This document shows, piece after piece, positions 1 through 64,000 of a DNA stretch of 64,000 nucleotides. The position numbers and the translations under genes were made by a program. The stretch is from Loxodes magnus (lineage: Eukaryota; Ciliophora; Karyorelictea; Loxodida; Loxodidae): contig CAMPDV010002091.1 in the NCBI GenBank assembly GCA_946699065.1, positions 1 through 64,000 on the forward strand. Direction: 5' to 3'. The number at the start of each line of letters is the position of its first letter. Positions within the stretch are counted from its first letter, which is position 1. The notes beneath the pieces are model-generated. The model saw only the letters and a list, made by a program, of their open reading frames with translations, had not been told where the DNA came from and ran no database searches.

Positions 1-1516
1 TTCATTATCTGCGGAAGTTGAGATAACTCTATCAAAGTCTGGGATTTCCAGACTGGAAGTTGTACTCGGACATTAAGTGGACATTCCTCTTATTTTTATT
101 CGGTTGCGATCTCCAATGATCAGAAGTTCATTATCTCCGGAAGTTATGACAACTCTATCAAAGTCTGGGATTTCCAGACTGGAAGTTGTATTCGGACATT
201 AAGTGGACATTCCTCTTATGTTTATTCGGTTGCGATCTCCAATGATAAAAAGTTCATTATCTCCGGAAGTGGAGATAACTCTATCAAAGTCTGGGATTTC
301 CAGACTGGAAGTTGTACTCGGACATTAAGTGGACATTCCTCTTATGTTTATTCGGTGGCGATCTCCAATGATCAGAAGTTCATTATCTGCGGAAGTAGAG
401 ATAAATCTATCAAAGTCTGGGATTTCCAGACTGGAAGTTGTACTCGGACATTAAGTGGACATTCCTCTTATGTTTATTCGGTTGTGATCTCCAATGATCA
501 GAAGTTCATTATCTCCGGAAGTAGAGATAACTCTATCAAAGTCTGGGATTTCCAGACTGGAAGTTGTATTCGGACATTAAGTGGACATTCCTCTGGAGTT
601 TATTCGGTGGCGATCTCCAATGATCAGAAGTTCATGATCTCCGGAAGTGGAGATAACTCTATCAAAGTCTGGGATTTCCAGACTGGAAGTTGTATTCGGA
701 CATTAAGTGGACATTCCTCTTATGTTTATTCGGTTGTGATCTCCAATGATCAGAAGTTCATTATCTCCGGAAGTAGAGATAAATCTATCAAAGTCTGGGA
801 TTTCCAGACTGGAAGTTGTATTCGGACATTAAGTGGACATTCCTCTTAAGTTAATTCGGTTGCGATCTCCAATGATCAGAAGTTCATTATCTGCGGAAGT
901 AGAGATAACTCTATCAAAGTCTGGGATTTCCAGACTGGAAGTTGTATTCGGACATTAAGTGGACATTCCTCTGGAGTTTATTCGGTGGCGATCTCCAATG
1001 ATCAGAAGTTCATGATCTCCGGAAGTGGAGATAACTCTATCAAAGTCTGGGATTTCCAGACTGGAAGTTGTACTCGGACATTAAGTGGACATTCCTATGT
1101 AGTTTATTCGGTTGCGATCTCCAATGATCAGAAGTTCATTATCTCCGGAAGTAGAGATAAATCTATCAAAGTCTGGGATTTCCAGACTGGAAGTTGTATT
1201 CGGACATTAAGTGGACATTCCTCTTTAGTTTATTCGGTGGCGATCTCCAATGATCAGAAGTTCATTATCTGCGGAAGTAGAGATAACTCTATCAAAGTCT
1301 GGGATTTCCAGACTGGAAGTTGTATTCGGACATTAAGTGGACATTCCTCTGGAGTTTATTCGGTGGCGATCTCCAATGATCAGAAGTTCATGATCTCCGG
1401 AAGTAGAGATAAATCTATCAAAGTCTGGGATTTCCAGACTGGAAGTTGTACTCGGACATTAAGTGGACATTCCTCTTATGTTTATTCGGTGGCGATCTCC
1501 AATGATCAGAAGTTCA
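1..1516 (+). repeat. 2520-bp higher-order block, copy 1 (12 units visible)
   Basis: Matches 2521-4036 at an offset of 20 units. I see three clusters of difference: codon 39 and the next codon 1 near 337-357, codon 15 at 523 (AGA here, TGA in copy 2), and codon 39 at 1351 (GGA here, TAT in copy 2). The match stops at 1517, where ATT becomes ATG. It may extend left of the window. Confidence 0.85.
36..54 (+). other. Inverted repeat present in every unit (first example)
   Basis: AGTCTGG and CCAGACT form a perfect 7-bp inverted repeat around a 5-nt GATTT loop, over the codons for V-W-D-F-Q-T. It recurs every 126 bp and is kept in nearly all units. It can be closed by one more G-T wobble pair in RNA. 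The TGA22 form (13 units) breaks the innermost pair, and the Asn23 form keeps the stem. No function is known; it may follow simply from the homogenised coding sequence. Confidence 0.6.
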
Positions 1517-1614
1517 TTATCTCCGGAAGTTGAGATAAATCTATCAAAGTCTGGGATTTCCAGACTGGAAGTTGTATTCGGACATTAAGTGGACATTCCT
1601 CTGGAGTTTATTCG

Positions 1615-2541
1615 GTGGCGATCTCCAATGATCAGAAGTTCATTATCTGCGGAAGTAGAGATAACTCTATCAAAGTCTGGGATTTCCAGACTGGAAATTG
1701 TACTCGGACATTAAGTGGACATTCCTCTGAAGTTAATTCGGTGGCGATCTCCAATGATCAGAAGTTCATTATCTGCGGAAGTAGAGATAACTCTATCAAA
1801 GTCTGGGATTTCCAGACTGGAAATTGTACTCGGACATTAAGTGGACATTCCTCTGAAGTTAATTCGGTGGCGATCTCCAATGATCAGAAGTTCATTATCT
1901 GCGGAAGTAGAGATAACTCTATCAAAGTCTGGGATTTCCAGACTGGAAGTTGTACTCGGACATTAAGTGGACATTCCTCTTATGTTTATTCGGTGGCGAT
2001 CTCCAATGATCAGAAGTTCATTATCTGCGGAAGTAGAGATAACTCTATCAAAGTCTGGGATTTCCAGACTGGAAGTTGTATTCGGACATTAAGTGGACAT
2101 TCCTCTGGAGTTTATTCGGTGGCGATCTCCAATGATCAGAAGTTCATGATCTCCGGAAGTGGAGATAACTCTATCAAAGTCTGGGATTTCCAGACTGGAA
2201 GTTGTATTCGGACATTAAGTGGACATTCCTCTTATGTTTATTCGGTGGCGATCTCCAATGATCAGAAGTTCATTATCTGCGGAAGTAGAGATAACTCTAT
2301 CAAAGTCTGGGATTTCCAGACTGGAAGTTGTATTCGGACATTAAGTGGACATTCCTCTGGAGTTTATTCGGTTGCGATCTCCAATGATCAGAAGTTCATT
2401 ATCTCCGGAAGTGGAGATAACTCTATCAAAGTCTGGGATTTCCAGACTGGAAGTTGTACTCGGACATTAAGTGGACATTCCTCTTATGTTTATTCGGTGG
2501 CGATCTCCAATGATCAGAAGTTCATTATCTGCGGAAGTTGA
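1615..2541 (+). CDS. Open WD40 segment (7 units plus 14 codons, 308 codons), left-end subfamily
   Basis: Residue 15 reads R R R R G R G and then TGA. Most units have Cys12 (ATC TGC), the hallmark of the first 9 kb. The first two units carry Asn28 (TGNCTR) and SSEVNS and are nearly the same as each other, which marks a fresh one-unit duplication. Downstream the 2520-bp block copy begins (2521). Confidence 0.35.
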   Translation: MAISNDQKFIICGSRDNSIKVWDFQTGNCTRTLSGHSSEVNSVAISNDQKFIICGSRDNSIKVWDFQTGNCTRTLSGHSSEVNSVAISNDQKFIICGSRDNSIKVWDFQTGSCTRTLSGHSSYVYSVAISNDQKFIICGSRDNSIKVWDFQTGSCIRTLSGHSSGVYSVAISNDQKFMISGSGDNSIKVWDFQTGSCIRTLSGHSSYVYSVAISNDQKFIICGSRDNSIKVWDFQTGSCIRTLSGHSSGVYSVAISNDQKFIISGSGDNSIKVWDFQTGSCTRTLSGHSSYVYSVAISNDQKFIICGS

Positions 2542-4036
2542 GATAACTCTATCAAAGTCTGGGATTTCCAGACTGGAAGTTGTACTCGGACATTAAGTGG
2601 ACATTCCTCTTATTTTTATTCGGTTGCGATCTCCAATGATCAGAAGTTCATTATCTCCGGAAGTTATGACAACTCTATCAAAGTCTGGGATTTCCAGACT
2701 GGAAGTTGTATTCGGACATTAAGTGGACATTCCTCTTATGTTTATTCGGTTGCGATCTCCAATGATAAAAAGTTCATTATCTCCGGAAGTGGAGATAACT
2801 CTATCAAAGTCTGGGATTTCCAGACTGGAAGTTGTACTCGGACATTAAGTGGACATTCCTCTGGAGTTTATTCGGTTGCGATCTCCAATGATCAGAAGTT
2901 CATTATCTGCGGAAGTAGAGATAAATCTATCAAAGTCTGGGATTTCCAGACTGGAAGTTGTACTCGGACATTAAGTGGACATTCCTCTTATGTTTATTCG
3001 GTTGTGATCTCCAATGATCAGAAGTTCATTATCTCCGGAAGTTGAGATAACTCTATCAAAGTCTGGGATTTCCAGACTGGAAGTTGTATTCGGACATTAA
3101 GTGGACATTCCTCTGGAGTTTATTCGGTGGCGATCTCCAATGATCAGAAGTTCATGATCTCCGGAAGTGGAGATAACTCTATCAAAGTCTGGGATTTCCA
3201 GACTGGAAGTTGTATTCGGACATTAAGTGGACATTCCTCTTATGTTTATTCGGTTGTGATCTCCAATGATCAGAAGTTCATTATCTCCGGAAGTAGAGAT
3301 AAATCTATCAAAGTCTGGGATTTCCAGACTGGAAGTTGTATTCGGACATTAAGTGGACATTCCTCTTAAGTTAATTCGGTTGCGATCTCCAATGATCAGA
3401 AGTTCATTATCTGCGGAAGTAGAGATAACTCTATCAAAGTCTGGGATTTCCAGACTGGAAGTTGTATTCGGACATTAAGTGGACATTCCTCTGGAGTTTA
3501 TTCGGTGGCGATCTCCAATGATCAGAAGTTCATGATCTCCGGAAGTGGAGATAACTCTATCAAAGTCTGGGATTTCCAGACTGGAAGTTGTACTCGGACA
3601 TTAAGTGGACATTCCTATGTAGTTTATTCGGTTGCGATCTCCAATGATCAGAAGTTCATTATCTCCGGAAGTAGAGATAAATCTATCAAAGTCTGGGATT
3701 TCCAGACTGGAAGTTGTATTCGGACATTAAGTGGACATTCCTCTTTAGTTTATTCGGTGGCGATCTCCAATGATCAGAAGTTCATTATCTGCGGAAGTAG
3801 AGATAACTCTATCAAAGTCTGGGATTTCCAGACTGGAAGTTGTATTCGGACATTAAGTGGACATTCCTCTTATGTTTATTCGGTGGCGATCTCCAATGAT
3901 CAGAAGTTCATGATCTCCGGAAGTAGAGATAAATCTATCAAAGTCTGGGATTTCCAGACTGGAAGTTGTACTCGGACATTAAGTGGACATTCCTCTTATG
4001 TTTATTCGGTGGCGATCTCCAATGATCAGAAGTTCA
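2521..4036 (+). repeat. 2520-bp higher-order block, copy 2
   Basis: Second copy of 1-1516, sharing rare markers such as TTT at residue 40 (SSYFYS, near 2614), AAA for CAG at residue 7 near 2767, and a SYVVYS unit near 3613. Part of it (from about 3613) also matches 6133 onward, a further 20 units away. Confidence 0.85.
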
Positions 4037-4062
4037 TGATCTCCGGAAGTTATGACAACTCT

Positions 4063-4875
4063 ATCAAAGTCTGGGATTTCCAGACTGGAAGTTGTACTCG
4101 GACATTAAGTGGACATTCCTCTGAAGTTAATTCGGTGGCGATATCAAATGATCAGAAGTTCATTATTTCCGGAAGTAATGATAAATCTATCAAAGTCTGG
4201 GATTTCCAGACTGGAAGTTGTATTCGGACATTAAGTGGACATTCCTCTTAAGTTAATTCGGTTGCGATATCAAATGATCAGAAGTTCATGATCTCCGGAA
4301 GTTATGACAACTCAATCAAAGTCTGGGATTTCCAGACTGGAAGTTGTATTCGGACATTAAGTGGACATTCCTCTGAAGTTAATTCGGTGGCGATCTCCAA
4401 TGATCAGAAGTTCATTATCTGCGGAAGTAGAGATAACTCTATCAAAGTCTGGGATTTCCAGACTGGAAGTTGTATTCGGACATTAAGTGGACATTCCTCT
4501 TAAGTTAATTCGGTTGCGATATCAAATGATCAGAAGTTCATTATCTCCGGAAGTGGAGATAAATCTATCAAAGTCTGGGATTTCCAGACTGGAAGTTGTA
4601 CTCGGACATTAAGTGGACATTCCTCTGAAGTTAATTCGGTGGCGATATCAAATGATCAGAAGTTCATTATTTCCGGAAGTAATGATAAATCTATCAAAGT
4701 CTGGGATTTCCAGACTGGAAGTTGTATTCGGACATTAAGTGGACATTCCTCTTAAGTTAATTCGGTTGCGATATCAAATGATCAGAAGTTCATGATCTCC
4801 GGAAGTTATGACAACTCAATCAAAGTCTGGGATTTCCAGACTGGAAGTTGTATTCGGACATTAAGTGGACATTCC
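4063..4875 (+). repeat. 504-bp (4-unit) duplication pair
   Basis: 4063-4371 matches 4567-4875. Both copies carry two rare markers: ATT TCC in place of ATC TCC at residues 11-12 together with Asn15-Asp-Lys, and TCA for TCT at residue 18 in the following Tyr15 unit. The copies part at codon 39 (GAA in the first, TTA in the second). Confidence 0.8.
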
Positions 4876-7689
4876 TCTTTAGTTTATTCGGTGGCGATCT
4901 CCAATGATCAGAAGTTCATTATCTGCGGAAGTAGAGATAACTCTATCAAAGTCTGGGATTTCCAGACTGGAAGTTGTATTCGGACATTAAGTGGACATTC
5001 CTCTGGAGTTTATTCGGTGGCGATCTCCAATGATCAGAAGTTCATGATCTCCGGAAGTAGAGATAACTCTATCAAAGTCTGGGATTTCCAGACTGGAAGT
5101 TGTACTCGGACATTAAGTGGACATTCCTCTTATGTTTATTCGGTGGCGATCTCCAATGATCAGAAGTTCATTATCTGCGGAAGTTGAGATAACTCTATCA
5201 AAGTCTGGGATTTCCAGACTGGAAGTTGTATTCGGACATTAAGTGGACATTCCTCTTAAGTTAATTCGGTTGCGATATCAAATGATCAGAAGTTCATTAT
5301 CTCCGGAAGTTATGACTACTCTATCAAAGTCTGGGATTTCCAGACTGGAAGTTGTATTCGGACATTAAGTGGACATTCCTCTTATGTTTATTCGGTTGTG
5401 ATCTCCAATGATCAGAAGTTCATTATCTCCGGAAGTAGAGATAAATCTATCAAAGTCTGGGATTTCCAGACTGGAAGTTGTATTCGGACATTAAGTGGAC
5501 ATTCCTCTTATGTTTATTCGGTGGCGATCTCCAATGATCAGAAGTTCATTATCTCCAGAAATAGAGATAAATCTATCAAAGTCTGGGATTTCCAGACTGG
5601 AAGTTGTACTCGGACATTAAGTGGACATTCCTCTTATGTTTATTCGGTTGTGATCTCCAATGATCAGAAGTTCATTATCTCCGGAAGTAATGATAAATCT
5701 ATCAAAGTCTGGGATTTCCAGACTGGAAGTTGTATTCGGACATTAAGTGGACATTCCTCTTAAGTTAATTCGGTTGCGATCTCCAATGATCAGAAGTTCA
5801 TTATCTCCGGAAGTTGAGATAAATCTATCAAAGTCTGGGATTTCCAGACTGGAAGTTGTACTCGGACATTAAGTGGACATTCCTCTTATGTTTATTCGGT
5901 GGCGATCTCCAATGATCAGAAGTTCATTATCTCCGGAAGTGGAGATAACTCTATCAAAGTCTGGGATTTCCAGACTAGAAGTTGTACTCGGACATTAAGT
6001 GGACATTCCTCTGAAGTTAATTCGGTGGCGATCTCCAATGATCAGAAGTTCATTATCTCCGGAAGTTGAGATAAATCTATCAAAGTCTGGGATTTCCAGA
6101 CTGGAAGTTGTACTCGGACATTAAGTGGACATTCCTATGTAGTTTATTCGGTTGCGATCTCCAATGATCAGAAGTTCATTATCTCCGGAAGTAGAGATAA
6201 ATCTATCAAAGTCTGGGATTTCCAGACTGGAAGTTGTATTCGGACATTAAGTGGACATTCCTCTTTAGTTTATTCGGTGGCGATCTCCAATGATCAGAAG
6301 TTCATTATCTGCGGAAGTAGAGATAACTCTATCAAAGTCTGGGATTTCCAGACTGGAAGTTGTATTCGGACATTAAGTGGACATTCCTCTGGAGTTTATT
6401 CGGTGGCGATCTCCAATGATCAGAAGTTCATGATCTCCGGAAGTAGAGATAAATCTATCAAAGTCTGGGATTTCCAGACTGGAAGTTGTATTCGGACATT
6501 AAGTGGACATTCCTCTGGAGTTTATTCGGTGGCGATCTCCAATGATCAGAAGTTCATTATCTGCGGAAGTAGAGATAACTCTATCAAAGTCTGGGATTTC
6601 CAGACTAGAAGTTGTACTCGGACATTAAGTGGACATTCCTCTGAAGTTAATTCGGTGGCGATCTCCAATGATCAGAAGTTCATTATCTCCGGAAGTTGAG
6701 ATAAATCTATCAAAGTCTGGGATTTCCAGACTGGAAGTTGTATTCGGACATTAAGTGGACATTCCTCTTATGTTTATTCGGTGGCGATCTCCAATGATCA
6801 GAAGTTCATTATCTCCGGAAGTTGAGATAACTCTATCAAAGTCTGGGATTTCCAGACTGGAAGTTGTATTCGGACATTAAGTGGACATTCCTCTTAAGTT
6901 AATTCGGTTGCGATATCAAATGATCAGAAGTTCATGATCTCCGGAAGTTATGACAACTCTATCAAAGTCTGGGATTTCCAGACTGGAAGTTGTACTCGGA
7001 CATTAAGTGGACATTCCTCTGAAGTTAATTCGGTGGCGATCTCCAATGATCAGAAGTTCATTATCTGCGGAAGTGGAGATAAATCTATCAAAGTCTGGGA
7101 TTTCCAGACTGGAAGTTGTATTCGGACATTAAGTGGACATTCCTCTTATGTTTATTCGGTGGCGATCTCCAATGATCAGAAGTTCATGATCTCCGGAAGT
7201 TATGACAACTCTATCAAAGTCTGGGATTTCCAGACTGGAAGTTGTATTCGGACATTAAGTGGACATTCCTCTGAAGTTAATTCGGTGGCGATCTCCAATG
7301 ATCAGAAGTTCATTATCTGCGGAAGTGGAGATAAATCTATCAAAGTCTGGGATTTCCAGACTGGAAGTTGTATTCGGACATTAAGTGGACATTCCTCTTA
7401 AGTTAATTCGGTTGCGATATCAAATGATCAGAAGTTCATGATCTCCGGAAGTTGAGATAACTCTATCAAAGTCTGGGATTTCCAGACTGGAAGTTGTACT
7501 CGGACATTAAGTGGACATTCCTCTTATGTTTATTCGGTTGCGATCTCCAATGATCAGAAGTTCATTATCTCCGGAAGTTGAGATAACTCTATCAAAGTCT
7601 GGGATTTCCAGACTGGAAGTTGTACTCGGACATTAAGTGGACATTCCTCTTATGTTTATTCGGTTGCGATCTCCAATGATCAGAAGTTC

Positions 7690-8463
7690 ATGATCTCCGG
7701 AAGTAGAGATAACTCTATCAAAGTCTGGGATTTCCAGACTGGAAGTTGTATTCGGACATTAAGTGGACATTCCTATGGAGTTAATTCGGTGGCGATCTCC
7801 AATGATCAGAAGTTCATTATCTCCGGAAGTTATGACAACTCTATCAAAGTCTGGGATTTCCAGACTGGAAGTTGTATTCGGACATTAAGTGGACATTCCT
7901 ATGGAGTTATTTCGGTTGCGATCTCCAATGATCAGAAGTTCATTATCTCCGGAAGTAATGATAACTCTATCAAAGTCTGGGATTTCCAGACTGGAAGTTG
8001 TACTCGGACATTAAGTGGACATTCCTCTTATGTTTATTCGGTGGCGATCTCCAATGATCAGAAGTTCATGATCTCCGGAAGTAGAGATAACTCTATCAAA
8101 GTCTGGGATTTCCAGACTGGAAGTTGTATTCGGACATTAAGTGGACATTCCTCTTATGTTTATTCGGTGGCGATCTCCAATGATCAGAAGTTCATTATCT
8201 CCGGAAGTTATGACAACTCTATCAAAGTCTGGGATTTCCAGACTGGAATTTGTATTCGGACATTAAGTGGACATTCCTCTGAAGTTAATTCGGTTGCGAT
8301 ATCAAATGATCAGAAGTTCATTATCTCCGGAAGTAATGATAACTCTATCAAAGTCTGGGATTTCCAGACTGGAAGTTGTATTCGGACATTAAGTGGACAT
8401 TCCTCTTATGTTTATTCGGTGGCGATATCAAATGATCAGAAGTTCATTATCTCCGGAAGTTGA
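7690..8463 (+). CDS. Open WD40 segment (6 units plus 14 codons, 257 codons)
   Basis: Residue 15 reads R Y N R Y N and then TGA. It opens at an ATG that is simply the Met10 variant codon. This is where Tyr15, Asn15 and the SYGVNS/SYGVIS forms, typical of the rest of the array, first become common, so it lies at the border of the left-end subfamily. Confidence 0.33.
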   Translation: MISGSRDNSIKVWDFQTGSCIRTLSGHSYGVNSVAISNDQKFIISGSYDNSIKVWDFQTGSCIRTLSGHSYGVISVAISNDQKFIISGSNDNSIKVWDFQTGSCTRTLSGHSSYVYSVAISNDQKFMISGSRDNSIKVWDFQTGSCIRTLSGHSSYVYSVAISNDQKFIISGSYDNSIKVWDFQTGICIRTLSGHSSEVNSVAISNDQKFIISGSNDNSIKVWDFQTGSCIRTLSGHSSYVYSVAISNDQKFIISGS

Positions 8464-11400
8464 GATAACTCTATCAAAGTCTGGGATTTCCAGACTGGAA
8501 GTTGTACTCGGACATTAAGTGGACATTCCTCTTAAGTTAATTCGGTGGCGATCTCCAATGATCAGAAGTTCATGATCTCCGGAAGTTATGACAACTCTAT
8601 CAAAGTCTGGGATTTCCAGACTGGAAGTTGTATTCGGACATTAAGTGGACATTCCTCTGAAGTTAATTCGGTGGCGATCTCCAATGATCAGAAGTTCATT
8701 ATCTGCGGAAGTGGAGATAAATCTATCAAAGTCTGGGATTTCCAGACTGGAAGTTGTACTCGGACATTAAGTGGACATTCCTCTGGAGTTTATTCGGTGG
8801 CGATATCAAATGATCAGAAGTTCATTATCTCCGGAAGTTGAGATAACTCTATAAAAGTCTGGGATTTCCAGACTGGAAGTTGTACTCGGACATTAAGTGG
8901 ACATTCCTATGTAGTTTATTCGGTTGCGATATCAAATGATCAGAAGTTCATTATCTCCGGAAGTGATGATAACTTTATCAAAGTCTGGGATTTCCAGACT
9001 GGAAGTTGTATTCGGACATTAAGTGGACATTCCTCTTAAGTTAATTCGGTTGCGATATCAAATGATCAGAAGTTCATTATCTCCGGAAGTTGAGATAACT
9101 CTATCAAAGTCTGGGATTTCCAGACTGGAAGTTGTATTCGGACATTAAGTGGACATTCCTCTTATGTTTATTCGGTGGCGATCTCCAATGATCAGAAGTT
9201 CATTATCTCCGGAAGTAATGATAAATCTATCAAAGTCTGGGATTTCCAGACTGGAAGTTGTATTCGGACATTAAGTGGACATTCCTCTTATGTTTATTCG
9301 GTGGCGATCTCCAATGATCAGAAGTTCATTATCTCCGGAAGTTGAGATAACTCTATCAAAGTCTGGGATTTCCAGACTGGAAGTTGTATTCGGACATTAA
9401 GTGGACATTCCTCTGGAGTTTATTCGGTTGCGATCTCCAATGATCAGAAGTTCATTATCTCCGGAAGTGGAGATAACTCTATCAAAGTCTGGGATTTCCA
9501 GACTGGAAGTTGTACTCGGACATTAAGTGGACATTCCTCTTATGTTTATTCGGTGGCGATCTCCAATGATCAGAAGTTCATTATCTCCGGAAGTAGAGAT
9601 AACTCTATCAAAGTCTGGGATTTCCAGACTGGAAGTTGTACTCGGACATTAAGTGGACATTCCTCTTATGTTTATTCGGTGGCGATATCAAATGATCAGA
9701 AGTTCATGATCTCCGGAAGTGCAGATAACTCTATCAAAGTCTGGGATTTCCAGACTGGAAGTTGTACTCGGACATTAAGTGGACATTCCTATGGAGTTAA
9801 TTCGGTTGCGATCTCCAATGATCAGAAGTTCATTATCTCCGGAAGTTGAGATAACTCTATCAAAGTCTGGGATTTCCAGACTGGAAGTTGTACTCGGACA
9901 TTAAGTGGACATTCCTATGTAGTTTATTCGGTGGCGATCTCCAATGATCAGAAGTTCATTATCTCCGGAAGTTATGACAACTCTATCAAAGTCTGGGATT
10001 TCCAGACTGGAAGTTGTATTCGGACATTAAGTGGACATTCCTCTTATGTTTATTCGGTTGCGATCTCCAATGATCAGAAGTTCATTATCTCCGGAAGTTA
10101 TGACAACTCTATCAAAGTCTGGGATTTCCAGACTGGAAGTTGTATTCGGACATTAAGTGGACATTCCTATGGAGTTATTTCGGTTGCGATCTCCAATGAT
10201 CAGAAGTTCATGATCTCCGGAAGTTGAGATAACTCTATCAAAGTCTGGGATTTCCAGACTGGAAGTTGTATTCGGACATTAAGTGGACATTCCTCTTATG
10301 TTTATTCGGTGGCGATCTCCAATGATCAGAAGTTCATGATCTCCGGAAGTTGAGATAACTCTATCAAAGTCTGGGATTTCCAGACTGGAAGTTGTACTCG
10401 GACATTAAGTGGACATTCCTCTTATGTTTATTCGGTTGCGATATCAAATGATCAGAAGTTCATTATCTCCGGAAGTTATGACAACTCTATCAAAGTCTGG
10501 GATTTCCAGACTGGAAGTTGTATTCGGACATTAAGTGGACATTCCTATGGAGTTATTTCGGTTGCGATCTCCAATGATCAGAAGTTCATTATCTCCGGAA
10601 GTTATGACAACTCTATCAAAGTCTGGGATTTCCAGACTGGAAGTTGTATTCGGACATTAAGTGGACATTCCTCTTATGTTTATTCGGTGGCGATCTCCAA
10701 TGATCAGAAGTTCATGATCTCCGGAAGTTGAGATAACTCTATCAAAGTCTGGGATTTCCAGACTGGAAGTTGTATTCGGACATTAAGTGGACATTCCTCT
10801 GAAGTTAATTCGGTGGCGATCTCCAATGATCAGAAGTTCATTATCTCCGGAAGTTATGACAACTCTATCAAAGTCTGGGATTTCCAGACTGGAAGTTGTA
10901 CTCGGACATTAAGTGGACATTCCTATGTAGTTTATTCGGTGGCGATCTCCAATGATCAGAAGTTCATTATCTCCGGAAGTGGAGATAACTCTATCAAAGT
11001 CTGGGATTTCCAGACTGGAAGTTGTATTCGGACATTAAGTGGACATTCCTCTGAAGTTAATTCGGTGGCGATCTCCAATGATCAGAAGTTCATTATCTCC
11101 GGAAGTTGAGATAACTCTATCAAAGTCTGGGATTTCCAGACTGGAAGTTGTATTCGGACATTAAGTGGACATTCCTCTGAAGTTAATTCGGTGGCGATCT
11201 CCAATGATCAGAAGTTCATTATCTCCGGAAGTGGAGATAACTCTATCAAAGTCTGGGATTTCCAGACTGGAAGTTGTATTCGGACATTAAGTGGACATTC
11301 CTCTGAAGTTAATTCGGTGGCGATCTCCAATGATCAGAAGTTCATTATCTCCGGAAGTTATGACAACTCTATCAAAGTCTGGGATTTCCAGACTGGAAGT

Positions 11401-13332
11401 TGTACTCGGACATTAAGTGGACATTCCTATGTAGTTTATTCGGTGGCGATCTCCAATGATCAGAAGTTCATTATCTCCGGAAGTGGAGATAACTCTATCA
11501 AAGTCTGGGATTTCCAGACTGGAAGTTGTATTCGGACATTAAGTGGACATTCCTCTTATGTTTATTCGGTTGCGATATCAAATGATCAGAAGTTCATTAT
11601 CTCCGGAAGTTATGACAACTCTATCAAAGTCTGGGATTTCCAGACTGGAAGTTGTATTCGGACATTAAGTGGACATTCCTATGGAGTTATTTCGGTTGCG
11701 ATCTCCAATGATCAGAAGTTCATTATCTCCGGAAGTTATGACAACTCTATCAAAGTCTGGGATTTCCAGACTGGAAGTTGTATTCGGACATTAAGTGGAC
11801 ATTCCTCTTATGTTTATTCGGTGGCGATCTCCAATGATCAGAAGTTCATTATCTCCGGAAGTTGAGATAACTCTATCAAAGTCTGGGATTTCCAGACTGG
11901 AAGTTGTATTCGGACATTAAGTGGACATTCCTCTTATGTTTATTCGGTGGCGATATCAAATGATCAGAAGTTCATTATCTCCGGAAGTTATGACAACTCT
12001 ATCAAAGTCTGGGATTTCCAGACTGGAAGTTGTACTCGGACATTAAGTGGACATTCCTCTTATGTTTATTCGGTGGCGATATCAAATGATCAGAAGTTCA
12101 TGATCTCCGGAAGTTGAGATAACTCTATAAAAGTCTGGGATTTCCAGACTGGAAGTTGTACTCGGACATTAAGTGGACATTCCTATGTAGTTTATTCGGT
12201 TGCGATATCAAATGATCAGAAGTTCATTATCTCCGGAAGTTATGACAACTCTATCAAAGTCTGGGATTTCCAGACTGGAAGTTGTATTCGGACATTAAGT
12301 GGACATTCCTCTGAAGTTAATTCGGTTGCGATATCAAATGATCAGAAGTTCATTATCTCCGGAAGTTGAGATAACTCTATCAAAGTCTGGGATTTCCAGA
12401 CTGGAAGTTGTATTCGGACATTAAGTGGACATTCCTCTTATGTTTATTCGGTGGCGATATCAAATGATCAGAAGTTCATTATCTCCGGAAGTTATGACAA
12501 CTCTATCAAAGTCTGGGATTTCCAGACTGGAAGTTGTACTCGGACATTAAGTGGACATTCCTCTTATGTTTATTCGGTGGCGATATCAAATGATCAGAAG
12601 TTCATGATCTCCGGAAGTGCAGATAACTCTATCAAAGTCTGGGATTTCCAGACTGGAAGTTGTACTCGGACATTAAGTGGACATTCCTATGGAGTTAATT
12701 CGGTTGCGATCTCCAATGATCAGAAGTTCATTATCTCCGGAAGTTGAGATAACTCTATCAAAGTCTGGGATTTCCAGACTGGAAGTTGTACTCGGACATT
12801 AAGTGGACATTCCTATGTAGTTTATTCGGTGGCGATCTCCAATGATCAGAAGTTCATGATCTCCGGAAGTGGAGATAACTCTATCAAAGTCTGGGATTTC
12901 CAGACTGGAAGTTGTACTCGGACATTAAGTGGACATTCCTATGGAGTTAATTCGGTTGCGATCTCCAATGATCAGAAGTTCATTATCTCCGGAAGTTGAG
13001 ATAACTCTATCAAAGTCTGGGATTTCCAGACTGGAAGTTGTACTCGGACATTAAGTGGACATTCCTATGTAGTTTATTCGGTGGCGATCTCCAATGATCA
13101 GAAGTTCATTATCTCCGGAAGTGGAGATAACTCTATCAAAGTCTGGGATTTCCAGACTGGAAGTTGTATTCGGACATTAAGTGGACATTCCTCTTATGTT
13201 TATTCGGTGGCGATCTCCAATGATCAGAAGTTCATGATCTCCGGAAGTTGAGATAACTCTATCAAAGTCTGGGATTTCCAGACTGGAAGTTGTATTCGGA
13301 CATTAAGTGGACATTCCTCTGAAGTTAATTCG

Positions 13333-14133
13333 GTGGCGATCTCCAATGATCAGAAGTTCATTATCTCCGGAAGTTATGACAACTCTATCAAAGTCTGGGA
13401 TTTCCAGACTGGAAGTTGTATTCGGACATTAAGTGGACATTCCTCTTATGTTTATTCGGTGGCGATCTCCAATGATCAGAAGTTCATTATCTCCGGAAGT
13501 GGAGATAACTCTATCAAAGTCTGGGATTTCCAGACTGGAAGTTGTATTCGGACATTAAGTGGACATTCCTCTGAAGTTAATTCGGTTGCGATATCAAATG
13601 ATCAGAAGTTCATTATCTCCGGAAGTTATGACAACTCTATCAAAGTCTGGGATTTCCAGACTGGAAGTTGTACTCGGACATTAAGTGGACATTCCTATGT
13701 AGTTTATTCGGTTGCGATATCAAATGATCAGAAGTTCATTATCTCCGGAAGTGATGATAACTCTATCAAAGTCTGGGATTTCCAGACTGGAAGTTGTACT
13801 CGGACATTAAGTGGACATTCCTATGTAGTTTATTCGGTGGCGATCTCCAATGATCAGAAGTTCATGATCTCCGGAAGTTATGACAACTCTATCAAAGTCT
13901 GGGATTTCCAGACTGGAAGTTGTATTCGGACATTAAGTGGACATTCCTATGGAGTTATTTCGGTTGCGATCTCCAATGATCAGAAGTTCATGATCTCCGG
14001 AAGTTATGACAACTCTATCAAAGTCTGGGATTTCCAGACTGGAAGTTGTATTCGGACATTAAGTGGACATTCCTCTTATGTTTATTCGGTGGCGATCTCC
14101 AATGATCAGAAGTTCATGATCTCCGGAAGTTGA
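13333..14133 (+). CDS. Open WD40 segment (6 units plus 14 codons, 266 codons)
   Basis: Residue 15 reads Y G Y D Y Y and then TGA. It has two adjacent SYVVYS units (Val39), a form common only in the left third of the window, and a rare Asp15. It ends at TGA15 in a unit that also has Met10. Internal GTG start. Confidence 0.33.
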   Translation: MAISNDQKFIISGSYDNSIKVWDFQTGSCIRTLSGHSSYVYSVAISNDQKFIISGSGDNSIKVWDFQTGSCIRTLSGHSSEVNSVAISNDQKFIISGSYDNSIKVWDFQTGSCTRTLSGHSYVVYSVAISNDQKFIISGSDDNSIKVWDFQTGSCTRTLSGHSYVVYSVAISNDQKFMISGSYDNSIKVWDFQTGSCIRTLSGHSYGVISVAISNDQKFMISGSYDNSIKVWDFQTGSCIRTLSGHSSYVYSVAISNDQKFMISGS

Positions 14134-17100
14134 GATAACTCTATCAAAGTCTGGGATTTCCAGACTGGAAGTTGTATTCGGACATTAAGTGGACATTCCT
14201 CTTATGTTTATTCGGTTGCGATATCAAATGATCAGAAGTTCATTATCTCCGGAAGTTATGACAACTCTATCAAAGTCTGGGATTTCCAGACTGGAAGTTG
14301 TATTCGGACATTAAGTGGACATTCCTATGGAGTTATTTCGGTTGCGATCTCCAATGATCAGAAGTTCATTATCTCCGGAAGTTATGACAACTCTATCAAA
14401 GTCTGGGATTTCCAGACTGGAAGTTGTATTCGGACATTAAGTGGACATTCCTCTTATGTTTATTCGGTGGCGATCTCCAATGATCAGAAGTTCATGATCT
14501 CCGGAAGTTGAGATAACTCTATCAAAGTCTGGGATTTCCAGACTGGAAGTTGTACTCGGACATTAAGTGGACATTCCTCTTATGTTTATTCGGTGGCGAT
14601 ATCAAATGATCAGAAGTTCATTATCTCCGGAAGTTATGACAACTCTATCAAAGTCTGGGATTTCCAGACTGGAAGTTGTACTCGGACATTAAGTGGACAT
14701 TCCTCTTATGTTTATTCGGTGGCGATATCAAATGATCAGAAGTTCATGATCTCCGGAAGTTATGACAACTCTATCAAAGTCTGGGATTTCCAGACTGGAA
14801 GTTGTACTCGGACATTAAGTGGACATTCCTATGGAGTTAATTCGGTTGCGATCTCCAATGATCAGAAGTTCATTATCTCCGGAAGTTGAGATAACTCTAT
14901 CAAAGTCTGGGATTTCCAGACTGGAAGTTGTACTCGGACATTAAGTGGACATTCCTATGTAGTTTATTCGGTGGCGATCTCCAATGATCAGAAGTTCATT
15001 ATCTCCGGAAGTGGAGATAACTCTATCAAAGTCTGGGATTTCCAGACTGGAAGTTGTATTCGGACATTAAGTGGACATTCCTATGGAGTTATTTCGGTTG
15101 CGATCTCCAATGATCAGAAGTTCATTATCTCCGGAAGTTATGACAACTCTATCAAAGTCTGGGATTTCCAGACTGGAAGTTGTATTCGGACATTAAGTGG
15201 ACATTCCTCTTATGTTTATTCGGTGGCGATCTCCAATGATCAGAAGTTCATTATCTCCGGAAGTTATGACAACTCTATCAAAGTCTGGGATTTCCAGACT
15301 GGAAGTTGTACTCGGACATTAAGTGGACATTCCTCTTATGTTTATTCGGTGGCGATATCAAATGATCAGAAGTTCATGATCTCCGGAAGTGGAGATAACT
15401 CTATCAAAGTCTGGGATTTCCAGACTGGAAGTTGTACTCGGACATTAAGTGGACATTCCTATGGAGTTAATTCGGTTGCGATCTCCAATGATCAGAAGTT
15501 CATTATCTCCGGAAGTTGAGATAACTCTATCAAAGTCTGGGATTTCCAGACTGGAAGTTGTACTCGGACATTAAGTGGACATTCCTATGTAGTTTATTCG
15601 GTGGCGATCTCCAATGATCAGAAGTTCATTATCTCCGGAAGTGGAGATAACTCTATCAAAGTCTGGGATTTCCAGACTGGAAGTTGTATTCGGACATTAA
15701 GTGGACATTCCTATGGAGTTATTTCGGTTGCGATCTCCAATGATCAGAAGTTCATTATCTCCGGAAGTTATGACAACTCTATCAAAGTCTGGGATTTCCA
15801 GACTGGAAGTTGTACTCGGACATTAAGTGGACATTCCTCTTTAGTTTATTCGGTTGCGATCTCCAATGATCAGAAGTTCATTATCTCCGGAAGTTATGAC
15901 AACTCTATCAAAGTCTGGGATTTCCAGACTGGAAGTTGTACTCGGACATTAAGTGGACATTCCTCTTTAGTTTATTCGGTTGCGATATCAAATGATCAGA
16001 AGTTCATTATCTCCGGAAGTAGAGATAACTCTATCAAAGTCTGGGATTTCCAGACTGGAAGTTGTATTCGGACATTAAGTGGACATTCTTCTTAAGTTAA
16101 TTCGGTGGCGATCTCCAATGATCAGAAGTTCATTATCTCCGGAAGTAATGATAACTCTATCAAAGTCTGGGATTTCCAGACTGGAAGTTGTACTCGGACA
16201 TTAAGTGGACATTCCTATGGAGTTATTTCGGTGGCGATATCAAATGATCAGAAGTTCATTATCTCCGGAAGTTATGACAACTCTATCAAAGTCTGGGATT
16301 TCCAGACTGGAAGTTGTACTCGGACATTAAGTGGACATTCCTATGGAGTTATTTCGGTGGCGATCTCCAATGATCAGAAGTTCATTATCTCCGGAAGTGC
16401 AGATAACTCTATCAAAGTCTGGGATTTCCAGACTGGAAGTTGTACTCGGACATTAAGTGGACATTCCTCTGGAGTTTATTCCGTGGCGATCTCCAATGAT
16501 CAGAAGTTCATGATCTCCGGAAGTTGAGACAACTCTATCAAAGTCTGGGATTTCCAGACTGGAAGTTGTATTCGGACATTAAGTGGACATTCCTCTTATG
16601 TTTATTCGGTGGCGATCTCCAATGATCAGAAGTTCATGATCTCCGGAAGTAGAGATAACTCTATCAAAGTCTGGGATTTCCAGACTGGAAGTTGTATTCG
16701 AACATTAAGTGGACATTCCTCTTAAGTTAATTCGGTTGCGATATCAAATGATCAGAAGTTCATGATCTCCGGAAGTTATGACAACTCTATCAAAGTCTGG
16801 GATTTCCAGACTGGAAGTTGTATTCGGACATTAAGTGGACATTCCTCTTATGTTTATTCGGTGGCGATCTCCAATGATCAGAAGTTCATGATCTCCGGAA
16901 GTTGAGATAACTCTATCAAAGTCTGGGATTTCCAGACTGGAAGTTGTATTCGGACATTAAGTGGACATTCCTCTTATGTTTATTCGGTTGTGATCTCCAA
17001 TGATCAGAAGTTCATTATCTCCGGAAGTTATGACAACTCTATCAAAGACTGGGATTTCCAGACTGGAAGTTGTATTCGGACATTAAGTGGACATTCCTCT

Positions 17101-17229
17101 GAAGTTATTTCGGTGGCGATCTCCAATGATCAGAAGTTCATTATCTCCGGAAGTTATGACAACTCTATCAAAGTCTGGGATTTCCAGACTGGAAGTTGTA
17201 TTCGGACATTAAGTGGACATTCCTCTGAA

Positions 17230-17316
17230 GTTAATTCGGTTGCGATCTCCAATTATCAGAAGTTCATTATCTCCGGAAGTAATGACAACTCTATCAAAGT
17301 CTGAGATTTCCAGACT
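17230..17316 (+). other. Linked Tyr6 / AAT-GAC / TGA22 haplotype (first of 13 TGA22 units)
   Basis: In this unit Asp6 is Tyr (AAT TAT CAG), residue 15 is AAT followed by GAC (elsewhere AAT is mostly followed by GAT), and the WD-box Trp codon TGG is TGA (17302). TGA22 is seen again at 27130, 27760, 36706, 37714, 39352, 43510, 43888, 44266, 47038, 50440, 53212 and 55354, always with AAT GAC and usually with Tyr6. One founder unit spread by exchange explains this. Confidence 0.8.
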
Positions 17317-20300
17317 GGAAGTTGTATTCGGACATTAAGTGGACATTCCTCTTAAGTTAATTCGGTGGCGATCTCCAATGATCAGAAGTTCATTATCTCC
17401 GGAAGTGATGATAACTCTATCAAAGTCTGGGATTTCCAGACTGGAAGTTGTACTCGGACATTAAGTGGACATTCCTATGTAGTTTATTCGGTGGCGATCT
17501 CCAATGATCAGAAGTTCATTATCTCCGGAAGTGGAGATAACTCTATCAAAGTCTGGGATTTCCAGACTGGAAGTTGTATTCGGACATTAAGTGGACATTC
17601 CTCTTAAGTTAATTCGGTTGCGATATCAAATGATCAGAAGTTCATTATCTCCGGAAGTAATGATAACTCTATCAAAGTCTGGGATTTCCAGACTGGAAGT
17701 TGTACTCGGACATTAAGTGGACATTCCTCTTTAGTTTATTCGGTTGCGATCTCCAATGATCAGAAGTTCATTATCTCCGGAAGTTGAGATAACTCTATCA
17801 AAGTCTGGAATTTCCAGACTGGAAGTTGTATTCGGACATTAAGTGGACATTCCTATGGAGTTAATACGGTGGCGATCTCCAATGATCAGAAGTTCATGAT
17901 CTCCGGAAGTTGAGATAACTCTATCAAAGTCTGGGATTTCCAGACTGGAAGTTGTACTCGGACATTAAGTGGACATTCCTCTTTAGTTTATTCGGTTGCG
18001 ATATCAAATGATCAGAAGTTCATTATCTCCGGAAGTTATGACAACTCTATCAAAGTCTGGAATTTCCAGACTGGAAGTTGTACTCGGACATTAAGTGGAC
18101 ATTCCTCTTAAGTTAATTCGGTTGCGATATCAAATGATCAGAAGTTCATTATCTCCGGAAGTGGAGATAACTCTATCAAAGTCTGGGATTTCCAGACTGG
18201 AAGTTGTACTCGGACATTAAGTGGACATTCCTCTGGAGTTTATTCGGTTGCGATCTCCAATGATCAGAAGTTCATTATCTCCGGAAGTGCAGATAACTCT
18301 ATCAAAGTCTGGGATTTCCAGACTGGAAGTTGTATTCGGACATTAAGTGGACATTCCTATGGAGTTATTTCGGTGGCGATATCAAATGATCAGAAGTTCA
18401 TTATCTCCGGAAGTTATGACAACTCTATCAAAGTCTGGGATTTCCAGACTGGAAGTTGTATTCGGACATTAAGTGGACATTCCTATGGAGTTAATTCGGT
18501 GGCGATCTCCAATGATCAGAAGTTCATTATCTCCGGAAGTGATGATAACTCTATCAAAGTCTGGGATTTCCAGACTGGAAGTTGTATTCGGACATTAAGT
18601 GGACATTCCTATGGAGTTAATTCGGTGGCGATCTCCAATGATCAGAAGTTCATGATCTCCGGAAGTTGAGATAACTCTATCAAAGTCTGGGATTTCCAGA
18701 CTGGAAGTTGTACTCGGACATTAAGTGGACATTCCTCTTTAGTTTATTCGGTTGCGATATCAAATGATCAGAAGTTCATTATCTCCGGAAGTGGAGATAA
18801 CTCTATCAAAGTCTGGGATTTCCAGACTGGAAGTTGTACTCGGACATTAAGTGGACATTCCTCTTAAGTTATTTCGGTTGCGATATCAAATGATCAGAAG
18901 TTCATTATCTCCGGAAGTGGAGATAACTCTATCAAAGTCTGGGATTTCCAGACTGGAAGTTGTACTCGGACATTAAGTGGACATTCCTCTGGAGTTTATT
19001 CGGTTGCGATCTCCAATGATCAGAAGTTCATTATCTCCGGAAGTTATGACAACTCTATCAAAGTCTGGAATTTCCAGACTGGAAGTTGTACTCGGACATT
19101 AAGTGGACATTCCTCTTAAGTTAATTCGGTTGTGATCTCCAATGATCAGAAGTTCATTATCTCCGGAAGTTATGACAACTCTATAAAAGACTGGGATTTC
19201 CAGACTGGAAGTTGTATTCGGACATTAAGTGGACATTCCTATGGAGTTATTTCGGTTGCGATCTCCAATGATCAGAAGTTCATTATCTCCGGAAGTTATG
19301 ACAACTCTATCAAAGTCTGGGATTTCCAGACTGGAAGTTGTATTCGGACATTAAGTGGACATTCCTCTTATGTTTATTCGGTGGCGATCTCCAATGATCA
19401 GAAGTTCATGATCTCCGGAAGTTGAGATAACTCTATCAAAGTCTGGGATTTCCAGACTGGAAGTTGTACTCGGACATTAAGTGGACATTCCTCTTATGTT
19501 TATTCGGTGGCGATATCAAATGATCAGAAGTTCATTATCTCCGGAAGTTATGACAACTCTATCAAAGTCTGGGATTTCCAGACTGGAAGTTGTACTCGGA
19601 CATTAAGTGGACATTCCTCTTATGTTTATTCGGTGGCGATATCAAATGATCAGAAGTTCATGATCTCCGGAAGTTATGACAACTCTATCAAAGTCTGGGA
19701 TTTCCAGACTGGAAGTTGTACTCGGACATTAAGTGGACATTCCTCTTTAGTTTATTCGGTTGCGATATCAAATGATCAGAAGTTCATTATCTCCGGAAGT
19801 AGAGATAACTCTATCAAAGTCTGGGATTTCCAGACTGGAAGTTGTATTCGGACATTAAGTGGACATTCCTCTTATGTTTATTCGGTGGCGATCTCCAATG
19901 ATCAGAAGTTCATGATCTCCGGAAGTGCAGATAACTCTATCAAAGTCTGGGATTTCCAGACTGGAAGTTGTACTCGGACATTAAGTGGACATTCCTATGG
20001 AGTTAATTCGGTTGCGATCTCCAATGATCAGAAGTTCATTATCTCCAGAAGTTGAGATAACTCTATCAAAGTCTGGGATTTCCAGACTGGAAGTTGTACT
20101 CGGACATTAAGTGGACATTCCTATGGAGTTATTTCGGTGGCGATATCAAATGATCAGAAGTTCATTATCTCCGGAAGTTATGACAACTCTATCAAAGTCT
20201 GGGATTTCCAGACTGGAAGTTGTACTCGGACATTAAGTGGACATTCCTATGGAGTTATTTCGGTGGCGATCTCCAATGATCAGAAGTTCATTATCTCCGG

Positions 20301-21018
20301 AAGTGCAGATAACTCTATCAAAGTCTGGGATTTCCAGACTGGAAGTTGTACTCGGACATTAAGTGGACATTCCTCTGGAGTTTATTCGGTGGCGATCTCC
20401 AATGATCAGAAGTTCATGATCTCCGGAAGTTGAGACAACTCTATCAAAGTCTGGGATTTCCAGACTGGAAGTTGTATTCGGACATTAAGTGGACATTCCT
20501 ATGGAGTTATTTCGGTTGCGATCTCCAATGATCAGAAGTTCATTATCTCCGGAAGTTATGACAACTCTATCAAAGTCTGGGATTTCCAGACTGGAAGTTG
20601 TATTCGGACATTAAGTGGACATTCCTCTTATGTTAATTCGGTGGCGATCTCCAATGATCAGAAGTTCATTATCTCCGGAAGTTATGACAACTCTATCAAA
20701 GTCTGGGATTTCCAGACTGGAAGTTGTACTCGGACATTAAGTGGACATTCCTCTTATGTTTATTCGGTGGCGATATCAAATGATCAGAAGTTCATGATCT
20801 CCGGAAGTGGAGATAACTCTATCAAAGTCTGGGATTTCCAGACTGGAAGTTGTATTCGGACATTAAGTGGACATTCCTCTTATGTTTATTCGGTGGCGAT
20901 ATCAAATGATCAGAAGTTCATTATCTCCGGAAGTTATGACAACTCTATCAAAGTCTGGGATTTCCAGACTGGAAGTTGTATTCGGACATTAAGTGGACAT
21001 TCCTCTTAAGTTAATTCG

Positions 21019-22017
21019 GTGGCGATCTCCAATGATCAGAAGTTCATTATCTCCGGAAGTTATGACAACTCTATCAAAGTCTGGGATTTCCAGACTGGAA
21101 GTTGTATTCGGACATTAAGTGGACATTCCTCTTATGTTTATTCGGTGGCGATCTCCAATGATCAGAAGTTCATTATCTCCGGAAGTGGAGATAACTCTAT
21201 CAAAGTCTGGGATTTCCAGACTGGAAGTTGTATTCGGACATTAAGTGGACATTCCTCTGAAGTTAATTCGGTTGCGATATCAAATGATCAGAAGTTCATT
21301 ATCTCCGGAAGTTATGACAACTCTATCAAAGTCTGGGATTTCCAGACTGGAAGTTGTACTCGGACATTAAGTGGACATTCCTCTTTAGTTTATTCGGTTG
21401 CGATATCAAATGATCAGAAGTTCATTATCTCCGGAAGTGGAGATAACTCTATCAAAGTCTGGGATTTCCAGACTGGAAGTTGTATTCGGACATTAAGTGG
21501 ACATTCCTCTTATGTTTATTCGGTGGCGATATCAAATGATCAGAAGTTCATTATCTCCGGAAGTTATGACAACTCTATCAAAGTCTGGGATTTCCAGACT
21601 GGAAGTTGTATTCGGACATTAAGTGGACATTCCTCTTATGTTTATTCGGTGGCGATCTCCAATGATCAGAAGTTCATTATCTCCGGAAGTTATGACAACT
21701 CTATCAAAGTCTGGGATTTCCAGACTGGAAGTTGTATTCGGACATTAAGTGGACATTCCTATGGAGTTATTTCGGTGGCGATATCAAATGATCAGAAGTT
21801 CATTATCTCCGGAAGTTATGACAACTCTATCAAAGTCTGGGATTTCCAGACTGGAAGTTGTATTCGGACATTAAGTGGACATTCCTATGGAGTTATTTCG
21901 GTTGCGATCTCCAATGATCAGAAGTTCATTATCTCCGGAAGTGCAGATAACTCTATCAAAGTCTGGGATTTCCAGACTGGAAGTTGTATTCGGACATTAA
22001 GTGGACATTCCTCTTAA
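21019..22017 (+). CDS. Open WD40 segment (8 units, 332 codons)
   Basis: Eight blades with residue 15 reading Y G Y G Y Y Y A, and residue 39 Y E L Y Y G G followed by TAA. Its last four and a half units recur 1008 bp downstream. The codon after the closing TAA-GTT-AAT is ACG (Thr) in place of TCG at residue 42, a rarer marker shared by the copies. Confidence 0.35.
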   Translation: MAISNDQKFIISGSYDNSIKVWDFQTGSCIRTLSGHSSYVYSVAISNDQKFIISGSGDNSIKVWDFQTGSCIRTLSGHSSEVNSVAISNDQKFIISGSYDNSIKVWDFQTGSCTRTLSGHSSLVYSVAISNDQKFIISGSGDNSIKVWDFQTGSCIRTLSGHSSYVYSVAISNDQKFIISGSYDNSIKVWDFQTGSCIRTLSGHSSYVYSVAISNDQKFIISGSYDNSIKVWDFQTGSCIRTLSGHSYGVISVAISNDQKFIISGSYDNSIKVWDFQTGSCIRTLSGHSYGVISVAISNDQKFIISGSADNSIKVWDFQTGSCIRTLSGHSS

Positions 22018-23398
22018 GTTAATACGGTTGCGATATCAAATGATCAGAAGTTCATTATCTCCGGAAGTTATGACAACTCTATCAAAGTCTGGGATTTCCA
22101 GACTGGAAGTTGTATTCGGACATTAAGTGGACATTCCTCTGGAGTTTATTCGGTGGCGATCTCCAATGATCAGAAGTTCATGATCTCCGGAAGTGGAGAT
22201 AACTCTATCAAAGTCTGGGATTTCCAGACTGGAAGTTGTACTCGGACATTAAGTGGACATTCCTCTTATGTTTATTCGGTGGCGATCTCCAATGATCAGA
22301 AGTTCATTATCTCCGGAAGTTATGACAACTCTATCAAAGTCTGGGATTTCCAGACTGGAAGTTGTATTCGGACATTAAGTGGACATTCCTATGGAGTTAT
22401 TTCGGTTGCGATCTCCAATGATCAGAAGTTCATTATCTCCGGAAGTGGAGATAACTCTATCAAAGTCTGGGATTTCCAGACTGGAAGTTGTATTCGGACA
22501 TTAAGTGGACATTCCTCTTATGTTTATTCGGTGGCGATATCAAATGATCAGAAGTTCATTATCTCCGGAAGTTATGACAACTCTATCAAAGTCTGGGATT
22601 TCCAGACTGGAAGTTGTATTCGGACATTAAGTGGACATTCCTCTTATGTTTATTCGGTGGCGATCTCCAATGATCAGAAGTTCATTATCTCCGGAAGTTA
22701 TGACAACTCTATCAAAGTCTGGGATTTCCAGACTGGAAGTTGTATTCGGACATTAAGTGGACATTCCTATGGAGTTATTTCGGTGGCGATATCAAATGAT
22801 CAGAAGTTCATTATCTCCGGAAGTTATGACAACTCTATCAAAGTCTGGGATTTCCAGACTGGAAGTTGTATTCGGACATTAAGTGGACATTCCTATGGAG
22901 TTATTTCGGTTGCGATCTCCAATGATCAGAAGTTCATTATCTCCGGAAGTGCAGATAACTCTATCAAAGTCTGGGATTTCCAGACTGGAAGTTGTATTCG
23001 GACATTAAGTGGACATTCCTCTTAAGTTAATACGGTTGCGATATCAAATGATCAGAAGTTCATTATCTCCGGAAGTTATGACAACTCTATCAAAGTCTGG
23101 GATTTCCAGACTGGAAGTTGTATTCGGACATTAAGTGGACATTCCTCTGGAGTTTATTCGGTGGCGATCTCCAATGATCAGAAGTTCATGATCTCCGGAA
23201 GTGGAGATAACTCTATCAAAGTCTGGGATTTCCAGACTGGAAGTTGTACTCGGACATTAAGTGGACATTCCTCTTATGTTTATTCGGTGGCGATCTCCAA
23301 TGATCAGAAGTTCATTATCTCCGGAAGTTATGACAACTCTATCAAAGTCTGGGATTTCCAGACTGGAAGTTGTATTCGGACATTAAGTGGACATTCCT
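21415..23398 (+). repeat. 1008-bp (8-unit) tandem duplication
   Basis: 21415-22390 and 22423-23398 match at an offset of eight units with no difference that I found, including the TAA39 at 22015/23023 and the ACG codon at residue 42 just after it. Recent tandem duplication. Confidence 0.85.
22153..23025 (+). CDS. Open WD40 segment (7 units, 290 codons)
   Basis: Residue 15 reads G Y G Y Y Y A, ending at TAA39. The last four and a half units are the second copy of the 1008-bp block whose first copy ends at 22017. The next segment (23161-23457) starts like this one, again at 1008 bp spacing. Confidence 0.35.
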   Translation: MAISNDQKFMISGSGDNSIKVWDFQTGSCTRTLSGHSSYVYSVAISNDQKFIISGSYDNSIKVWDFQTGSCIRTLSGHSYGVISVAISNDQKFIISGSGDNSIKVWDFQTGSCIRTLSGHSSYVYSVAISNDQKFIISGSYDNSIKVWDFQTGSCIRTLSGHSSYVYSVAISNDQKFIISGSYDNSIKVWDFQTGSCIRTLSGHSYGVISVAISNDQKFIISGSYDNSIKVWDFQTGSCIRTLSGHSYGVISVAISNDQKFIISGSADNSIKVWDFQTGSCIRTLSGHSS

Positions 23399-23460
23399 CT
23401 TATGTTTATTCGGTGGCGATCTCCAATGATCAGAAGTTCATGATCTCCGGAAGTTGAGAT

Positions 23461-25406
23461 AACTCTATCAAAGTCTGGGATTTCCAGACTGGAAGTTGTA
23501 TTCGGACATTAAGTGGACATTCCTATGGAGTTAATTCGGTGGCGATCTCCAATGATCAGAAGTTCATGATCTCCGGAAGTTATGACAACTCTATCAAAGT
23601 CTGGAATTTCCAGACTGGAAGTTGTACTCGGACATTAAGTGGACATTCCTCTTAAGTTAATACGGTTGCGATATCAAATGATCAGAAGTTCATTATCTCC
23701 GGAAGTTATGACAACTCTATCAAAGTCTGGGATTTCCAGACTGGAAGTTGTATTCGGACATTAAGTGGACATTCCTCTTATGTTTATTCGGTGGCGATCT
23801 CCAATGATCAGAAGTTCATGATCTCCGGAAATAATGATAAATCTATCAAAGTCTGGGATTTCCAGACTGGAAGTTGTATTCGGACATTAAGTGGACATTC
23901 CTATGGAGTTAATTCGGTGGCGATCTCCAATGATCAGAAGTTCATGATCTCCGGAAGTTATGACAACTCTATCAAAGTCTGGAATTTCCAGACTGGAAGT
24001 TGTACTCGGACATTAAGTGGACATTCCTCTTATGTTTATTCGGTGGCGATATCAAATGATCAGAAGTTCATTATCTCCGGAAGTGCAGATAACTCTATCA
24101 AAGTCTGGGATTTCCAGACTGGAAGTTGTATTCGGACATTAAGTGGACATTCCTATGGAGTTAATTCGGTGGCGATCTCCAATGATCAGAAGTTCATGAT
24201 CTCCGGAAGTGCAGATAACTCTATCAAAGTCTGGGATTTCCAGACTGGAAGTTGTATTCGGACATTAAGTGGACATTCCTATGGAGTTAATTCGGTGGCG
24301 ATCTCCAATGATCAGAAGTTCATGATCTCCGGAAGTTATGACAACTCTATCAAAGTCTGGAATTTCCAGACTGGAAGTTGTACTCGGACATTAAGTGGAC
24401 ATTCCTCTTATGTTTATTCGGTGGCGATCTCCAATGATCAGAAGTTCATTATCTCCGGAAGTTATGACAACTCTATCAAAGTCTGGGATTTCCAGACTGG
24501 AAGTTGTATTCGGACATTAAGTGGACATTCCTCTTATGTTTATTCGGTGGCGATCTCCAATGATCAGAAGTTCATGATCTCCGGAAATAATGATAAATCT
24601 ATCAAAGTCTGGGATTTCCAGACTGGAAGTTGTATTCGGACATTAAGTGGACATTCCTATGGAGTTAATTCGGTGGCGATCTCCAATGATCAGAAGTTCA
24701 TGATCTCCGGAAGTTATGACAACTCTATCAAAGTCTGGAATTTCCAGACTGGAAGTTGTACTCGGACATTAAGTGGACATTCCTCTTATGTTTATTCGGT
24801 GGCGATATCAAATGATCAGAAGTTCATTATCTCCGGAAGTGCAGATAACTCTATCAAAGTCTGGGATTTCCAGACTGGAAGTTGTATTCGGACATTAAGT
24901 GGACATTCCTATGGAGTTAATTCGGTGGCGATCTCCAATGATCAGAAGTTCATGATCTCCGGAAGTGCAGATAACTCTATCAAAGTCTGGGATTTCCAGA
25001 CTGGAAGTTGTATTCGGACATTAAGTGGACATTCCTATGGAGTTAATTCGGTGGCGATCTCCAATGATCAGAAGTTCATGATCTCCGGAAGTTATGACAA
25101 CTCTATCAAAGTCTGGAATTTCCAGACTGGAAGTTGTACTCGGACATTAAGTGGACATTCCTCTTAAGTTAATACGGTTGCGATATCAAATGATCAGAAG
25201 TTCATTATCTCCGGAAGTTATGACAACTCTATCAAAGTCTGGGATTTCCAGACTGGAAGTTGTATTCGGACATTAAGTGGACATTCCTCTTATGTTTATT
25301 CGGTGGCGATCTCCAATGATCAGAAGTTCATGATCTCCGGAAATAATGATAAATCTATCAAAGTCTGGGATTTCCAGACTGGAAGTTGTATTCGGACATT
25401 AAGTGG
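23461..25406 (+). repeat. 756-bp (6-unit) block, about 2.6 tandem copies
   Basis: The GN-N-D-K-S unit recurs at 756-bp spacing (CCGG of that unit at 23825, 24581 and 25337), as do the WN units. Copies 1 and 3 have TAA39, ACG42 and the ATA TCA form at the same place; copy 2 has TAT39 and the ATC TCC form. A fourth GN-N-D-K-S unit lies 16 units further on, near 27353. Confidence 0.85.
23791..25167 (+). CDS. Open WD40 segment (11 units, 458 codons) built from a 756-bp block
   Basis: Eleven blades with residue 15 reading N Y A A Y Y N Y A A Y, so the first five positions recur after six units. Two unusual forms recur with the 756-bp period: GN-N-D-K-S in place of GS-X-D-N-S, and WN in place of WD at residues 22-23. 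In the middle block copy, residue 39 is TAT where the flanking copies (23653 and 25165) have TAA, and this is what keeps the run open. It ends at that TAA (25165). The start is an internal GTG. It is best read as part of the larger frame. Confidence 0.35.
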   Translation: MAISNDQKFMISGNNDKSIKVWDFQTGSCIRTLSGHSYGVNSVAISNDQKFMISGSYDNSIKVWNFQTGSCTRTLSGHSSYVYSVAISNDQKFIISGSADNSIKVWDFQTGSCIRTLSGHSYGVNSVAISNDQKFMISGSADNSIKVWDFQTGSCIRTLSGHSYGVNSVAISNDQKFMISGSYDNSIKVWNFQTGSCTRTLSGHSSYVYSVAISNDQKFIISGSYDNSIKVWDFQTGSCIRTLSGHSSYVYSVAISNDQKFMISGNNDKSIKVWDFQTGSCIRTLSGHSYGVNSVAISNDQKFMISGSYDNSIKVWNFQTGSCTRTLSGHSSYVYSVAISNDQKFIISGSADNSIKVWDFQTGSCIRTLSGHSYGVNSVAISNDQKFMISGSADNSIKVWDFQTGSCIRTLSGHSYGVNSVAISNDQKFMISGSYDNSIKVWNFQTGSCTRTLSGHSS

Positions 25407-28400
25407 ACATTCCTCTTATGTTTATTCGGTTGCGATCTCCAATGATCAGAAGTTCATTATCTCCGGAAGTTATGACAACTCTATCAAAGTCTGGGATTTC
25501 CAGACTGGAAGTTGTATTCGGACATTAAGTGGACATTCCTCTTATGTTTATTCGGTGGCGATATCAAATGATCAGAAGTTCATTATCTCCGGAAGTGCAG
25601 ATAACTCTATCAAAGTCTGGGATTTCCAGACTGGAAGTTGTACTCGGACATTAAGTGGACATTCCTATGGAGTTATTTCGGTGGCGATCTCCAATGATCA
25701 GAAGTTCATGATCTCCGGAAGTTGAGATAACTCTATCAAAGTCTGGGATTTCCAGACTGGAAGTTGTACTCGGACATTAAGTGGACATTCCTATGGAGTT
25801 AATTCGGTTGCGATCTCCAATGATCAGAAGTTCATTATCTCCGGAAGTTATGACAACTCTATCAAAGTCTGGGATTTCCAGACTGGAAGTTGTATTCGGA
25901 CATTAAGTGGACATTCCTCTGGAGTTTATTCGGTGGCGATCTCCAATGATCAGAAGTTCATGATCTCCGGAAGTGGAGATAACTCTATCAAAGTCTGGGA
26001 TTTCCAGACTGGAAGTTGTATTCGGACATTAAGTGGACATTCCTCTTATGTTTATTCGGTGGCGATCTCCAATGATCAGAAGTTCATTATCTCCGGAAGT
26101 TATGACAACTCTATCAAAGTCTGGGATTTCCAGACTGGAAGTTGTATTCGGACATTAAGTGGACATTCCTCTTATGTTTATTCGGTGGCGATCTCCAATG
26201 ATCAGAAGTTCATTATCTCCGGAAGTGGAGATAACTCTATCAAAGTCTGGGATTTCCAGACTGGAAGTTGTATTCGGACATTAAGTGGACATTCCTCTTA
26301 TGTTTATTCGGTGGCGATCTCCAATGATCAGAAGTTCATTATCTCCGGAAGTTATGACAACTCTATCAAAGTCTGGGATTTCCAGACTGGAAGTTGTACT
26401 CGGACATTAAGTGGACATTCCTCTTATGTTTATTCGGTGGCGATATCAAATGATCAGAAGTTCATGATCTCCGGAAGTTATGACAACTCTATCAAAGTCT
26501 GGGATTTCCAGACTGGAAGTTGTATTCGGACATTAAGTGGACATTCCTCTTATGTTTATTCGGTGGCGATATCAAATGATCAGAAGTTCATTATCTCCGG
26601 AAGTTATGACAACTCTATCAAAGTCTGGGATTTCCAGACTGGAAGTTGTATTCGGACATTAAGTGGACATTCCTCTTAAGTTAATTCGGTGGCGATCTCC
26701 AATGATCAGAAGTTCATTATCTCCGGAAGTAATGATAACTCTATCAAAGTCTGGGATTTCCAGACTGGAAGTTGTATTCGGACATTAAGTGGACATTCCT
26801 ATGGAGTTATTTCGGTGGCGATCTCCAATGATCAGAAGTTCATTATCTCCGGAAGTTATGATAACTCTATCAAAGTCTGGGATTTCCAGACTGGAAGTTG
26901 TATTCGGACATTAAGTGGACATTCCTATGGAGTTAATTCGGTGGCGATCTCCAATGATCAGAAGTTCATGATCTCCGGAAGTTATGACAACTCTATCAAA
27001 GTCTGGGATTTCCAGACTGGAAGTTGTACTCGGACATTAAGTGGACATTCCTCTTATGTTTATTCGGTGGCGATCTCCAATTATCAGAAGTTCATTATCT
27101 CCGGAAGTAATGACAACTCTATCAAAGTCTGAGATTTCCAGACTGGAATTTGTATTCGGACATTAAGTGGACATTCCTCTTAAGTTAATACGGTTGCGAT
27201 ATCAAATGATCAGAAGTTCATTATCTCCGGAAGTTATGACAACTCTATCAAAGTCTGGGATTTCCAGACTGGAAGTTGTATTCGGACATTAAGTGGACAT
27301 TCCTCTTATGTTTATTCGGTGGCGATCTCCAATGATCAGAAGTTCATGATCTCCGGAAATAATGATAAATCTATCAAAGTCTGGGATTTCCAGACTGGAA
27401 GTTGTATTCGGACATTAAGTGGACATTCCTCTGAAGTTAATTCGGTTGTGATATCAAATGATCAGAAGTTCATTATCTCCGGAAGTTATGACAACTCTAT
27501 CAAAGACTGGGATTTCCAGACTGGAAGTTGTATTCGGACATTAAGTGGACATTCCTATGGAGTTATTTCGGTTGCGATCTCCAATGATCAGAAGTTCATT
27601 ATCTCCGGAAGTTATGACAACTCTATCAAAGTCTGGGATTTCCAGACTGGAAGTTGTATTCGGACATTAAGTGGACATTCCTCTGAAGTTAATTCGGTTG
27701 CGATCTCCAATGATCAGAAGTTCATTATCTCCGGAAGTAATGACAACTCTATCAAAGTCTGAGATTTCCAGACTGGAAGTTGTATTCGGACATTAAGTGG
27801 ACATTCCTCTTAAGTTAATTCGGTGGCGATCTCCAATGATCAGAAGTTCATTATCTCCGGAAGTTGAGATAACTCTATCAAAGTCTGGGATTTCCAGACT
27901 GGAAGTTGTACTCGGACATTAAGTGGACATTCCTATGTAGTTTATTCGGTGGCGATCTCCAATGATCAGAAGTTCATTATCTCCGGAAGTGGAGATAACT
28001 CTATCAAAGTCTGGGATTTCCAGACTGGAAGTTGTATTCGGACATTAAGTGGACATTCCTCTTGAGTTTATTCGGTTGCGATCTCCAATGATCAGAAGTT
28101 CATTATCTCCGGAAGTGGAGATAACTCTATCAAAGTCTGGGATTTCCAGACTGGAAGTTGTATTCGGACATTAAGTGGACATTCCTATGGAGTTATTTCG
28201 GTGGCGATATCAAATGATCAGAAGTTCATTATCTCCGGAAGTTATGACAACTCTATCAAAGTCTGGGATTTCCAGACTGGAAGTTGTATTCGGACATTAA
28301 GTGGACATTCCTATGGAGTTAATTCGGTGGCGATCTCCAATGATCAGAAGTTCATTATCTCCGGAAGTGATGATAACTCTATCAAAGTCTGGGATTTCCA

Positions 28401-29504
28401 GACTGGAAGTTGTACTCGGACATTAAGTGGACATTCCTCTTTAGTTTATTCGGTTGCGATATCAAATGATCAGAAGTTCATTATCTCCGGAAGTGGAGAT
28501 AACTCTATCAAAGTCTGGGATTTCCAGACTGGAAGTTGTACTCGGACATTAAGTGGACATTCCTCTTATGTTTATTCGGTTGCGATATCAAATGATCAGA
28601 AGTTCATTATCTCCGGAAGTTGAGATAACTCTATCAAAGTCTGGGATTTCCAGACTGGAAGTTGTACTCGGACATTAAGTGGACATTCCTCTGGAGTTTA
28701 TTCGGTTGCGATCTCCAATGATCAGAAGTTCATTATCTCCGGAAGTAATGATAACTCTATCAAAGTCTGGGATTTCCAGACTGGAAGTTGTATTCGGACA
28801 TTAAGTGGACATTCCTATGGAGTTATTTCGGTGGCGATATCAAATGATCAGAAGTTCATTATCTCCGGAAGTTATGACAACTCTATCAAAGTCTGGGATT
28901 TCCAGACTGGAAGTTGTATTCGGACATTAAGTGGACATTCCTCTTATGTTTATTCGGTGGCGATCTCCAATGATCAGAAGTTCATTATCTCCGGAAGTGA
29001 TGATAACTCTATCAAAGTCTGGGATTTCCAGACTGGAAGTTGTATTCGGACATTAAGTGGACATTCCTCTTGAGTTTATTCGGTTGCGATCTCCAATGAT
29101 CAGAAGTTCATTATCTCCGGAAGTGATGATAACTCTATCAAAGTCTGGGATTTCCAGACTGGAAGTTGTATTCGGACATTAAGTGGACATTCCTATGGAG
29201 TTAATTCGGTGGCGATCTCCAATGATCAGAAGTTCATGATCTCCGGAAGTTATGACAACTCTATCAAAGTCTGGGATTTCCAGACTGGAAGTTGTACTCG
29301 GACATTAAGTGGACATTCTTCTTATGTTTATTCGGTGGCGATATCAAATGATCAGAAGTTCATTATCTCCGGAAGTGATGATAACTCTATCAAAGTCTGG
29401 GATTTCCAGACTGGAAGTTGTACTCGAACATTAAGTGGACATTCCTCTTGTGTTAATTCGGTGGCGATCTCCAATGATCAGAAGTTCATTTTCTCCGGAA
29501 GTGA

Positions 29505-31587
29505 TGATAACTCTATCAAAGTCTGGGATTTCCAGACTGGAAGTTGTATTCGGACATTAAGTGGACATTCCTATGGAGTTAATTCGGTGGCGATCTCCAA
29601 TGATCAGAAGTTCATGATCTCCGGAAGTTGAGATAACTCTATCAAAGTCTGGGATTTCCAGACTGGAAGTTGTACTCGGACATTAAGTGGACATTCCTCT
29701 TTAGTTTATTCGGTTGCGATATCAAATGATCAGAAGTTCATTATCTCCGGAAGTGGAGATAACTCTATCAAAGTCTGGGATTTCCAGACTGGAAGTTGTA
29801 CTCGGACATTAAGTGGACATTCCTCTTAAGTTATTTCGGTTGCGATATCAAATGATCAGAAGTTCATTATCTCCGGAAGTAATGATAACTCTATCAAAGT
29901 CTGGGATTTCCAGACTGGAAGTTGTACTCGGACATTAAGTGGACATTCCTCTGGAGTTTATTCGGTTGCGATCTCCAATGATCAGAAGTTCATTATCTCC
30001 GGAAGTAATGATAACTCTATCAAAGTCTGGGATTTCCAGACTGGAAGTTGTATTCGGACATTAAGTGGACATTCCTATGGAGTTATTTCGGTGGCGATAT
30101 CAAATGATCAGAAGTTCATTATCTCCGGAAGTTATGACAACTCTATCAAAGTCTGGGATTTCCAGACTGGAAGTTGTATTCGGACATTAAGTGGACATTC
30201 CTATGGAGTTATTTCGGTTGCGATCTCCAATGATCAGAAGTTCATTATCTCCGGAAGTGCAGATAACTCTATCAAAGTCTGGGATTTCCAGACTGGAAGT
30301 TGTATTCGGACATTAAGTGGACATTCCTATGGAGTTATTTCGGTTGCGATCTCCAATGATCAGAAGTTCATTATCTCCGGAAGTAATGATAACTCTATCA
30401 AAGTCTGGGATTTCCAGACTGGAAGTTGTATTCGGACATTAAGTGGACATTCCTATGGAGTTATTTCGGTGGCGATATCAAATGATCAGAAGTTCATTAT
30501 CTCCGGAAGTTATGACAACTCTATCAAAGTCTGGGATTTCCAGACTGGAAGTTGTATTCGGACATTAAGTGGACATTCCTATGGAGTTATTTCGGTTGCG
30601 ATCTCCAATGATCAGAAGTTCATTATCTCCGGAAGTGCAGATAACTCTATCAAAGTCTGGGATTTCCAGACTGGAAGTTGTATTCGGACATTAAGTGGAC
30701 ATTCCTATGGAGTTATTTCGGTGGCGATCTCCAATGATCAGAAGTTCATTATCTCCGGAAGTTATGACAACTCTATCAAAGTCTGGGATTTCCAGACTGG
30801 AAGTTGTATTCGGACATTAAGTGGACATTCCTATGGAGTTAATTCGGTGGCGATCTCCAATGATCAGAAGTTCATGATCTCCGGAAGTTATGACAACTCT
30901 ATCAAAGTCTGGGATTTCCAGACTGGAAGTTGTACTCGGACATTAAGTGGACATTCCTCTTATGTTTATTCGGTGGCGATATCAAATGATCAGAAGTTCA
31001 TGATCTCCGGAAGTGCAGATAACTCTATCAAAGTCTGGGATTTCCAGACTGGAAGTTGTACTCGGACATTAAGTGGACATTCCTATGGAGTTAATTCGGT
31101 GGCGATCTCCAATGATCAGAAGTTCATTATCTCCGGAAGTAATGATAACTCTATCAAAGTCTGGGATTTCCAGACTGGAAGTTGTATTCGGACATTAAGT
31201 GGACATTCCTCTTAAGTTAATTCGGTGGCGATCTCCAATGATCAGAAGTTCATGATCTCCGGAAGTTATGAAAACTCTATCAAAGTCTGGGATTTCCAGA
31301 CTGGAAGTTGTATTCGGACATTAAGTGGACATTCCTATGGAGTTAATTCGGTGGCGATCTCCAATGATCAGAAGTTCATGATCTCCGGAAGTTATGACAA
31401 CTCTATCAAAGTCTGGGATTTCCAGACTGGAAGTTGTACTCGGACATTAAGTGGACATTCCTCTTATGTTTATTCGGTGGCGATATCAAATGATCAGAAG
31501 TTCATGATCTCCGGAAGTGCAGATAACTCTATCAAAGTCTGGGATTTCCAGACTGGAAGTTGTACTCGGACATTAAGTGGACATTCC
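29505..31587 (+). repeat. Large higher-order block, copy 1 (about 16.5 units)
   Basis: 29505-30974 matches 31773-33242 (offset 2268 bp), and 30769-31587 matches 33415-34233 (offset 2646 bp). The two offsets differ by 378 bp, three units, so copy 2 carries a three-unit insertion. The copy is marked by the Glu16 unit near 31269 and ends at a CAT GGA ATT variant (HSHGIN). Confidence 0.85.
30091..31215 (+). CDS. Open WD40 segment (9 units, 374 codons), Gly39-Ile41 rich
   Basis: Nine blades with residue 15 reading Y A N Y A Y Y A N. The first five have the SYGVIS form, the sixth SYGVNS, the seventh SSYVYS and the eighth SYGVNS; it ends at TAA39. The internal Y A N / Y A pattern suggests a three-unit sub-block. 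It is the first copy of a stretch that recurs 2268 bp downstream (32359). Confidence 0.35.
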   Translation: MAISNDQKFIISGSYDNSIKVWDFQTGSCIRTLSGHSYGVISVAISNDQKFIISGSADNSIKVWDFQTGSCIRTLSGHSYGVISVAISNDQKFIISGSNDNSIKVWDFQTGSCIRTLSGHSYGVISVAISNDQKFIISGSYDNSIKVWDFQTGSCIRTLSGHSYGVISVAISNDQKFIISGSADNSIKVWDFQTGSCIRTLSGHSYGVISVAISNDQKFIISGSYDNSIKVWDFQTGSCIRTLSGHSYGVNSVAISNDQKFMISGSYDNSIKVWDFQTGSCTRTLSGHSSYVYSVAISNDQKFMISGSADNSIKVWDFQTGSCTRTLSGHSYGVNSVAISNDQKFIISGSNDNSIKVWDFQTGSCIRTLSGHSS

Positions 31588-31772
31588 CATGGAATTAATT
31601 CGGTGGCGATCTCCAATGATCAGAAGTTCATGATCTCCGGAAGTTGAGATAACTCTATCAAAGTCTGGGATTTCCAGACTGGAAGTTGTACTCGGACATT
31701 AAGTGGACATTCCTCTTTAGTTTATTCGGTTGCGATATCAAATGATCAGAAGTTCATTATCTCCGGAAGTGG

Positions 31773-34233
31773 AGATAACTCTATCAAAGTCTGGGATTTC
31801 CAGACTGGAAGTTGTATTCGGACATTAAGTGGACATTCCTATGGAGTTAATTCGGTGGCGATCTCCAATGATCAGAAGTTCATGATCTCCGGAAGTTGAG
31901 ATAACTCTATCAAAGTCTGGGATTTCCAGACTGGAAGTTGTACTCGGACATTAAGTGGACATTCCTCTTTAGTTTATTCGGTTGCGATATCAAATGATCA
32001 GAAGTTCATTATCTCCGGAAGTGGAGATAACTCTATCAAAGTCTGGGATTTCCAGACTGGAAGTTGTACTCGGACATTAAGTGGACATTCCTCTTAAGTT
32101 ATTTCGGTTGCGATATCAAATGATCAGAAGTTCATTATCTCCGGAAGTAATGATAACTCTATCAAAGTCTGGGATTTCCAGACTGGAAGTTGTACTCGGA
32201 CATTAAGTGGACATTCCTCTGGAGTTTATTCGGTTGCGATCTCCAATGATCAGAAGTTCATTATCTCCGGAAGTAATGATAACTCTATCAAAGTCTGGGA
32301 TTTCCAGACTGGAAGTTGTATTCGGACATTAAGTGGACATTCCTATGGAGTTATTTCGGTGGCGATATCAAATGATCAGAAGTTCATTATCTCCGGAAGT
32401 TATGACAACTCTATCAAAGTCTGGGATTTCCAGACTGGAAGTTGTATTCGGACATTAAGTGGACATTCCTATGGAGTTATTTCGGTTGCGATCTCCAATG
32501 ATCAGAAGTTCATTATCTCCGGAAGTGCAGATAACTCTATCAAAGTCTGGGATTTCCAGACTGGAAGTTGTATTCGGACATTAAGTGGACATTCCTATGG
32601 AGTTATTTCGGTTGCGATCTCCAATGATCAGAAGTTCATTATCTCCGGAAGTAATGATAACTCTATCAAAGTCTGGGATTTCCAGACTGGAAGTTGTATT
32701 CGGACATTAAGTGGACATTCCTATGGAGTTATTTCGGTGGCGATATCAAATGATCAGAAGTTCATTATCTCCGGAAGTTATGACAACTCTATCAAAGTCT
32801 GGGATTTCCAGACTGGAAGTTGTATTCGGACATTAAGTGGACATTCCTATGGAGTTATTTCGGTTGCGATCTCCAATGATCAGAAGTTCATTATCTCCGG
32901 AAGTGCAGATAACTCTATCAAAGTCTGGGATTTCCAGACTGGAAGTTGTATTCGGACATTAAGTGGACATTCCTATGGAGTTATTTCGGTGGCGATCTCC
33001 AATGATCAGAAGTTCATTATCTCCGGAAGTTATGACAACTCTATCAAAGTCTGGGATTTCCAGACTGGAAGTTGTATTCGGACATTAAGTGGACATTCCT
33101 ATGGAGTTAATTCGGTGGCGATCTCCAATGATCAGAAGTTCATGATCTCCGGAAGTTATGACAACTCTATCAAAGTCTGGGATTTCCAGACTGGAAGTTG
33201 TACTCGGACATTAAGTGGACATTCCTCTTATGTTTATTCGGTTGTGATCTCCAATGATCAGAAGTTCATTATCTCCGGAAGTTATGACAACTCTATCAAA
33301 GACTGGGATTTCCAGACTGGAAGTTGTATTCGGACATTAAGTGGACATTCCTCTTATGTTTATTCGGTGGCGATCTCCAATGATCAGAAGTTCATGATCT
33401 CCGGAAGTTGAGATAACTCTATCAAAGTCTGGGATTTCCAGACTGGAAGTTGTATTCGGACATTAAGTGGACATTCCTATGGAGTTAATTCGGTGGCGAT
33501 CTCCAATGATCAGAAGTTCATGATCTCCGGAAGTTATGACAACTCTATCAAAGTCTGGGATTTCCAGACTGGAAGTTGTACTCGGACATTAAGTGGACAT
33601 TCCTCTTATGTTTATTCGGTGGCGATATCAAATGATCAGAAGTTCATGATCTCCGGAAGTGCAGATAACTCTATCAAAGTCTGGGATTTCCAGACTGGAA
33701 GTTGTACTCGGACATTAAGTGGACATTCCTATGGAGTTAATTCGGTGGCGATCTCCAATGATCAGAAGTTCATTATCTCCGGAAGTAATGATAACTCTAT
33801 CAAAGTCTGGGATTTCCAGACTGGAAGTTGTATTCGGACATTAAGTGGACATTCCTCTTAAGTTAATTCGGTGGCGATCTCCAATGATCAGAAGTTCATG
33901 ATCTCCGGAAGTTATGAAAACTCTATCAAAGTCTGGGATTTCCAGACTGGAAGTTGTATTCGGACATTAAGTGGACATTCCTATGGAGTTAATTCGGTGG
34001 CGATCTCCAATGATCAGAAGTTCATGATCTCCGGAAGTTATGACAACTCTATCAAAGTCTGGGATTTCCAGACTGGAAGTTGTACTCGGACATTAAGTGG
34101 ACATTCCTCTTATGTTTATTCGGTGGCGATATCAAATGATCAGAAGTTCATGATCTCCGGAAGTGCAGATAACTCTATCAAAGTCTGGGATTTCCAGACT
34201 GGAAGTTGTACTCGGACATTAAGTGGACATTCC
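31773..34233 (+). repeat. Large higher-order block, copy 2, with a 3-unit insertion
   Basis: Second copy of 29505-31587, lying almost directly after it. The extra three units around 33243-33414 bring in Val2, Asp21 and a TGA15. The same Val2/Asp21 pair of units is found near 35137-35200, a likely source or sister of the insert. Confidence 0.85.
32359..33411 (+). CDS. Open WD40 segment (8 units plus 14 codons, 350 codons)
   Basis: Residue 15 reads Y A N Y A Y Y Y and then TGA. The first seven units match those at 30091; divergence begins at 33243, where this copy has Val for Ala2 and then Asp for Val21. The remainder belongs to a three-unit insertion relative to the first copy, after which the similarity resumes. 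The closing TGA15 lies inside that inserted part. Confidence 0.35.
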   Translation: MAISNDQKFIISGSYDNSIKVWDFQTGSCIRTLSGHSYGVISVAISNDQKFIISGSADNSIKVWDFQTGSCIRTLSGHSYGVISVAISNDQKFIISGSNDNSIKVWDFQTGSCIRTLSGHSYGVISVAISNDQKFIISGSYDNSIKVWDFQTGSCIRTLSGHSYGVISVAISNDQKFIISGSADNSIKVWDFQTGSCIRTLSGHSYGVISVAISNDQKFIISGSYDNSIKVWDFQTGSCIRTLSGHSYGVNSVAISNDQKFMISGSYDNSIKVWDFQTGSCTRTLSGHSSYVYSVVISNDQKFIISGSYDNSIKDWDFQTGSCIRTLSGHSSYVYSVAISNDQKFMISGS

Positions 34234-34875
34234 TCTTATGTTTATTCGGTGGCGATCTCCAATTATCAGAAGTTCATTATCTCCGGAAGTTATGACAACT
34301 CTATCAAAGTCTGGGATTTCCAGACTGGAAGTTGTATTCGGACATTAAGTGGACATTCCTATGGAGTTAATTCGGTTGCGATCTCCAATTATCAGAAGTT
34401 CATTATCTCCGGAAGTTATGACAACTCTATCAAAATCTGGGATTTCCAGACTGGAAGTTGTATTCGGACATTAAGTGGACATTCCTCTGGAGTTTATTCG
34501 GTGGCGATCTCCAATGATCAGAAGTTCATTATCTCCGGAAGTAGAGATAACTCTATCAAAGTCTGGGATTTCCAGACTGGAAGTTGTATTCGGACATTAA
34601 GTGGACATTCCTCTTAAGTTAATTCGGTGGCGATCTCCAATGATCAGAAGTTCATTATCTCCGGAAGTAGAGATAACTCTATCAAAGTCTGGGATTTCCA
34701 GACTGGAAGTTGTATTCGGACATTAAGTGGACATTCCTCTTATGTTTATTCGGTGGCGATATCAAATGATCAGAAGTTCATTATCTCCGGAAGTTATGAC
34801 AACTCTATCAAAGTCTGGGATTTCCAGACTGGAAGTTGTATTCGGACATTAAGTGGACATTCCTATGGAGTTATT

Positions 34876-34878
34876 TAG
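34876..34878 (+). other. Only in-frame TAG in the phase-locked array (residue 42)
   Basis: TCG (Ser42) is changed to TAG in a SYGVIS unit. It is the single amber codon I found in frame +1 and sits at a site that is otherwise almost always Ser, unlike the other stops, which sit at variable sites or at the Trp codon. The next unit carries the left-end Cys12/Lys17 form, so a junction between subfamilies lies here. Confidence 0.8.
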
Positions 34879-37632
34879 GTGGCGATCTCCAATGATCAGA
34901 AGTTCATTATCTGCGGAAGTAGAGATAAATCTATCAAAGTCTGGGATTTCCAGACTGGAAGTTGTATTCGGACATTAAGTGGACATTCCTATGGAGTTAA
35001 TTCGGTGGCGATCTCCAATGATCAGAAGTTCATGATCTCCGGAAGTTATGACAACTCTATCAAAGTCTGGGATTTCCAGACTGGAAGTTGTACTCGGACA
35101 TTAAGTGGACATTCCTCTTATGTTTATTCGGTTGTGATCTCCAATGATCAGAAGTTCATTATCTCCGGAAGTTATGACAACTCTATCAAAGACTGGGATT
35201 TCCAGACTGGAAGTTGTATTCGGACATTAAGTGGACATTCCTCTTAAGTTAATTCGGTTGCGATATCAAATGATCAGAAGTTCATGATCTCCGGAAGTGC
35301 AGATAACTCTATCAAAGTCTGGGATTTCCAGACTGGAAGTTGTACTCGGACATTAAGTGGACATTCCTCTTATGTTTATTCGGTGGCGATATCAAATGAT
35401 CAGAAGTTCATGATCTCCGGAAGTGCAGATAACTCTATCAAAGTCTGGGATTTCCAGACTGGAAGTTGTACTCGGACATTAAGTGGACATTCCTATGGAG
35501 TTAATTCGGTTGCGATATCAAATGATCAGAAGTTCATTATCTCCGGAAGTAGAGATAACTCTATCAAAGTCTGGGATTTCCAGACTGGAAGTTGTATTCG
35601 GACATTAAGTGGACATTCTTCTTAAGTTAATTCGGTGGCGATCTCCAATGATCAGAAGTTCATTATCTCCGGAAGTAATGATAACTCTATCAAAGTCTGG
35701 GATTTCCAGACTGGAAGTTGTACTCGGACATTAAGTGGACATTCCTATGGAGTTATTTCGGTGGCGATATCAAATGATCAGAAGTTCATTATCTCCGGAA
35801 GTTATGACAACTCTATCAAAGTCTGGGATTTCCAGACTGGAAGTTGTATTCGGACATTAAGTGGACATTCCTCTTAAGTTAATTCGGTGGCGATATCAAA
35901 TGATCAGAAGTTCATGATCTCCGGAAGTGCAGATAACTCTATCAAAGTCTGGGATTTCCAGACTGGAAGTTGTATTCGGACATTAAGTGGACATTCCTCT
36001 TAAGTTAATTCGGTTGCGATATCAAATGATCAGAAGTTCATGATCTCCGGAAGTGCAGATAACTCTATCAAAGTCTGGGATTTCCAGACTGGAAGTTGTA
36101 CTCGGACATTAAGTGGACATTCCTCTTTAGTTTATTCGGTTGCGATCTCCAATGATCAGAAGTTCATTATCTCCGGAAGTTATGACAACTCTATCAAAGT
36201 CTGGGATTTCCAGACTGGAAGTTGTACTCGGACATTAAGTGGACATTCCTCTTTAGTTTATTCGGTTGCGATCTCCAATTATCAGAAGTTCATTATCTCC
36301 GGAAGTTATGATAACTCTATCAAAGTCTGGGATTTCCAGACTGGAAGTTGTATTCGGACATTAAGTGGACATTCCTCTTATGTTTATTCGGTGGCGATCT
36401 CCAATGATCAGAAGTTCATTATCTCCGGAAGTTATGACAACTCTATCAAAGTCTGGGATTTCCAGACTGGAAGTTGTATTCGGACATTAAGTGGACATTC
36501 CTCTTATGTTTATTCGGTGGCGATATCAAATGATCAGAAGTTCATTATCTCCGGAAGTTATGACAACTCTATCAAAGTCTGGGATTTCCAGACTGGAAGT
36601 TGTATTCGGACATTAAGTGGACATTCCTCTGAAGTTAATTCGGTTGCGATCTCCAATTATCAGAAGTTCATTATCTCCGGAAGTAATGACAACTCTATCA
36701 AAGTCTGAGATTTCCAGACTGGAAGTTGTATTCGGACATTAAGTGGACATTCCTCTTATGTTTATTCGGTGGCGATATCAAATGATCAGAAGTTCATTAT
36801 CTCCGGAAGTTATGACAACTCTATCAAAGTCTGGGATTTCCAGACTGGAAGTTGTACTCGGACATTAAGTGGACATTCCTCTTATGTTTATTCGGTTGTG
36901 ATCTCCAATGATCAGAAGTTCATTATCTCCGGAAGTAGAGATAACTCTATCAAAGTCTGGGATTTCCAGACTGGAAGTTGTATTCGGACATTAAGTGGAC
37001 ATTCCTATGGAGTTTATTCGGTGGCGATCTCCAATGATCAGAAGTTCATTATCTCCGGAAGTAATGATAACTCTATCAAAGACTGGGATTTCCAGACTGG
37101 AAGTTGTATTCGGACATTAAGTGGACATTCCTCTTAAGTTAATTCGGTTGCGATATCAAATGATCAGAAGTTCATGATCTCCGGAAGTGCAGATAACTCT
37201 ATCAAAGTCTGGGATTTCCAGACTGGAAGTTGTACTCGGACATTAAGTGGACATTCCTCTGGAGTTTATTCGGTGGCGATCTCCAATGATCAGAAGTTCA
37301 TGATCTCCGGAAGTTATGAAAACTCTATCAAAGTCTGGGATTTCCAGACTGGAAGTTGTACTCGGACATTAAGTGGACATTCTTCTTATGTTTATTCGGT
37401 GGCGATATCAAATGATCAGAAGTTCATGATCTCCGGAAGTGCAGATAACTCTATCAAAGTCTGGGATTTCCAGACTGGAAGTTGTACTCGGACATTAAGT
37501 GGACATTCCTATGGAGTTAATTCGGTGGCGATCTCCAATGATCAGAAGTTCATTATCTCCGGAAGTAATGATAACTCTATCAAAGTCTGGGATTTCCAGA
37601 CTGGAAGTTGTATTCGGACATTAAGTGGACAT

Positions 37633-38322
37633 TCCTCTGAAGTTAATTCGGTTGCGATCTCCAATTATCAGAAGTTCATTATCTCCGGAAGTAATGACAA
37701 CTCTATCAAAGTCTGAGATTTCCAGACTGGAAGTTGTATTCGGACATTAAGTGGACATTCCTCTTATGTTTATTCGGTGGCGATATCAAATGATCAGAAG
37801 TTCATGATCTCCGGAAGTTATGACAACTCTATCAAAGTCTGGGATTTCCAGACTGGAAGTTGTATTCGGACATTAAGTGGACATTCCTCTTAAGTTAATT
37901 CGGTGGCGATCTCCAATGATCAGAAGTTCATGATCTCCGGAAGTAGAGATAACTCTATCAAAGTCTGGGATTTCCAGACTGGAAGTTGTATTCGGACATT
38001 AAGTGGACATTCCTCTTAAGTTAATTCGGTTGCGATATCAAATGATCAGAAGTTCATTATCTCCGGAAGTAGAGATAACTCTATCAAAGTCTGGGATTTC
38101 CAGACTGGAAGTTGTATTCGGACATTAAGTGGACATTCCTATGGAGTTAATTCGGTGGCGATCTCCAATGATCAGAAGTTCATTATCTCCGGAAGTTATG
38201 ATAACTCTATCAAAGTCTGGGATTTCCTGACTGGAAGTTGTATTCGGACATTAAGTGGACATTCCTCTTATGTTTATTCGGTGGCGATCTCCAATGATCA
38301 GAAGTTCATTATCTCCGGAAGT
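37633..38322 (+). repeat. 1638-bp-offset duplication, copy 1
   Basis: Matches 39271-39960 at 13 units. Both contain the TGA at residue 22, two TAA39 stops and the unique Leu for Gln25 change (gatttcctga at 38221 and 39859). One difference is seen inside (TAT GAT here, TAT GAC in copy 2). The upstream parts correspond at 11 units, so two units were gained or lost between the copies. Confidence 0.8.
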
Positions 38323-39270
38323 AGAGATAACTCTATCAAAGTCTGGGATTTCCAGACTGGAAGTTGTATTCGGACATTAAGTGGACATTCCTCTTATGTT
38401 TATTCGGTTGCGATATCAAATGATCAGAAGTTCATTATCTCCGGAAGTAGAGATAACTCTATCAAAGACTGGGATTTCCAGACTGGAAGTTGTATTCGGA
38501 CATTAAGTGGACATTCCTCTTAAGTTAATTCGGTTGCGATATCAAATGATCAGAAGTTCATGATCTCCGGAAGTGGAGATAACTCTATCAAAGTCTGGGA
38601 TTTCCAGACTGGAAGTTGTACTCGGACATTAAGTGGACATTCCTCTGGAGTTTATTCGGTGGCGATCTCCAATGATCAGAAGTTCATGATCTCCGGAAGT
38701 TATGAAAACTCTATCAAAGTCTGGGATTTCCAGACTGGAAGTTGTATTCGGACATTAAGTGGACATTCCTATGGAGTTAATTCGGTGGCGATCTCCAATG
38801 ATCAGAAGTTCATGATCTCCGGAAGTTATGACAACTCTATCAAAGTCTGGGATTTCCAGACTGGAAGTTGTACTCGGACATTAAGTGGACATTCTTCTTA
38901 TGTTTATTCGGTGGCGATATCAAATGATCAGAAGTTCATTATCTCCGGAAGTGCAGATAACTCTATCAAAGTCTGGGATTTCCAGACTGGAAGTTGTACT
39001 CGGACATTAAGTGGACATTCCTATGGAGTTTATTCGGTGGCGATCTCCAATGATCAGAAGTTCATTATCTCCGGAAGTAATGATAACTCTATCAAAGTCT
39101 GGGATTTCCAGACTGGAAGTTGTATTCGGACATTAAGTGGACATTCCTATGGAGTTAATTCGGTTGCGATATCAAATGATCAGAAGTTCATTATCTCCGG
39201 AAGTAGAGATAACTCTATCAAAGTCTGGGATTTCCAGACTGGAAGTTGTACTCGGACATTAAGTGGACAT

Positions 39271-39960
39271 TTCTCTGAAGTTAATTCGGTTGCGATCTCC
39301 AATTATCAGAAGTTCATTATCTCCGGAAGTAATGACAACTCTATCAAAGTCTGAGATTTCCAGACTGGAAGTTGTATTCGGACATTAAGTGGACATTCCT
39401 CTTATGTTTATTCGGTGGCGATATCAAATGATCAGAAGTTCATGATCTCCGGAAGTTATGACAACTCTATCAAAGTCTGGGATTTCCAGACTGGAAGTTG
39501 TATTCGGACATTAAGTGGACATTCCTCTTAAGTTAATTCGGTGGCGATCTCCAATGATCAGAAGTTCATGATCTCCGGAAGTAGAGATAACTCTATCAAA
39601 GTCTGGGATTTCCAGACTGGAAGTTGTATTCGGACATTAAGTGGACATTCCTCTTAAGTTAATTCGGTTGCGATATCAAATGATCAGAAGTTCATTATCT
39701 CCGGAAGTAGAGATAACTCTATCAAAGTCTGGGATTTCCAGACTGGAAGTTGTATTCGGACATTAAGTGGACATTCCTATGGAGTTAATTCGGTGGCGAT
39801 CTCCAATGATCAGAAGTTCATTATCTCCGGAAGTTATGACAACTCTATCAAAGTCTGGGATTTCCTGACTGGAAGTTGTATTCGGACATTAAGTGGACAT
39901 TCCTCTTATGTTTATTCGGTGGCGATCTCCAATGATCAGAAGTTCATTATCTCCGGAAGT
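39271..39960 (+). repeat. 1638-bp-offset duplication, copy 2
   Basis: Second copy of 37633-38322. It begins just after a TTC for TCC change at residue 37 (HFSEVNS) and ends where residue 15 is GGA here and AGA in copy 1. Confidence 0.8.
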
Positions 39961-40926
39961 GGAGATAACTCTATCAAAGTCTGGGATTTCCAGACTGGAA
40001 GTTGTACTCGGACATTAAGTGGACATTCCTCTTATGTTTATTCGGTGGCGATCTCCAATTATCAGAAGTTCATTATCTCCGGAAGTTATGACAACTCTAT
40101 CAAAGACTGGGATTTCCAGACTGGAAGTTGTATTCGGACATTAAGTGGACATTCCTATGGAGTTATTTCGGTTGCGATCTCCAATGATCAGAAGTTCATT
40201 ATCTCCGGAAGTTATGACAACTCTATCAAAGTCTGGGATTTCCAGACTGGAAGTTGTATTCGGACATTAAGTGGACATTCCTCTGAAGTTAATTCGGTTG
40301 CGATCTCCAATGATCAGAAGTTCATTATCTCCGGAAGTAGAGATAACTCTATCAAAGTCTGGGATTTCCAGACTGGAAGTTGTATTCGGACATTAAGTGG
40401 ACATTCCTATGGAGTTATTTCGGTGGCGATCTCCAATGATCAGAAGTTCATTATCTCCGGAAGTTATGACAACTCTATCAAAGTCTGGGATTTCCAGACT
40501 GGAAGTTGTATTCGGACATTAAGTGGACATTCCTCTTAAGTTAATTCGGTGGCGATCTCCAATGATCAGAAGTTCATAATCTCCGGAAGTAGAGATAACT
40601 CTATCAAAGTCTGGGATTTCCAGACTGGAAGTTTTATTCGGACATTAAGTGGACATTCCTCTTATGTTTATTCGGTTGCGATATCAAATGATCAGAAGTT
40701 CATTATCTCCGGAAGTAGAGATAACTCTATCAAAGTCTGGGATTTCCAGACTGGAAGTTGTATTCGGACATTAAGTGGACATTCCTCTTAAGTTAATTCG
40801 GTTGCGATCTCCAATTATCAGAAGTTCATTATCTCCGGAAGTTGAGATAACTCTATCAAAGTCTGGGATTTCCAGACTGGAAGTTGTATTCGGACATTAA
40901 GTGGACATTCCTCTTATGTTTATTCG

Positions 40927-42555
40927 GTGGCGATATCAAATGATCAGAAGTTCATTATCTCCGGAAGTTATGACAACTCTATCAAAGTCTGGGATTTCCA
41001 GACTGGAAGTTGTATTCGGACATTAAGTGGACATTCCTCTTATGTTTATTCGGTTGCGATCTCCAATGATCAGAAGTTCATTATCTGCGGAAGTAGAGAT
41101 AACTCTATCAAAGTCTGGGATTTCCAGACTGGAAGTTGTACTCGGACATTAAGTGGACATTCCTATGGAGTTAATTCGGTGGCGATCTCCAATGATCAGA
41201 AGTTCATTATCTCCGGAAGTTATGACAACTCTATCAAAGTCTGGGATTTCCAGACTGGAAGTTGTATTCGGACATTAAGTGGACATTCCTATGGAGTTAT
41301 TTCGGTGGCGATCTCCAATGATCAGAAGTTCATTATCTCCGGAAGTTATGACAACTCTATCAAAGTCTGGGATTTCCAGACTGGAAGTTGTATTCGGACA
41401 TTAAGTGGACATTCCTATGGAGTTAATTCGGTGGCGATCTCCAATGATCAGAAGTTCATTATCTCCGGAAGTTATGACAACTCTATCAAAGTCTGGGATT
41501 TCCAGACTGGAAGTTGTATTCGGACATTAAGTGGACATTCCTATGGAGTTAATTCGGTGGCGATCTCCAATGATCAGAAGTTCATTATCTCCGGAAGTTA
41601 TGACAACTCTATCAAAGTCTGGGATTTCCAGACTGGAAGTTGTATTCGGACATTAAGTGGACATTCCTATGGAGTTATTTCGGTTGCGATCTCCAATGAT
41701 CAGAAGTTCATTATCTCCGGAAGTTATGACAACTCTATCAAAGTCTGGGATTTCCAGACTGGAAGTTGTATTCGGACATTAAGTGGACATTCCTCTTATG
41801 TTTATTCGGTGGCGATCTCCAATGATCAGAAGTTCATTATCTCCGGAAGTTATGACAACTCTATCAAAGTCTGGGATTTCCAGACTGGAAGTTGTATTCG
41901 GACATTAAGTGGACATTCCTCTTATGTTTATTCGGTGGCGATCTCCAATGATCAGAAGTTCATTATCTCCGGAAGTTATGATAACTCTATCAAAGTCTGG
42001 GATTTCCAGACTGGAAGTTGTATTCGGACATTAAGTGGACATTCCTCTTATGTTTATTCGGTGGCGATCTCCAATGATCAGAAGTTCATTATCTCCGGAA
42101 GTTATGACAACTCTATCAAAGTCTGGGATTTCCAGACTGGAAGTTGTATTCGGACATTAAGTGGACATTCCTCTTATGTTTATTCGGTGGCGATCTCCAA
42201 TGATCAGAAGTTCATTATCTCCGGAAGTAGAGATAACTCTATCAAAGTCTGGGATTTCCAGACTGGAAGTTGTACTCGGACATTAAGTGGACATTCCTAT
42301 GGAGTTAATTCGGTGGCGATCTCCAATGATCAGAAGTTCATGATCTCCGGAAGTAGAGATAACTCTATCAAAGTCTGGGATTTCCAGACTGGAAGTTGTA
42401 TTCGGACATTAAGTGGACATTCCTCTTATGTTTATTCGGTGGCGATCTCCAATGATCAGAAGTTCATTATCTCCGGAAGTTATGACAACTCTATCAAAGT
42501 CTGGGATTTCCAGACTGGAAGTTGTATTCGGACATTAAGTGGACATTCCTCTTAA
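40927..42555 (+). CDS. Longest uninterrupted WD40 segment (13 units, 542 codons)
   Basis: Thirteen consecutive blades have no stop, nearly enough for two seven-blade propellers. Residue 15 reads Y R Y Y Y Y Y Y Y Y R R Y; the residue 39/41 pairs are almost all Y/Y, G/N or G/I. Unit 2 carries the Cys12 form otherwise typical of the left end of the window. The segment is bounded upstream by a TGA at residue 15 (40843) and ends at TAA at residue 39. The nominal GTG start is codon 1 of a unit and has no reason to be a true start. The run is unusually uniform in Tyr15, which points to recent local amplification. As an isolated protein it could fold as propeller blades, but I see no evidence that it is expressed separately. 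Confidence 0.4.
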   Translation: MAISNDQKFIISGSYDNSIKVWDFQTGSCIRTLSGHSSYVYSVAISNDQKFIICGSRDNSIKVWDFQTGSCTRTLSGHSYGVNSVAISNDQKFIISGSYDNSIKVWDFQTGSCIRTLSGHSYGVISVAISNDQKFIISGSYDNSIKVWDFQTGSCIRTLSGHSYGVNSVAISNDQKFIISGSYDNSIKVWDFQTGSCIRTLSGHSYGVNSVAISNDQKFIISGSYDNSIKVWDFQTGSCIRTLSGHSYGVISVAISNDQKFIISGSYDNSIKVWDFQTGSCIRTLSGHSSYVYSVAISNDQKFIISGSYDNSIKVWDFQTGSCIRTLSGHSSYVYSVAISNDQKFIISGSYDNSIKVWDFQTGSCIRTLSGHSSYVYSVAISNDQKFIISGSYDNSIKVWDFQTGSCIRTLSGHSSYVYSVAISNDQKFIISGSRDNSIKVWDFQTGSCTRTLSGHSYGVNSVAISNDQKFMISGSRDNSIKVWDFQTGSCIRTLSGHSSYVYSVAISNDQKFIISGSYDNSIKVWDFQTGSCIRTLSGHSS

Positions 42556-44706
42556 GTTAATTCGGTTGCGATATCAAATGATCAGAAGTTCATTATCTCC
42601 GGAAGTAGAGATAACTCTATCAAAGTCTGGGATTTCCAGACTGGAAGTTGTATTCGGACATTAAGTGGACATTCCTCTTATGTTTATTCGGTGGCGATCT
42701 CCAATGATCAGAAGTTCATTATCTCCGGAAGTAGAGATAACTCTATCAAAGTCTGGGATTTCCAGACTGGAAGTTGTACTCGGACATTAAGTGGACATTC
42801 CTCTTATGTTTATTCGGTGGCGATATCAAATGATCAGAAGTTCATGATCTCCGGAAGTTATGACAACTCTATCAAAGTCTGGGATTTCCAGACTGGAAGT
42901 TGTATTCGGACATTAAGTGGACATTCCTCTTATGTTTATTCGGTGGCGATCTCCAATGATCAGAAGTTCATTATCTCCGGAAGTAGAGATAACTCTATCA
43001 AAGTCTGGGATTTCCAGACTGGAAGTTGTACTCGGACATTAAGTGGACATTCCTCTTATGTTAATTCGGTGGCGATCTCCAATGATCAGAAGTTCATTAT
43101 CTCCGGAAGTTGAGATAACTCTATCAAAGTCTGGGATTTCCAGACTGGAAGTTGTATTCGGACATTAAGTGGACATTCCTCTTATGTTTATTCGGTGGCG
43201 ATATCAAATGATCAGAAGTTCATTATCTGCGGAAGTAGAGATAAATCTATCAAAGTCTGGGATTTCCAGACTGGAAGTTGTATTCGGACATTAAGTGGAC
43301 ATTCCTATGGAGTTAATTCGGTTGCGATCTCCAATGATCAGAAGTTCATTATCTCCGGAAGTGATGATAACTCTATCAAAGTCTGGGATTTCCAGACTGG
43401 AAGTTGTACTCGGACATTAAGTGGACATTCCTCTTATGTTTATTCGGTTGCGATCTCCAATGATCAGAAGTTCATTATCTCCGGAAGTAATGACAACTCT
43501 ATCAAAGTCTGAGATTTCCAGACTGGAAGTTGTATTCGGACATTAAGTGGACATTCCTCTTATGTTTATTCGGTGGCGATATCAAATGATCAGAAGTTCA
43601 TTATCTGCGGAAGTAGAGATAACTCTATCAAAGTCTGGGATTTCCAGACTGGAAGTTGTATTCGGACATTAAGTGGACATTCCTATGGAGTTAATTCGGT
43701 GGCGATCTCCAATGATCAGAAGTTCATTATCTCCGGAAGTTGAGATAACTCTATCAAAGTCTGGGATTTCCAGACTGGAAGTTGTATTCGGACATTAAGT
43801 GGACATTCCTCTTATGTTTATTCGGTGGCGATCTCCAATGATCAGAAGTTCATTATCTCCGGAAGTAATGACAACTCTATCAAAGTCTGAGATTTCCAGA
43901 CTGGAAGTTGTATTCGGACATTAAGTGGACATTCCTATGGAGTTAATTCGGTGGCGATCTCCAATGATCAGAAGTTCATTATCTCCGGAAGTAATGATAA
44001 CTCTATCAAAGTCTGGGATTTCCAGACTGGAAGTTGTATTCGGACATTAAGTGGACATTCCTATGGAGTTAATTCGGTGGCGATCTCCAATGATCAGAAG
44101 TTCATTATCTCCGGAAGTTATGACAACTCTATCAAAGTCTGGGATTTCCAGACTGGAAGTTGTACTCGGACATTAAGTGGACATTCCTCTTATGTTTATT
44201 CGGTGGCGATCTCCAATTATCAGAAGTTCATTATCTCCGGAAGTAATGACAACTCTATCAAAGTCTGAGATTTCCAGACTGGAAGTTGTATTCGGACATT
44301 AAGTGGACATTCCTCTTATGTTTATTCGGTGGCGATCTCCAATGATCAGAAGTTCATTATCTCCGGAAGTAATGATAACTCTATCAAAGTCTGGGATTTC
44401 CAGACTGGAAGTTGTATTCGGACATTAAGTGGACATTCCTATGGAGTTATTTCGGTGGCGATATCAAATGATCAGAAGTTCATTATCTCCGGAAGTTATG
44501 AAAACTCTATCAAAGTCTGGGATTTCCAGACTGGAAGTTGTATTCGGACATTAAGTGGACATTCCTCTTATGTTTATTCGGTGGCGATATCAAATGATCA
44601 GAAGTTCATGATCTCCGGAAGTTATGACAACTCTATCAAAGTCTGGGATTTCCAGACTGGAAGTTGTATTCGGACATTAAGTGGACATTCCTCTTAAGTT
44701 AATTCG

Positions 44707-46011
44707 GTGGCGATCTCCAATGATCAGAAGTTCATGATCTCCGGAAGTAGAGATAACTCTATCAAAGTCTGGGATTTCCAGACTGGAAGTTGTATTCGGA
44801 CATTAAGTGGACATTCCTCTTATGTTTATTCGGTGGCGATCTCCAATGATCAGAAGTTCATTATCTCCGGAAGTAATGATAACTCTATCAAAGTCTGGGA
44901 TTTCCAGACTGGAAGTTGTATTCGGACATTAAGTGGACATTCCTATGGAGTTATTTCGGTGGCGATCTCCAATGATCAGAAGTTCATGATCTCCGGAAGT
45001 TATGACAACTCTATCAAAGACTGGGATTTCCAGACTGGAAGTTGTATTCGGACATTAAGTGGACATTCCTATGGAGTTAATTCGGTGGCGATATCAAATG
45101 ATCAGAAGTTCATTATCTCCGGAAGTTATGACAACTCTATCAAAGTCTGGGATTTCCAGACTGGAAGTTGTACTCGGACATTAAGTGGACATTCCTCTTA
45201 TGTTTATTCGGTGGCGATCTCCAATGATCAGAAGTTCATTATCTCCGGAAGTAATGATAACTCTATCAAAGTCTGGGATTTCCAGACTGGAAGTTGTATT
45301 CGGACATTAAGTGGACATTCCTCTTATGTTTATTCGGTGGCGATCTCCAATGATCAGAAGTTCATTATCTCCGGAAGTTATGACAACTCTATCAAAGTCT
45401 GGGATTTCCAGACTGGAAGTTGTATTCGGACATTAAGTGGACATTCCTCTTATGTTTATTCGGTGGCGATCTCCAATGATCAGAAGTTCATTATCTCCGG
45501 AAGTTATGACAACTCTATCAAAGTCTGGGATTTCCAGACTGGAAGTTGTATTCGGACATTAAGTGGACATTCCTCAGAAGTTAATTCGGTTGCGATCTCC
45601 AATTATCAGAAGTTCATTATCTCCGGAAGTAATGATAACTCTATCAAAGTCTGGGATTTCCAGACTGGAAGTTGTACTCGGACATTAAGTGGACATTCCT
45701 CTTATTTTTATTCGGTGGCGATATCAAATGATCAGAAGTTCATTATCTCCGGAAGTTATGAAAACTCTATCAAAGTCTGGGATTTCCAGACTGGAAGTTG
45801 TATTCGGACATTAAGTGGACATTCCTCTTATGTTTATTCGGTGGCGATCTCCAATGATCAGAAGTTCATTATCTCCGGAAGTAGAGATAACTCTATCAAA
45901 GTCTGGGATTTCCAGACTGGAAGTTGTACTCGGACATTAAGTGGACATTCCTATGGAGTTAATTCGGTGGCGATCTCCAATGATCAGAAGTTCATTATCT
46001 CCGGAAGTTGA
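44707..46011 (+). CDS. Open WD40 segment (10 units plus 14 codons, 434 codons)
   Basis: Ten complete blades with residue 15 reading R N Y Y N Y Y N Y R, ending at a TGA at residue 15 of the next unit. It shows several rarer changes: Asp for Val21 in unit 3 (KDWDF), Glu39 encoded by an unusual TCA GAA pair, Tyr for Asp6 in unit 8, Phe for Val40 in the same unit (SSYFYS), and Glu for Asp16 in unit 9. The TCA GAA pair recurs 19 and 46 units downstream (47965 and 51367), so this stretch shares ancestry with the 3402-bp blocks. Internal GTG start; not a convincing stand-alone gene. Confidence 0.35.
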   Translation: MAISNDQKFMISGSRDNSIKVWDFQTGSCIRTLSGHSSYVYSVAISNDQKFIISGSNDNSIKVWDFQTGSCIRTLSGHSYGVISVAISNDQKFMISGSYDNSIKDWDFQTGSCIRTLSGHSYGVNSVAISNDQKFIISGSYDNSIKVWDFQTGSCTRTLSGHSSYVYSVAISNDQKFIISGSNDNSIKVWDFQTGSCIRTLSGHSSYVYSVAISNDQKFIISGSYDNSIKVWDFQTGSCIRTLSGHSSYVYSVAISNDQKFIISGSYDNSIKVWDFQTGSCIRTLSGHSSEVNSVAISNYQKFIISGSNDNSIKVWDFQTGSCTRTLSGHSSYFYSVAISNDQKFIISGSYENSIKVWDFQTGSCIRTLSGHSSYVYSVAISNDQKFIISGSRDNSIKVWDFQTGSCTRTLSGHSYGVNSVAISNDQKFIISGS

Positions 46012-46248
46012 GATAACTCTATCAAAGTCTGGGATTTCCAGACTGGAAGTTGTATTCGGACATTAAGTGGACATTCCTCTTAAGTTAATTCGGTGGCGAT
46101 CTCCAATTATCAGAAGTTCATTATCTCCGGAAGTAATGATAACTCTATCAAAGTCTGGGATTTCCAGACTGGAAGTTGTACTCGGACATTAAGTGGACAT
46201 TCCTCTTATGTTTATTCGGTGGCGATCTCCAATGATCAGAAGTTCATG

Positions 46249-49200
46249 ATCTCCGGAAGTAGAGATAACTCTATCAAAGTCTGGGATTTCCAGACTGGAA
46301 GTTGTATTCGGACATTAAGTGGACATTCCTCTTATGTTTATTCGGTGGCGATCTCCAATGATCAGAAGTTCATTATCTCCGGAAGTAATGATAACTCTAT
46401 CAAAGTCTGGGATTTCCAGACTGGAAGTTGTATTCGGACATTAAGTGGACATTCCTATGGAGTTATTTCGGTGGCGATCTCCAATGATCAGAAGTTCATG
46501 ATCTCCGGAAGTTATGATAACTCTATCAAAGTCTGGGATTTCCAGACTGGAAGTTGTATTCGGACATTAAGTGGACATTCCTCTTATGTTTATTCGGTGG
46601 CGATATCAAATGATCAGAAGTTCATGATCTCCGGAAGTTATGACAACTCTATCAAAGTCTGGGATTTCCAGACTGGAAGTTGTATTCGGACATTAAGTGG
46701 ACATTCCTATGGAGTTATTTCGGTGGCGATCTCCAATGATCAGAAGTTCATGATCTCCGGAAGTTATGATAACTCTATCAAAGTCTGGGATTTCCAGACT
46801 GGAAGTTGTATTCGGACATTAAGTGGACATTCCTCTTAAGTTAATTCGGTTGCGATCTCCAATGATCAGAAGTTCATTATCTCCGGAAGTTATGACAACT
46901 CTATCAAAGTCTGGGATTTCCAGACTGGAAGTTGTACTCGGACATTAAGTGGACATTCCTCTTATGTTTATTCGGTGGCGATCTCCAATTATCAGAAGTT
47001 CATTATCTCCGGAAGTAATGACAACTCTATCAAAGTCTGAGATTTCCAGACTGGAAGTTGTATTCGGACATTAAGTGGACATTCCTCTTAAGTTAATTCG
47101 GTGGCGATATCAAATGATCAGAAGTTCATTATCTCCGGAAGTAGAGATAACTCTATCAAAGTCTGGGATTTCCAGACTGGAAGTTGTATTCGGACATTAA
47201 GTGGACATTCCTCTTAAGTTAATTCGGTGGCGATCTCCAATGATCAGAAGTTCATGATCTCCGGAAGTTATGATAACTCTATCAAAGTCTGGGATTTCCA
47301 GACTGGAAGTTGTATTCGGACATTAAGTGGACATTCCTATGGAGTTATTTCGGTTGCGATCTCCAATGATCAGAAGTTCATTATCTCCGGAAGTTATGAT
47401 AACTCTATCAAAGTCTGGGATTTCCAGACTGGAATTTGTATTCGGACATTAAGTGGACATTCCTCTTATGTTTATTCGGTGGCGATATCAAATGATCAGA
47501 AGTTCATTATCTCCGGAAGTTATGACAACTCTATCAAAGTCTGGGATTTCCAGACTGGAAGTTGTACTCGGACATTAAGTGGACATTCCTATGGAGTTAT
47601 TTCGGTGGCGATCTCCAATGATCAGAAGTTCATTATCTCCGGAAGTAATGATAACTCTATCAAAGTCTGGGATTTCCAGACTGGAAGTTGTATTCGGACA
47701 TTAAGTGGACATTCCTCTTATGTTTATTCGGTGGCGATCTCCAATGATCAGAAGTTCATTATCTCCGGAAGTTATGACAACTCTATCAAAGTCTGGGATT
47801 TCCAGACTGGAAGTTGTATTCGGACATTAAGTGGACATTCCTCTTATGTTTATTCGGTGGCGATCTCCAATGATCAGAAGTTCATTATCTCCGGAAGTTA
47901 TGACAACTCTATCAAAGTCTGGGATTTCCAGACTGGAAGTTGTATTCGGACATTAAGTGGACATTCCTCAGAAGTTAATTCGGTTGCGATCTCCAATTAT
48001 CAGAAGTTCATTATCTCCGGAAGTAATGATAACTCTATCAAAGTCTGGGATTTCCAGACTGGAAGTTGTACTCGGACATTAAGTGGACATTCCTCTTATG
48101 TTTATTCGGTGGCGATATCAAATGATCAGAAGTTCATTATCTCCGGAAGTTATGAAAACTCTATCAAAGTCTGGGATTTCCAGACTGGAAGTTGTATTCG
48201 GACATTAAGTGGACATTCCTCTTATGTTTATTCGGTTGCGATATCAAATGATCAGAAGTTCATTATCTCCGGAAGTAGAGATAACTCTATCAAAGTCTGG
48301 GATTTCCAGACTGGAAGTTGTATTCGGACATTAAGTGGACATTCCTCTTATGTTTATTCGGTGGCGATATCAAATGATCAGAAGTTCATTATCTCCGGAA
48401 GTTATGACAACTCTATCAAAGTCTGGGATTTCCAGACTGGAAGTTGTATTCGGACATTAAGTGGACATTCCTCTTAAGTTAATTCGGTGGCGATATCAAA
48501 TGATCAGAAGTTCATTATCTCCGGAAGTAATGACAACTCTATCAAAGTCTGGGATTTCCAGACTGGAAGTTGTATTCGGACATTAAGTGGACATTCCTCT
48601 TATGTTTATTCGGTTGCGATATCAAATGATCAGAAGTTCATTATCTCCGGAAGTTATGACAACTCTATCAAAGTCTGGGATTTCCAGACTGGAAGTTGTA
48701 TTCGGACATTAAGTGGACATTCCTCTTAAGTTAATTCGGTGGCGATCTCCAATTATCAGAAGTTCATTATCTCCGGAAGTTGAGATAACTCTATCAAAGT
48801 CTGGGATTTCCAGACTGGAAGTTGTATTCGGACATTAAGTGGACATTCCTCTTATGTTTATTCGGTTGCGATATCAAATGATCAGAAGTTCATTATCTCC
48901 GGAAGTTATGACAACTCTATCAAAGTCTGGGATTTCCAGACTGGAAGTTGTATTCGGACATTAAGTGGACATTCCTCTTAAGTTAATTCGGTTGCGATCT
49001 CCAATTATCAGAAGTTCATTATCTCCGGAAGTAGAGATAACTCTATCAAAGTCTGGGATTTCCAGACTGGAAGTTGTACTCGGACATTAAGTGGACATTC
49101 CTCTTATGTTTATTCGGTGGCGATATCAAATGATCAGAAGTTCATTATCTCCGGAAGTTATGATAACTCTATCAAAGTCTGGGATTTCCAGACTGGAAGT

Positions 49201-49662
49201 TGTATTCGGACATTAAGTGGACATTCCTCTTAAGTTATTTCGGTTGCGATCTCCAATGATCAGAAGTTCATTATCTCCGGAAGTTATGATAACTCTATCA
49301 AAGTCTGGGATTTCCAGACTGGAAGTTGTATTCGGACATTAAGTGGACATTCCTATGGAGTTAATTCGGTGGCGATCTCCAATGATCAGAAGTTCATTAT
49401 CTCCGGAAGTTATGACAACTCTATCAAAGTCTGGGATTTCCAGACTGGAAGTTGTATTCGGACATTAAGTGGACATTCCTATGGAGTTAATTCGGTGGCG
49501 ATCTCCAATGATCAGAAGTTCATTATCTCCGGAAGTTATGATAACTCTATCAAAGTCTGGGATTTCCAGACTGGAAGTTGTATTCGGACATTAAGTGGAC
49601 ATTCCTCTTATGTTTATTCGGTGGCGATCTCCAATGATCAGAAGTTCATTATCTCCGGAAGT
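46249..49662 (+). repeat. 3402-bp (27-unit) tandem block, copy 1
   Basis: Matches 49651-53064, so the two copies abut. The only difference I found is one patch in the unit at 48487, where codons 3, 4, 6, 15 and 16 all differ within about 45 bp. Stops, rare codons and synonymous markers are otherwise shared. This is the largest higher-order repeat in the window. Confidence 0.9.
47227..48477 (+). CDS. Open WD40 segment (10 units, 416 codons), copy 1 of a duplicated pair
   Basis: Ten blades with residue 15 reading Y Y Y N Y Y N Y R Y, ending at TAA at residue 39. The second unit has Ile for Ser28 (TGICIR) and the eighth has Glu16. The protein sequence is the same as that of 50629-51879, 3402 bp downstream. 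The segment is preceded by a short stop-rich stretch (TGA at residue 22, then two TAA39). Internal GTG start. Confidence 0.35.
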   Translation: MAISNDQKFMISGSYDNSIKVWDFQTGSCIRTLSGHSYGVISVAISNDQKFIISGSYDNSIKVWDFQTGICIRTLSGHSSYVYSVAISNDQKFIISGSYDNSIKVWDFQTGSCTRTLSGHSYGVISVAISNDQKFIISGSNDNSIKVWDFQTGSCIRTLSGHSSYVYSVAISNDQKFIISGSYDNSIKVWDFQTGSCIRTLSGHSSYVYSVAISNDQKFIISGSYDNSIKVWDFQTGSCIRTLSGHSSEVNSVAISNYQKFIISGSNDNSIKVWDFQTGSCTRTLSGHSSYVYSVAISNDQKFIISGSYENSIKVWDFQTGSCIRTLSGHSSYVYSVAISNDQKFIISGSRDNSIKVWDFQTGSCIRTLSGHSSYVYSVAISNDQKFIISGSYDNSIKVWDFQTGSCIRTLSGHSS

Positions 49663-50241
49663 AGAGATAACTCTATCAAAGTCTGGGATTTCCAGACTGG
49701 AAGTTGTATTCGGACATTAAGTGGACATTCCTCTTATGTTTATTCGGTGGCGATCTCCAATGATCAGAAGTTCATTATCTCCGGAAGTAATGATAACTCT
49801 ATCAAAGTCTGGGATTTCCAGACTGGAAGTTGTATTCGGACATTAAGTGGACATTCCTATGGAGTTATTTCGGTGGCGATCTCCAATGATCAGAAGTTCA
49901 TGATCTCCGGAAGTTATGATAACTCTATCAAAGTCTGGGATTTCCAGACTGGAAGTTGTATTCGGACATTAAGTGGACATTCCTCTTATGTTTATTCGGT
50001 GGCGATATCAAATGATCAGAAGTTCATGATCTCCGGAAGTTATGACAACTCTATCAAAGTCTGGGATTTCCAGACTGGAAGTTGTATTCGGACATTAAGT
50101 GGACATTCCTATGGAGTTATTTCGGTGGCGATCTCCAATGATCAGAAGTTCATGATCTCCGGAAGTTATGATAACTCTATCAAAGTCTGGGATTTCCAGA
50201 CTGGAAGTTGTATTCGGACATTAAGTGGACATTCCTCTTAA
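49369..50241 (+). CDS. Open WD40 segment (7 units, 290 codons) spanning a block junction
   Basis: Residue 15 reads Y Y R N Y Y Y, ending at TAA39. It crosses the join between the two 3402-bp blocks near 49650: the first units belong to the end of block 1 and the rest to the start of block 2. The corresponding place in block 2 (52771-53214) diverges after the second unit and ends at a TGA at residue 22. Confidence 0.35.
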   Translation: MAISNDQKFIISGSYDNSIKVWDFQTGSCIRTLSGHSYGVNSVAISNDQKFIISGSYDNSIKVWDFQTGSCIRTLSGHSSYVYSVAISNDQKFIISGSRDNSIKVWDFQTGSCIRTLSGHSSYVYSVAISNDQKFIISGSNDNSIKVWDFQTGSCIRTLSGHSYGVISVAISNDQKFMISGSYDNSIKVWDFQTGSCIRTLSGHSSYVYSVAISNDQKFMISGSYDNSIKVWDFQTGSCIRTLSGHSYGVISVAISNDQKFMISGSYDNSIKVWDFQTGSCIRTLSGHSS

Positions 50242-53064
50242 GTTAATTCGGTTGCGATCTCCAATGATCAGAAGTTCATTATCTCCGGAAGTTATGACAA
50301 CTCTATCAAAGTCTGGGATTTCCAGACTGGAAGTTGTACTCGGACATTAAGTGGACATTCCTCTTATGTTTATTCGGTGGCGATCTCCAATTATCAGAAG
50401 TTCATTATCTCCGGAAGTAATGACAACTCTATCAAAGTCTGAGATTTCCAGACTGGAAGTTGTATTCGGACATTAAGTGGACATTCCTCTTAAGTTAATT
50501 CGGTGGCGATATCAAATGATCAGAAGTTCATTATCTCCGGAAGTAGAGATAACTCTATCAAAGTCTGGGATTTCCAGACTGGAAGTTGTATTCGGACATT
50601 AAGTGGACATTCCTCTTAAGTTAATTCGGTGGCGATCTCCAATGATCAGAAGTTCATGATCTCCGGAAGTTATGATAACTCTATCAAAGTCTGGGATTTC
50701 CAGACTGGAAGTTGTATTCGGACATTAAGTGGACATTCCTATGGAGTTATTTCGGTTGCGATCTCCAATGATCAGAAGTTCATTATCTCCGGAAGTTATG
50801 ATAACTCTATCAAAGTCTGGGATTTCCAGACTGGAATTTGTATTCGGACATTAAGTGGACATTCCTCTTATGTTTATTCGGTGGCGATATCAAATGATCA
50901 GAAGTTCATTATCTCCGGAAGTTATGACAACTCTATCAAAGTCTGGGATTTCCAGACTGGAAGTTGTACTCGGACATTAAGTGGACATTCCTATGGAGTT
51001 ATTTCGGTGGCGATCTCCAATGATCAGAAGTTCATTATCTCCGGAAGTAATGATAACTCTATCAAAGTCTGGGATTTCCAGACTGGAAGTTGTATTCGGA
51101 CATTAAGTGGACATTCCTCTTATGTTTATTCGGTGGCGATCTCCAATGATCAGAAGTTCATTATCTCCGGAAGTTATGACAACTCTATCAAAGTCTGGGA
51201 TTTCCAGACTGGAAGTTGTATTCGGACATTAAGTGGACATTCCTCTTATGTTTATTCGGTGGCGATCTCCAATGATCAGAAGTTCATTATCTCCGGAAGT
51301 TATGACAACTCTATCAAAGTCTGGGATTTCCAGACTGGAAGTTGTATTCGGACATTAAGTGGACATTCCTCAGAAGTTAATTCGGTTGCGATCTCCAATT
51401 ATCAGAAGTTCATTATCTCCGGAAGTAATGATAACTCTATCAAAGTCTGGGATTTCCAGACTGGAAGTTGTACTCGGACATTAAGTGGACATTCCTCTTA
51501 TGTTTATTCGGTGGCGATATCAAATGATCAGAAGTTCATTATCTCCGGAAGTTATGAAAACTCTATCAAAGTCTGGGATTTCCAGACTGGAAGTTGTATT
51601 CGGACATTAAGTGGACATTCCTCTTATGTTTATTCGGTTGCGATATCAAATGATCAGAAGTTCATTATCTCCGGAAGTAGAGATAACTCTATCAAAGTCT
51701 GGGATTTCCAGACTGGAAGTTGTATTCGGACATTAAGTGGACATTCCTCTTATGTTTATTCGGTGGCGATATCAAATGATCAGAAGTTCATTATCTCCGG
51801 AAGTTATGACAACTCTATCAAAGTCTGGGATTTCCAGACTGGAAGTTGTATTCGGACATTAAGTGGACATTCCTCTTAAGTTAATTCGGTGGCGATCTCC
51901 AATTATCAGAAGTTCATTATCTCCGGAAGTTGAGATAACTCTATCAAAGTCTGGGATTTCCAGACTGGAAGTTGTATTCGGACATTAAGTGGACATTCCT
52001 CTTATGTTTATTCGGTTGCGATATCAAATGATCAGAAGTTCATTATCTCCGGAAGTTATGACAACTCTATCAAAGTCTGGGATTTCCAGACTGGAAGTTG
52101 TATTCGGACATTAAGTGGACATTCCTCTTAAGTTAATTCGGTGGCGATCTCCAATTATCAGAAGTTCATTATCTCCGGAAGTTGAGATAACTCTATCAAA
52201 GTCTGGGATTTCCAGACTGGAAGTTGTATTCGGACATTAAGTGGACATTCCTCTTATGTTTATTCGGTTGCGATATCAAATGATCAGAAGTTCATTATCT
52301 CCGGAAGTTATGACAACTCTATCAAAGTCTGGGATTTCCAGACTGGAAGTTGTATTCGGACATTAAGTGGACATTCCTCTTAAGTTAATTCGGTTGCGAT
52401 CTCCAATTATCAGAAGTTCATTATCTCCGGAAGTAGAGATAACTCTATCAAAGTCTGGGATTTCCAGACTGGAAGTTGTACTCGGACATTAAGTGGACAT
52501 TCCTCTTATGTTTATTCGGTGGCGATATCAAATGATCAGAAGTTCATTATCTCCGGAAGTTATGATAACTCTATCAAAGTCTGGGATTTCCAGACTGGAA
52601 GTTGTATTCGGACATTAAGTGGACATTCCTCTTAAGTTATTTCGGTTGCGATCTCCAATGATCAGAAGTTCATTATCTCCGGAAGTTATGATAACTCTAT
52701 CAAAGTCTGGGATTTCCAGACTGGAAGTTGTATTCGGACATTAAGTGGACATTCCTATGGAGTTAATTCGGTGGCGATCTCCAATGATCAGAAGTTCATT
52801 ATCTCCGGAAGTTATGACAACTCTATCAAAGTCTGGGATTTCCAGACTGGAAGTTGTATTCGGACATTAAGTGGACATTCCTATGGAGTTAATTCGGTGG
52901 CGATCTCCAATGATCAGAAGTTCATTATCTCCGGAAGTTATGATAACTCTATCAAAGTCTGGGATTTCCAGACTGGAAGTTGTATTCGGACATTAAGTGG
53001 ACATTCCTCTTATGTTTATTCGGTGGCGATCTCCAATGATCAGAAGTTCATTATCTCCGGAAGT
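49651..53064 (+). repeat. 3402-bp (27-unit) tandem block, copy 2
   Basis: Second copy of 46249-49662. In the patch unit at 51889 it has ATC TCC, Tyr6 and TGA15, the same form as the unit two places downstream (52141), which suggests a short conversion tract copied from that neighbour. The match ends at residue 15 of the unit at 53023 (TAT here, AGA in copy 1). Confidence 0.9.
50629..51879 (+). CDS. Open WD40 segment (10 units, 416 codons), copy 2 of a duplicated pair
   Basis: Same residues throughout as the 416-codon run at 47227, including the markers Ile28, Glu16, Tyr6 and the TCA GAA codon pair. It lies in the second copy of the 3402-bp tandem block. Downstream the two copies differ in one patch: here the next unit carries TGA15 and Tyr6, whereas copy 1 stays open for two more units. 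Identity over this length implies a very recent duplication or an assembly duplication. Confidence 0.35.
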   Translation: MAISNDQKFMISGSYDNSIKVWDFQTGSCIRTLSGHSYGVISVAISNDQKFIISGSYDNSIKVWDFQTGICIRTLSGHSSYVYSVAISNDQKFIISGSYDNSIKVWDFQTGSCTRTLSGHSYGVISVAISNDQKFIISGSNDNSIKVWDFQTGSCIRTLSGHSSYVYSVAISNDQKFIISGSYDNSIKVWDFQTGSCIRTLSGHSSYVYSVAISNDQKFIISGSYDNSIKVWDFQTGSCIRTLSGHSSEVNSVAISNYQKFIISGSNDNSIKVWDFQTGSCTRTLSGHSSYVYSVAISNDQKFIISGSYENSIKVWDFQTGSCIRTLSGHSSYVYSVAISNDQKFIISGSRDNSIKVWDFQTGSCIRTLSGHSSYVYSVAISNDQKFIISGSYDNSIKVWDFQTGSCIRTLSGHSS

Positions 53065-53400
53065 TATGACAACTCTATCAAAGTCTGGGATTTCCAGACT
53101 GGAAGTTGTACTCGGACATTAAGTGGACATTCCTCTTATGTTTATTCGTTGGCGATCTCCAATTATCAGAAGTTCATTATCTCCGGAAGTAATGACAACT
53201 CTATCAAAGTCTGAGATTTCCAGACTGGAAGTTGTATTCGGACATTAAGTGGACATTCCTCTTAAGTTAATTCGGTGGCGATCTCCAATGATCAGAAGTT
53301 CATGATCTCCGGAAGTTATGATAACTCTATCAAAGTCTGGGATTTCCAGACTGGAAGTTGTATTCGGACATTAAGTGGACATTCCTCTTAAGTTAATTCG

Positions 53401-54201
53401 GTGGCGATATCAAATGATCAGAAGTTCATTATCTCCGGAAGTAGAGATAACTCTATCAAAGTCTGGGATTTCCAGACTGGAAGTTGTACTCGGACATTAA
53501 GTGGACATTCCTCTTATGTTTATTCGGTGGCGATCTCCAATGATCAGAAGTTCATGATCTCCGGAAGTTATGATAACTCTATCAAAGTCTGGGATTTCCA
53601 GACTGGAAGTTGTATTCGGACATTAAGTGGACATTCCTCTTATGTTTATTCGGTGGCGATCTCCAATGATCAGAAGTTCATTATCTCCGGAAGTTATGAC
53701 AACTCTATCAAAGTCTGGGATTTCCAGACTGGAAGTTGTATTCGGACATTAAGTGGACATTCCTCTGAAGTTAATACGGTTGCGATATCAAATGATCAGA
53801 AGTTCATTATCTCCGGAAGTAGAGATAACTCTATCAAAGTCTGGGATTTCCAGACTGGAAGTTGTATTCGGACATTAAGTGGACATTCCTATGGAGTTAT
53901 TTCGGTTGCGATCTCCAATGATCAGAAGTTCATTATCTCCGCAAGTAATGATAACTCTATCAAAGTCTGGGATTTCCAGACTGGAAGTTGTACTCGGACA
54001 TTAAGTGGACATTCCTCTTATGTTTATTCGGTGGCGATCTCCAATGATCAGAAGTTCATGATCTCCGGAAGTTATGATAACTCTATCAAAGTCTGGGATT
54101 TCCAGACTGGAAGTTGTATTCGGACATTAAGTGGACATTCCTCTTATGTTTATTCGGTGGCGATCTCCAATGATCAGAAGTTCATGATCTCCGGAAGTTG
54201 A
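53401..54201 (+). CDS. Open WD40 segment (6 units plus 14 codons, 266 codons)
   Basis: Residue 15 reads R Y Y R N Y and then TGA (54199), one of only three TGA15 stops in the last 10 kb before the tail. Unit 3 has Thr for Ser42 (SSEVNT) and unit 5 has Ala for Gly13 (SAS). The Thr42 form recurs near 55917, so these neighbourhoods share ancestry. Confidence 0.33.
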   Translation: MAISNDQKFIISGSRDNSIKVWDFQTGSCTRTLSGHSSYVYSVAISNDQKFMISGSYDNSIKVWDFQTGSCIRTLSGHSSYVYSVAISNDQKFIISGSYDNSIKVWDFQTGSCIRTLSGHSSEVNTVAISNDQKFIISGSRDNSIKVWDFQTGSCIRTLSGHSYGVISVAISNDQKFIISASNDNSIKVWDFQTGSCTRTLSGHSSYVYSVAISNDQKFMISGSYDNSIKVWDFQTGSCIRTLSGHSSYVYSVAISNDQKFMISGS

Positions 54202-57200
54202 GATAACTCTATCAAAGTCTGGGATTTCCAGACTGGAAGTTGTACTCGGACATTAAGTGGACATTCCTCTTAAGTTAATTCGGTTGCGATATCAAATGAT
54301 CAGAAGTTCATTATCTCCGGAAGTAATGATAACTCTATCAAAGTCTGGGATTTCCAGACTGGAAGTTGTATTCGGACATTAAGTGGACATTCCTATGGAG
54401 TTATTTCGGTTGCGATCTCCAATGATCAGAAGTTCATTATCTCCGGAAGTTATGACAACTCTATCAAAGTCTGGGATTTCCAGACTGGAAGTTGTATTCG
54501 GACATTAAGTGGACATTCCTCTTAAGTTAATTCGGTGGCGATATCAAATGATCAGAAGTTCATTATCTCCGGAAGTAGAGATAACTCTATCAAAGTCTGG
54601 GATTTCCAGACTGGAAGTTGTATTCGGACATTAAGTGGACATTCCTCTTAAGTTAATTCGGTGGCGATCTCCAATGATCAGAAGTTCATTATCTCCGGAA
54701 GTTATGATAACTCTATCAAAGTCTGGGATTTCCAGACTGGAAGTTGTATTCGGACATTAAGTGGACATTCCTATGGAGTTATTTCGGTTGCGATCTCCAA
54801 TGATCAGAAGTTCATTATCTCCGGAAGTAGAGATAACTCTATCAAAGTCTGGGATTTCCAGACTGGAAGTTGTATTCGGACATTAAGTGGACATTCCTCT
54901 GGAGTTATTTCGGTTGCGATCTCCAATGATCAGAAGTTCATTATCTCCGGAAGTTATGATAACTCTATCAAAGTCTGGGATTTCCAGACTGGAAGTTGTA
55001 TTCGGACATTAAGTGGACATTCCTATGGAGTTAATTCGGTGGCGATCTCCAATGATCAGAAGTTCATTATCTCCGGAAGTTATGACAACTCTATCAAAGT
55101 CTGGGATTTCCAGACTGGAAGTTGTATTCGGACATTAAGTGGACATTCCTATGGAGTTAATTCGGTGGCGATCTCCAATGATCAGAAGTTCATTATCTCC
55201 GGAAGTTATGACAACTCTATCAAAGTCTGGGATTTCCAGACTGGAAGTTGTACTCGGACATTAAGTGGACATTCCTCTTATGTTTATTCGGTGGCGATCT
55301 CCAATTATCAGAAGTTCATTATCTCCGGAAGTAATGACAACTCTATCAAAGTCTGAGATTTCCAGACTGGAAGTTGTATTCGGACATTAAGTGGACATTC
55401 CTCTTAAGTTAATTCGGTGGCGATCTCCAATGATCAGAAGTTCATGATCTCCGGAAGTAGAGATAACTCTATCAAAGTCTGGGATTTCCAGACTGGAAGT
55501 TGTATTCGGACATTAAGTGGACATTCCTCTTATGTTTATTCGGTGGCGATCTCCAATGATCAGAAGTTCATTATCTCCGGAAGTAATGATAACTCTATCA
55601 AAGTCTGGGATTTCCAGACTGGAAGTTGTACTCGGACATTAAGTGGACATTCCTCTGCAGTTTATTCGGTGGCGATCTCCAATGATCAGAAGTTCATTAT
55701 CTCCGGAAGTGATGATAACTCTATCAAAGTCTGGGATTTCCAGACTGGAAGTTGTACTCGGACATTAAGTGGACATTCCTCTGGAGTTATTTCGATTGCG
55801 ATCTCCAATGATCAGAAGTTCATTATCTCCGGAAGTAGAGATAACTCTATCAAAGTCTGGGATTTCCAGACTGGAAGTTGTATTCGGACATTAAGTGGAC
55901 ATTCCTCTGAAGTTAATACGGTTGCGATATCAAATGATCAGAAGTTCATTATCTCCGGAAGTAGAGATAACTCTATCAAAGTCTGGGATTTCCAGACTGG
56001 AAGTTGTATTCGGACATTAAGTGGACATTCCTCTTATGTTTATTCGGTGGCGATATCAAATGATCAGAAGTTCATTATCTCCGGAAGTTATGACAACTCT
56101 ATCAAAGTCTGGGATTTCCAGACTGGAAGTTGTATTCGGACATTAAGTGGACATTCCTCTTAAGTTAATTCGGTGGCGATATCAAATGATCAGAAGTTCA
56201 TTATCTCCGGAAGTAGAGATAACTCTATCAAAGTCTGGGATTTCCAGACTGGAAGTTGTATTCGGACATTAAGTGGACATTCCTCTTAAGTTAATTCGGT
56301 GGCGATCTCCAATGATCAGAAGTTCATTATCTCCGGAAGTAATGATAACTCTATCAAAGTCTGGGATTTCCAGACTGGAAGTTGTATTCGGACATTAAGT
56401 GGACATTCCTATGGAGTTATTTCGGTTGCGATCTCCAATGATCAGAAGTTCATTATCTCCGGAAGTTATGATAACTCTATCAAAGTCTGGGATTTCCAGA
56501 CTGGAAGTTGTATTCGGACATTAAGTGGACATTCCTCTTATGTTTATTCGGTGGCGATATCAAATGATCAGAAGTTCATTATCTCCGGAAGTTATGACAA
56601 CTCTATCAAAGTCTGGGATTTCCAGACTGGAAGTTGTATTCGGACATTAAGTGGACATTCCTCTTAAGTTAATTCGGTGGCGATCTCCAATGATCAGAAG
56701 TTCATTATCTCCGGAAGTTATGACAACTCTATCAAAGTCTGGGATTTCCAGACTGGAAGTTGTACTCGGACATTAAGTGGACATTCCTCTTAAGTTAATT
56801 CGGTGGCGATCTCCAATTATCAGAAGTTCATTATCTCCGGAAGTAATGATAACTCTATCAAAGTCTGGGATTTCCAGACTGGAAGTTGTATTCGGACATT
56901 AAGTGGACATTCCTCTTATGTTTATTCGGTTGCGATATCAAATGATCAGAAGTTCATTATCTCCGGAAGTTATGACAACTCTATCAAAGTCTGGGATTTC
57001 CAGACTGGAAGTTGTATTCGGACATTAAGTGGACATTCCTCTTAAGTTAATTCGGTTGCGATCTCCAATGATCAGAAGTTCATTATCTCCGGAAGTAATG
57101 ATAACTCTATCAAAGTCTGGGATTTCCAGACTGGAAGTTGTATTCGGACATTAAGTGGACATTCCTCTTATGTTTATTCGGTGGCGATCTCCAATGATCA

Positions 57201-60200
57201 GAAGTTCATGATCTCCGGAAGTAGAGATAACTCTATCAAAGTCTGGGATTTCCAGACTGGAAGTTGTATTCGGACATTAAGTGGACATTCCTCTTAAGTT
57301 AATTCGGTGGCGATATCAAATGATCAGAAGTTCATTATCTCCGGAAGTAGAGATAACTCTATCAAAGTCTGGGATTTCCAGACTGGAAGTTGTATTCGGA
57401 CATTAAGTGGACATTCCTCTTAAGTTAATTCGGTGGCGATCTCCAATGATCAGAAGTTCATTATCTCCGGAAGTAATGATAACTCTATCAAAGTCTGGGA
57501 TTTCCAGACTGGAAGTTGTATTCGGACATTAAGTGGACATTCCTCTTATGTTTATTCGGTGGCGATCTCCAATGATCAGAAGTTCATTATCTCCGGAAGT
57601 AATGATAACTCTATCAAAGTCTGGGATTTCCAGACTGGAAGTTGTACTCGGACATTAAGTGGACATTCCTCTTATGTTTATTCGGTGGCGATCTCCAATG
57701 ATCAGAAGTTCATGATCTCCGGAAGTAGAGATAACTCTATCAAAGTCTGGGATTTCCAGACTGGAAGTTGTATTCGGACATTAAGTGGACATTCCTCTTA
57801 TGTTTATTCGGTGGCGATCTCCAATGATCAAAAGTTCATTATCTCCAAAAGTTCTGATAACTCTATCAAAGTCTGGGATTTCCAGACTGGAAGTTGTACT
57901 CGGACATTAAGTGGACATTCCTCTGAAGTTAATTCGGTTGCGATATCAAATGATCAGAAGTTCATTATCTCCGGAAGTAGAGATAACTCTATCAAAGTCT
58001 GGGATTTCCAGACTGGAAGTTGTATTCGGACATTAAGTGGACATTCCTCTTATGTTTATTCGGTGGCGATATCAAATGATCAGAAGTTCATTATCTCCGG
58101 AAGTTATGACAACTCTATCAAAGTCTGGGATTTCCAGACTGGAAGTTGTATTCGGACATTAAGTGGACATTCCTCTTAAGTTAATTCGGTGGCGATCTCC
58201 AATGATCAGAAGTTCATTATCTCCGGAAGTAATGATAACTCTATCAAAGTCTGGGATTTCCAGACTGGAAGTTGTATTCGGACATTAAGTGGACATTCCT
58301 CTTATGTTTATTCGGTGGCGATCTCCAATGATCAGAAGTTCATTATCTCCGGAAGTAATGATAACTCTATCAAAGTCTGGGATTTCCAGACTGGAAGTTG
58401 TATTCGGACATTAAGTGGACATTCCTCTTATGTTTATTCGGTGGCGATATCAAATGATCAGAAGTTCATTATCTCCGGAAGTTATGATAACTCTATCAAA
58501 GTCTGGGATTTCCAGACTGGAAGTTGTATTCGGACATTAAGTGGACATTCCTCTTAAGTTAATTCGGTTGCGATCTCCAATGATCAGAAGTTCATTATCT
58601 CCGGAAGTAATGATAACTCTATCAAAGTCTGGGATTTCCAGACTGGAAGTTGTATTCGGACATTAAGTGGACATTCCTCTTATGTTTATTCGGTGGCGAT
58701 CTCCAATGATCAGAAGTTCATTATCTCCGGAAGTAATGATAACTCTATCAAAGTCTGGGATTTCCAGACTGGAAGTTGTATTCGGACATTAAGTGGACAT
58801 TCCTCTTAAGTTAATTCGGTGGCGATATCAAATGATCAGAAGTTCATTATCTCCGGAAGTAATGATAACTCTATCAAAGTCTGGGATTTCCAGACTGGAA
58901 GTTGTATTCGGACATTAAGTGGACATTCCTCTTATGTTTATTCGGTGGCGATCTCCAATGATCAGAAGTTCATTATCTCCGGAAGTTATGATAACTCTAT
59001 CAAAGTCTGGGATTTCCAGACTGGAAGTTGTATTCGGACATTAAGTGGACATTCCTCTTATGTTTATTCGGTGGCGATATCAAATGATCAGAAGTTCATT
59101 ATCTCCGGAAGTTATGACAACTCTATCAAAGTCTGGGATTTCCAGACTGGAAGTTGTATTCGGACATTAAGTGGACATTCCTCTTAAGTTAATTCGGTGG
59201 CGATATCAAATGATCAGAAGTTCATTATCTCCGGAAGTAGAGATAACTCTATCAAAGTCTGGGATTTCCAGACTGGAAGTTGTATTCGGACATTAAGTGG
59301 ACATTCTTCTTAAGTTAATTCGGTGGCGATCTCCAATGATCAGAAGTTCATTATCTCCGGAAGTAATGATAACTCTATCAAAGTCTGGGATTTCCAGACT
59401 GGAAGTTGTACTCGGACATTAAGTGGACATTCCTCTGCAGTTTATTCGGTGGCGATCTCCAATGATCAGAAGTTCATTATCTCCGGAAGTGATGATAACT
59501 CTATCAAAGTCTGGGATTTCCAGACTGGAAGTTGTATTCGGACATTAAGTGGACATTCCTCTGGAGTTATTTCGGTTGCGATCTCCAATGATCAGAAGTT
59601 CATTATCTCCGGAAGTTATGATAACTCTATCAAAGTCTGGGATTTCCAGACTGGAAGTTGTATTCGGACATTAAGTGGACATTCCTATGGAGTTAATTCG
59701 GTGGCGATCTCCAATGATCAGAAGTTCATTATCTCCGGAAGTTATGACAACTCTATCAAAGTCTGGGATTTCCAGACTGGAAGTTGTACTCGGACATTAA
59801 GTGGACATTCCTCTTAAGTTAATTCGGTGGCGATCTCCAATGATCAGAAGTTCATTATCTCCGGAAGTAATGATAACTCTATCAAAGTCTGGGATTTCCA
59901 GACTGGAAGTTGTATTCGGACATTAAGTGGACATTCCTCTTATGTTTATTCGGTTGCGATATCAAATGATCAGAAGTTCATTATCTCCGGAAGTTATGAC
60001 AACTCTATCAAAGTCTGGGATTTCCAGACTGGAAGTTGTATTCGGACATTAAGTGGACATTCCTCTTAAGTTAATTCGGTTGCGATCTCCAATGATCAGA
60101 AGTTCATTATCTCCGGAAGTAATGATAACTCTATCAAAGTCTGGGATTTCCAGACTGGAAGTTGTATTCGGACATTAAGTGGACATTCCTCTTATGTTTA

Positions 60201-61639
60201 TTCGGTGGCGATATCAAATGATCAGAAGTTCATTATCTCCGGAAGTAGAGATAACTCTATCAAAGTCTGGGATTTCCAGACTGGAAGTTGTATTCGGACA
60301 TTAAGTGGACATTCCTCTTAAGTTAATTCGGTGGCGATATCAAATGATCAGAAGTTCATTATCTCCGGAAGTAGAGATAACTCTATCAAAGTCTGGGATT
60401 TCCAGACTGGAAGTTGTATTCGGACATTAAGTGGACATTCCTATGGAGTTAATTCGGTGGCGATCTCCAATGATCAGAAGTTCATTATCTCCGGAAGTTA
60501 TGACAACTCTATCAAAGTCTGGGATTTCCAGACTGGAAGTTGTATTCGGACATTAAGTGGACATTCCTATGGAGTTATTTCGGTGGCGATCTCCAATGAT
60601 CAGAAGTTCATTATCTCCGGAAGTTATGATAACTCTATCAAAGTCTGGGATTTCCAGACTGGAAGTTGTATTCGGACATTAAGTGGACATTCCTATGGAG
60701 TTATTTCGGTTGCGATCTCCAATGATCAGAAGTTCATTATCTCCGGAAGTTATGACAACTCTATCAAAGTCTGGGATTTCCAGACTGGAAGTTGTATTCG
60801 GACATTAAGTGGACATTCCTCTTAAGTTAATTCGGTGGCGATATCAAATGATCAGAAGTTCATTATCTCCGGAAGTTATGACAACTCTATCAAAGTCTGG
60901 GATTTCCAGACTGGAAGTTGTATTCGGACATTAAGTGGACATTCCTCTTAAGTTAATTCGGTGGCGATCTCCAATGATCAGAAGTTCATTATCTCCGGAA
61001 GTAATGATAACTCTATCAAAGTCTGGGATTTCCAGACTGGAAGTTGTATTCGGACATTAAGTGGACATTCCTCTTAAGTTATTTCGGTTGCGATCTCCAA
61101 TGATCAGAAGTTCATTATCTCCGGAAGTTATGATAACTCTATCAAAGTCTGGGATTTCCAGACTGGAAGTTGTATTCGGACATTAAGTGGACATTCCTCT
61201 TAAGTTAATTCGGTGGCGATCTCCAATGATCAGAAGTTCATTATCTCCGGAAGTTATGACAACTCTATCAAAGTCTGGGATTTCCAGACTGGAAGTTGTA
61301 TTCGGACATTAAGTGGACATTCCTATGGAGTTATTTCGGTGGCGATCTCCAATGATCAGAAGTTCATTATCTCCGGAAGTTATGACAACTCTATCAAAGT
61401 CTGGGATTTCCAGACTGGAAGTTGTATTCGGACATTAAGTGGACATTCCTATGGAGTTAATTCGGTGGCGATCTCCAATGATCAGAAGTTCATTATCTCC
61501 GGAAGTTATGACAACTCTATCAAAGTCTGGGATTTCCAGACTGGAAGTTGTATTCGGACATTAAGTGGACATTCCTATGGAGTTATTTCGGTGGCGATCT
61601 CCAATGATCAGAAGTTCATTATCTCCGGAAGTTATGATA

Positions 61640-62976
61640 ACTCTATCAAAGTCTGGGATTTCCAGACTGGAAGTTGTATTCGGACATTAAGTGGACATTC
61701 CTCTTATGTTTATTCGGTGGCGATCTCCAATGATCAGAAGTTCATTATCTCCGGAAGTAATGATAACTCTATCAAAGTCTGGGATTTCCAGACTGGAAGT
61801 TGTATTCGGACATTAAGTGGACATTCCTCTTAAGTTAATTCGGTGGCGATATCAAATGATCAGAAGTTCATTATCTCCGGAAGTTGAGATAACTCTATCA
61901 AAGTCTGGGATTTCCAGACTGGAAGTTGTATTCGGACATTAAGTGGACATTCCTCTTAAGTTAATTCGGTGGCGATCTCCAATGATCAGAAGTTCATTAT
62001 CTCCGGAAGTTATGATAACTCTATCAAAGTCTGGGATTTCCAGACTGGAAGTTGTACTCGGACATTAAGTGGACATTCCTCTTAAGTTAATTCGGTGGCG
62101 ATCTCCAATGATCAGAAGTTCATTATCTCCGGAAGTTATGATAACTCTATCAAAGTCTGGGATTTCCAGACTGGAAGTTGTATTCGGACATTAAGTGGAC
62201 ATTCCTCTTATGTTTATTCGGTGGCGATCTCCAATGATCAGAAGTTCATTATCTCCGGAAGTTATGACAACTCTATCAAAGTCTGGGATTTCCAGACTGG
62301 AAGTTGTATTCGGACATTAAGTGGACATTCCTATGGAGTTAATTCGGTGGCGATCTCCAATGATCAGAAGTTCATTATCTCCGGAAGTTATGACAACTCT
62401 ATCAAAGTCTGGGATTTCCAGACTGGAAGTTGTATTCGGACATTAAGTGGACATTCCTATGGAGTTAATTCGGTGGCGATCTCCAATGATCAGAAGTTCA
62501 TTATCTCCGGAAGTTATGACAACTCTATCAAAGTCTGGGATTTCCAGACTGGAAGTTGTATTCGGACATTAAGTGGACATTCCTCTTATGTTTATTCGGT
62601 GGCGATCTCCAATGATCAGAAGTTCATTATCTCCGGAAGTAATGATAACTCTATCAAAGTCTGGGATTTCCAGACTGGAAGTTGTATTCGGACATTAAGT
62701 GGACATTCCTCTTAAGTTAATTCGGTGGCGATATCAAATGATCAGAAGTTCATTATCTCCGGAAGTTGAGATAACTCTATCAAAGTCTGGGATTTCCAGA
62801 CTGGAAGTTGTATTCGGACATTAAGTGGACATTCCTCTTAAGTTAATTCGGTGGCGATCTCCAATGATCAGAAGTTCATTATCTCCGGAAGTTATGATAA
62901 CTCTATCAAAGTCTGGGATTTCCAGACTGGAAGTTGTACTCGGACATTAAGTGGACATTCCTCTTAAGTTAATTCG
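61640..62976 (+). repeat. 882-bp (7-unit) duplication pair near the right end
   Basis: About 61640-62094 matches 62522-62976: SSYVYS, Asn15, TAA39, TGA15, TAA39, Tyr15 and TAA39 in the same order. The upstream parts (61213 and 62095) correspond unit for unit but differ at residues 39 and 41. The error-rich tail begins right after the second copy. Confidence 0.7.
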
Positions 62977-64000
62977 GGTGGAGATCTCCAATGATCAGAA
63001 GTTCATTATCTCCGGAAGTTATGATAACTCTATCAAAGTCTGGGATTTCCAGGACTGGAAGTTGTATTCGGACATTAAGTGGACATTCCTCTTATGTTTA
63101 TTCGGTGGCGATCTCCAATGATCAGAAGTTCATGATCTCCGGAAGTAGAGATAACTCTATCTAAGTCTGGGATTTCCAGACTGGATGTTGTATTCGGACA
63201 TTAAGTGGACATTCCTATGGAGTTAATTCGGTGGCGATCTCCAATGATCAGAAGTTCATTATCTCCGGAAGTTATGACAACTCTATCAAAGTCTGGGATT
63301 TCCAGACTGGAAGTTGTATTCGGACATTAAGTGGACATTCCTATGGATTATTTCGGTTGCGATCTCCAATGATCAGAAGTTCATTATCTCCGGAAGTAAT
63401 GATAACTCTATCAAAGTCTGGGATTTCCAGACTGGAAGTTGTACTCGGACATTAAGTGGACATTCCTCTTATGTTTATTCGGTGGCGATCTCCAATGATC
63501 AGAAGTTCATGATCTCCGGAAGTAGAGATAACTCTATCAAAGTCTGGGGATTTTCCAGACTGGAAGTTGTATTCGGACATTAAGTGGACATTCCTCTTAT
63601 GTTTATTTTCGGTTGGCGATCTCCAATGATCAGAAGTTCATTATCTCCGGAAGTTATGACAACTCTATCAAAGTCTGGGATTTCCAGACTGGAAATTGTA
63701 TTCGGACATTAAGTGGACATTCCTCTGAAGTTAATTCGGTTGCGATATCAAATGATCAGAAGTTCATTATCTCCCGGAAGTAGAGATAACTCTATCAAAG
63801 TCTGGGATTTCCAGACTGGAAGTTGTATTCGACATTAAGTGGACAAATCCTCTTATGTTTATTCAGGTGGCGATATCAAATGATCAGAAGTTTCATTATC
63901 TCCGGAAGTTATGACAACTCTATCAAAGTCTGGGATTTCCAGACTGGAAGTTGTATTCGGACATTAAGTGGGACATTCCTCTTAAGTTAATTCGGTGGCG
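62977..64000 (+). repeat. Error-rich continuation of the WD40 array (about 8 units with many single-base indels)
   Basis: The same 126-bp unit continues, but phase is lost at once. I see about 13 single-base or short indels, near 62977, 63052, 63348, 63547, 63553, 63606, 63614, 63774, 63829, 63845, 63865, 63891 and 63970, most of them extra bases in short runs. There are only about three clear substitutions (62982, 63164, 63186). The preceding 63 kb has no visible indel. The two short frames here (63231-63455 and 63314-63583) are by-products of the shifts and not genes. An excess of indels over substitutions looks more like uncorrected long-read sequence near a contig end than natural decay, although array edges can also decay. 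Confidence 0.9.

Follow-up and report, generated by a model that had tools for sequence, protein, structure and literature searches.

The window, the whole stretch of 64,000 nucleotides analyzed here, forms the start of a contig (C2091) of the karyorelict ciliate Loxodes magnus and is the interior of a giant array of WD40 blades, which runs, partly as noisy sequence, nearly to the contig end at 73,062. Its 499 full units keep a single register across bases 1-62,974 with zero indels. The residues called 15, 39 and 41 in an earlier sequence-only reading of this DNA correspond to codons 7, 31 and 33 and to blade positions 23, 5 and 7, respectively. The features are as follows.

1..62974, forward strand: tandem array of 499 WD40 (Pfam) units of 126 bp (42 codons), indel-free and open with TAA, TAG and TGA as sense codons (table 27)
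19..21, forward strand: codon 7 of unit 1 (D-1, blade position 23), the most variable residue, here TGA read as Trp
79..204, forward strand: one of the 499 blades in structural register (GH ... RTLS), given as an example
91..93, forward strand: codon 31 of unit 1 (R1-2, blade position 5), second in variability
97..99, forward strand: codon 33 of unit 1 (R1, blade position 7), third in variability
847..849, forward strand: first TAA at codon 31 (unit 7), Gln in table 27, one of 90 among the 499 units
62976..64000, forward strand: the array continued with indels, probably unpolished assembly

None of the 499 units differs from the consensus at more than 12 of its 126 bases, and the internal repeat matches are 94% (TRF). 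The array thus counts as highly repetitive WD40, for which the available text of PMC5587647 sets an internal blade identity of at least 0.7. A 503-amino acid piece of the translation scores 477 bits against PF00400, and in the DHSW tetrad His-28 is invariant with Asp-8 and Trp-14 (TGG or TGA) nearly so. Past position ~62,976 the sequence has gained 11 or more bases and lost 2 or more over ~1,017, counted from unit lengths, and this stretch is probably unpolished. A strong higher-order period is absent from the array; exact matches exceed chance most between units 27 apart (5.5% compared with 0.8%).

In-frame TAA, TAG or TGA codons, which the sequence-only reading overlooked along with the ciliate code and the kinase family, occur in 148 of the 499 units and total 162, composed of TAA at codon 31 (90), TGA at codon 7 (56), TGA at codon 14 (13), TGA at codon 31 (2) and TAG at codon 34 (1), which places 148 of them at the two hotspot codons 7 and 31. 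They are best read as sense codons, because the tubulin genes of the same genome carry TAA, TAG or TGA inside all 150 scored matches (258 first-look candidates); the 22 closest kinase copies described below contain 11 to 28 each. The amino acid for each codon is taken from table 27, the Loxodes magnus code, in which TAA and TAG are Gln and TGA is Trp or stop according to the accessible part of the Loxodes genome paper. A decayed pseudogene under the standard code is rejected, as the backgrounds carrying stop alleles at codons 7 and 31 show roughly the diversity of those carrying sense alleles, and conserved genes contain these codons too. The array alone does not decide on TAA as Glu (table 31), with TAA and GAA having the same partner codons, and it is the match to L. 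magnus that favors Gln. The use of stop codons as variable residues hides the array from standard ORF tools.

The sequence-only reading placed most of the amino acid diversity at its residues 15, 39 and 41, and the 499 units bear this out. Entropy (code 27) is concentrated at codons 7, 31 and 33 with 2.39, 2.17 and 1.43 bits, respectively, the next highest codon having 0.89, and these three hold 56% of the total instead of an even spread over the unit. Of 18 nucleotide sites with a minor allele of at least 5%, 8 fall within the 9 of 126 bases forming these codons (expected 1.3, P=3e-7), and the ratio of nonsynonymous to synonymous diversity agrees, with a piN/piS of 4.7 at the three codons compared with 0.28 at the remainder. 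The flanking codons, described in the sequence-only reading as nearly frozen down to synonymous sites, are so only in part, with common synonymous variants at codons 8, 35, 37 and 38. Blade position 25 (codon 9), the fourth HNWD-type site, is near-fixed in the window (Asn in 468 units, Lys in 30). Linkage is strong within a cassette of codons 30, 31 and 33 and between codons 7 and 8, and is mostly weak past a few codons; codons 7 and 31 stay weakly associated over 18-24 codons (z 7.7-11.8). Repeat-induced point mutation, which targets CpA sites, is not supported as the source of this diversity, as CAG17, CAG41, ACA24 and CAT28 are unchanged or nearly unchanged across the 499 units. Diversity-generating retroelements target adenines and are likewise not supported, as most other adenines are frozen and position 1 of codon 31 is only T or G.

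The three positions are the D-1, R1-2 and R1 hotspots by the definitions in the available part of PMC3419727. An AlphaFold2 model of seven decoded blades has a pLDDT of 96.7 and 28 strands, with 2YMU as the top fold match (rmsd 0.9). The strand map of this model, which is the basis for the placement, puts the variable sites in the d-a and b-c loops and where strand a begins; there the variable codons would encode top-face residues contacting a ligand.

The 705.7-Mb genome also contains a protein kinase-WD40 family with 109 matching places, the kinase domain being Pfam PK_Tyr_Ser-Thr (194 bits). Downstream of the kinase, seven blades followed by TGA are present in all 15 copies read, usually arranged as five similar blades and two conserved closing blades, and a 20-bp GT-AG segment lies at the kinase-blade junction in both genes read across it. 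The window has neither a kinase match nor a closing blade and has only the blade type in common with this family. That type is found in the kinase gene on C382, whose blades are identical to window units at 121, 115 and 121 of 126 bases, and by this sequence comparison the window is a giant array of the variable blade type of the putative C382 receptor. Asn at blade position 36 is common to the C382 blades and is present in only 2 of 499 window units, so no recent copying from the window into C382 is seen. A second blade type forms arrays on other contigs, and these match other kinase genes at up to 125 of 126 bases across contigs. Diversity concentrated at paired top-face codons, as in HNWD, is a feature of the window, the other arrays and the gene blades. 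Six other array stretches are variable at these positions too, with 58-71% of the entropy in five positions, and the top-face positions are also variable in 31 gene blades, where five positions hold 60%. Among the loci searched with phmmer, this kinase is found only in L037 and L038. NACHT has 31 low-scoring matches in the genome (27.9-37.8 bits), with none on C2091, C382 or C512; it is a kinase that precedes the blades in the genes, which therefore do not group with the HNWD/NLR proteins having NACHT upstream of the repeats.

We favor, with a probability of about 0.45, the array being a reservoir of recognition blades that supplies the kinase-WD40 receptor-like genes. Unequal crossing-over and gene conversion would keep the framework nearly identical and the blades therefore exchangeable, with the limited set of residues found at ligand-contact positions being reshuffled among array units. 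Now and then an array blade would be copied into one of the first five slots of a gene, the two closing blades would remain fixed, and translation of the array would not be required. The mostly weak linkage beyond a few codons supports shuffling. The sequence-only reading had suggested a recognition repertoire or a donor bank for one, and the term library of recognition blades is apt because the sensor of the C382 kinase gene is built of this blade type. As to the donor part, 34 blades were compared, taken from 10 of the 15 genes: 11 have their best match in an array, 5 are ties and 18 match best within their own gene, even though far more units were on offer in the arrays. These 18 count against a reservoir, as do the codon 7-31 association, the possibility that array lengths are misassembled, and the rare variants of the window, which as in unconstrained DNA have no synonymous excess (9 of 37 compared with 21% expected, Fisher p=0.18 or 0.14). 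It is rather doubtful that the reservoir extends to a combinatorial system, in which tens of kilobases of exchangeable, pre-diversified blades would be banked apart from the kinases and passed by gene conversion into fixed seven-blade sockets of five slots and two closers, possibly with differences between germline and soma or between cells.

There is also a real possibility that the array is a satellite by-product, a near-identical tandem blade block of a gene expanded by unequal crossing-over and left as a fossil of gene diversity with no feedback. The edges of other arrays are in keeping with this, as two 5' edges (L033 and L034) are abrupt with frame breaks nearby and no kinase match, and a 3' edge read by eye (L058) is abrupt with no closing blade; neither a kinase nor a closing blade is seen at any of these three edges. 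The rare variants look neutral; of the 34 outside codons 7, 30, 31 and 33, 17 are GC>AT transitions and none AT>GC. Low-complexity tandem repeats make up 231 of 706 Mbp in the MAC assembly by the classification in the accessible part of the Loxodes genome paper. Against a satellite, the 63 kb contains zero indels despite 58 substitution alleles (with the indel:substitution ratio assumed to be 0.1, P(0) is 0.003; with 0.05 it is 0.055), the top-face alleles are still diverse and not fixed, and six further array stretches (~53 kb) have no frame break, although 1-10 breaks are present in five others and 23 in the noisy remainder of C2091.

Translation of the whole array as one polypeptide of at least 20,991 residues, with ~70 propellers in a string, is improbable. 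The single indel-free frame spanning 62,974 bp, which stays open when TAA, TAG and TGA are sense codons, and the confident model of seven blades are what such a protein would predict, but no start, kinase or end is seen on a contig that is array nearly end to end, gene parts are absent from the three edges of other arrays, the 15 genes read all have seven blades, and the largest blade number in one survey is 47 (available part of PMC9218822). It is very unlikely that the units are real and their 73-kb length and order were built by the assembler from shorter arrays, as exact long duplications are few, the longest run in the window being 16 units, even though contig ends fall inside arrays, sequence quality drops at 62,976, array lengths may be limited by assembly, and the Loxodes genome paper authors, in the part available, suspect misassembly of low-complexity repeats.

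If blades move from array to gene, as the favored reservoir would have it, this is a new route to a recognition repertoire in a single-celled eukaryote; if there is no transfer, the locus remains a clear example of satellite-like DNA arising from a receptor domain. If this genome is the MAC assembly of the Loxodes paper, part of the 231 Mbp of tandem repeats is WD40 blade DNA, diverse at the binding positions and matching the sensors of a kinase family.

A literature search, which did not reach Loxodes and WD40 together, found no paper on the array, and the words WD40, kinase and propeller have 0 occurrences in the main text of the Loxodes genome paper. Protein databases give at most 59% identity among the 120 matches listed per search, 12 bacterial or archaeal WD40 loci are at most 64% identical, and plasmids give one match with 16% coverage. 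Phages have no match to the array, genome contigs have no exact match to the unit pattern, and viral contigs have three single pattern matches with no confirmed close relative.

The HR-WD40/WRAP propellers of prokaryotes and fungi (2YMU, nvWRAP-T) resemble the array in having internal identity above 0.7 and the same variable positions, the five most variable being on average 23, 5, 7, 4 and 25 in 59 highly repetitive homologs pooled from 360 matches listed, and the hotspot pattern alone is therefore not new. Their largest blade number in the survey cited above is 47 compared with 499 units here, and the literature search found no report of a companion array separate from the gene for them. Kinase-WD40 proteins of bacteria and chytrids (P0032, P0060, P0119 and P0120) share a kinase name or Pfam domain and repetitive WD40 with the Loxodes family, but are only 50-57% identical when compared as proteins.

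The resemblance to the HNWD, HET-D and HET-E NLRs of Podospora anserina claimed in the sequence-only reading extends to near-identical WD40 repeats under concerted evolution and to the sites of diversification. The four HNWD codons under positive selection in the available text of PMC1805685 (7, 9, 25 and 27) have the spacing of array codons 31 and 33 followed by 7 and 9 of the next unit, corresponding to blade positions 5, 7, 23 and 25, though the fourth varies little here. In AlphaFold models of HNWD, cryptic divergent repeats complete the propellers, a likeness to the Loxodes genes (PMC12222747, as available). In the source text available, 11 conserved repeats are the usual number in functional HNWD alleles, whereas Loxodes has seven blades per gene and giant kinase-less arrays. 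HNWD has a NACHT NTPase where the Loxodes magnus genes have a protein kinase and, unlike HNWD, the Loxodes system uses a table-27-type code. Silent-cassette systems (trypanosome VSG, pilin pilS and Borrelia vls) store many copies of a variable part apart from the complete genes. The Loxodes arrays resemble them in this storage and differ in that the unit is a single propeller blade.

The window is a single tandem array of period 126 (507.9 copies with 94% matches by TRF), in which the unit corresponds to one WD40 blade (Pfam) and the following parts are distinguished.

Bases 1-62,974, forward strand: 499 full units in fixed register with zero indels, each at most 12 bases from the consensus.
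Bases 79-960, forward strand: seven decoded blades used for the structure model.
Bases 62976-64000, forward strand: final ~1 kb, the same array but with insertions and deletions.

Standard stops number 180 in frame +1 and 676 to 2,156 in the other five frames, and the coding reading of the window is confined to frame +1. The window makes up bases 1-64000 of its contig, C2091, which is 73,062 bp long and whose remainder (L026) is array almost to the final base with noisy stretches again. The alternation of clean array with insertion-rich stretches in 62976-64000 and L026 suggests unpolished sequence inside arrays, and array length and order as assembled may be wrong. The window has a GC content of 0.40, compared with about 0.45 for other arrays and about 0.25 outside arrays, with an abrupt switch to AT-rich DNA at the array edges L033, L034, and L058 (contigs C9, C620, and C1503) and frameshifts close to both 5' edges among these. 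The genome assembly comprises 705,730,643 bases in 7,843 contigs. The portions of PMC11441545 consulted describe a Loxodes magnus MAC assembly of 706 Mbp with genetic code table 27 (TAA and TAG read as Gln, TGA as Trp or stop) and a mean intron of 19.3 bp, assign 231 Mbp to low-complexity tandem repeats, identify gene predictions overlapping these repeats, and suspect misassembly within them. In-frame TAA, TAG, or TGA is listed in all 150 scored tubulin matches. The tubulin expansion is itself large, with at least 150 scored places from 258 first-look candidates; many of these form clusters on C64:618,992-934,095, in either orientation, and on C441:147,748-175,110 others recur every 3,342 bp.

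The sequence-only reading had placed the diversity of the array at three codons, and this is borne out by entropy over the 499 units read with table 27, with maxima at codons 7, 31, and 33 (2.39, 2.17, and 1.43 bits) that together hold 56% of the total amino acid entropy, followed by codons 22 (0.89), 30 (0.87), and 2 (0.77). These three codons, 9 of the 126 bases, contain 8 of the 18 common variable nucleotide sites (P=3e-7). The piN/piS ratio is 4.7 at the three codons and 0.28 elsewhere, a value that depends on few common sites and falls to 0.22 with codon 30 also excluded. When each rare variant is counted once, the tally of 9 synonymous, 26 nonsynonymous, and 2 nonsense changes matches the neutral expectation of 21/74/4.5%, Fisher tests for a synonymous excess giving p=0.18 and 0.14. 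Variable sites beyond the three codons are spread near-evenly over codon positions 1, 2, and 3 (12, 13, and 15). Filtering may thus be apparent among older variants, but it is not among recent ones. Recent changes have a strong AT bias: away from codons 7/30/31/33, GC>AT transitions account for 17 of the 34 rare variants and AT>GC transitions for none.

In-frame TAA, TAG, or TGA is present in 148 of 499 units, and codons 7 and 31 account for 148 of the 162 such codons. Reading these as Gln or Trp gives ordinary blades (SSQVNS, SGSWDNS), and units with TAA31 or TGA7 show roughly the same diversity as units with sense alleles. Codon 14 is TGG in 486 units and TGA in 13, the equivalent position being Trp in 97% of 1,099 homolog repeats.

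The seven-blade model, built from an alignment with 12 homologs, has a pLDDT of 96.7 and a pTM of 0.92. WDR5 (2xl2_A) is matched across 171 residues (query 123-293 to chain 39-209), and an assumed ungapped offset would place the three variable series at WDR5 47/49/65 plus multiples of 42, which we take to be histone H3 contact residues. Strands a to d of the first blade span residues 6-11, 17-22, 26-31, and 37-42 and recur each 42 residues, so that blade positions 5, 7, and 23 (codons 31, 33, and 7) lie in the d-a loop, at the start of strand a, and in the b-c loop preceding the tetrad Asp. By the hotspot definitions in the consulted text of PMC3419727, the modeled sites are R1-2, R1, and D-1, in agreement with the assignment first made from the sequence.

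Of the 98,884 loose first-look candidates in the genome-wide WD40 search, 150 were scored, spread on nine contigs that do not include C2091. Seven of these nine carry a close kinase copy, which on C119 is separated from the array by about 700 kb, and on C512 the scored match falls within the kinase gene itself. There, a kinase domain (PK_Tyr_Ser-Thr, 194 bits) precedes a 20-bp GT-AG segment and then seven blades, and excising the segment brings kinase and blades into one frame, for a product of 630 residues that has a single internal TGA and a TGA at its end. A similar 20-bp segment lies at the kinase-blade junction on C1503, which ends after three blades. The kinase search reduced 4,512 first-look candidates to 109 places (108 scored), 22 of them, including the C512 gene, sharing 66-93% identity with the query across most of its length; C323, a partial match at 74%, was left out of the 22. 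The downstream DNA of a hand-picked, non-random set of 15 copies (C512 and 14 others) has in every case seven blades, the last a closing blade with RKW followed by TGA, the first blade being known by its end alone in L060, L061, L064, and L067-L069, where it starts upstream of the stretch. Three more distant kinase genes (L070, L071, and L072 on C104, C272, and C31) have seven blades of other types, not near-identical in L070 and L072; in the L071 blades, TGA occurs both at R1 and in place of the tetrad Trp codon. In the remaining copies, blades 1-4 are close to array units, and the end fused to blade 5 is gene-specific, as are blades 6-7. One blade of L073 is 3 bases longer, and blade 2 of the close copy L061 (C462) contains a frameshift, so this copy may be misassembled or inactive.

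The window's blade type occurs in the C382 gene (L069), whose kinase is 50% identical to the query, identities to window units being 121, 115, and 121 of 126 for three of its blades and 115 for another that adjoins the closing blades; D-1 is TGA in one C382 blade. The best window match of the other 14 genes is at most 97 of 126. The C512-type genes match arrays on other contigs at up to 125/126. The same positions vary in six array stretches free of frame breaks on four contigs, where five positions hold 58-71% of entropy, and likewise in 31 blades from nine of the genes (60%). Blade positions 41 and 42, which are not hotspot sites, also vary in array stretches L027, L030, L031, L036, L039, L058, and L059, with a TGA (Trp) allele at position 41 in L058 and L059.

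Linkage in the window decays with distance, except inside a 30-31-33 cassette and between codons 7 and 8, and thus the units are shuffled; a weak association of codons 7 and 31 persists. Eight cassettes cover 476 of 499 units, top-face combinations including codon 7 number 60, and 473 of 493 seven-blade runs are distinct. We infer that the array would serve as a bank of exchangeable blades for receptor-like kinases, whose genes would have five variable blade slots and two fixed closers. A direct test of the bank is weak, as 11 of 34 blades from 10 genes are nearer an array unit, 5 are tied, and 18 are nearer a blade within their own gene, and the C382 blades share an Asn at position 36 that few window units have. 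Origin of the array as a satellite by-product is therefore nearly as likely. That the array encodes one giant polypeptide is less likely, as neither a kinase match nor a closing blade was seen at the three array edges examined.

Among homologs, the highly repetitive set (59 of 360 matches, with at least 6 blades and mean identity of at least 0.70) is on average most variable at positions 23, 5, 7, 4, and 25, positions 5, 23, and 7 ranking in the top three in 46, 45, and 33 of the 59, respectively, and the pattern is thus a general feature of highly repetitive WD40 propellers. The likeness to fungal HNWD proteins proposed from the sequence also holds for site spacing, that of the window's variable sites being the same as that of the four HNWD codons 7, 9, 25, and 27 described as positively selected in the consulted text of PMC1805685.
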